From contig JAFWOB010000048.1 in assembly GCA_017510065.1 (NCBI GenBank), positions 1 through 36,830 of the forward strand: DNA of 36,830 nt, in the 5' to 3' direction. Below the pieces are notes generated by a model. That model was not told the DNA's origin and did no database searches. It saw only the letters and a list, made by a program, of their open reading frames with translations. Numbering within the stretch: the stretch's first letter is position 1; each line of letters opens with the position of its first letter. Source of the DNA: Parasporobacterium sp. (GTDB lineage: Bacteria > Bacillota > Clostridia > Lachnospirales > Lachnospiraceae). This document shows, piece by piece, positions 1 through 36,830 of this stretch. The translations under genes and the position numbers were made by a program.

Positions 1-2
1 CG

Positions 3-110
3 AAGAAGATCCAGGAATATATCCGCAACCAGCTCAAGGAAGATCTGGAGTACGACCAGATGACGCTCAAGGAATACTTCGACCCGTTTACGGGTGAGCC
101 GGTAAAGTAG
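3..110 (+). CDS. tnpA: IS200/IS605 family transposase TnpA, C-terminal end (partial)
   Basis: Only the last 35 codons are in the window; the reading frame is open from the left edge to the TAG at 108-110. The peptide carries the tail typical of small Y1 single-strand transposases of Clostridia: YIRNQLKEDLEYDQ followed by LKEYFDPFTGEPVK. The catalytic HUH and Tyr residues lie upstream of the window, so activity cannot be judged. TnpA cuts and joins single-stranded DNA at subterminal hairpins, and several hairpins follow directly downstream, as expected for the right end of such an element. No tnpB gene follows, which fits the tnpA-only IS200 group. The assignment rests on recalled family tails rather than an alignment. 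Confidence 0.75.
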   Translation, partial: KKIQEYIRNQLKEDLEYDQMTLKEYFDPFTGEPVK

Positions 111-250
111 GGCAATAGAAAGAGGCTCTTAAGAGCCGGCCGGGAATGAAGCGCGGAAGGCGAACCTTTCAGAGCCCCTTTAGGGGCAAGCCGGGAACAG
201 CGGCTTATAGCCGCAGAGCAAACCACCGGCTAAGCCGGTGGTTTTGATTC
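111..250 (+). mobile_element. Right end of IS200/IS605-type element with four hairpins
   Basis: Between the tnpA stop and the MATE coding sequence lie four perfect stems: GGCTCTTAAGAGCC (124-137), GCCCC/GGGGC (174-186), GCGGC-TTATA-GCCGC (200-214), and the strongest, AACCACCGGC-TAA-GCCGGTGGTT (221-243) followed by TTTTGATT. A GC-rich subterminal hairpin just inside the tip is the usual recognition site of IS200/IS605 transposases, so the element probably ends close to 250. The exact cleavage site is not determined. The last stem followed by T residues could also end tnpA transcription. The left end is outside the window. Confidence 0.65.
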
Positions 251-1594
251 TGCGGAAACAACATCCCGTTTCCAGCGTCCGGAAAAGAGAAAAACAAGGC
301 CGATGATCACCTGGACCAGAGAAGCAGCCGGGAGCGCATAGCCGACACCGAGCAGTCCTGTATGCAGAATGCTGCCCGCGATGATGCATGCGGGGATGCG
401 GATCACATAGGTAGAGACCACATTGTTGATCAGCGTCAGCCTGGTATGGCCGGTGCCGTTGATGAAACCATTGATGCAGAAGGCCAGGGAGCAGAGAATG
501 TATTCATATTTGTATCCTGCAAAATAGGATACGCCTTCCGAGATAACACCCGGGTCGGTGGTAAAGATCCCGACCATTTTCTCCGGGATCAGAAGCCCCA
601 GCAAAAAGAAGACAATAGCAAACAGCGTACTGAGAAGGGAGCCGTACAGCAGACAGCTGACTGCGCGCTTTCGTTTTTTTGCCCCGATATTCTGTGCCAC
701 CATGGCTGAGATCGACGAATTGAATGCAAAGGTCGGGATCGTGGCAAACAGGAAGATCTTATCCAGGATGCCTGCTCCGGCAGAAGCGTTCAGTCCGAAG
801 CGGTTGATGATCCCTGCGATCACGATGAACGAGAACATGACCAGAAATTCCTGCAGGGCAACGGGAATGCCAATCTTCAGAAGTGCGGACGCCTCTTCTT
901 TCTGCAGCCGGTAGCTTTTCAGGCGGAAATCGAAAGCGAACCCTTTTTTCCTGACGTAGATCATACCGAATACCATGCATAACAGCTGCGCCAGAACGGT
1001 CGCGATCGCAGCACCGGCAGCGCCGAGTCCGCAGATGCCGATCAGGATGATATCGCCGATGATATTAAATACAGTGGAAACGCCTACAAAGAGAAGAGGA
1101 GATCTGGAATCTCCCATTCCCCGCAGAATTCCGGCGAGCATATTATAGACCGACTGAAAGAGATAGCCGATGCTGCAGATCAGCATATAGGAAACAGCCC
1201 CCTTCATGGCTTCTTCCGGGGTATTGATCCAGCCAAGAAGCGGGACGGTAAGAGCCGCAACGATCACCATCAGGCCTGCACCGGCGATCAGTGACAGCGT
1301 AAATGCTGTCGAGATGACGGAATGCAGGGACCGGTCACCTGCCCCGACCTTCTGGCCGATGATGACAGTCGCCCCGACAGACAGGCCGATCAGGAACATC
1401 AGAAAAGTGGAAATGACAGTTCCCGAGATCGAGACCGCCGAAACGTCCGCAGTCTCGGCATAGCGGCCGACAATATACAGGTCGACCATGCCGTAGAGCG
1501 TCTGGAGCAGGTTGGCTCCGATAAAGGGAAGGGTAAACATCCAGAGTTTCCGGAAGACATTTCCCTGTGTCAGATTGTTGTCTGCAGTATTCAT
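230..1594 (-). CDS. MATE family multidrug/cation antiporter
   Basis: A 454-residue polytopic membrane protein of the usual MATE length. The N terminus has the family start FRKLWMFTLPFIGANLLQTL and VDLYIVGRY, followed by about twelve hydrophobic segments with the two-fold MatE arrangement. It would export cationic drugs or metabolites using a Na+ or H+ gradient; the substrate is unknown. The ATG at 1592-1594 is chosen because AGGAG lies 7 nt upstream; the open frame runs further up to 1855 but that part is low quality and would overlap the GH3-1 operator. Its stop codon lies inside the IS right-end hairpin, so the last residues (roughly KPPA) are encoded by the element. The leader contains an inverted repeat GCAGCG-N10-CGCTGC (1655-1676). 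It diverges from GH3-1. Confidence 0.88.
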   Translation of the reverse strand: MNTADNNLTQGNVFRKLWMFTLPFIGANLLQTLYGMVDLYIVGRYAETADVSAVSISGTVISTFLMFLIGLSVGATVIIGQKVGAGDRSLHSVISTAFTLSLIAGAGLMVIVAALTVPLLGWINTPEEAMKGAVSYMLICSIGYLFQSVYNMLAGILRGMGDSRSPLLFVGVSTVFNIIGDIILIGICGLGAAGAAIATVLAQLLCMVFGMIYVRKKGFAFDFRLKSYRLQKEEASALLKIGIPVALQEFLVMFSFIVIAGIINRFGLNASAGAGILDKIFLFATIPTFAFNSSISAMVAQNIGAKKRKRAVSCLLYGSLLSTLFAIVFFLLGLLIPEKMVGIFTTDPGVISEGVSYFAGYKYEYILCSLAFCINGFINGTGHTRLTLINNVVSTYVIRIPACIIAGSILHTGLLGVGYALPAASLVQVIIGLVFLFSGRWKRDVVSAESKPPA

Positions 1595-1732
1595 ATCAAA
1601 GACTCCTGAAGTAAAGGCATTCATGTATGTGCTGTTGTTTATGTTAATATCCAGGCAGCGACATTGCAAGCGCTGCTGTATCGGAATCCGGAATGGCCGC
1701 ATACGGATACTGGCCGGGATCAGGATGTGCCT

Positions 1733-1769
1733 GTGCAGGATAATACAAACACTTGTACTGGAAATTGCA
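1733..1769 (+). promoter_or_regulatory. Regulon operator site 1, upstream of GH3-1
   Basis: Two direct repeats, GTGCAGGATAATACA (1733-1747) and GTACTGGAAATTGCA (1755-1769), start 22 bp apart. A TAAGAT box suitable as -10 begins at 1793, 23 nt after the site, and the GH3-1 ATG is at 1843. There is no separate -35, consistent with an activator binding over that region. The same arrangement is found at five other promoters in the window. Confidence 0.7.
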
Positions 1770-1842
1770 TGTTCCCGGGATGTGTGAATGGGTAAGATAT
1801 CATTTGCAATATTATGTAAACAATAAGCAGAGGAGGGACAAT

Positions 1843-4491
1843 ATGAAGAAAACATTTGCAGCTTTATTGGCGCTGGTCCTGTCGCTTGTGATGGTCATCG
1901 GTTCGGCCTATGCCGTATCTGCCGCTCCGGAAGGCGGGTTTGTCGCTGCGGAAGCAGTCGACGCACCGGCAGATTCCGAAGGCGGATCTGCGGAAGATGC
2001 ATCTGCGGAAGGCGAATCTCCGGAAGGCGAGTCTGCTGAAGAGGCTGCGCCGGAAAGTGAATCCGGAGAGGATGCCAGCGAGTCTGCAGAAGCAGAAGGC
2101 GAAGGTGAGTCAGAAGGAGGGCAGCAGGAAGGCGGCTTTACGACCACCGGATGGCAGGGAGAGGAAACCGGATTTGATCCCATCGAGTATCTGGTGATCC
2201 CGGCGGAAGGCGATCAGGCGGAACTGGGATATCTGGAAAGCACCCCGATCATCGAGGCAGATGCCCTGAAGTTTAAGGATCTGAACAAGAACGGCGAACT
2301 GGATATCTATGAAGACTGGCGCCAGCCGGTCGAAGACAGGGTGGAAGATCTGTATGCACAGATGACTGACGAAGAACGCTGCATGCTGATGTACCATGTC
2401 TGCACATGCGGCGACAACGCAGGCGTTACCTACAATTATCATACTCTGTATGATCAGGACTTTACATGGGGTGAGAAATATGCCTCCATGTGGTTCTACA
2501 TCACACAGTATGGTATTACCACCTATCTGGACAACTCCAACGGGACTCCGGATATGCAGGTGGGCGCACACAATGTCATGCAGGCGATCGCTGAGGAGAC
2601 CCGTCTCGGTGTCCCGGTCACTCTTTCCTGTGACAGACAGTACAATGCATGGGGCGGATATATTGACTCCCCGAAGAATGCATTTGTCTATGCCCATGAT
2701 ATGGAACTTGCTGCACAGATCTACAAGATGTATGCGGAAGAGACCAGAGCGATCGGCTACCATGTGATCCTGCAGCCGGTCGTGGAACTTGCATCCAAGA
2801 ACGGTGAGAATCCGGAATATGTAGCAGAAGTAGTAAAAACAGAAGTGGAAGCGACGCAGGAGGGAGGCATCCAGACCTGTACCAAGCATTATGTCGGATT
2901 CCAGTATGCAGGTTCTCATTCCGACGCCATGGTATTTGACTCCTGGTTTGACGGCTGGAGAACAGCCATTGCATCCGGCACCATGTGGATCATGAGCAAC
3001 TCCTACAACCAGGGTATCGGCGAAGGTGTGAAGGTCGACTACGACAGAGTTTCCCTTTCCTATCTGCGCAATGAACTGGGATATGACGGCATCGTTCTGA
3101 CGGACTGGGGCGCAGTCGGCAACGGCATGGCGATCGGTATCTATGACGAAGGAGGCCCGGAAGAGACCGATGTTGCAGCATTGACACTTCCGGAACGTTA
3201 TGCATGGGTCATCAACAATGGTGTTGATCAGTTAGGCGCACCCGGCGCAGGCAGCCCGGAACTCGCTCTGGAAGAATCCGGCCCCGGCATCCTTGGTGTT
3301 GGCACTGTCAAGGATGCATTGGATCAGGGTCTCATCACACCGGAACGGATCAAGGAAGCTGCCTGCCGCATCCTAGCCAGCAAGTTTGCGTCCGGCATTT
3401 TTGAGAATCCGTATTCTGACGGGCAGAAAGCACTTGAATTATCCGCCAGCCCTGAATTTGCTGCAGAAAAGTGGGAGATCACCGATAATGAGACATTGGA
3501 AGCTGCCCGTAATCCGGAAGAAGTGGAATTAGAGCGTCAGTTAATGGCAAAATCCACGATCCTTGTCAAGAATGATGACAATCTGCTTCCGCTGGATAAG
3601 TCTCTGAAGGTTTATGTGGAATCCACCGCTTCCAGCATCGCACAGGATAAGCTGGTCGAGTATTTCAGCCAGTATGCAGAAGTAGTGGAAGATATGGAAG
3701 AAGCAGATGTGGTCGTTGCTGACCTGACTTCCTACAATGACCAGGCAGAATACATTGTGGAAGATGCGAAAGATTTCGGCAAGAAACTGGTCATCGTCTG
3801 TAACTGCGTGGAGCCCGATGCATGGACCGTCGAAAATGCAGATGCGCTCCTTTATATGACCTTTACCCGTACTGCAGACCATGGTACTGGTATCCAGGGC
3901 ATCATCATTACGACCGAACCGGATGTCTATGCGCAGATCGTTTATGGTGACAGAGAACCGGCCGGTATGATCATTTCCGAAGTCGCCCGCGACAGTGCTG
4001 CAAGTGAAGCACAGTGGAAAGATATGGCAGGCGATATGGGTGCTGACAACTGGACCCGCATGATTCTTCTTGCTATGCTGAAGACTAGCGAAGATCACAG
4101 TGTGCCGGAGAATTTCGGCGATCCGCTGCTGTGCTACAAGTACGGCATGCGTTACGGCACCGAACCGGAATTTGTCTTTGATACGCTGGTACTCCCGAAG
4201 TCTACTACAGAAGTGACCGAAGAAACCAGCAGCGGCACCTCCACCTCCTACCAGACCATTGACGGCATTAAATCAGGAGAACCGTTCAGCGTATACAGCC
4301 TGCTGTGGAACAACGGCGCCGACGGTATGATCACCGTGAATGCTGCCATCGACGGTGAAGTTGCTGCCCAGAAGGTGATGGCTGTGAACGGCGGTTCCTG
4401 GAGGATCATCAAAATGGATCTGGTGATTGATGAAGCCGGCGAGCACACGGTGACAGTCGGTGACATTACCAAGACGATCACGGTAGAGTAG
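1843..4491 (+). CDS. Secreted glycoside hydrolase family 3 protein (GH3-1)
   Basis: 882 residues starting at the ATG preceded by GAGGAGGGA. A signal peptide (KKTFAALLALVLSLVMV...SAYA) is followed by a long Glu/Ser/Gly-rich linker (about residues 30-105). Then comes a Ca-loop-like FKDLNKNGELDIYEDWR shared by all four GH3 proteins here, and the TIM-barrel domain with KHYVGF and the nucleophile motif GIVLTDWG. The second alpha/beta domain retains YGDREPAG, the counterpart of the usual FGD.NPSG. A C-terminal CARDB/Ig-like beta domain ends in NGGSWRIIKMDL. GH3 enzymes release sugars from beta-glycosides. The usual GE...E acid/base segment of the second domain is not recognisable here. Closest relative in the window is GH3-2. 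Monocistronic, ending in a strong terminator; exact substrate unknown. Confidence 0.88.
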   Translation: MKKTFAALLALVLSLVMVIGSAYAVSAAPEGGFVAAEAVDAPADSEGGSAEDASAEGESPEGESAEEAAPESESGEDASESAEAEGEGESEGGQQEGGFTTTGWQGEETGFDPIEYLVIPAEGDQAELGYLESTPIIEADALKFKDLNKNGELDIYEDWRQPVEDRVEDLYAQMTDEERCMLMYHVCTCGDNAGVTYNYHTLYDQDFTWGEKYASMWFYITQYGITTYLDNSNGTPDMQVGAHNVMQAIAEETRLGVPVTLSCDRQYNAWGGYIDSPKNAFVYAHDMELAAQIYKMYAEETRAIGYHVILQPVVELASKNGENPEYVAEVVKTEVEATQEGGIQTCTKHYVGFQYAGSHSDAMVFDSWFDGWRTAIASGTMWIMSNSYNQGIGEGVKVDYDRVSLSYLRNELGYDGIVLTDWGAVGNGMAIGIYDEGGPEETDVAALTLPERYAWVINNGVDQLGAPGAGSPELALEESGPGILGVGTVKDALDQGLITPERIKEAACRILASKFASGIFENPYSDGQKALELSASPEFAAEKWEITDNETLEAARNPEEVELERQLMAKSTILVKNDDNLLPLDKSLKVYVESTASSIAQDKLVEYFSQYAEVVEDMEEADVVVADLTSYNDQAEYIVEDAKDFGKKLVIVCNCVEPDAWTVENADALLYMTFTRTADHGTGIQGIIITTEPDVYAQIVYGDREPAGMIISEVARDSAASEAQWKDMAGDMGADNWTRMILLAMLKTSEDHSVPENFGDPLLCYKYGMRYGTEPEFVFDTLVLPKSTTEVTEETSSGTSTSYQTIDGIKSGEPFSVYSLLWNNGADGMITVNAAIDGEVAAQKVMAVNGGSWRIIKMDLVIDEAGEHTVTVGDITKTITVE

Positions 4492-4525
4492 ATCTGAAAC
4501 TTTTCTTTCGAGTTAACAGCTGAAG

Positions 4526-4566
4526 ACTCCGGACCGGGCTTTTTGCCGGTCCGGGGTTTTCTTTTT
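4526..4566 (+). terminator. Intrinsic terminator after GH3-1
   Basis: Stem CCGGACCGG (4529-4537) pairs with CCGGTCCGG (4546-4554) across an 8-nt loop and can extend three pairs outward. It is followed by TTTTCTTTTT. This is the clearest rho-independent terminator in the window and sits 35 nt after the GH3-1 stop. Confidence 0.9.
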
Positions 4567-4593
4567 CCCGACTGGTCCAAAGCCGGAAAAGAA

Positions 4594-4726
4594 TTGGGCC
4601 AGTCCGATACAGGGATGTTGGATTTAAAGCATTTTTTTTTCCGACTGGCCCAAAGCCGGAAAAGAATTGGGCCAGTCGATTTCAGGGATGTTGGAATTAA
4701 AGCATTTCTTTTTCTGACTGGCCCAA
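4594..4726. repeat. 60-bp interrupted-palindrome doublet, locus A
   Basis: Two 60-bp units, 4594-4653 and 4667-4726, separated by the 13-bp spacer AGCCGGAAAAGAA, so the period is 73 bp. Each begins TTGGGCCAGT and ends ACTGGCCCAA, with an internal ATG/CAT pair placed symmetrically about the centre. The right half carries a T-run. The same 13-bp spacer sits at 4581-4593 before the first unit, preceded by a decayed right arm GACTGGTCCAA (4570-4580); this suggests a third, partly lost unit overwritten by the GH3-1 terminator. The doublet ends 52 bp before operator site 2. Confidence 0.9.
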
Positions 4727-4778
4727 TTCTTCATGATAATGACAGCAGCCTCCTGCCAAATCGCAGTTTTTCCGTGAA

Positions 4779-4815
4779 GTGATGTATTTTACAAGTAATT
4801 GTGTCGAAATGTCTC
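4779..4815 (+). promoter_or_regulatory. Regulon operator site 2, upstream of the beta-helix/nitroreductase operon
   Basis: Direct repeats GTGATGTATTTTACA (4779-4793) and GTGTCGAAATGTCTC (4801-4815), 22 bp apart. The possible -10 TACCAT (4838-4843) is weak and begins 22 nt after the site. The ATG is at 4883. Confidence 0.65.
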
Positions 4816-4882
4816 TGTTAATAGCTATCCGGAAGCGTACCATGAAGACAATCTATATCATGGATTCTGAAAGGAGACAGCA

Positions 4883-6481
4883 ATGAAAAAGTTTTATATC
4901 ATTTCATTTCTCATGACAGCCTGTCTGGTGATGACGGGCACGGTATCTGCAGCACCGGAAGGAGCACAGATGCCTGGAGCGGCCGAAACTGTGCAGGCAG
5001 CGGAAGCAGCACAGGAGACTTCTTATGTCAGCGAACATCTGCCCGGGGCATCTGCAGTTTATGTTTCCGGAGAGACGATGACATTTGACGATGCGGCTTT
5101 CTATGGCGCCGGTTATGCAACGGATGAAGATATCACGGCCCAGATCCCCAATCAGTACGGCATGTGTGCCGTCGTGCTGGCGGCAGGCCAGGGGACAGAA
5201 GTGACGCTGAACAATCCTTCGATCACATCTGATCCGGAGAGTTATTCCAACGGTGTTTTTGCCGCTGCCATGGCGAAAGTGACCATCAACGGAGGAACGA
5301 TCGACACGGACAATTCTTCCGGACACGGCATCGATACGACCTATATGGGCCATGTATATGTGAAAGATACGAAGATCCATACCCGCGGTGAGACGTCGGG
5401 AGCACTGGCGTCTGATTTCGGCGGCGGCTTTATCTCGGCAGAGAATCTGGACATCCGGACAGAGGGCGGAAGCTCGCCCGGTATCTTCTGCGCCGGTTCC
5501 ACGATCATCCTGCTGAAGGATTCTGTCATTCATACCACAAAGGCGACCGGCGTGGTGGTTGCCCATGATCATTCTGTAGTCGTTCTGGATAACTGTGAAG
5601 TAAATGCTGCGGGAAATGCAGTCAACGGACTGCAGGCGCTTCCCAGTCCGGAGTCCTCAGAAGGAAGCAGGTTCTTCATGTTCGGAGGGTCTCTTGCCAG
5701 TGAGACCGGTGCTGCCGTGGCGGAAGGCGGCGGCCGTACGGAGGTGAATCTGATCGGTGTGGCATGCACGCCCGGATCTGAGGAAGCGATCTCCGTTACC
5801 AGAGGGATCATGACCGTCAATCTGTGGAATACAGAACTGACCGGGGTCATTCATTGTGAAGAAGGAAATTCCCTGACCGTCAATCTGTATGACGGTGCCG
5901 TTCTTACCGGCGATGTGACCGGTGAGGGTGAAGTCGTGATCAATGTATTTGACGGCGGTATCTATAACGGAAGCTTTGCAGTCAATGAAGCAGGTGAAGG
6001 TGCTGAAGCTCCGGTCCCCGGCACTTTCGATGATTATCTGATGAGCGATTGGGCTGCCGGCGCTCTGAAATGGCAGGGGAGTACCACGCAGACTTATGTG
6101 AACAGCGTAGAACCGCGGATCCTGGAAAATTCTGCTGCATGCTTTGCAGCTGATAAGACTACAGCAGTCGAATATGATCCGGAAGTCTATGATCCGTCGG
6201 AAAATGGCGTGGATCTGTCCGTCCTGGCCGAAAAGAGCGCACACGGATTTACGTATGATGAAGTCTTCGGCGGTGCGGAGTCCAGAGGCGGTGCCGGTTC
6301 TGGTGAATCCGCCGGTGAAAGTCCAGAGGGTAAATCGGGCGAAGAATCCGCCGGTGATTCCGGTGAAGGAGAATCCGCAGGTGAAAGCCCCGAAGGCGGC
6401 GCACCGGGTGAAAGCCCTGCAGGAGGATCAGATGGCGAAAGCCCTGCTGCGGAAACAGAGGAAACAGTACCGGCAGAATAA
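4883..6481 (+). CDS. Secreted right-handed beta-helix-like protein with acidic repeat tail
   Basis: 532 residues with AAGGAGA before the ATG. A signal peptide (KKFYIISFLMTACLVMTGTVSA) is followed, over about residues 90-370, by short parallel-strand repeats rich in Asn, Gly and Thr. Typical segments are VTINGGTID, VYVKDTKIH, IILLKDSVIH, VVVLDNCEVN, MTVNLWNTEL and LTVNLYDGAV. This pattern is usual for pectate-lyase-like beta-helix adhesins and polysaccharide-binding or -cleaving proteins; I see no catalytic motif that would settle which. The last 75 residues are a low-complexity Gly/Glu/Ser/Pro tail (GESPEGG-like repeats). There is no LPXTG or transmembrane anchor, so it may be released or held by the tail. 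Followed after 16 nt by the nitroreductase-like gene, likely one transcript. Confidence 0.72.
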   Translation: MKKFYIISFLMTACLVMTGTVSAAPEGAQMPGAAETVQAAEAAQETSYVSEHLPGASAVYVSGETMTFDDAAFYGAGYATDEDITAQIPNQYGMCAVVLAAGQGTEVTLNNPSITSDPESYSNGVFAAAMAKVTINGGTIDTDNSSGHGIDTTYMGHVYVKDTKIHTRGETSGALASDFGGGFISAENLDIRTEGGSSPGIFCAGSTIILLKDSVIHTTKATGVVVAHDHSVVVLDNCEVNAAGNAVNGLQALPSPESSEGSRFFMFGGSLASETGAAVAEGGGRTEVNLIGVACTPGSEEAISVTRGIMTVNLWNTELTGVIHCEEGNSLTVNLYDGAVLTGDVTGEGEVVINVFDGGIYNGSFAVNEAGEGAEAPVPGTFDDYLMSDWAAGALKWQGSTTQTYVNSVEPRILENSAACFAADKTTAVEYDPEVYDPSENGVDLSVLAEKSAHGFTYDEVFGGAESRGGAGSGESAGESPEGKSGEESAGDSGEGESAGESPEGGAPGESPAGGSDGESPAAETEETVPAE

Positions 6482-6497
6482 GAAAGGAGTGCTTTTT

Positions 6498-7247
6498 ATG
6501 AGAAACATGACAGGAAAGATTGTGGTATGCGCGCTGGCAGTTGTAATGCTTTCGGCGATGACAGTTTATGCACAGCCGGATGCACTCTCGCTTGTTGAAG
6601 ATATTCCTACCATCCAATCCTTTACACAGGATCCGGTGGCAGAAGAAGATATTACCCGTATCGTGAATGCAGGGATCAATGCGCCAAGTGCGGTCAACAG
6701 TCAGCCATGGCATTTTTCCGTGATCACGGATGCAGAGGTCCTGCAGGATATTGCCCGCGGTATGGGCATGCCGGCCGGGGATTCGGAAGGCGACTCTGCA
6801 GACTCACAGGGAGAGTCTGCAGAAGAGGCTGCACCGGCAGGCGGTCCCGAAGGCGGATCTGAAGGTGCACCGGCGGGCGAGTCCGGAGGAGAATCCGCAC
6901 CGGCTCCGGGAGGCGGCGGTGCCAAAGCGGGAGTTGCCGATGTGCCGCTGGCTATCGTCATTTCCTGCAAAGACGGCTCGGACTTCGATGCAGGACTTGC
7001 ATGCCAGAATATGTCTGTGGAAGCCAATCTTCTCGGCTACGGGACCAAGATTGTCTCCTCTCCGACCATGGTGCTGAATGGGGCAAGACGGGAAGAATTC
7101 CGTGAGATGCTGGGTATACCGGTTGACCAGAGTGTTGTGGCTGTTCTGCTGGTAGGCACTTCCGCCCAGGAGGAAGCAGATGTCATTTCCTCTGCGACAA
7201 CCAGAAACGCTGCAGAAGATGTGGTAAGTTATATTATGCCGGAGTAA
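6498..7247 (+). CDS. Exported nitroreductase-like flavoprotein with internal low-complexity insert
   Basis: 249 residues from an ATG with AAAGGAG upstream. It starts with a signal peptide (residues 1-26, ending VYAQ), unusual because nitroreductases are normally cytoplasmic FMN enzymes. Family features kept are the block INAPSAVNSQPWHFSVITDA and, near the end, LGIPVDQSVVAVLLVGTS. The basic RRSxR stretch that normally precedes this fold and contacts the FMN phosphate is replaced by IPTIQSFTQDPV. A Gly/Glu/Ser/Ala/Pro-rich insert of about 55 residues (about 95-150) interrupts the domain between QDIARGMG and GVADVPLAIVIS. FMN binding is therefore uncertain; it may be an extracytoplasmic reductase or a binding protein derived from one. 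Cotranscribed with the beta-helix gene. Confidence 0.75.
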   Translation: MRNMTGKIVVCALAVVMLSAMTVYAQPDALSLVEDIPTIQSFTQDPVAEEDITRIVNAGINAPSAVNSQPWHFSVITDAEVLQDIARGMGMPAGDSEGDSADSQGESAEEAAPAGGPEGGSEGAPAGESGGESAPAPGGGGAKAGVADVPLAIVISCKDGSDFDAGLACQNMSVEANLLGYGTKIVSSPTMVLNGARREEFREMLGIPVDQSVVAVLLVGTSAQEEADVISSATTRNAAEDVVSYIMPE

Positions 7248-7251
7248 CAGC

Positions 7252-7288
7252 ATCCTGTATTTTACAAATCGTTGTGTCGTAATATTCA
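7252..7288 (+). promoter_or_regulatory. Regulon operator site 3, upstream of the MaoC/TRAP operon
   Basis: Direct repeats ATCCTGTATTTTACA (7252-7266) and GTGTCGTAATATTCA (7274-7288), 22 bp apart. TAAGAT (7312-7317) begins 23 nt later, the same hexamer and spacing as at site 1. The site begins only 4 nt after the nitroreductase-like gene. The leader to the start at 7543 is long (about 220 nt) and holds two further inverted repeats. Confidence 0.65.
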
Positions 7289-7381
7289 TTTCTGGTTCCA
7301 CTCATTCTGTGTAAGATCATAACTGCTCAGACCCAGCCGGCAAACGGCTGTACTGTTACGGAAAATCTATCATGCATATCA

Positions 7382-7464
7382 ATACAGAATCTGTATCGAT
7401 TCATCCGCTTATGCAATTAGACAGGCAGTAATGGCAATGTTACTATGAATCTGTGAAATACAGA
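7382..7464 (+). promoter_or_regulatory. Two ACAGA/TCTGT inverted repeats, candidate LysR sites
   Basis: ATACAGA-A-TCTGTAT (7382-7396) is a perfect 7-bp inverted repeat with the T-N11-A form usual for LysR-type boxes. A second element, TCTGT-GAAAT-ACAGA (7450-7464), lies downstream. The half-site ATCTGTAT recurs at 12198-12205 in front of the lysR gene. This suggests that the LysR protein encoded behind the TRAP genes acts here as well as on its own promoter. The hairpin CAGCCG-GCAAA-CGGCTG (7333-7349) lies just upstream. The rest of the 7289-7542 leader shows nothing else. Confidence 0.45.
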
Positions 7465-7542
7465 AAATGTATTGATAAAAGAAATATCGATCAGCAGAGA
7501 TATCCGGCCTTATTACCGGAAATAGAAGGAGATTTAAGGAAT

Positions 7543-9003
7543 ATGAGAGAGTTTAATCCCGATGATTTCATTGTCCGTTATCCGGGGCAGTATGATGAAA
7601 GAGAACAGAAAGCCTTGGATGAATGGTGGGCGCAGGCACAGGCCATTAACAATAGAGGATCGATCAATGTGAAGGCATTGATCGAAGGAACCCTTCCAAA
7701 GGAGACGCCGGGGATCGGACCCGTTCTTCCTGTGACAGAAGCAATGGTGAAATATAACCATGCGAAATATGAGCAGGAGAATCCATTGTTCAATGATGCG
7801 GAATATGCGAAGAAAGCAGGCTATAAGGACATTCCGGCATACATGACCTTCGGGGCTCCGGACGATGTCTATACCAGTGCCTTTCCGCCGGAAGCCAGAG
7901 ATACGCTTCTGGTATCCCAGGCCAGCCATTGGGTAGAAAATTATACGGATATTTATCCGGGCGACACCCTGTATTTCGTGACCGATGAAAGAAAGATGCT
8001 CGATCTGACTCCTGCAGAAGGCTCTGTATATCGTTCCACAGCACTGTATAACGCAGGAACGGTTTACAACCAGAGAGGCGAGATCGTCAATAAAGTCGGC
8101 ATTCATTATGTGGAAAGCGTAAAGACCTATAAACCGGGCAGAAAGCCCGAAGATTTTGAGGCCATGGGATTCATGGGCTTCTGGGAAGATCCGGACTGGA
8201 TGCAGAAGGAAGACCACATTTATACCGATTCGGACTATGCCTATATGAAGTCTGTCTGGGAAAAGGAAGAGATAAGAGGCAGCAAGCCCAGATACTGGGA
8301 GGATGTGAAGATTGGTGATAAACCGGCCCATGTGCTGGAGGGACCGATCATTGAAAGCGTTCTGCCGGCCTTCCCCTTCGGCCAGGGCCTGGGTGGAACC
8401 AGGACCATGAAAAAAGAGATCCTTGACCCGGAAGTGAAAAAAACGATGGTGAAAGATGCCCACGGAATCTTAAGACTTCCGAAGAAATCCGATTATACTC
8501 CCCGGGTTCCGGACGGAGCGAAGGCTTCTTTCATGGTGGAAGACGGAAGAGGCGAGGCTCTGAATGAAAAGATGGAAAACGAGAATATGGATGTGGATAC
8601 AGCGGACATCCATGCTGCAGAAGGCGATATGAGAGCTGCCATCATCAATTTCTTCGGAAGAGATGTTTCCGTCCATGCCATAAATAACTGGATGGGGGAT
8701 GCAGGCAGGATCCACTCCATCCGATGGAGCATCATGCCGCCGGAAACCCACGCAGCTTTCGGGAAACCGGTACCGGAGAGCCCCTATTATGTGCACTGGA
8801 TCGAACAGGCACCCGGAATGGAACATGCCCATGTGAACAGTCACGGCCTTACCAGGGATACGGCGGAAGTCTTTTCGGTGGTTACCGATAAATATGTAAA
8901 GAACGGAAAGTATCTGGTGAAACTGATCTGGTGGATCAAGGATATCCAGGATACCATCTGGATCAACGGCTGCACAGAGGTGGAACTGCCGCACAGATCC
9001 TGA
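7543..9003 (+). CDS. MaoC-like double-hotdog dehydratase family protein
   Basis: 486 residues. The ATG at 7543 is preferred over an upstream in-frame ATG (7453) because AGAAGGAGA precedes it. The N-terminal half has the FAS1-like dehydratase pattern NDAEYAKKAGYKDIPAYMTF and a GD...V hotdog (YPGDTLYFVTDE; GEIVNKVGIHYVESVK). A second hotdog-like region begins at PRYWEDVKIGD and continues through INNWMGDAGRIHSIRW to the end. Relatives hydrate or dehydrate acyl thioesters or similar hydroxy compounds in the cytoplasm. The canonical catalytic Asp/His pair of R-hydratases is not clear, so the reaction is undetermined. It is the first gene of the TRAP operon (22 nt to dctQ), which suggests it acts on the imported compound. 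Confidence 0.62.
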   Translation: MREFNPDDFIVRYPGQYDEREQKALDEWWAQAQAINNRGSINVKALIEGTLPKETPGIGPVLPVTEAMVKYNHAKYEQENPLFNDAEYAKKAGYKDIPAYMTFGAPDDVYTSAFPPEARDTLLVSQASHWVENYTDIYPGDTLYFVTDERKMLDLTPAEGSVYRSTALYNAGTVYNQRGEIVNKVGIHYVESVKTYKPGRKPEDFEAMGFMGFWEDPDWMQKEDHIYTDSDYAYMKSVWEKEEIRGSKPRYWEDVKIGDKPAHVLEGPIIESVLPAFPFGQGLGGTRTMKKEILDPEVKKTMVKDAHGILRLPKKSDYTPRVPDGAKASFMVEDGRGEALNEKMENENMDVDTADIHAAEGDMRAAIINFFGRDVSVHAINNWMGDAGRIHSIRWSIMPPETHAAFGKPVPESPYYVHWIEQAPGMEHAHVNSHGLTRDTAEVFSVVTDKYVKNGKYLVKLIWWIKDIQDTIWINGCTEVELPHRS

Positions 9004-9025
9004 CAGATCGAAAAAGGAGGAGAGC

Positions 9026-9679
9026 ATGAAAACGCATGTATGGGCGGAGAAGATCGACAGGGTCGTATTTAAGATCATGTACGGGTTCTCACTGGCCGCA
9101 GGGCTGGCGTTGGTACTGATCGCCATACTCAGTACCGCAGATTCTCTGGGAACAACGATCTTTTCCAAAAGCCTTCCGAACGGAACGGATTGGGTAGCAT
9201 ATCTGAATATTCCGGTGGTATTCCTTTCCATGGGCTTTATCCAGGTGGAACGGGGCAACACCGTGGTGGATCTGCTCAGCAACAAATTTCCGAAGGGACT
9301 GCAGAAGACCGTTAAGGTATTCGGCTATTTACTGGGCATGGTCATGTGTGTGTTCCTGTGTAAGTGTGAGTTTTCTCTGATGGTGGATAAGCTGACATCC
9401 GGCACCCGGTCTTCATCGGCGGCCAATGCCTTTGCGGTATGGCCCTTTGCGGCAGTCATTGCCATCGGATATCTGCTGGTGGCGCTGGCGTTTCTGTGGT
9501 CCTTGTTCCGGGAATTCCTGATCGCTCCGGAACGGAGGATGGGCGCTCTGCCTCAGCCGGCAGCAGAAGGATTGACGGAAGATACCGAAATGATACACCA
9601 GGCGATAGCCGGTGGTGATACAGCCGGGAAAGCGCAGCACCAAACCGGAACAAAGAAACAGAAAAAGGAGGAACACTGA
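9026..9679 (+). CDS. dctQ: TRAP transporter small permease subunit (DctQ type)
   Basis: 217 residues with AAAGGAGG before the ATG. Four predicted membrane segments (about residues 18-40, 52-70, 92-112, 133-155) and the small-subunit pattern of a Trp-rich second segment (TDWVAYLNIPVVFLSMGF) then a charged loop (VERGNTVVDLL). The last 45 residues are a hydrophilic tail with no family signature. DctQ pairs with DctM in the membrane to form the sodium-driven TRAP permease. The stop is 1 nt from the dctM start, so translation is probably coupled. Confidence 0.88.
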   Translation: MKTHVWAEKIDRVVFKIMYGFSLAAGLALVLIAILSTADSLGTTIFSKSLPNGTDWVAYLNIPVVFLSMGFIQVERGNTVVDLLSNKFPKGLQKTVKVFGYLLGMVMCVFLCKCEFSLMVDKLTSGTRSSSAANAFAVWPFAAVIAIGYLLVALAFLWSLFREFLIAPERRMGALPQPAAEGLTEDTEMIHQAIAGGDTAGKAQHQTGTKKQKKEEH

Positions 9680-9680
9680 T

Positions 9681-10991
9681 ATGGCAACAGCAGCATGGAT
9701 CGGGATCGGTGTTTTTGCACTGTTGATGGTGCTTGTATTTATCGGAGTTCCCATTTGGGTCTCTATGATCGGCAGTTCGTTTCTCGGATTTTTACTCCTG
9801 GGCGGAACGAAGATCCTGACTTTACAGTTTACACAGGCGCCTTTTACTCTGGGAGCCAATTATACATACGCGGTCCTGCCTCTGTTCATGCTGGTGGGAA
9901 CACTGGCGGGAGAGACGGGGATCGCCCAGGGCGCATTTGATTCCATGAACAAATGGTTCGGCAGATCCCGCGGCGGACTTTTATACGCCATCGTCGGAGC
10001 AAATGCAGTCTTCGGCGCCTGCTCCGGAATCTCGGTGGCAGGAAATGTGGTCTTTGGCAAGATCGCCATGCCGCAGTTGGAAAAAAACCATTATGACAGA
10101 AAGCTTTCCCTCGGGGCAATCGTAGGCGCAGGATCTCTGTCTTCCCTGATCCCTCCCAGCGTCCCCATTATCCTGTTCTGTCTGATGACAGATCTGTCGA
10201 TCGGAACGACACTGATGTACGGACTCTCTCTGGGGATCATCATGATCATCTTGCTGTGTCTCTGCATCCGGGTATATATCCTGATCTTCCCGAAGAAGGT
10301 TCCTGGCAAGGATGCACTGGAAAAGGTCCCCATGAAGGAAAAGGTAAGATCCCTCAGGTATCTGATTCCCTTTATCCTGGTGTTTGCGCTGATTGTAGGC
10401 GGTACCCTGACAGGACTGTTTCCTTCCACGGTAGCCGGAGCAGTAGCATCGGTGGCTCTGATCATTTATGCGCTGATCAAGAGAGTGAAGCCGAAAAGGA
10501 TCATTCACTGCATCTGGGAAGCATCGGTCATGAACGCCGGCATTTTCCCGATCATCATAGCAGGATCGATCTTCAGCCGTTTTATCTCCATGACCAGACT
10601 GGCGGATAATCTGGCAAAGGCCATTGCCAATGCGAATATGGCCCCCATACTGGTATTTACCCTTGTTGTGATCTTCTATGTGATCTGCGGATGTGTCATG
10701 GATATTGCGTCTATCATCATCATTACCGTGCCGATCGTCTTCCCGCTCCTGACGGGACTGGGCTACAATCCGTTCGTGCTGTGCGTGGTCCTGGTCATGC
10801 TGTGTGATGCAGCCGGCATGACCCCGCCCATCGGAATGAATGTGTTTGCAGTGTCCAACGCCCTCAGGATCAATACTTCAGAGATCTTTAAAGGCGTGAT
10901 CCCCTTCTTTGTACTGGATATCGTGGCGATCTTTATCATGGGAATGGTTCCGCAGATCGTGGAGTTTATCCCTAAACTGATGGGCTATTAA
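9681..10991 (+). CDS. dctM: TRAP transporter large permease subunit (DctM type)
   Basis: 436 residues, about twelve membrane segments, normal length for DctM. Recognisable family stretches include the N-terminal FIGVPIWVSMIGSS, SGISVAGNVVFGKIAMPQL, GAGSLSSLIPPSVPIILF and DAAGMTPPIGMNVFAVSN. It forms the transport channel, driven by the sodium gradient and fed by DctP. The ATG at 9681 follows AAAAAGGAGG, which lies inside the dctQ end; the longer open frame to 9612 overlaps dctQ and is rejected. Confidence 0.92.
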   Translation: MATAAWIGIGVFALLMVLVFIGVPIWVSMIGSSFLGFLLLGGTKILTLQFTQAPFTLGANYTYAVLPLFMLVGTLAGETGIAQGAFDSMNKWFGRSRGGLLYAIVGANAVFGACSGISVAGNVVFGKIAMPQLEKNHYDRKLSLGAIVGAGSLSSLIPPSVPIILFCLMTDLSIGTTLMYGLSLGIIMIILLCLCIRVYILIFPKKVPGKDALEKVPMKEKVRSLRYLIPFILVFALIVGGTLTGLFPSTVAGAVASVALIIYALIKRVKPKRIIHCIWEASVMNAGIFPIIIAGSIFSRFISMTRLADNLAKAIANANMAPILVFTLVVIFYVICGCVMDIASIIIITVPIVFPLLTGLGYNPFVLCVVLVMLCDAAGMTPPIGMNVFAVSNALRINTSEIFKGVIPFFVLDIVAIFIMGMVPQIVEFIPKLMGY

Positions 10992-11041
10992 GCAATACAG
11001 ATATCAATATTGAAATGTTTTATAAAAACGGAGGTTACAAA

Positions 11042-12094
11042 ATGAAAAAAAGAAGTTTTATCGCATTATTACTTACTTTAGCGCTTTCATGCAGCATGGC
11101 ATTTGCAGCTGCTGCGCAGGAGCCGGCACAGGTAGAACCGCAGAATCTGGTCCTGACGACCACATTTTCCGAAAATGAATTTGCAGGCCAGTTCATTACT
11201 CATATGGTAGACAAGCTGGCTGAACTGTCCGGCGGCGCCATCACGGTGGAAGTTTTCTGGGGCGGCACATATGCAGCCATGGGAGAGGAACTTGCATTTG
11301 TAGGACAGGGCGGAGCAGACATGTCGGTAATCGGACAGCCGATGTATACTGACAAGCTTTCCCTTCTGAATTTCCCGTCACAGGTGATCACAAGTTATGA
11401 AGATGCCATCAATCTGATGGACACCATTGCATTTAAGAATGAGAAGACCGCTCCGCTTGTTCAGGAAGAGATCGAAAAGAACAATGTTCATATGATAGGC
11501 AGCATGCCGGGTGGTTCCAACTCCTTCATTACCAAGAACGAATATACCAGTTTGGCTGACATGAAAGGTCTTAAGATGGGTATCGGTATGAACCAGACGG
11601 CAATGGAAATGCTGGGATTCAATGTGGTTACTATGATGCCGTGGGATTATTATGATCAGCTGTCCAGAGGTGTTGCGGATGCCGGCTATATGTCATCTAC
11701 CGCTCTGATTTCCATGAGCCTTCATGAAGTTATGCCGTACTTCCTGAATGACGGAACCTACACGGCTGGCAACTTCATTACAATCAATCTGGATAAGTGG
11801 AACAGCTTTGATGATGCAACAAAGGCTATCTTTGAAGAAGCCGTTGCAGATACTCAGGCCTTCGCATGTGAGACGGCAAGCACGATGGATGCAGGCGTGG
11901 AAGCAGCTTTGGAAGCAGCCGGAGGCAAGCTGAATGTCCTGAATGAAGAAGATGCTGCTCTGGTCCAGAAAGCGTTCTTTGAAACCGGTGTTTCCGATGC
12001 AAGAGGGTATGCCGCAGCAGCAGGCACTTCTGAAGCAATGGAAATCATTCTTCCGGAAGTAGCGGCTATGGTCGGTCTGGAGCTGCCCGAATAA
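11042..12094 (+). CDS. dctP: TRAP transporter solute-binding protein (DctP type)
   Basis: 350 residues from the ATG with ACGGAGG upstream. The signal peptide ends near SMAFA/AAAQ with no convincing lipobox, so it looks like a signal-peptidase-I protein. The family core is present: DMKGLKMGIGMNQTAMEMLG, VVTMMPWDYYDQL, RGVADAGYMSS. The conserved Arg that usually follows LK in this core and clamps the substrate carboxylate is replaced (LKMG where LKIR is usual), which hints at a ligand other than a simple carboxylate. It delivers substrate to DctQM. A terminator follows 23 nt after the stop, closing the operon. Confidence 0.88.
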   Translation: MKKRSFIALLLTLALSCSMAFAAAAQEPAQVEPQNLVLTTTFSENEFAGQFITHMVDKLAELSGGAITVEVFWGGTYAAMGEELAFVGQGGADMSVIGQPMYTDKLSLLNFPSQVITSYEDAINLMDTIAFKNEKTAPLVQEEIEKNNVHMIGSMPGGSNSFITKNEYTSLADMKGLKMGIGMNQTAMEMLGFNVVTMMPWDYYDQLSRGVADAGYMSSTALISMSLHEVMPYFLNDGTYTAGNFITINLDKWNSFDDATKAIFEEAVADTQAFACETASTMDAGVEAALEAAGGKLNVLNEEDAALVQKAFFETGVSDARGYAAAAGTSEAMEIILPEVAAMVGLELPE

Positions 12095-12117
12095 TGCGAA
12101 ACGTGTAAGGAAAGAAC

Positions 12118-12162
12118 GGATCGGGGGAACGTAAAGACAGCGTTCCCCCGATCCTGCTTTTA
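12118..12162 (+). terminator. Terminator of the MaoC/TRAP operon
   Basis: A 14-bp perfect stem, GGATCGGGGGAACG (12118-12131) with CGTTCCCCCGATCC (12141-12154), loop of 9 nt, followed by TGCTTTTA. The stem is very strong although the T-run is short. Confidence 0.82.
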
Positions 12163-12189
12163 GGGGCAGAAATAATTCCGGGAATGCAG

Positions 12190-12205
12190 TATAATCGATC
12201 TGTAT
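12190..12205 (+). promoter_or_regulatory. Probable lysR promoter with overlapping ACAGAT half-site
   Basis: A perfect TATAAT (12190-12195) lies 60 nt before the lysR start; no good -35 is visible. ATCTGTAT (12198-12205) directly follows and matches the half-site of the inverted repeats in the TRAP leader. Autoregulation by the LysR protein is an inference. Confidence 0.45.
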
Positions 12206-12255
12206 AAATGATCGTCATAGGTTTGATGGAACTCTGACGGAGACGGGAGGTCTTC

Positions 12256-13194
12256 ATGACACTGCAGCAGATCGGTTATTTTATCAAATTGGCAGAAGAA
12301 CTTAATTTTACGTCCGTTGCAAGGATCTTCTATATCACGCAGCCGACCCTGTCCAGACAGATCCTGAATCTGGAAGAGGAACTGAACATTCCGCTTTTTG
12401 TCAGGGAGCACAAAACCGTACGTCTGACAGATGCAGGAGATTATTTCTATCAGAAGATGAAACCTCTGTACAATCAGATGATGGAAGAGATCCGGCTGAC
12501 GAGAAACTTTGACCGGAACAACAACACCATTGTGATCGGAGTGCAGGAGGAGCAGAGCATCAGCGAATCCCTGCTGGAAGCCATAGGAAATATACACAGA
12601 AAGTATTCGGAACTTCGGATCGATGTGGTCAGAGCGGAATATCTCAATCTGATCGAAGGCCTGGAACATGGCAGATATGACTTAGTAAACGCCATTTGCT
12701 TCCCGGTCTATCTGAACCGGGAGATCCTGGAATTTGAGGAACTGGCAGAAGAAGAGCCCTATCTGATCATTGCACGGAGTCTGGTGTTTCAGGAGGATCT
12801 GGAAAAGGATGAGGCGGACAAAGATCTGCTGATCAAATATCTGAAACAGTATCCGCTGATCCTTTCCGCCATCTATGATGATCACGATCCCGAACTGCCC
12901 AAACGGATCTTCGCCGAGAATAACGGTATCAGGAGCGAGGATATCAAAATGCTGAACTCGGACCGGCTTCTTTCCGTACCGATCCAGGTGGCGGCCCAGA
13001 TGGGGATCTCGATCTGCAATGAGACCAATCTGCATGCCATCAATAAGAATATAAAAATGTTCCGGTTATCTCAGTCAAAGGATCATTACAAAAAAGGGTT
13101 GTTCTGCCGTGCCAACAGCAGCAGGCCGTTTGTGCGGGAGCTGATCCGGGAAGCCCTGAAAGTCAGGCAGAAAACAATAAAGGAGAAATCATGA
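12256..13194 (+). CDS. LysR-type transcriptional regulator
   Basis: 312 residues, usual LysR length. The N-terminal winged helix-turn-helix is clear: MTLQQIGYFIKLAEELNFTS, then ITQPTLSRQI and ELNIPLFVRE with LTDAG. A periplasmic-binding-type effector domain follows from about residue 90. GGGAGG precedes the ATG. It sits between the TRAP operon and an alcohol dehydrogenase whose start overlaps its stop by 4 nt (ATGA), so the two are translationally coupled. Likely regulates the TRAP operon and/or its own operon in response to a small molecule. Confidence 0.92.
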   Translation: MTLQQIGYFIKLAEELNFTSVARIFYITQPTLSRQILNLEEELNIPLFVREHKTVRLTDAGDYFYQKMKPLYNQMMEEIRLTRNFDRNNNTIVIGVQEEQSISESLLEAIGNIHRKYSELRIDVVRAEYLNLIEGLEHGRYDLVNAICFPVYLNREILEFEELAEEEPYLIIARSLVFQEDLEKDEADKDLLIKYLKQYPLILSAIYDDHDPELPKRIFAENNGIRSEDIKMLNSDRLLSVPIQVAAQMGISICNETNLHAINKNIKMFRLSQSKDHYKKGLFCRANSSRPFVRELIREALKVRQKTIKEKS

Positions 13195-14237
13195 AAGCAG
13201 TACGATATAACGGTGTACAGAATATGAAACTTGTAGAGATCGATAAACCCCAGGCCGGACCCGGAGAGGTTCTGGTCAGGGTCATATACTGCGGGATCTG
13301 CGGAACCGATATCCATGCATACCGCAGCGAAGGGATCCTGAGTCCGGGTACGATCCCGGGCCATGAATCTGTGGGGATCGTGGAAGAAGTCGGGGAAGGC
13401 GTCACCTGCGTAAAGGCCGGTGACCGGGTAGCAGTAGGACCTCCGGGAGACTGCGGACATTGTTATTCCTGCAATACAGGGCATCCCAATACCTGCGCCC
13501 ATGCATTTCCCAATACGCTGGGAATCGGACCGGGCACCCAGGGAGCCTATGCGGAATATATCCTGTCTCGTTTTCCGCAGAATGAACTGTTCCTGATCCC
13601 GGAAGGAATGGAGCTGGAACAGGCAGTACTGTTTGATCTGGTAGGCGTGGGATTTCATGCGGTGCGCAGATCACAGCTCCGGCTGGGGGATATCGCGGTC
13701 GTGTTCGGCTGCGGCTCGGTGGGACTTTCCGTTGTGCAGAGCGCAAAACTGGCCGGTGCGAGACAGGTGATCGCGTTTGATATGAAACCTGCCTGCCTGG
13801 AACGCGCGTTGACGGCAGGCGCTGATTTAGCCCTGGAGCCGACAGCGGAAAATCTGCAGATGACAAAAGAGAAGTATCTTTCCCATGAAGGCGGCGCCCA
13901 TGTCTGTTTTGAGGCGGCCGGCAATGTTCATGCGCTGTATGGCTGTATCGACCTGTGTATGCCCAACGGCCAGATCATGAGCATCGGCTCCGATCCCAAC
14001 CCGGCGCAGATCCGCACCGCAGCTCTGGGTCCCATGGAATACGATCTGAAATTCTCTTTTACCTATACAAAGGAAGAGATCCATCAGCTGTTCGAAATGA
14101 TCTGCTCCGGCAAATTCCGCACAGATATATTTACCATCTGCAAAGCGCCTCTGGAAAAGGCAGAGCAGATGATCATCGACCAGATCCAGGGAAGGCTGGA
14201 TGTTGCCCGGGTGCTGCTTGCTCCTGAGGGGTGCTGA
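13191..14237 (+). CDS. Zinc-dependent medium-chain alcohol/polyol dehydrogenase
   Basis: 348 residues of the MDR superfamily. The GroES-like part has the catalytic zinc ligands in GICGTD (Cys37) and PGHES (His58, Glu59), and four structural zinc cysteines at about 88, 91, 94 and 102 (CGHCYSCNTGHPNTC). The Rossmann part has VFGCGSVGLSVVQSAKLAGA then IAFD, favouring NAD. The family includes sorbitol, threonine and other secondary-alcohol dehydrogenases; the substrate cannot be named. Coupled to the lysR gene by a 4-nt overlap, so it probably handles a hydroxyl compound linked to the TRAP substrate. Confidence 0.9.
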   Translation: MKAVRYNGVQNMKLVEIDKPQAGPGEVLVRVIYCGICGTDIHAYRSEGILSPGTIPGHESVGIVEEVGEGVTCVKAGDRVAVGPPGDCGHCYSCNTGHPNTCAHAFPNTLGIGPGTQGAYAEYILSRFPQNELFLIPEGMELEQAVLFDLVGVGFHAVRRSQLRLGDIAVVFGCGSVGLSVVQSAKLAGARQVIAFDMKPACLERALTAGADLALEPTAENLQMTKEKYLSHEGGAHVCFEAAGNVHALYGCIDLCMPNGQIMSIGSDPNPAQIRTAALGPMEYDLKFSFTYTKEEIHQLFEMICSGKFRTDIFTICKAPLEKAEQMIIDQIQGRLDVARVLLAPEGC

Positions 14238-14269
14238 CATATTTTTCATTTTATTTCACTTCATAAAGA

Positions 14270-14402
14270 TTGGGCCAGTCCAATGACGGAATGCATTAAA
14301 ATCAATGTTCCTGAAACGGACTGGCCCAATTTCTCAGCAATTTTGGGCCAGTCGATAAAAGGAATGCTGTAAAATCAACTTCCGGATATCGTACTGGCCC
14401 AA
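14270..14402. repeat. 60-bp interrupted-palindrome doublet, locus B
   Basis: Units 14270-14329 and 14343-14402 with spacer TTTCTCAGCAATT; period 73 bp. Arms TTGGGCCAGT/ACTGGCCCAA are perfect in both; the interiors share GGAATGC and AAAATCAA but differ elsewhere. Located 32 nt after the dehydrogenase stop and 28 nt before operator site 4. Confidence 0.9.
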
Positions 14403-14430
14403 AAATTCTGCCGAATGATCCTGACGGAAC

Positions 14431-14467
14431 AGAACGAAATATACAAGTAACTGTGTTGGATATTACA
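14431..14467 (+). promoter_or_regulatory. Regulon operator site 4, upstream of the VTC/DUF4956/CotH genes
   Basis: Direct repeats AGAACGAAATATACA (14431-14445, weaker) and GTGTTGGATATTACA (14453-14467, near consensus), 22 bp apart. A TATATA -10 candidate begins at 14492, 24 nt after the site; the VTC start is at 14550. Confidence 0.65.
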
Positions 14468-14549
14468 TGGATAAACCTGAATCGATGATTGTATATATAA
14501 CAGAAAATTAAGCAGCCGGCTTAAGACGATCAGCCGGCAGGAGGATTCT

Positions 14550-15242
14550 ATGGAGCAGGAAAAACATTTCCGCCATGAACTGAAATATGCCGTTGCCTAC
14601 AGCGATTATCTTGCCATGAGGGAACGGCTTCAGCATGTCATGCTGAAAGATCCCCATACCGGACCGGACGGAACATACCGGATCCGCAGTATTTATTTTG
14701 ACAATGCCTATGATAAAGCGCTCCGGGAAAAGGTGGACGGCATACAGAAGAGAGAAAAATTCCGGATCCGTTATTACAATGATGATTTCTCTTTTCTGAC
14801 GTTGGAAAAGAAAATGAAGATCAACACTCTGTGCCTTAAATATGATGCGAGGATTACGGAAGAGGAGTGCAGGAAGATCCTTGCCGGGGACCTGGACTGG
14901 ATGAAGGATGACGGAAGAGGCCTGGTGCAGGAACTGTATACGAAAATGCATTATCAGCTGATGCGGCCCCGGGTGCTGGTGTCTTATATCCGGGAACCGT
15001 ATATCTATCCGCCGGGAAATGTCCGGGTGACCTTTGATTCCCGGATACGGACCAGCCTGTTTCAACAGGAATTTCTGACAAAGGAAGTACTCGACATCAG
15101 CGCAACAGATACACCGGAAGATATGATCCTGGAAGTGAAATTCGACGCTTTTCTGCCGGCGGTCATACAGGATCTGATACAGGTGAAAGGCATCCGGCAG
15201 CAGGCGTTTTCCAAGTACGGAGCCTGCAGGAGGTTTGGATAA
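14550..15242 (+). CDS. VTC-domain (polyphosphate polymerase-like) protein
   Basis: 230 residues with GGAGG before the ATG. It has the features of the VTC tunnel domain: HELKYAVA at the N terminus, YRIRSIYFDN, the basic REKFRIRYYN strand, TLEKKMKIN, and a late acidic/basic pair in LEVKFDAFLP. These alternating charged strands line a triphosphate-tunnel fold that, in yeast Vtc4, makes polyphosphate from ATP. Bacterial stand-alone VTC proteins are often found beside DUF4956 and CotH genes, as here, and their reaction in that setting is not settled. Cytoplasmic, first gene of the site-4 operon. Confidence 0.85.
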   Translation: MEQEKHFRHELKYAVAYSDYLAMRERLQHVMLKDPHTGPDGTYRIRSIYFDNAYDKALREKVDGIQKREKFRIRYYNDDFSFLTLEKKMKINTLCLKYDARITEEECRKILAGDLDWMKDDGRGLVQELYTKMHYQLMRPRVLVSYIREPYIYPPGNVRVTFDSRIRTSLFQQEFLTKEVLDISATDTPEDMILEVKFDAFLPAVIQDLIQVKGIRQQAFSKYGACRRFG

Positions 15243-15279
15243 CGACATTTATTTGGATAATGATTTGGAGGAATAAAAG

Positions 15280-15951
15280 ATGACATTCAATGATATTTTC
15301 AAATCCAGTTTTCTGGAAAGCGTAAAGGAGTTTTCGGTGGTTGATACGCTGGTCGGCCTTCTGTTTGCCCTGATCATCGGGCTGTTTATTTTCCTGATCT
15401 ACAAGAAGACTTTCAGCGGCGTCATGTATTCCACGGGCTTTGCCCTTTCCCTGATCGGGCTGTCCCTGGTAACGACGCTTGTCATCATGGCAGTGACCTC
15501 CAATGTGGTCCTTTCCCTTGGTATGGTAGGTGCCCTGTCCATCGTCCGTTTCCGTGCGGCCATCAAGGAGCCCATGGAAATCGTATTCCTGTTCTGGGCG
15601 ATCGCTGCAGGCATCGTGATCGGTGCCGGCATGATCCCGCTGGCAGTCATCGGTTCTGTGATCATCGGCATCATCCTGGTCGTGTTCGTGAACCGGAAAG
15701 TCCGCCATACGCCCTATATCCTGATCATGAACTGCGCGGATGACAAGGCGGAAGAAGAAGCGCTCGCTGTCATCAAAGGCGCTGTCGACAAATACATCGT
15801 CAAGTCCAAGACCGTAACGGATGCCGGAATCGAACTGACCGCCGAGATCCGCGTGAAAGATGAAACGACCGCATTTGTGAACCAGGTCAATAAAGTAAAC
15901 GGCGTTTCCGGTGCGACCCTGGTGGCTTTTAACGGAGAGTATATGTCCTGA
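15280..15951 (+). CDS. DUF4956 family membrane protein
   Basis: 223 residues, GGAGG before the ATG. Hydrophobic segments cover about residues 22-40, 50-75, 80-90 and 100-135. They include the conserved block VVLSLGMVGALSIVRFRAAI followed by KEPMEIVFLFWAIAAG, characteristic of DUF4956. A soluble C-terminal domain of about 85 residues begins after VFVNRKVRH. Function unknown; the family travels with VTC and CotH genes, so it probably partners the VTC protein at the membrane. The stop is followed after 11 nt by palindrome locus C. Confidence 0.85.
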   Translation: MTFNDIFKSSFLESVKEFSVVDTLVGLLFALIIGLFIFLIYKKTFSGVMYSTGFALSLIGLSLVTTLVIMAVTSNVVLSLGMVGALSIVRFRAAIKEPMEIVFLFWAIAAGIVIGAGMIPLAVIGSVIIGIILVVFVNRKVRHTPYILIMNCADDKAEEEALAVIKGAVDKYIVKSKTVTDAGIELTAEIRVKDETTAFVNQVNKVNGVSGATLVAFNGEYMS

Positions 15952-15962
15952 AGCAGAATTGA

Positions 15963-16095
15963 TTGGGCCAGTTGAATCAGAAAGCATTGAAAAATCAATG
16001 TTTATGGAGCAGACTGGCCCAAAGTTCGGACGAAATTGGGCCAGTCGGAAAAGAAAACCTTGCAAATTCAGCATTCTCTAAGAAGACTGGCCCAA
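15963..16095. repeat. 60-bp interrupted-palindrome doublet, locus C
   Basis: Units 15963-16022 and 16036-16095, spacer AGTTCGGACGAAA, period 73 bp. The arms are TTGGGCCAGT/ACTGGCCCAA. Unit 1 has a perfect inner palindrome CATTGA-AAAA-TCAATG centred on the unit. It separates the DUF4956 and cotH genes within what is probably one transcript. Confidence 0.9.
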
Positions 16096-16164
16096 TAAAG
16101 CGGGAAAGACCGCCCGATCAGAAAATCACAACAGAAAAACCTGTCTTCAGCATGGATATAGCAT

Positions 16165-18420
16165 ATGGTAGAAAACAGACATATTACAAAAATAATCATA
16201 GTGATCGTAGCAGCTGCAGTAGTGCTGTGCCTTCTTGCAATGGCTTTTGCGGACAAACTCTCCAATAAGCTGGGAGGTTCCGGCGTCAGCATGGCATATG
16301 AATCCCGGCTGTTCGATACGGATGAGATCATTCATATCGATATCGAGATGAATGAAGAGGAATGGAACAAGATGCTGGACAATGCGCTGGCGGAAGAATT
16401 TGTTCCCTGCAACGTGGTGATCAACGGAACACGGATCAACAATGTTGCCATCCGCCCGAAAGGGAATACCAGCCTGTCCTCGATCGCGATGGATCCCGAT
16501 ACCAACCGGTACAGCTTCAAACTGGAGTTTGACCATTATGTAAAGGGACAGACCTGCTTCGGCCTGGACAAGCTGATCCTCAACAACAATTATGCGGATG
16601 CCACCAATATGAAGGAGGCCATCATCTATGATATGTTCCGGTATCTGGGGGCGGATGCGTCTCTGTACAACTTTGCGGAGATTTTTGTAAACGGAGAATA
16701 CTGGGGCGTCTATCTGGCGCTGGAGGCGGTAGAGGACAGTTTCCTGCTGCGGAACTTCGGAACGCAGGACGGCGAAATGTATAAACCGGACAGCATGAAC
16801 ATGGGCGACCGGGATGACGGGGATTCCGACGGTGGGGAAAGACCGGAAGGAGAGTTTCCCGCGCCGGGAGATTCGGACGGCGACAGTGCCGGCGGGGAAG
16901 GAGATTCTCCGGGAGGCAGTGCCGGCGGACAGGGAGAGTCCCAGGGAGACAGCGGAGGAGATTCCCGTGAGGGGGAAGCAGGAAATGTGCCGGCTGACCC
17001 GGCTGCGCCGGATGAAATACAGGCGGATCCTGCAGAACCCGTAAGACTTCCGGAAGCTGCCCCGGAAGCGGAAACCGCAGCGGAGTCTGAAACAAAAGCA
17101 GCGGAGGCCGGAACAAAAGCAGCGGAGGCCGAAACAGAAACCGCAGCGAACGGCGCCCCGGCCGCCGGAAATGGCGATCCAGGGGAAAGCAGCGGTGATT
17201 CTGCCGGAGGAGAATCTGATCCGGGCAGTGCTCCGGATATGGAAGGGGAATCCGCCGGCGGTCCCGGAGGCTTCGGCGGCGGTCCCGGAGGAGGAGGCGC
17301 CAACCTGAATTATACGGATGACGATCTGGACAGCTATTCTACGATCTGGCAGGGAGAAGTGACCAGCACTTCCAAGGCCGATCACCGCCGGGTCGTGACG
17401 GCACTGAAAAACATCAGTGAGGGCAATGACCTGGAAACCTATATGGACGTGGACAACCTGCTCCGGTATATGGCCGTTCATACCTTTGCGGTCAACTCAG
17501 ACAGCCTTTCGGGCGGGATGGCGCACAATTATTACCTCTATGAATATAACGGGCAGCTTAACATGTTCCCGTGGGATTATAACCTCTCTTTCGGCGGCAT
17601 GGGAGGAGGCGGCATGGGAGGAAACGGTGCGTCTGAAATGATCAATGATGCGATCGACACCCCGTTTAATGCCACCAGGTTTTTCGATAAACTGTTGGAA
17701 GATGAGACATATCTGGAGCAGTACCATGCATATCTGCGACAGCTGGTGGAAGAATATGTGCTCGGCGGACGGTTCGACGAAGTCTACCAGAGGATCCGGA
17801 GCCAGATCGATCCGTTGGTGGAAACGGATCCTACGGCGTTCTACACGTACGAGGAATACCAGGCCGGCGCCGAAATGCTGTGTCAGACCGTGAAGCTCCG
17901 GGCGGAGAGCATCGAAGGACAGTTGGACGGGATTATCCCTTCCACAGATAACGGGCAGCGGCAGGATGCTTCCGCACTGGTTGATGCTTCCGGGATCGAT
18001 ATCGATACAATGGGGACCTTCGGCATGGGAGGCGGAAATGGACCCGGCGGTGATTCCGACGGCGGCCCCAGCAGGGGAGAGGCAGCGCCGGAAGCTAATG
18101 GATCTGACCAGGGAACTGCAGCGCCGGAACCCAATGGATCTGACCAGGGAATTGCGGTGCCGGAAGAACTTCAGATTGCTGCTTTACCATCCGCTTCTGA
18201 AAGCGGTCAGGAAGCAGCAGAGATTGCTGTCCCTGCCGATGGCATTGATCCGGGAGCACAGGGATCCGGCAACATGCCTGCTCCGGAGTTTCCGGGAAGC
18301 CGCAGGGCCTCTGCCGGTTCGGGAATGAATAAGAACCTGATCACCTTTGCTGTCTGTTTGGGAATCGCGATCCTCGGTATCGCAGGTGTCGTGCTGTTTG
18401 CACGAAGAAGGAAAAAATAA
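16165..18420 (+). CDS. Membrane-anchored CotH kinase family protein with low-complexity inserts
   Basis: 751 residues. There is a membrane segment at each end (about 8-28 and 722-745, the latter followed by RRRKK), so the body lies outside the cell. The CotH domain begins at IIHIDIEMNEEEWNKML and includes RPKGNTSLS, FGLDKLILNNNY, NGEYWGVYLALEAVEDSFL and, after a long gap, MFPWDYNLSFGG. CotH proteins are atypical kinases acting on secreted proteins. The gap is a Gly/Ser/Glu/Asp/Pro-rich insert of about 170 residues (about 210-380) that splits the kinase domain, with a second low-complexity stretch near 610-715. No good ribosome site precedes the ATG at 16165; a hydrophobic N terminus supports it. 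Likely cotranscribed with the VTC and DUF4956 genes. Confidence 0.83.
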   Translation: MVENRHITKIIIVIVAAAVVLCLLAMAFADKLSNKLGGSGVSMAYESRLFDTDEIIHIDIEMNEEEWNKMLDNALAEEFVPCNVVINGTRINNVAIRPKGNTSLSSIAMDPDTNRYSFKLEFDHYVKGQTCFGLDKLILNNNYADATNMKEAIIYDMFRYLGADASLYNFAEIFVNGEYWGVYLALEAVEDSFLLRNFGTQDGEMYKPDSMNMGDRDDGDSDGGERPEGEFPAPGDSDGDSAGGEGDSPGGSAGGQGESQGDSGGDSREGEAGNVPADPAAPDEIQADPAEPVRLPEAAPEAETAAESETKAAEAGTKAAEAETETAANGAPAAGNGDPGESSGDSAGGESDPGSAPDMEGESAGGPGGFGGGPGGGGANLNYTDDDLDSYSTIWQGEVTSTSKADHRRVVTALKNISEGNDLETYMDVDNLLRYMAVHTFAVNSDSLSGGMAHNYYLYEYNGQLNMFPWDYNLSFGGMGGGGMGGNGASEMINDAIDTPFNATRFFDKLLEDETYLEQYHAYLRQLVEEYVLGGRFDEVYQRIRSQIDPLVETDPTAFYTYEEYQAGAEMLCQTVKLRAESIEGQLDGIIPSTDNGQRQDASALVDASGIDIDTMGTFGMGGGNGPGGDSDGGPSRGEAAPEANGSDQGTAAPEPNGSDQGIAVPEELQIAALPSASESGQEAAEIAVPADGIDPGAQGSGNMPAPEFPGSRRASAGSGMNKNLITFAVCLGIAILGIAGVVLFARRRKK
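17089..17131 (+). repeat. 18-bp tandem repeat inside cotH
   Basis: A nearly identical 18-bp word containing ACAAAAGCAGCGGAGGCC is repeated in tandem, giving T-K-A-A-E-A/T-K-A-A-E-A in the low-complexity insert. Tandem in-frame repeats like this can gain or lose copies by slippage. Confidence 0.7.
18081..18166 (+). repeat. 36-bp tandem repeat inside cotH
   Basis: Two copies of a 36-bp unit encode AAPEANGSDQGT and AAPEPNGSDQGI, followed by a degenerate third start. The shared core is AATGGATCTGACCAGGGAA. It lies in the extracellular stalk before the C-terminal membrane anchor. Confidence 0.75.
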
Positions 18421-18530
18421 TCCGGCAATTTGCTGGTTGACAGCCGGACCTGTATTACAGTACCATTTCCCCTATGCAGGATGTAAATGGCACCGCAGGT
18501 AAGGCCTGCCTGTTTTCAATAAAGCTTTTT
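18421..18530 (+). other. Intergenic leader with a T-box-like antiterminator word
   Basis: The gap after cotH holds a TCCGGC/GCCGGA hairpin (18421-18448), TGGCACCGC (18488-18496), which resembles the T-box core TGGNACCGCG, and a GCAGG-TAAGG-CCTGC hairpin (18495-18509), followed by the terminator at 18532. The layout (T-box word, then a CCTTTCGGGG-loop terminator before a gene) is that of a T-box leader. However, the gap is too short for a full stem I with specifier loop, so it is at most a remnant. The word TGTATTACAG occurs at 18451 and again at 18561. Confidence 0.25.
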
Positions 18531-18531
18531 G

Positions 18532-18557
18532 ATGAGACCTTTCGGGGTCTCATTTTT
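18532..18557 (+). terminator. Intrinsic terminator between cotH and the PD-(D/E)XK-like gene
   Basis: ATGAGACC-TTTCGG-GGTCTCAT followed by TTTTA: 8-bp stem with a short loop and T-run. It would end the VTC/DUF4956/CotH transcript or act as an attenuator for the next gene. Confidence 0.82.
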
Positions 18558-18652
18558 AGTTGTATTACAGCAATCCAGGATCACGAACTGCATCCACCGT
18601 GACCTGCCGGATGGATCACATGACAGATGCTGCAGAAAAAGGAGGTGTTATA

Positions 18653-19435
18653 TTGCAGATCAGAGATTTCATGACAGAAGAGCAGAAACGTCTGCAGGAA
18701 TTGACCAGAGAACTGGAAGATTATATAAGAAACGCTCCGGAGGGTACCTTTTTTGCATCCCGGAATGGAAAATACTTCAAGTGGTACACATTTCAGAACG
18801 GACAAAAGATTCCGATAAACAAGAAAAACAAAGCGCTGGCATACCGCCTGGCAATGAAAACCTTTGCCGGCTTCCGGCTGAAGGAAACTATCAAAGAACT
18901 GAAGGCGATTGATGCCTATCTGCAGGAAAGCAACGGGATGGACAGTGAAACATTTCTGCAGGAGCATGAGGCGATCCGGCAGCTGATCACGGAACACAAA
19001 CCGCTGTCTGAGCGGGTACAGAAGTGGGCAAATGAGGATTATCCACGGAACACGGAACCCTATAAAGGAACACTTTACAAAACAATGAAAGGAGATCTGG
19101 TGAAATCAATAGCAGAACGCGATATTGCTAATGCCCTGTTTTTAGCTGGGATACCGTATCGTTATGAGTGCGCTCTGTCATTTGACAATGGAAGGACGGT
19201 GATCTATCCGGATTTTATGATCATGGATCCTCAGACAGGAAAGATCTATCTGTGGGAGCATTTCGGCATGGCGGAACTGAACTATTACCAGCACAAGAAT
19301 GCGAATAAGTTATATGTGTATTTTGAAAATGGCTATGTACCAGGACTGAATCTGATCACGACCGCATCGGATGATAAAACAAAACTGACCCCGGCAAAGA
19401 TCAGACAGACGATCCATTATTATTTTTCTGTTTGA
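18653..19435 (+). CDS. PD-(D/E)XK nuclease-like protein of unknown role
   Basis: 260 residues if read from the TTG at 18653, which has AAAAGGAGG 7 nt upstream; the longer open frame to 18560 starts inside the terminator region and lacks a ribosome site. The N-terminal half is helical and charged, with residues 50-70 rich in Lys. The C-terminal half resembles the PD-(D/E)XK fold: an early Glu in SIAERDIANAL, the Asp in VIYPDFMI (about residue 187), and a following strand IYLWEHFGM (about 200) where the motif E-X-K reads E-H-F. This WEHFG variant is common in small Clostridia proteins of unknown function. No neighbouring methylase or toxin partner is present, so a restriction role is not supported. 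Convergent with GH3-2. Confidence 0.6.
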   Translation: MQIRDFMTEEQKRLQELTRELEDYIRNAPEGTFFASRNGKYFKWYTFQNGQKIPINKKNKALAYRLAMKTFAGFRLKETIKELKAIDAYLQESNGMDSETFLQEHEAIRQLITEHKPLSERVQKWANEDYPRNTEPYKGTLYKTMKGDLVKSIAERDIANALFLAGIPYRYECALSFDNGRTVIYPDFMIMDPQTGKIYLWEHFGMAELNYYQHKNANKLYVYFENGYVPGLNLITTASDDKTKLTPAKIRQTIHYYFSV

Positions 19436-19453
19436 GCAGACTCTTTGTATTGA

Positions 19454-19586
19454 TTGGGCCAGTCGAAAAAAGAAATGCCGGAAATAAAGCATTCTCAAAA
19501 TGAACTGGCCCAAAGCACAAACAGAATTGGGCCAGTCGAAAAAAGAAATGCCGGAAATAAAGCATTCTTAAAATGAACTGGCCCAA
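19454..19586. repeat. 60-bp interrupted-palindrome doublet, locus D
   Basis: Units 19454-19513 and 19527-19586 are almost identical (one difference seen), spacer AGCACAAACAGAA, period 73 bp. They show the most symmetrical form: outer arms TTGGGCCAGT/ACTGGCCCAA (positions 1-10 and 51-60) and inner arms AATGC/GCATT (21-25 and 36-40), with about 10 bp between each element. Lies between the convergent PD-(D/E)XK-like and GH3-2 genes, 18 nt after the former's stop. Confidence 0.92.
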
Positions 19587-19625
19587 AATACGATAGTGAC
19601 ACAAGACGCTGCTGCGGCAGATGCG

Positions 19626-19659
19626 GTTTCAGCAGTGCTGCAGATGCTTCAGCTGAAAC
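19626..19659 (-). terminator. Hairpin after GH3-2, possible terminator
   Basis: GTTTCAGC (19626-19633) and GCTGAAAC (19652-19659) form an 8-bp stem 13 nt beyond the GH3-2 stop. There is no T-run on either strand, so termination is uncertain. The stretch 19587-19671 shows nothing else. Confidence 0.4.
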
Positions 19660-19671
19660 ACTGCAGGAATC

Positions 19672-22236
19672 TTACTGGATCGTCATGGTTCCTGTCAGAT
19701 CGCCGATGGTAACGGTGTGCTCACCCGGAGTATCCAGGGTCAGTTCCATTTCCACGACTCTCCAGCTTCCGCCGTTCACTGCCATGATCTTCTCGCCGAT
19801 CAGTTCGTCACCGTCATAAGCCTGGACGGTTGTCACACCGTCGCTGCCATCGTTCCACAAAAGTACATAGGCGGTGAAAGGTTCGCCCGCTGTTGCGGTA
19901 GTCGACAGCTGTGTCCTTGTGGACGCACCGCTGCTGGTCTCTTCTGTGATCTCGATCAGTTCGGTCGGGAGGTACAGTGTATCATAACGGAATGCGGGTT
20001 CCTGGCCGTAACGCATGCCATACCGGAAGCAAAGCAGGGGATCGCCGTAGTTGTTCGGCACAGAATGGGTCTCATTCTCGCGCATCAGAGCAAGAAGGAG
20101 CATACGCACATATCTGCTGGCGCCCTGATCACCTTCCAGGTCTTTCCACTGCAGGCCGTCCATGGAGATGTCTCTTGCGATCTCCTTGACGATCATACCG
20201 GCAGGTTCGCGGTCACCATAGATCAGTTCCGCATAGACAACAGGTTCTGTTGTGGTGATAAAGCCTTCTGCACCTGTTCCGTGGTCAGCACCTCTGGTGA
20301 AGTTCATGAACAGGACCGCATCGCCCATTTCCAGTGCATAGGTGGACGGATCAACGCAGTTGGAAACGATCACAAGTTTCTTGTCGAGATCCTTCGCATC
20401 TTCGATGATCAGCTCTGCCGCATCGTTGAACTGTGTGCAGTCGGCGATCACGACATCCGCTTCCTCGATCTCTTCGACCAGAGTGCCTGCAGCTGCGAAT
20501 GCATCCAGGATCTCCTGTTTTGTGGCGGACGAAGCAGTGCTGTCGAAGTAAACTTTCGCGTCACGGCTCAGCGGGAGCAGATTGCCATCGTTCTTTACCA
20601 GAACTGCGGATTCCGCCTGGAGGACACGTTCCAGTTCCACTTCTTCCGGATTACGCGCCGCCATGAGAGACTGCGTGTCTACGATGTCCCAGTGCTGCGC
20701 AATGTATTCCGCGCTTGCGGAAAGGCTTAAAGCATATTCCGAATCAGAGTACGGGTTTTCAAACAATCCCATATCAAACTTGGTCCGGAGGATCCTTCTG
20801 CAGGCTTCTTCCAGACGTTCTTCGCTGATCAGGCCCTGTTCCACGGCATCTTTGGTACCCTGCAGGCTTAATGTATTGGTGTTTTCTGTTTCAATGGTCA
20901 CGCCCGGATTGCCCATCTGATCCAGTCCCAGATTAATGGCAAATGCATAACGCTCGGGAATGGAAAGGGACAGAAGATCGATCCCATCAGCGGTAACGCC
21001 GGAAGAGTTGTTGTCACCCTGATCGCCCCAGTCAGACAGGACGACGCCGTCATAGCCAAGGGTGTCGCGCAGATAATGCATGGTCTGTGCATCATAGTCT
21101 ACATGAACAGTGTTGGAAAGTCCTGTATTGTAGCCGTTCAGCATGAGCCATCTCGGATTGGCTTCCAGAGCTCTTGCCCAGCCGTACAGCCAGTTCTCCG
21201 TGTTCTGTGCCACGGATCTTGCACCGGCGAAGTCAGAGTCGCCGCCTCGTCCGATGAAATGTTTGATGCAGGCGTAGGTGCCGTTCGGGACCTGAATGGC
21301 ATTGACTTCCGCAAAACTCATTTCACCGATGTAATACGGATCCTCACCGTTCCAGGAGCCGATCTCAACGCCGTAAGGATGGAGCACGATGTGATATCCT
21401 ACCGCGCGGGTCTCCAAAGAATAGAGGGTCCAGAGCTTTTCGGCAAGCGGCAGATCATTTGCCACGCCAAATGCATCATGAGCTGTGTCGATCATACCGC
21501 CCCATGCATTATACTGTCTGTCGCAGGAGATGGTGACCGGGATGCCGAGTCTGGCTTCTTCGCCCATCTGCTGCATGGCATTGTGGTAGTATACCATTTC
21601 TTCGACAGTGCCGTTGTCATTGCTCAGGTAATGGGTGATGCCCATCACATTGATGTAGTACCACATGGAGTATTTGGTATTTCCCATGCTGGAGCCGCCG
21701 CCGGGAGCACCGCCGTTGGAATCGCCGCCGGATCCGCCTTCTTCGGCAGGAGCAGCTTCCTGTGCTGGTTCTGCTTCTTCTGCCGGAGATGCTGCACTGT
21801 CACTTCCGCCGGGACCGCCCTGCTGTGCAGCGTTTTCATCGACATAAGGCTCTTTTGCCCACAGCAGACGCTCATCATGAAAATCATTACCGGACGGGTC
21901 GCCGCAGGTGTTCGGATGATACAGAAGAGCGACTTTCTCATCCAGGGTCATCTGGCTGTACAGGTCCGTAATACGCTCTTCGGTGTCCAGTCTCCAGTCT
22001 TCATAGGGATCCAGTTCGCCGTTGGCATTCAGATCCTTAAAAGAAAGACCGTCCACTTCGATGATCTCTTTGAGAGTAGCACCGATCTCCGGCTGTATAT
22101 CGGTCGCCGGGATAATGGTGATCTCCCGCATCTCACTGACGGAACCGTCAGAAGGTGCTTCACCGGCAAAGGCGGTGCTGCCGATCGAAATAACGGCAAA
22201 AGCCAGTGCCAGCATACAAACCAGTGTCTTTTTCAT
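19672..22236 (-). CDS. Secreted glycoside hydrolase family 3 protein (GH3-2)
   Basis: 854 residues. The ATG at 22234-22236 has AGGAGG upstream and opens a signal peptide (KKTLVCMLALAFAVISIG...TAFAG). The Ca-loop-like FKDLNANGELDPYEDWR is followed by a TIM barrel with a low-complexity Gly/Glu/Ala/Ser insert (about residues 145-195), then ISCDRQYNAWGG (identical to GH3-1), KHFIGRGG and the nucleophile motif GVVLSDWG. The second domain has YGDREPAGMI, and the C terminus ends in a CARDB-like domain with NGGSWRVVEM. Same architecture as GH3-1, so the two are paralogues. As there, the acid/base GE...E segment of typical GH3 enzymes is not visible. Transcribed from operator site 6, behind the response regulator. 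Confidence 0.88.
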   Translation of the reverse strand: MKKTLVCMLALAFAVISIGSTAFAGEAPSDGSVSEMREITIIPATDIQPEIGATLKEIIEVDGLSFKDLNANGELDPYEDWRLDTEERITDLYSQMTLDEKVALLYHPNTCGDPSGNDFHDERLLWAKEPYVDENAAQQGGPGGSDSAASPAEEAEPAQEAAPAEEGGSGGDSNGGAPGGGSSMGNTKYSMWYYINVMGITHYLSNDNGTVEEMVYYHNAMQQMGEEARLGIPVTISCDRQYNAWGGMIDTAHDAFGVANDLPLAEKLWTLYSLETRAVGYHIVLHPYGVEIGSWNGEDPYYIGEMSFAEVNAIQVPNGTYACIKHFIGRGGDSDFAGARSVAQNTENWLYGWARALEANPRWLMLNGYNTGLSNTVHVDYDAQTMHYLRDTLGYDGVVLSDWGDQGDNNSSGVTADGIDLLSLSIPERYAFAINLGLDQMGNPGVTIETENTNTLSLQGTKDAVEQGLISEERLEEACRRILRTKFDMGLFENPYSDSEYALSLSASAEYIAQHWDIVDTQSLMAARNPEEVELERVLQAESAVLVKNDGNLLPLSRDAKVYFDSTASSATKQEILDAFAAAGTLVEEIEEADVVIADCTQFNDAAELIIEDAKDLDKKLVIVSNCVDPSTYALEMGDAVLFMNFTRGADHGTGAEGFITTTEPVVYAELIYGDREPAGMIVKEIARDISMDGLQWKDLEGDQGASRYVRMLLLALMRENETHSVPNNYGDPLLCFRYGMRYGQEPAFRYDTLYLPTELIEITEETSSGASTRTQLSTTATAGEPFTAYVLLWNDGSDGVTTVQAYDGDELIGEKIMAVNGGSWRVVEMELTLDTPGEHTVTIGDLTGTMTIQ

Positions 22237-22382
22237 AAAAAACCTCCTCTTGATTCTCCTGACGGCTCCGGCTTTTCGTGCGCCGGGTCCGCAGGGACTG
22301 TAGAAACCACAGGCGGCTGACCTTTCCGGACAACCGCACAAGTATCCACTATCAGAATAAAGAAGAAGCTGCCAATAGAATA

Positions 22383-22419
22383 TGAAATTTCAGGCACAGA
22401 TGATTGTAAAATCCGACAC
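22383..22419 (-). promoter_or_regulatory. Regulon operator site 6, upstream of GH3-2
   Basis: Read on the minus strand: GTGTCGGATTTTACA (22419-22405) then GTGCCTGAAATTTCA (22397-22383), 22 bp apart. TATTCT (22359-22354) follows after 23 nt as a possible -10. The site begins 3 nt after the response-regulator stop, giving GH3-2 its own promoter even though it lies downstream of the regulator on the same strand. Confidence 0.7.
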
Positions 22420-22422
22420 AGG

Positions 22423-24081
22423 TCATTTCTGTTTCAGGGATGACTGATACTGAGACGGCGAGATCCCCGTGACCTGCCGGAAGACTTTGCTGAAATAGGC
22501 ATAATCATCGTAGCCGACACAGGCTGCCACCTGATGAAGAGGGATATCCGGATGCTCCGTCAGCATCTTTCTGGCATTGTCCATCCGGCACTGTACCAGA
22601 TAAGAATTGAAGGACGTTTCCCCGTATTTGCGGAACAGACGGCTCAGATATGTCTGAGAGATCCCAATCTCCGAACAGACGGTCTGGATGCTGATAGGCT
22701 GGTTGAATTTTTTCTGTATCGTGCGGATGGCATACTGATATATGTCTTCCGGTGATTTCTGCTTCAGACTGGTATGATCCGGGTCATACAGTACCTGGTA
22801 CAGTGACTCCAGAAGTTCCTGATAGGAGACTGCATGGTTGGTCAGCGTTTCTGCTTCGGTCATGACCTGATCTGTGTCTTTCCAGTGATCCAGACGAACG
22901 GCCTCAACCAGATGCAGGAGCTGCTGCATCATGACATACGCCTGTCTCTGGGTAACTTTCTTTCCATCCCATTCTGCTCCCAGAGTCCGGAAGATATGAT
23001 GGATGTCCTTCAGATTGTTTTCGCTGACACACAATTCCAGCCGCCTCAGGATTGTCGGAGGGATATGCACCGCAGACGGAGTACATTCCGCCGGCTTTCC
23101 GGACCGCTGCCTGCTTGCAGGATCAGCATCATCATGTACAGCATCGGAAGCATCATGGTCCGCAGAAACAGTCAGGAATTCTTCATGAAAATGCCCGATC
23201 ACGGCGTTGTGGCGCAGCAGTTTTGACGCCTGTGTGTAAAATGTTCCGAGCTTTTCGAATTCCATGCCTGCCTGCCCGATAATGAACGTTGCCATGAGAT
23301 ACCCGGAGGTTTCGGCAATCTGTCTGACTGCTTTATGAAAAGCGGAAACAGAGCCGCCGGCTTTGGCGAACAGAAGGAATTCCCTGTCATCCCTGCCCGT
23401 CAGGAAATAGATATTTTCAGGATCTACGGACATCAGAGAACCGGGCTGTCCGTCCGGGATGGAAAACGGCTGTCCGCCTGGAGCGTTCTGTTTATTTTCC
23501 GCAGCAGGCAGGGCATCAAAAGGCACGATGCCGGCAAGTGCAGTCTGCTGAAGAGGTTTTTGCGGATAGATCACATTTCCGTACCGGAGAAGTGCAAAAT
23601 AGAATTTGGAATCTCCGAAGATGCTGACGAAGAAATCCGGGTCGGCAGTTTCATCATTCAGCAGAGCTGTCAGTTTCCGGAGGATCTGATCTCCTTTTGC
23701 AGCATCAAGTTGGTTCCTGATCTTGTTCAGGAGTTCTTTCATATGAGAAACACTGACCGGCTTCAGGATATAGTCATCGACAGATGCTTCGATCGCTCCG
23801 TGGGCATATTCAAATTCCGAGTAGCCGCTGACGATCACGATATGAAGATCCGGCCGCAGCTGGCGGGCAGCCTTGGCAAGGGCAATGCCGTCCATGTCCG
23901 GCATACGGATATCCGTGATCAGCACATCTGCAGCGGAAGGATTCTCCTTCAGCCAGGCAAGGGCAGATGCGCCGTCTCTTAACTGGTGTACCACCGAAAA
24001 ATCCGGAGTATATTTCGTTATAATTGTCTCCAGAAAACGCAGTGCAGGCAATTCATCATCTACAAGCAATATCGAATACAC
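22423..24081 (-). CDS. AraC-type response regulator (YesN-like)
   Basis: 552 residues. An N-terminal receiver domain has YSILLVDDE, phospho-acceptor Asp57 in VLITDIRMPDMDG, then VIVSGYSEFEYA and DYILKPV. A long linker region of about 300 residues follows, then a C-terminal AraC double helix-turn-helix: ISIQTVCSEIGISQTYLSRL and VAACVGYDDYAYFSKVFR with TGISPSQYQ. The start is GTG, 3 nt after the kinase stop, with TAGGAGA inside the kinase end, so the pair is translationally coupled. AraC domains bind paired direct repeats about two helical turns apart, matching the six 22-bp-spaced operators in this window; it is the obvious candidate to read them. Confidence 0.93.
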   Translation of the reverse strand: MYSILLVDDELPALRFLETIITKYTPDFSVVHQLRDGASALAWLKENPSAADVLITDIRMPDMDGIALAKAARQLRPDLHIVIVSGYSEFEYAHGAIEASVDDYILKPVSVSHMKELLNKIRNQLDAAKGDQILRKLTALLNDETADPDFFVSIFGDSKFYFALLRYGNVIYPQKPLQQTALAGIVPFDALPAAENKQNAPGGQPFSIPDGQPGSLMSVDPENIYFLTGRDDREFLLFAKAGGSVSAFHKAVRQIAETSGYLMATFIIGQAGMEFEKLGTFYTQASKLLRHNAVIGHFHEEFLTVSADHDASDAVHDDADPASRQRSGKPAECTPSAVHIPPTILRRLELCVSENNLKDIHHIFRTLGAEWDGKKVTQRQAYVMMQQLLHLVEAVRLDHWKDTDQVMTEAETLTNHAVSYQELLESLYQVLYDPDHTSLKQKSPEDIYQYAIRTIQKKFNQPISIQTVCSEIGISQTYLSRLFRKYGETSFNSYLVQCRMDNARKMLTEHPDIPLHQVAACVGYDDYAYFSKVFRQVTGISPSQYQSSLKQK

Positions 24082-24084
24082 GAA

Positions 24085-25869
24085 TCATTCTCCTACTCGT
24101 TCATACAGTTTTACGACAGCACCGTTTTCATTATACAGGTCCATACGGAAATTTCCATGGCAGTAATAATAAATCCGGCGATAAGTATTAATCAGCCCCA
24201 GATGTCCGTCAAAACCGGAATCTTCCGAAAGGTCGCCCTTTTCGATCCGACGGAAAGTTTTGCGCAGCCGGCTCAGGGTATCCCAGTCAAATCCGTCTCC
24301 ATTATCCTGAACGATCAGAACAGGTTTTCCTTCTTCGTAGTATCCCAGGATCAGGATCCGCCGCTGGAAGTCAGCACCTTTTACACCGTATTTTAACGAA
24401 TTCTCTACCAGAGGCTGCAGGGTCAGTCTGGGGATAACAGTATCCATCATCTCCTCCGGTACGTCGATTTCAAATTCCAGATGATCTTCATAGCGTGCCT
24501 TACACAGATACAGATAGTTTCGGACATGGTCCAGTTCTTCCCTTAATGTGGCGGTCTGGGAACGGACATCTGTGGAATAGCGAAGCATCCGGGCAAACTG
24601 GTCACACAGTTCCGTAATTTCTTCGCTGCCGCTTTCCAGTCCTTTGGCGCTGATAATATTCAGAGTATTATAGATAAAATGCGGGTTGATCTGCAGTTGC
24701 AGAGCATTCAGCTGTGCTTTCAGGGTACCTTCCCGGAGAGAAACCTCATTATCGTGAGATTCCCGGAGCTTGGTCAGCATATTATTGAATGTCTGTTCCA
24801 GCTCATACATTTCCGGATCCCTCGGAGTTATTACATGGACAGGGCCGGTATTTTCGGTATGTGCAAGAAAGGCGTCTGCGGGCAGTTCGTTGATTTTACC
24901 CTGAAGTTTTCGGATGGACCTGGTAAGTCCCAGAGAGATTAATACGACCATAAATACTGCAAACAGCAGGATCGGAAGCATAATCATCAGCGAGCGTTTC
25001 AGTATGGCTGAGCGGGTATTACCAAGGGCATCGATTTCCTGGGAAATATAAATATCCAGTCCCAGGGTCTTGCTGTGCTGGCGGACCACCAGACGGTCAC
25101 TGGCACCCTCAATCTGATAATGCAGCATTTCCCCGAGCGGAATATCTCCATAATCATAATCGTCCTTCCACATACGGAACAGATCATCGCCGTTGTCGAA
25201 AATCGCCTGTGTGGAGATTCCTTCCTGCTCCAGAACCAGGAAAATATTAGCCAGATCATCCAACGGAGCGGAGACTTCCAGATATCCGATCAGTTCTCCG
25301 TGATACATGACAGCCCGGACATCAGTGAAAACCAGTACATTGCCCCGGATGGACCAGGGGTCCGGATGAGCCCCCAGAATCAGATGCCCATAGGGATTAT
25401 TATCCAGACGTTCCAGATATTCCAGAGAATCAACGGTATCCCGTGCCTCATCGGAAAAACTGACAATTGCATCAGTCTTTTCAAACCTGCTGGTGAGGAA
25501 AAAACCGTCTCGGTTGTAAACGCTGACTCTGAAAAATGCAGAAGACAGCGGTGCTTCATACATGATCCGGGACATCTGTGTCTGGGCATTTACCAGATTG
25601 ACAGAATATTCGATATCCCCACTGTCGGAAATCGTATGAAAAGAATCCATGAAGACAGAATTGGACGTCAGTTCTTCCATGGAGTAATCCATGAGCCGGA
25701 TATAGTCCTCGATCTCTGTCTGCATCATAGTGCTCATGGTGTTCAGAGAAGTGTGGGTATTGGCATACAGATTGTCCAGACTGGAATGGTAGGATATGAA
25801 AGTAAATGCCAGCGTGACAACAGCTGCCAGTACAGAGAACAGGATGATCAGTTTGACGCTCATTTTCAT
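24085..25869 (-). CDS. Sensor histidine kinase (YesM-like)
   Basis: 594 residues, AAAGGAGG before the ATG. Membrane segment 1 is at about residues 5-27 and segment 2 at about 295-315 (MIMLPILLFAVFMVVLISLG); the 270 residues between form an external Cache-like sensor. HAMP-like helices follow. The phospho-acceptor motif is LQLQINPHFIYNTLNI, and the ATPase domain has LVENSLKYGV, VQDNGDGFDW and GHLGLINTYRR. This family senses extracellular sugars or oligosaccharides, often with a binding protein, and phosphorylates an AraC-type regulator. Diverges from the CBM9/ABC operon. Confidence 0.93.
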   Translation of the reverse strand: MKMSVKLIILFSVLAAVVTLAFTFISYHSSLDNLYANTHTSLNTMSTMMQTEIEDYIRLMDYSMEELTSNSVFMDSFHTISDSGDIEYSVNLVNAQTQMSRIMYEAPLSSAFFRVSVYNRDGFFLTSRFEKTDAIVSFSDEARDTVDSLEYLERLDNNPYGHLILGAHPDPWSIRGNVLVFTDVRAVMYHGELIGYLEVSAPLDDLANIFLVLEQEGISTQAIFDNGDDLFRMWKDDYDYGDIPLGEMLHYQIEGASDRLVVRQHSKTLGLDIYISQEIDALGNTRSAILKRSLMIMLPILLFAVFMVVLISLGLTRSIRKLQGKINELPADAFLAHTENTGPVHVITPRDPEMYELEQTFNNMLTKLRESHDNEVSLREGTLKAQLNALQLQINPHFIYNTLNIISAKGLESGSEEITELCDQFARMLRYSTDVRSQTATLREELDHVRNYLYLCKARYEDHLEFEIDVPEEMMDTVIPRLTLQPLVENSLKYGVKGADFQRRILILGYYEEGKPVLIVQDNGDGFDWDTLSRLRKTFRRIEKGDLSEDSGFDGHLGLINTYRRIYYYCHGNFRMDLYNENGAVVKLYERVGE

Positions 25870-25905
25870 GGCAGCTGCCTCCTTTCCGGATGATGATTAT
25901 GAATC

Positions 25906-25935
25906 ATTATAGTATAAATGGGTCCTATTTTACAA
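25906..25935 (-). promoter_or_regulatory. Promoter of the kinase/regulator operon, overlapping operator site 5
   Basis: On the minus strand TTGTAA (25935-25930), an 18-nt spacer and a perfect TATAAT (25911-25906) lie 37 nt before the kinase start. The -35 and part of the spacer coincide with the first repeat of operator site 5. Regulator bound there to activate the divergent operon should cover this promoter. Confidence 0.6.
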
Positions 25936-25956
25936 ATAGTTGTGTCGGATATTCCA
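25920..25956 (+). promoter_or_regulatory. Regulon operator site 5, upstream of the CBM9/ABC operon
   Basis: Direct repeats GGGTCCTATTTTACA (25920-25934) and GTGTCGGATATTCCA (25942-25956), 22 bp apart. A perfect TATAAT (25980-25985) begins 23 nt later, and the CBM9 gene starts at 26071. Confidence 0.75.
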
Positions 25957-26070
25957 TGGTGAACATCCGGCGCGTTTTTTATAATTCTGACAGACTGAAC
26001 AAAATGTATTTTGTATGCATACTGTGACAGAATAATGAAAGGGAAAATATAAAAAAGCAGGAGGTATTCT

Positions 26071-26853
26071 ATGAAAGTTAAGAGAATGATCGCTTTGGGG
26101 CTGGCTGCAGCATGTATCCTGGTTCCGGCATTTACGGCAACGGCAGACGAAAAAGTGAACCTGGATGCCCACAAAGCACCGGGCGAGGTTTCCATCGACG
26201 GAGCTCTGGATGAATGGAACCTGAACAGCGTGGCAGACATTACGGAGAAAGAACAGCTGGTAAGAGATGAAGGCCAGTGGACAGGACCGGAGGATCTGAG
26301 CCTGAACATTTCCGTTATGTGGGATGAAGAGAATCTTTATATCGGCGGAACGATTATGGATGATACTCCGTTTATGTACCGTGAGGGATTTCCTCCCGAC
26401 ATGGCGGATTCACTGGTGGTTTTCTTCGGCACTGATCCGGCAGCAGACCCTGCACGTACCGAATATGTGGCAGAAGACTTTCGTGTCACTATGGTCCTTG
26501 ATGATTACTATTTCAATACCGGCATTGACCGTGACATGATCGCAGACGACAAGGGATTTGAGACCATAGGCGAAGACGGCGACGAACAGGTCCTGGACGG
26601 ATACGAGTGTGCAGTGGAAGAGATCGATGGCGGCTATACCTTTGAAATGGTGATCCCGTGGAGCAATTTCTCCAACGACGAGATCCCGGTCTTTGTTCCG
26701 GCGGCAGGCGTGACAACTGCATTTGAACTCGGCATGTTCGACCTTGATTTCCCGTGCCCGGGTGTTGCGACCGCACGTATGCAGTGGGCAGGCCGCAGTA
26801 TGGATGTGGATGAAGATCCGAGCCTGTGGGGCACCATTACATTTGTAGAATAA
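26071..26853 (+). CDS. Secreted CBM9-like carbohydrate-binding protein
   Basis: 260 residues, CAGGAGG before the ATG. The signal peptide ends near TATA/DEK. The mature part has the CBM9/DOMON-like pattern: VSIDGALDEWN (residues 41-50), then VMWDEENLYIGGTIMDDTPF, DSLVVFFGTDP, YTFEMVIPWSNF and a C-terminal MQWAGRS. Such domains bind reducing ends or oligosaccharides on xylan and cellulose hydrolases; here the domain stands alone with no catalytic partner in the same chain. As first gene of the ABC operon it may capture oligosaccharide outside the cell or present it to the solute-binding protein or the sensor kinase. Confidence 0.78.
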   Translation: MKVKRMIALGLAAACILVPAFTATADEKVNLDAHKAPGEVSIDGALDEWNLNSVADITEKEQLVRDEGQWTGPEDLSLNISVMWDEENLYIGGTIMDDTPFMYREGFPPDMADSLVVFFGTDPAADPARTEYVAEDFRVTMVLDDYYFNTGIDRDMIADDKGFETIGEDGDEQVLDGYECAVEEIDGGYTFEMVIPWSNFSNDEIPVFVPAAGVTTAFELGMFDLDFPCPGVATARMQWAGRSMDVDEDPSLWGTITFVE

Positions 26854-26886
26854 GGGATTGTTGTTAAACGGAAGGGAGTATTTGTA

Positions 26887-28245
26887 ATGATCAGAAGAAA
26901 ACTGATGCCGGTTCTGGCACTGGTGCTTGCAGCGGTCATGCTGATGGCCGGAACGGCATTTGCCAAGAATGAAAAAATCACCGAGCTGGATATTCCGGCA
27001 ACCCTGGAAGATGATGCGGCAGAAGGCACAGTAAATGTTTATCACTGGTGGACAGCCGGCGGTGAAAAAGATGCCATTGAAGCCGTGATCGACGGATTTG
27101 AGTATTATTATCCGGATTCCACTGCTCAGTCCAATGCCATCCCCGGCGGTGCCGGCGGCGCCATGGTCATGAAGGTCAAGGTCCTTCAGCAGGCAGGTAA
27201 GAGTCCGGAAGCTTTCCAGGCACATCCCGGTCAGGAGATCCAGCCGTACCTTGACGGCGATATGCTGTTTGATCTGAGCGAAGTATGGGAATATGCAGGG
27301 ATCCATGACCGCATGATCGCCGGGCTCGATGAACTGTGCCGGGCCTCTGACGGCAATTATTATATCGTTCCCATTGGCATCCACAAGACCAATACCATCT
27401 TCTACAGCATCGAAATGTTTGAAGAATACGGCATCGAGATCCCGGATGAAGAGAATATCACATGGGAAGAGTTCTTTGATATCTGTGACCAGTTCCAGGC
27501 AGTTCTTCCGGAAGGCAAGTACGCAGTGGACCTGGGCGACAGAAAAGGCTGGGCAGCCTGCCAGGTATTTGAAGACATCATGATGGGTACCGATCCGCAG
27601 ATCTATGAAGACTTTATCAACGGCAAAGCAACTGCGGAGCAGGTGCAGCAGGTACTGGACACCTTCTCCAAACTGATGGAGTATGTGGCACCGGATCATG
27701 CAGCAAGAGAGTGGTATGAGACAGCAGGCCGTATGGTTGCGGGCGATTACGCCATGCAGATCATGGGGACCTGGGAGCAGCCTCTGATGACCAGTCTGGG
27801 CTGGGAGTACGGCGAGGATTACGGCATCTTCAATATGCCGGGCACCGAAGGATACTACGGCATGTGCATTGACGGATTCGTTGTCCCGAATGATTCTTCT
27901 GATGTAGAAGGCGGCGTGCGCTGGGCGTATATCGTCTCCCAGACAGACGTACAGGAAGATTTCAGCGAAGTCAAAGAGTCTGTATCACCGTATACCGACG
28001 TGGAAGATTATGTCTACAATGACGCAACTCTCAGATTCAAAGAAGAGATGCTTTCTGACGACGTAACCTATTATCCCAGCTTTACACACGGCACAGCACT
28101 TCCGTGGGCTGCATCATCAGACCTGCAGACACGTATCACGGACTTTTCTACAAGTCCGGATCCGGATACGGCACGCTATGCCAAGATGATCACTGACGCA
28201 TTAACCGAAGCAGGAGTGGAAGGAGACTGGAGCATTGTTAAATAA
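26887..28245 (+). CDS. Sugar ABC transporter solute-binding protein (CUT1, family 1)
   Basis: 452 residues, AAGGGAG before the ATG. The signal peptide ends GTAFA/KNE with no lipobox Cys. The mature N terminus VNVYHWWTAGGEKDAIEAV and later NAIPGGAGGAMVMKVKVLQ resemble glucose/oligosaccharide-binding proteins of the CUT1 type, with further segments VPIGIHKTNTIFYS and AMQIMGTWEQ. It would bind the sugar released by the GH3 enzymes and dock on the two permeases downstream. The last codons overlap the TTG start of GH3-3. Confidence 0.9.
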   Translation: MIRRKLMPVLALVLAAVMLMAGTAFAKNEKITELDIPATLEDDAAEGTVNVYHWWTAGGEKDAIEAVIDGFEYYYPDSTAQSNAIPGGAGGAMVMKVKVLQQAGKSPEAFQAHPGQEIQPYLDGDMLFDLSEVWEYAGIHDRMIAGLDELCRASDGNYYIVPIGIHKTNTIFYSIEMFEEYGIEIPDEENITWEEFFDICDQFQAVLPEGKYAVDLGDRKGWAACQVFEDIMMGTDPQIYEDFINGKATAEQVQQVLDTFSKLMEYVAPDHAAREWYETAGRMVAGDYAMQIMGTWEQPLMTSLGWEYGEDYGIFNMPGTEGYYGMCIDGFVVPNDSSDVEGGVRWAYIVSQTDVQEDFSEVKESVSPYTDVEDYVYNDATLRFKEEMLSDDVTYYPSFTHGTALPWAASSDLQTRITDFSTSPDPDTARYAKMITDALTEAGVEGDWSIVK

Positions 28246-30268
28246 AAGACTGATCGCCGGTGTTATGGGGGCAGCACTGGCTGTAACCGCAATTTGCCCG
28301 CTGACATGCTTTGCAGCAAAGAAGAAAGAAGTAACACATGTGGAACTGACTGTGATCGAAGCAACGGAAGAACAGCACGAGCTGGTCGCTGCCTGCAAGG
28401 AGATCATCGAAGCGGACGGCCTTAAGTTCAAGGATATGAACGCTAATGGGCAGTTGGATGTTTACGAAGACTGGAGAGAAGATGCGGAGACCAGAACCGC
28501 CGATCTGATCAGCCAGATGACGATCCGGGAAAAGGTTTCCCAGATGCAGCATCCAACCTTTGTTCCGAAGGGGGATGGTTCCACACCGAATTATCTGAGT
28601 AAATGGTCCAAAGATGAAGACATCGGATTCATCCTGGTAAGAGAGCTGACCGATCTGAAGGATGATGACGGCAATATCATCGCAACGGCTCCGGAAGTGG
28701 CAGTAGCCAATCTGAACCAGGTACAGGCATGGGGTGAAGAAAGCCGTCTGGGTATCCCGATCATCATCTCCATGGATTCCGTACACGGGACATCCTATGT
28801 AGAAGGTGCGACCGTTACCCCGCATAACCTGGGGCTTGCAGCGACCCGTGACAAGGAACTGGTTGCCCAGCTGGCAGATATTGCCCGCCAGGAGCATATC
28901 GCTGTCGGTGCACGCATGACGCTGTCACCGGAAGCGGATATCGCTACCGAGCCCCGTTGGGGACGTGTCATGGAAACCTTTGGTGAAGACCCTGATTTTG
29001 TGACCGAAATGACAGTTGCACAGGTGATCGGTTTCCAGGCAGGATCCGAAGGATTGAATGAGGATTCCATCATCGCCTGCATGAAGCATTTCCCGGGTGC
29101 AGGTCCGCAGATGGAAGGTGTTGATATGGCTCCGATCATTTCCACGGAGGAATCTCTCCAGGAGCATCTGAAACCGTATATCGCAGCGATCGAGGTCGGA
29201 CTGGCATCCGTCATGCCGTATTACTCCATCCCGATCAGTATTTCCGAGATTGCAGCCCTGGGCAGCAAGGAAACCCTTCAGGATCTCCTTCGCCAGGATC
29301 TTGGCTTCGACGGCATCATCCAGACAGACTGGGGCATGATCTGGGGTATCCAGCAGAGTAAAGCGATGTGGGGAGATGAAGTCAGCGAAGACGAAGCAAT
29401 CCTGATCGGCGTTATGGAAGGACAGGTCGACGGTATCGGAGGCGAGTCGATCAGCCTGATCGATTCCATGGAAGAAATGTACGGCAACGGTGATATCACC
29501 GACGAAGTACTGGACGCAGCATGCCACAGGATCCTCAGGGCGAAATTCCAGATGGGAATGTTCGAGAATCCCTACGCTGATCCGGCATATGCAGTTGAAT
29601 ATGTAGGAAATGAAGAAAACCAGGCCCTGAACCTCAAGGCTGCCGAAGAGTCCATGACCCTTCTTAAGAACGACGGCATCCTTCCCCTGGAAGCAGGCAA
29701 GAAGATCCTGGTATGCGGCCAGAGAGCCGGTGATATGGACTCCCTGTGCGGCGGCTGGTCATCCCTGCAGAAAGGCCTGACGGTTGCAGAAGCCGTTGCA
29801 GAATATGCAGGTGAAGGGGCAGAAGTCGTATACGAAGCGGAAGACCTTGATATTATCAGGGAAGAAGCGGCTAAGGCGGATGTGGTTATCTGTGCGATCG
29901 GCGAAGCCAGCTACATGCATACTTCTCCGTGGGGACCCGATACACTGGAGATCACCAAAGTCCAGAAAGAAATGCTGGAAGCAGTCAAGGAAACCGGTAC
30001 GCCGATGGTAACCGTTGTGATCACCGGACGGCCGATCATCCTGACCTGGTGTGATGAAAATACAGATGCGGTCCTGATGGCATATTATCCGGGCTGCCAG
30101 GGCGGTGTTGCGATCGCCGAGACGCTGTTCGGCATCAACAACCCGACAGGCCTTCTTCCGATCCAGATGCCCCGTGATATGGAATCTGTCCTGAACCAGG
30201 AGAGCGATATTGCTTATGATCTTGAGGATCCGCTGTATGATTACGGATTTGGTCTGAGTTACGAATAA
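28235..30268 (+). CDS. Secreted glycoside hydrolase family 3 protein (GH3-3)
   Basis: 677 residues from a TTG overlapping the end of the binding-protein gene by 11 nt, with AAGGAGA 8 nt upstream; this start keeps a full signal peptide (LNKRLIAGVMGAALAVTAIC...CFA). The barrel has FKDMNANGQLDVYEDWR, ISMDSVHGTSYV, LSPEADIATEPRWGR, KHFPGAGPQ and the nucleophile motif GIIQTDWG. The second domain has LLKNDGILPL, GEASYMHTSPWG and the C-terminal YPGCQGGVAIAETLFG then DPLYDYGFGLSY. This is a standard beta-glucosidase-type architecture. At the place where the acid/base Glu of the GE.PY.E motif is expected, this protein has His (GEASYMH). Translational coupling ties its amount to the binding protein. 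Confidence 0.9.
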   Translation: MLNKRLIAGVMGAALAVTAICPLTCFAAKKKEVTHVELTVIEATEEQHELVAACKEIIEADGLKFKDMNANGQLDVYEDWREDAETRTADLISQMTIREKVSQMQHPTFVPKGDGSTPNYLSKWSKDEDIGFILVRELTDLKDDDGNIIATAPEVAVANLNQVQAWGEESRLGIPIIISMDSVHGTSYVEGATVTPHNLGLAATRDKELVAQLADIARQEHIAVGARMTLSPEADIATEPRWGRVMETFGEDPDFVTEMTVAQVIGFQAGSEGLNEDSIIACMKHFPGAGPQMEGVDMAPIISTEESLQEHLKPYIAAIEVGLASVMPYYSIPISISEIAALGSKETLQDLLRQDLGFDGIIQTDWGMIWGIQQSKAMWGDEVSEDEAILIGVMEGQVDGIGGESISLIDSMEEMYGNGDITDEVLDAACHRILRAKFQMGMFENPYADPAYAVEYVGNEENQALNLKAAEESMTLLKNDGILPLEAGKKILVCGQRAGDMDSLCGGWSSLQKGLTVAEAVAEYAGEGAEVVYEAEDLDIIREEAAKADVVICAIGEASYMHTSPWGPDTLEITKVQKEMLEAVKETGTPMVTVVITGRPIILTWCDENTDAVLMAYYPGCQGGVAIAETLFGINNPTGLLPIQMPRDMESVLNQESDIAYDLEDPLYDYGFGLSYE

Positions 30269-30277
30269 ATCTGTTCT

Positions 30278-30311
30278 GTGGGGAACGGCCGCGAAACCTG
30301 CTGTTCCCCGC
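30278..30311 (+). other. Hairpin inside the ABC operon
   Basis: GGGGAAC (30280-30286) pairs with GTTCCCC (30303-30309), and the stem can extend one or two pairs outward. It lies 10 nt after the GH3-3 stop with no T-run. Such a stem could protect the upstream mRNA and lower expression of the permease genes relative to the binding protein. Confidence 0.5.
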
Positions 30312-30344
30312 TGCTGAAGTTTTCGATAACTCAAGGGAGGAAAT

Positions 30345-31232
30345 ATGACAAAAAAACAATCGTGGTTTTCGAAACATCCGATGTGGCCCATGATCTTCCC
30401 GGCAGCGCTGCTGATCTATTTTGTTTACGTCAGCCTGGGCTGGAACCTGTGGGTGTCTGTGTCAAACTGGCCGGAAGGAGAGCTGGTACCGTCTTACGGA
30501 TGGGGAGGCTTCGGCTGGTATGCACAGATGTTCTCGGACGGTGATTTCTGGAAATCCTTTTTAAATACGATCTTACTGTTCCTGATCATTCCGATCTGTC
30601 TGCTGATCGGTCTCGGGCTGGCGCTTCTGATGGATCAGGGGCTGAAGGGAACGACAGCGTTCCGAAGCCTTATTCTTCTGCCGTTTGCCCTGTCTTATGT
30701 TGTAACCGGTACCGTGTGGGCATGGATGTACAATCCTTCCAACGGCATCATCAACTCGATCCTGAAACTGTTCGGGGCGGATACGTCGCAGCTGCAGTGG
30801 ATCGCGAATCCGAAGACGGTTATGGTGTGCATCATCATTGCACTTGTATGGCAGTTTTCCGGATATGTGGCACTGATCATGCTGGCAGGCATCAAATCCG
30901 TTCCCCAGAATGTGATCAATGCGGCCAAGCTTGACGGGGCGTATTCCATGAGGATCTACCGTAAGCTTGTGATCCCGCAGCTAAAAGGTGCGATCGTATC
31001 ATCAATTACCGTCATTGCGATGTTTGCTCTCAGATCGTTCGACTTTATCTGGCAGATGACAGGCGGCGGACCGGGCAATGCTTCTTATACACTGCCGGTA
31101 TATATGTATAAGGTGACCTTTGAGAAAAACAATTTTGCCTACGGTGCAGCCATCTCCAGCTTCCTTTTGGTGCTGGTACTGGTGCTTATACTGCCCTTTA
31201 CCTGGCTAACCAGCCGAAAGAAGAAAGCGTAA
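30345..31232 (+). CDS. Sugar ABC transporter permease (MalF/UgpA type)
   Basis: 295 residues, GGGAGG before the ATG. Six membrane segments. The coupling EAA loop is clear: IKSVPQNVINAAKLDGA then YRKLVIPQLKGA. Also TVWAWMYNPSNGIINSILK, typical of the MalF-like subunit of CUT1 systems. Forms the membrane channel with the following permease; 15 nt separate the two genes. Confidence 0.93.
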   Translation: MTKKQSWFSKHPMWPMIFPAALLIYFVYVSLGWNLWVSVSNWPEGELVPSYGWGGFGWYAQMFSDGDFWKSFLNTILLFLIIPICLLIGLGLALLMDQGLKGTTAFRSLILLPFALSYVVTGTVWAWMYNPSNGIINSILKLFGADTSQLQWIANPKTVMVCIIIALVWQFSGYVALIMLAGIKSVPQNVINAAKLDGAYSMRIYRKLVIPQLKGAIVSSITVIAMFALRSFDFIWQMTGGGPGNASYTLPVYMYKVTFEKNNFAYGAAISSFLLVLVLVLILPFTWLTSRKKKA

Positions 31233-31247
31233 GGAGGGAGCGATAAG

Positions 31248-32624
31248 ATGAAAAGATATAAACCGCCAAAAGAAAAATTATCCGGGAAAATGAGAGCCTT
31301 GAGGATCATTTTCTATGTGGTGATGATCATTATCACCCTGCTTTTTCTGCTTCCTTTCTGGGGAACGATCACCACATCCCTGAAGAGCAGCACTGATGCC
31401 ATGACGACCAATGCGCTGTGGTTTACCTCCGAAGTAGAGATCGGTGTGAAGAATCTGCCGGAAGGCACGTCCCTGGCCGATGTTGTCGGATACCAGGAAA
31501 CAGGCAAACATCAGTATTTTGCCACATTGATCGAAGATACAGACAATCTTCCGAAAAAATATTTTTATGATGAAATAAATGACCTGTATTACACGGATGA
31601 GGTAAAGATCAGGAGTTCCGCAGACAACATCTCTCTCTCAGATCTTGTTTATGATGAGGAGAGCGGCAAGTATCTGACGCCTGACGGCGTGGAAGTAGGC
31701 GTTTCCCGTCTTCCGGAAGGGGTGGCACTGACCGATCTTTATGAATATGCGGAACCGGGTGACTATCATTATTATGCAAATGAGGTTGATATCGAAGATC
31801 TTCCGGAAGGAGTCAAAAAGTCTGACTGCGTGGAGATCGACGGAAAATACTATGCAGATGAGGTGACGATCAGCAATCTTCCGGGAAATGTTTCCCTTGC
31901 GGATGTTACCTATGATGAAGAAACAGGAAAGTACTATGCGACCACAAAGATCTCTCTGGATGCCTATGGAAAAGCATTCAGTATGCTGAAGAAATCCATG
32001 CTCAACAGCTTGATCATTACGATCTTCGGTGCGCTGGGATCCTGCTTCCTGGGATCTATCTGTGCCTATGCCATCAGCAAGTACCGTTTTAAATTCGACG
32101 GGTTATTCTTCCTGCTTCTGTCTGCGGCGATCTATCTTCCGTATCAGGCGATCCTGATCCCGCTGATGCGGACCATGACCGATGTCGGACTTTATGATAC
32201 CCATATCGGCGTGATCCTGATCCATACCATTTACGGCATGCCCATGTGTATGTCCATGTTCAGGGGATTTTACAGCGAGGTCCCGGATGCATTGCTGAAG
32301 CAGGCGATGATCGACGGCAACGGGCCGTGGAGGATCTACGGAAAGATCATTCTTCCCAATACCATGATCGCTTCAGTCACCGTCCTGGTGTTCCAGTGCA
32401 CATCCATCTGGAACGAAATGCTGTTTGCACTTACCATGACAACAGAACAGGTGGCGGAACCTGCGACTATGGCACTCAACAAAATGGTCAGTTCCATGGC
32501 TGCGGAATTCAACCTGCAGATGGCCGGTTCCATCTGGCTGACGCTTCCGATACTGATCCTGTATCTCCTGATGGGTAAATATCTGATCCGCGGATATATG
32601 GCCGGCGCGGTGACAGCATCCTGA
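31248..32624 (+). CDS. Sugar ABC transporter permease (MalG/UgpE type) with large external insert
   Basis: 458 residues where about 280 is usual. Membrane segment 1 covers residues 18-40; the normal MalG core resumes near residue 240 (AYGKAFSMLKKSMLNSLIIT), with ICAYAISKYRFKFDG and the EAA loop EVPDALLKQAMIDG...GKIILP (344-370). Between them about 175 residues (62-236) are inserted into the first external loop. The insert has four or five related units of the form EVxIxxLPEGVxLxD followed by YDEETGKYY. The reading frame is intact and codon use looks like the flanks, so this is not a frameshift. The insert would sit on the outer face next to the binding protein. Confidence 0.9.
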   Translation: MKRYKPPKEKLSGKMRALRIIFYVVMIIITLLFLLPFWGTITTSLKSSTDAMTTNALWFTSEVEIGVKNLPEGTSLADVVGYQETGKHQYFATLIEDTDNLPKKYFYDEINDLYYTDEVKIRSSADNISLSDLVYDEESGKYLTPDGVEVGVSRLPEGVALTDLYEYAEPGDYHYYANEVDIEDLPEGVKKSDCVEIDGKYYADEVTISNLPGNVSLADVTYDEETGKYYATTKISLDAYGKAFSMLKKSMLNSLIITIFGALGSCFLGSICAYAISKYRFKFDGLFFLLLSAAIYLPYQAILIPLMRTMTDVGLYDTHIGVILIHTIYGMPMCMSMFRGFYSEVPDALLKQAMIDGNGPWRIYGKIILPNTMIASVTVLVFQCTSIWNEMLFALTMTTEQVAEPATMALNKMVSSMAAEFNLQMAGSIWLTLPILILYLLMGKYLIRGYMAGAVTAS

Positions 32625-32675
32625 AGTTTATTGCAACTGGTCTTGATCAAACAATCATAGAAGAGGGAAACTATT

Positions 32676-34634
32676 ATGAAAAGACGTTTTATCAGTGTAT
32701 TAGCAATCATTCTCTGTCTCGGCCTGCTGGGACCCATGTGGGTAATGGCGGAAGAAGAGGACGAAGAAGAGGAAGAAGATCCTGTCGCTGTCGTAACGAT
32801 CATACCTGCAGAGGGGGAGCAGGCAGAACTCGGCGTAGCCGACGAGTCGATCCTGATCGAAGCAGACGGACTGAAGTTTAAAGATCTGAACAAGAATGAC
32901 CAGCTGGATCCTTATGAAGACTGGCGGCTCGGAACAGAAGAGAGAGTGGCCGACCTGCTGTCCCGGATGGAACCTGATGAGAAAGCATTCCAGATGCTCC
33001 ATATGACACTGGTCACATTGAAGGAAAGCTGGTTCAATGAAAACAATGTCGGGTTTGTGCTTGCCTATACCTACCTGGCAGACGGGATCGAAGCTGCTGT
33101 GCAGAGAGGCAATTATGTACAGGCGCTCAGTGAAGAAAGCCGCCTGGGCATTCCGGTCGTTTTCAGTATGGACTCCGTGATCGGCTGCAGCTGGATCGAT
33201 GAAACGACCATTATCCCGGACCAGATCACTCTGGCGGCAACCGGTGATGTGGAACTGGTCGGACAGCTTGCCGTGATGCAGCGCGAAGAAATGAAAGCAC
33301 TGGGGGTCCGCATGAGCCTTTCTCCGACGGCCGACCTGGCAACCGACCCCAGATGGGGACGTGCACAGGAATGTTTCGGGGAAGATGCGGAACTGGCATC
33401 CGCTATGATCAAGGCGGCCGTACAGGGTCTTCAGGCGGGCGATAAACTGACCCCGGATTCCGTTATAGCCTGTGTCAAGCATTTTCCGGGTTCCGGCCCT
33501 CAGACCAACGGGGAAGACGGATCGCCTATCGTATTAAATGACGATTCCATCGATATGCACCTGAGCGTTTTCAAAGCTGCTATCGAAGCCGGCGCAGCAA
33601 GCATCATGCCGTACGGCTACAGCACTGTCCCTTATCTGGGGGGAGATGCGGTTGACAATTTCGCGCACGAATCCAGCGTTGTCATGAATGATCTGTTAAG
33701 AAATGATCTCGGTTATGAAGGCATCATCCAGACTGACTGGGGAACCAATCATACGGCAGCAGCACTGGCCGGGGCTGATGCGCTCGGCGGTGCAGGAGCC
33801 CGCGAATCCAAAAAGCTCGTGGAAGCTCTCTCGGAAGAACAGCTGAATGAAAAAGTCGGAAAACTGCTGGCAGCAAAATTTGAACTCGGTATTTTCGAAA
33901 ATCCTTATTCGGACCTGGAAACAGCGCAGGCAGTTGTCGGCACGGAAGAAAACTACGCACTGGCAAAGAGGGCGGCGGCCGAAGCACTTACGCTGGTGAA
34001 ATATGAAAACCCGGTGGAGCTTGCAGGCAGGAATATCATTGTAGCAGGCACTCTGGCAGATGATGCCGCAGCACTGAACAGCGGATGGAAGATCCCGAAC
34101 GATAACTATGAATTCGAACGGACCACAGGCGACAGCATTCTGGAAGGGATCATCAAAGAAGCCGGGGAAGACAAAGTGACCTTTATCGGAAACGATACTT
34201 CCCTGATCCCGGAAAGCGTCGGAGAAGATACCGTTGCTATTCTGGTTGTCGGAGAAAAGAGCGGCACACATCAGCCGAACTGGGGCGCACAGACTCTGGA
34301 ATTCCCGGCAGAACAGCAGGAACTGGCAGCAGCCCTGAAGGCAGCAGGCGCCTATGTCGTAACAGTGGTCGTTATGAACCGTGCCTATGTTCTGAGTCCG
34401 ATCGCAGAGCAGAGTGACAGCGTGCTCCTTGTATATCGTCCGGGCATGACAGCCGGGGCGGAGGCTGTTGCAGATGCCCTTTTCGGCAAGGCAGCGATCA
34501 CAGGTCACACACCGTTCCAGATCCCGGCCGATATGAACCAGGTGCTTTCGCAGCGCGAAGATCTGGCGAAAGATATAACAGATCCGCTGTATGACTACGG
34601 ATTCGGCATTGAGACAGAAAGCTTTGGAAAATAA
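32676..34634 (+). CDS. Secreted glycoside hydrolase family 3 protein (GH3-4)
   Basis: 652 residues, AGAGGGA before the ATG. The signal peptide ends VMA/EEE, followed by an acidic run (EEEDEEEEEDP). Barrel: FKDLNKNDQLDPYEDWR, FSMDSVIGCSWI, LSPTADLATDPRWGR, KHFPGSGPQ and nucleophile motif GIIQTDWG. Second domain: VVGEKSGTHQPNWG, then DPLYDYGFGIET. Same fold as GH3-3, from which it has diverged clearly. The Glu expected as acid/base after GE is again not seen (THQ). Lies between the permease and ATPase genes, so it belongs to the same uptake operon. Confidence 0.9.
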   Translation: MKRRFISVLAIILCLGLLGPMWVMAEEEDEEEEEDPVAVVTIIPAEGEQAELGVADESILIEADGLKFKDLNKNDQLDPYEDWRLGTEERVADLLSRMEPDEKAFQMLHMTLVTLKESWFNENNVGFVLAYTYLADGIEAAVQRGNYVQALSEESRLGIPVVFSMDSVIGCSWIDETTIIPDQITLAATGDVELVGQLAVMQREEMKALGVRMSLSPTADLATDPRWGRAQECFGEDAELASAMIKAAVQGLQAGDKLTPDSVIACVKHFPGSGPQTNGEDGSPIVLNDDSIDMHLSVFKAAIEAGAASIMPYGYSTVPYLGGDAVDNFAHESSVVMNDLLRNDLGYEGIIQTDWGTNHTAAALAGADALGGAGARESKKLVEALSEEQLNEKVGKLLAAKFELGIFENPYSDLETAQAVVGTEENYALAKRAAAEALTLVKYENPVELAGRNIIVAGTLADDAAALNSGWKIPNDNYEFERTTGDSILEGIIKEAGEDKVTFIGNDTSLIPESVGEDTVAILVVGEKSGTHQPNWGAQTLEFPAEQQELAAALKAAGAYVVTVVVMNRAYVLSPIAEQSDSVLLVYRPGMTAGAEAVADALFGKAAITGHTPFQIPADMNQVLSQREDLAKDITDPLYDYGFGIETESFGK

Positions 34635-34664
34635 AAACCTGGCAACACCAGAAGGAGAAATAAA

Positions 34665-35774
34665 ATGGCATCAATTACCTTTAATAATGTAAGCGTATCC
34701 TATGACAGGGGAAAAACAAAAACTCTGAAGGATCTGTCTCTGGAAGTAAAAGACGGAGAATTCTGTGTCTTCCTGGGACCGTCCGGATGCGGAAAATCCA
34801 CGGCTATGCATTGCATCGCCGGACTCCTGAAACCGGATTCCGGTGAGGTCTATATAGGCGACCAGCTGGTAACTGCCATGGAGAAAAAAGTGTTTGTTCA
34901 GCCTCAGCAGAGAAATATCGCCATGGTGTTCCAGGAGTATGCCCTGTATCCGAATATGACAGTCAGAAAGAATATGTCCTTCGGGCTCCAGACACTGAAA
35001 GTCGATAAAGCGGAGATCGAAAAACGGGTCAATTATATGGCAAAAATGCTTTCGATCGAGCATCTGATGGAACGAAAACCCGCAGAGCTGTCCGGCGGGC
35101 AGAGGCAGCGTGTCGCTCTGGGAAGAGCTCTGGTACGTGATCCCAATGTATTCCTGCTGGATGAGCCTCTTGGAAACCTTGATGCGAAGCTCAGGGAACA
35201 GGTCCGCTATGAGCTGAAGAAGATCCAGAGCGAACTGGGCGTGACAACTGTCTATGTCACCCATGATCAGACGGAAGCCATGACGATGGCTGACCACATC
35301 ATCCTGATGCGGGACGGCATGATCATGCAGGAGGGAACGCCTTCGGATCTGTATGACTGCCCGAACAATGTGTTTGTGGCAAGTTTCCTGGGGACGCCGC
35401 AGATCAATCTTTTCGACTGCCGGGTGGTGCAGAAGGACGGCAGGATCTTTCTGGAATCCCCGGAGATCACAACCGTGGTGGAAGACAAAGATGCAGCGGC
35501 ATTGAAAGATTATGCAGGCAAGGAAGTGACGCTGGGCATCAGGCCGTCGGATCTTTCCATAGCGGAAAATGAATCGGATGCAGCCATTAAGGCGGCAATC
35601 GACAGCATGGAGCTTTTGGGCGATGCATACCTGGTTTATGTCCGTACAGGGGACAAGGTCGTGATCTTTAAGAATACAGACCTGAATACCAAGCTGAATT
35701 CCCACATTTTCCTGAAACCGGATCTTTCCAAACTGCATCTGTTTGAAAAAGAAAAGGGAGACAGGATCAACTGA
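34665..35774 (+). CDS. Sugar ABC transporter ATP-binding protein (MsmX/UgpC type)
   Basis: 369 residues, AGAAGGAGA before the ATG. Walker A GPSGCGKST (about 38-46), Q-loop VFQEYALYPN, signature LSGGQRQRVALGRALVR, Walker B VFLLDEPLGNLDAKLR and switch His in YVTHDQTEAMTMAD. A C-terminal regulatory TOBE/MOI-like domain (about 240-369) includes EVTLGIRPSDLSI. It powers the CUT1 permeases encoded upstream and is the last gene of the operon. Confidence 0.94.
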   Translation: MASITFNNVSVSYDRGKTKTLKDLSLEVKDGEFCVFLGPSGCGKSTAMHCIAGLLKPDSGEVYIGDQLVTAMEKKVFVQPQQRNIAMVFQEYALYPNMTVRKNMSFGLQTLKVDKAEIEKRVNYMAKMLSIEHLMERKPAELSGGQRQRVALGRALVRDPNVFLLDEPLGNLDAKLREQVRYELKKIQSELGVTTVYVTHDQTEAMTMADHIILMRDGMIMQEGTPSDLYDCPNNVFVASFLGTPQINLFDCRVVQKDGRIFLESPEITTVVEDKDAAALKDYAGKEVTLGIRPSDLSIAENESDAAIKAAIDSMELLGDAYLVYVRTGDKVVIFKNTDLNTKLNSHIFLKPDLSKLHLFEKEKGDRIN

Positions 35775-35795
35775 TACGATAATACTTTCCTTCCA

Positions 35796-35833
35796 GGGCG
35801 GGGTTGTCTGCGAAATGCGGCTGTCCCGCCCGT
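35796..35833 (+). terminator. Probable terminator of the ABC operon
   Basis: GGGCGGG (35796-35802) pairs with CCCGCCC (35825-35831) around a 22-nt loop, 22 nt after the ATPase stop. Only a weak GTTATTA follows, so efficiency is uncertain. Confidence 0.6.
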
Positions 35834-35850
35834 TATTACCCGGCGGTAAA

Positions 35851-35859
35851 TGATATAAT
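35851..35859 (+). promoter_or_regulatory. Extended -10 promoter for the DltD-like gene
   Basis: TGATATAAT (35851-35859) is a perfect extended -10. A weak TTATTA lies 15 nt upstream. Transcription would start near 35866, only about 2 nt before the ATG, implying a leaderless mRNA. Confidence 0.5.
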
Positions 35860-35867
35860 GCATCGGT

Positions 35868-36830
35868 ATGAAACCCGGCAGTATTGACAATAAAAAGAAG
35901 ATCAGGAATTTCTGGGTCCGGACAGCAGTCTTTGCCGTGCTGGCTGCTGCTGTCCTGGCTTATACTGCTTATGTCCTGACACCGAAATATGATTACGGGA
36001 TCTGCAGCATGATGAACCTGTATCAGCAGCCGGCGGATTCCATTGATGTGCTGGCCCTGGGGACCAGTCAGACCTACGGCGGGCTCAATACCAATATTCT
36101 CTGGAAGGAATACGGGATCGCAGCATATAATCTGGCGACTGCGGAACAGGCTTACTGGGTTGGCTACTATTATCTCATAGAAGCGCTGAAGACGCAGCAT
36201 CCGAAACTGCTGCTCCTGGATACCAAGGCAAGTTCCTATCCCAATGATACCAACCGCCACGGCCGCGTGATCCTGGGAACCTACGGGATCCTGTCACTGC
36301 CGGAACGGGCAGCTGCGATCAGGGAGTGTACCGGAGGAGAACATGTCCTGAGCTATCTGGCGGCCTTCCCGGAGATTCATTCCAATTACAGTGAGCTGAG
36401 TGCGGATTCCTTTGCCATTCCCCCCACCAATGGAGGACGGGGAAATACCTGGAAGGGTTATATCGAACAGGATGAAACGGAAAAGCATGAGCGTCCTTCC
36501 CTTGTCTGGACCTCTACAAAAATGGCGGTTAACGAACATGAAATGGAGTATTTCCGGAAGATCCTGGAGCTGTGCCGGGAAAAGCAGATCCCGGTGATGT
36601 TGGTGAGCTATCCGTATCCGGATTATGCCAATGATCATATGTATGTCAACGGACTGTTTAAGGCCGCTGAAGAATACGGCGTATCAGGAATCAATTACAA
36701 TCATCCGGACCTTCGGTTCGGGCTCCGGTATTCTTCGGATTTTGCGGACTGGCAGCATCTGAATCTCAAGGGGAGCGCCAATTTCAGCAGGAAGCTGGCC
36801 TCGGATATCCTTTCTCTGTATGACATCCCC
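35868..36830 (+). CDS. SGNH/DltD-like membrane-anchored protein (partial, runs off the window)
   Basis: 321 codons are open from the ATG at 35868 to the window edge with no stop. A short basic start (KPGSIDNKKKIRNFW) is followed by a membrane segment at about residues 21-42; the rest is outside the cell. VLALGTSQTYGGLNTNILW matches the block with the catalytic Ser of DltD/AlgJ-like SGNH proteins (GTSQT). A later stretch, DFADWQHLNLKGSANFSR, supplies the expected Asp and His (D..H). DltD-like proteins act in D-alanylation or acylation of cell-wall polymers. There is no ribosome site before the ATG and an in-frame stop lies just upstream, so this start is the first possible one. Confidence 0.72.
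   Translation, partial: MKPGSIDNKKKIRNFWVRTAVFAVLAAAVLAYTAYVLTPKYDYGICSMMNLYQQPADSIDVLALGTSQTYGGLNTNILWKEYGIAAYNLATAEQAYWVGYYYLIEALKTQHPKLLLLDTKASSYPNDTNRHGRVILGTYGILSLPERAAAIRECTGGEHVLSYLAAFPEIHSNYSELSADSFAIPPTNGGRGNTWKGYIEQDETEKHERPSLVWTSTKMAVNEHEMEYFRKILELCREKQIPVMLVSYPYPDYANDHMYVNGLFKAAEEYGVSGINYNHPDLRFGLRYSSDFADWQHLNLKGSANFSRKLASDILSLYDIP

Follow-up and report, generated by a model that had tools for sequence, protein, structure and literature searches.

A direct-repeat operator shared by the promoters of a GH3/CBM9/transporter island in Parasporobacterium and its probable YesN-type regulator

Introduction

Local two-component activators of carbohydrate gene clusters that carry AraC-family DNA-binding domains are already known (PMC8579813, PMC3572039). 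In Caldicellulosiruptor bescii, AraC-type two-component systems such as AviRS, BxgRS and MosSQ are located beside their own carbohydrate targets, as is the system described here, and tandem-repeat sites upstream of promoter elements, read as activator sites, are given for three of five such systems (PMC8579813). They are described as local regulators of small loci, whereas in the present case one operator is shared by nine or more promoters of an island; the comparison of the C. bescii sites with our operator is at the level of their tandem arrangement (PMC8579813). Many carbohydrate loci are adjoined by AraC-type two-component systems, and a second example is XydS/XydR of Clostridium cellulolyticum, an organism with 12 such pairs (PMC3572039). 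Here too an AraC/XylS-type regulator adjoins and activates a cluster of carbohydrate-active genes. The system was reported as not autoregulated, and no consensus site was reported for XydR, whose effector domain bound regions 237 to 599 bp upstream of start codons (PMC3572039). Two-component control of glycan or carbohydrate genes was likewise described for XuaDSR of Ruminiclostridium cellulolyticum, whose authors report no conserved sites (PMC12175519), and for TCS07 and YesNM of Streptococcus pneumoniae. For TCS07, no conserved site of the response regulator RR07 was reported in 2020 (PMC7075642); a candidate RR07 motif, which is of another kind than ours, appeared in 2024 in a report that gives no clear repeat for YesN (PMC11034029). 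Across these experimental papers, conserved binding sites for such systems were either not found or unclear (PMC11034029, PMC3572039, PMC7075642, PMC12175519).

Here we describe an operator that is unusually well resolved for this class of regulator. Nine operators accompany one such system in a single genome; the operator recurs in three further genomes, and another three have diverged candidates. The nine operators, their conservation across genomes and their exact geometry make the recognition code of the regulator class directly testable, and they offer a rule for finding operators in relatives: a 22-bp direct repeat, a −10 element at +24 and no −35 element. No earlier report of the operator, of its pairing with the regulator or of the island was present among the matches listed in the open-licence PMC literature.

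Results and Discussion

Six operators in the window

The window, i.e., the whole stretch of DNA that was analyzed (36,830 nucleotides), is an entire contig (C229) of a 3.47-Mb, 242-contig Parasporobacterium sp. assembly, designated genome G000. Six direct repeats had been proposed in the window, and all six were confirmed, each being composed of two similar 15-bp words whose starts are 22 bp apart (Table 1). The words are close to GTGYCGGAWWTTNCA, and beyond the second word conservation continues into CAT. The orientation of all six sites agreed with that of the downstream gene, as had also been proposed.

Table 1. Operators and genes of the island in the window (positions in nucleotides; offsets of −10 hexamers are in bp past the repeat)
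Feature	Position	Strand	Remarks
Operator 1	1733..1769	+	Upstream of GH3-1 (ATG 1842); TAAGAT at offset 24
Operator 2	4779..4815	+	Upstream of beta-helix protein and nitroreductase genes; TACCAT at offset 23
Operator 3	7252..7288	+	Upstream of MaoC-like and TRAP transporter genes; TAAGAT at offset 24
Operator 4	14431..14467	+	Upstream of VTC/DUF4956/CotH genes; TATATA at offset 25, without final T
Operator 5	22383..22419	-	Directly past the regulator stop codon, upstream of GH3-2; TATTCT at offset 24
Operator 6	25920..25956	+	Separates the CBM9/SBP/GH3/ABC unit from the divergently oriented kinase-regulator pair; TATAAT at offset 24
GH3-1, large GH3-like protein	1842..4491	+	Signal-peptide-like start by eye; likely start (ATG 1842) internal to longest ORF
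Beta-helix protein	4883..6481	+	Signal-peptide-like start by eye
MaoC/FAS1-dehydratase-like protein	7543..9003	+	Pfam match exactly at cut-off; likely start (ATG 7543) internal to longest ORF
TRAP transporter DctQ, DctM, DctP	9026..12094	+	
LysR gene	12256-13194		Inside the island
VTC, DUF4956, CotH genes	14550..18420	+	
GH3-2	19672..22236	-	Signal-peptide-like start by eye; likely start (ATG 22236) internal to longest ORF
YesN-type response regulator, candidate binder	22423..24081	-	Receiver and AraC-type HTH; PF00072, PF12833 and PF00165 above cut-offs
Sensor histidine kinase	24085..25869	-	His_kinase PF06580; dCache and HAMP matches under cut-offs
CBM9, solute-binding protein, GH3-3, two ABC permeases, GH3-4, MalK-type ATPase	26071..35774	+	

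In a leave-one-out matrix test, the held-out site always ranked 6th of 73,584 positions, directly behind the five training sites, and the full matrix scored the six sites at 45.4–53.9, compared to 4.2 for the next-best position in the window. The single word given in the original prediction had, in window order, 22, 19, 19, 21, 25 and 25 matches of 30 at the six sites. Five places in the window had at least 20 of 30 matches, four of them being the sites at 1733, 14431, 22383 and 25920, compared to a mean of 0.12 and a maximum of 2 in 50 first-order Markov shuffles; at a threshold of 19 the corresponding numbers were seven places, a mean of 0.46 and a maximum of 3 (50 shuffles of the same type). 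The six-site pattern is far above chance.

The island contains GH3 and CBM9 paralogs, and the six sites could in principle be copies that originated from duplicated promoter-plus-gene units and have no regulatory meaning. We give this explanation almost no chance, since some sites lie upstream of unrelated genes (VTC, MaoC-like, beta-helix, LysR and esterase genes), and an alignment of 17 sites showed no conservation beyond the two words with their edges and the −10 element.

The response regulator gene is adjoined by that of a YesM-type histidine kinase. Among the window units that lack an operator are a MATE gene, LysR/ADH genes and the genes of the kinase and regulator. These last two genes could be served by a promoter-like pair on the minus strand, TTGTAA-18-TATAAT (25935–25906), that overlaps operator 6. 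For the GH3 proteins, only sub-cut-off NCBIfam matches were present among those listed.

Promoter geometry

The −10 hexamers that had been proposed downstream of the repeats were found, in the form TAnnnT at offset 23–25, at five of the six window sites, the site at 14431 being the one where this part of the proposal did not hold. We then considered a set of 18 sites, which included the six in the window and 12 others picked by operator score with the −10 element left out of the selection. TAnnnT occurred at the same offset in 11 of these 12, and the only miss besides 14431 was the upstream member of two operators in locus L001 (see below). Over the 18 sites, the mean −10 score had a single sharp peak 24 bp past the repeat (2.43, compared to −2.06 at best elsewhere), which was reached by none of 20,000 random rotations. 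Promoter scans listed no −35/−10 pair that used any of the six window −10 elements, and no −35 was recognizable at the targets. At 17 of the 18 sites, a start codon accompanied by an SD-like sequence was present on the same strand at a distance of at most 400 bp, the exception being a decayed gene in genome G001; in this count two sites share one gene, and the starts assigned to the G145 sites on contigs C125 and C78 are doubtful. Many genes downstream of the 18 sites had signal-peptide-like N-termini by eye.

In an AraC-family class II activator site, the words of a direct repeat are spaced by about two helical turns and reach up to the −35 position, which is the arrangement seen here. AraC at araI1-I2 and XylS at Pm also occupy head-to-tail half-sites about two helical turns apart that reach the −35 element. 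However, their spacing is 21 bp, compared to 22 bp here, and both proteins answer a bound effector, not phosphorylation.

It is quite likely that the YesM/YesN-type two-component system of the island uses these sites as its operators, with a local AraC-family activator replacing the −35 element. On sensing a saccharide outside the cell, the kinase would phosphorylate the response regulator, which would then bind the two words, probably as a head-to-tail pair. The promoter-proximal word appears to end about where a −35 element would start, and thus the bound regulator could stand in for the missing −35 and recruit polymerase to the −10 element that starts 24 bp on (class II activation). The predicted outcome is a joint switch-on of secreted GH3 and CBM9 proteins, ABC and TRAP transporters, and the LysR regulators of the island extension. 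In this scheme, we infer the identity of the binder, its phosphorylation, activation rather than repression, and the signal.

A regulator which binds the same sites but mainly represses, its repeats blocking polymerase pending the signal, would also be compatible with a proximal word that adjoins the −35 position, and with the overlap between operator 6 and the minus-strand pair mentioned above. We consider this very unlikely: the target promoters have no recognizable −35, their fixed 24-bp distance would fit contact activation, and Caldicellulosiruptor AraC-family two-component regulators with tandem upstream sites were read as activators (PMC8579813).

An operator private to one island

The distribution of the operator in the 3.47-Mb genome was analyzed with two profiles. 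R1, a sequence-only profile that was built from the six window sites and stops short of the −10 element, gave 11 matches at E ≤ 10, of which nine had E ≤ 1.8e-4 (six in the window, plus C10:1020, C78:427 and C78:3402) and the remaining two had E-values of 0.18 and 5.1. R2, built from 17 sites with the −10 element included, detected precisely the same nine at E ≤ 10; as these nine were among the training sites, only the absence of further matches is informative. Thus, the motif does not occur at background frequency: there are nine strong matches in 3.47 Mb, all on island contigs, and none was found outside C229, C78 and C10.

The first 141 bp of C78 (C78:1–141) are identical to window positions 36690–36830, so that C78 joins the right end by an exact overlap. 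In sister genome G012, contig C152 has an end that is collinear with C10 and also carries the reverse of window 243–4565, and this synteny suggests that C10 belongs to the same island. With these two links, all strong sites would fall in one island that extends past the window on both sides, and confinement to the gene cluster of the regulator itself holds for nine of nine strong matches, C10 being placed there by way of G012. The operator is therefore private to one GH3/CBM9/transporter island and does not define a scattered regulon. The original prediction of a regulon with one shared operator was supported in this form, although its six promoters were too few. It had also stressed the joining of gene families not usually considered together; as the regulon is one island and not a dispersed set, this odd mix is in part simple neighborhood. 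In the island extension, sites also precede LysR genes.

The same operator beside close regulators

Two other genomes have a close ortholog of the regulator together with the operator. In G012, whose regulator is 97% identical to that of the window, nine matches were detected. They are distributed over three contigs, each alignable to the window or to its extension. They include counterparts of four window sites, of the C10 site and of the first C78 site, and three extra sites with no match in G000, which precede a LysR gene with an Opp-type transporter behind it, a GH3 gene and an esterase gene, respectively. Counterparts of the window sites at 4779 and 14431 fall between G012 contigs. No site above the cut-off was found for two large GH3 genes on G012 C152 (26839 and 31064).

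G145 (Candidatus Pullichristensenella, the genome of locus L001) has a regulator that is 41% identical overall and 63% in the DNA-binding part. Five matches were detected in this genome, one of them near a contig end. Two, located 66 bp apart, are upstream of the CBM9 ortholog, and the others are on C78, C125 and C4; the C125 match precedes a GH3-like gene, and the C4 match lies past a GH3-like gene and ahead of a further start. When 80 loci that contain any relative of the regulator were scanned, the two best sites (32.5 and 24.5) were both in L001, the locus with the closest regulator, compared to 18.5 for the best control; one other locus, L036, exceeded that control (18.9).

Pairing of regulator and operator

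In a set of 145 genomes that includes G000 itself, sites with a best E ≤ 1e-4, counted as strong, were found in G000, G012 and G001, and relatives of the regulator (E ≤ 1e-30) in G000, G012, G013 and G039. A joint model of both repeat words and the −10 element was applied to loci chosen for their regulator, and it revealed diverged candidate sites beside the diverged regulators of G013 (20.9 and 20.5; best control 9.5), G318 (21.5; 6.1) and G039 (31.9; 8.0). The candidates in G013 and G318 are weak, as whole-genome searches with R2 gave only matches at E ≥ 0.05 in these two genomes, none on the regulator contig; in G039, the same search placed the diverged candidate at E 0.07. The CBM9 promoter recurs in this comparison: operator 6 has counterparts at the CBM9 promoters of G012 and L001, and a diverged candidate lies ahead of a CBM9 gene in both G013 and G318.

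Two strings in the HTH domain, which we take to be the recognition helices, follow a similar pattern. The first, SQTYLSRLFRK, is common to G000, G012, G145 and G318, and the second, YDDYAYFSKVF, is common to G000, G012 and G145 and altered in G318, G013 and G039. Neither string was present in other AraC-type domains detected at E ≤ 1e-12 (six in G000 and six in G001).

One counter-example genome, G001, was found. It has sites on C85 (E 4.5e-11), C89 (4.7e-4) and C126 (0.0036), with −10 elements at offsets 25, 24 and 24, respectively. Downstream of these sites are a GH3-2-like reading frame that has decayed, a gene whose start resembles that of a signal peptide, and a LysR pair. A regulator with the above helices was not found in G001, where the best match to the DNA-binding part was 37%. 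Since this assembly is 94% complete, loss of the regulator, a gap and another binder are all possible.

The last of these leads to a more general alternative, in which the sites are real activator operators of a different protein, either a LysR protein of the island or another AraC-type protein. LysR genes are indeed present in the island (in the window, on C10 and on G012 C152), and G001 has three sites, two of which adjoin LysR genes, but a matching response regulator was not found there. However, the window LysR protein had no match (E ≤ 1e-6) among genes called in L001 or on the G013 contig, although L001 has sites and G013 has candidates, and the LysR proteins near sites are only 24–41% alike to it. 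In addition, an interrupted dyad, rather than a direct repeat of 22 bp, is the usual form of a LysR site. A different binder thus appears unlikely, and the YesN-type response regulator of the island is the likeliest protein to bind the operators. Its control of these promoters, as originally proposed, is supported by co-occurrence, by the recognition helices and by the candidate sites that have diverged in loci where the regulator has diverged too, with G001 standing against it.

Weaker matches were seen elsewhere. A loose scan of relatives gave 31 of 145 genomes at E ≤ 0.05, but 28 of these had a best E-value of 0.0033–0.045, a range in which E-values are rough, and for this reason only the E ≤ 1e-4 threshold was used. 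With R2, 13 of 145 genomes had a match at E ≤ 0.01; in the ten besides G000, G012 and G001, E-values were between 2e-4 and 0.0095. A −10 element at offset 23–25 was found in none of the weak matches checked in six of these ten genomes (G129, G040, G038, G051, G044 and G008). A match in G314 (E 5.5e-4), from a 397-genome sample of the family, was unsupported by scans of its contig.

Divergence of the sensing half

Comparison of G000 and G012 showed an uneven pattern of identity along the regulator region. Identity is 98–100% from 21,900 to 23,800, falls to 56–80% from about 23,800 to about 26,200, and is back at 84–91% by 26,500. The diverged block takes in the entire kinase and the CBM9 promoter together with most of the receiver domain, whereas identity stays at 98–100% in the DNA-binding half of the regulator and downstream of it. 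By its sequence, the block looks like a swap of an input module onto an unchanged output module. It is possible, and we suggest it tentatively, that the island is a self-contained exchangeable regulon, in which helices, operators and targets would be locked together across genomes, the operator words changing along with the second recognition helix, and the sensing half would be replaced as a block. The operator at 25920 is located within the diverged block, and two of its 37 bases differ between G000 and G012.

Operators in other genomes

The operator, two 15-bp words with starts 22 bp apart, was found at three places in G001, each time with a −10 in register (Table). No matching regulator was found in G001 for these three operators. 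The LysR pair behind one of them is 47/57% alike to the LysR pair on C10, a contig of the Parasporobacterium genome (G000) assigned to the island by synteny with G012. At L001, a locus of G145, the two operators precede a single gene and lie 66 bp (3 × 22) apart, with a −10 present at the downstream operator only. A related repeat was also observed in G039, at a distant YesN-type locus (L155), a hint that the repeat/−10 geometry might hold across the YesN class.

Operators and operator-like repeats outside the window
Genome	Position	Strand	−10	Downstream gene
G001	L153:9909 = C85:91906		in register	decayed GH3-2-like frame
G001	L196 = C89:79155		in register	gene with signal-peptide-like start
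G001	L214 = C126:109811		in register	LysR pair
G145	L001:8103	minus		CBM9 orthologue
G145	L001:8037	minus		CBM9 orthologue
G039	L155:16446 (C112)	minus	TATGAT, offset 24	solute-binding protein

Sensing module and GH3 content

A promoter-like TTGTAA-18-TATAAT (window 25906–25935, minus strand), from a scan in which the count of such matches was near chance, overlaps operator 6 and faces the kinase-regulator genes; given this overlap, binding at operator 6 might also silence the regulator's own promoter. Compared with contig C105 of the sister genome G012, window 23800–26200, which spans the receiver domain, the kinase and the CBM9 promoter, showed 56–80% identity, and its flanks 98–100% and 84–91%. 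Judged from this alignment, the block looks like a sensing module that has been swapped.

Four GH3 genes were present in the window, one on island contig C78 and three more in the G012 C152 extension. Three of the large GH3 genes that were scanned (GH3-1, GH3-2 and the one on C78) matched the GH3 N-terminal domain only.
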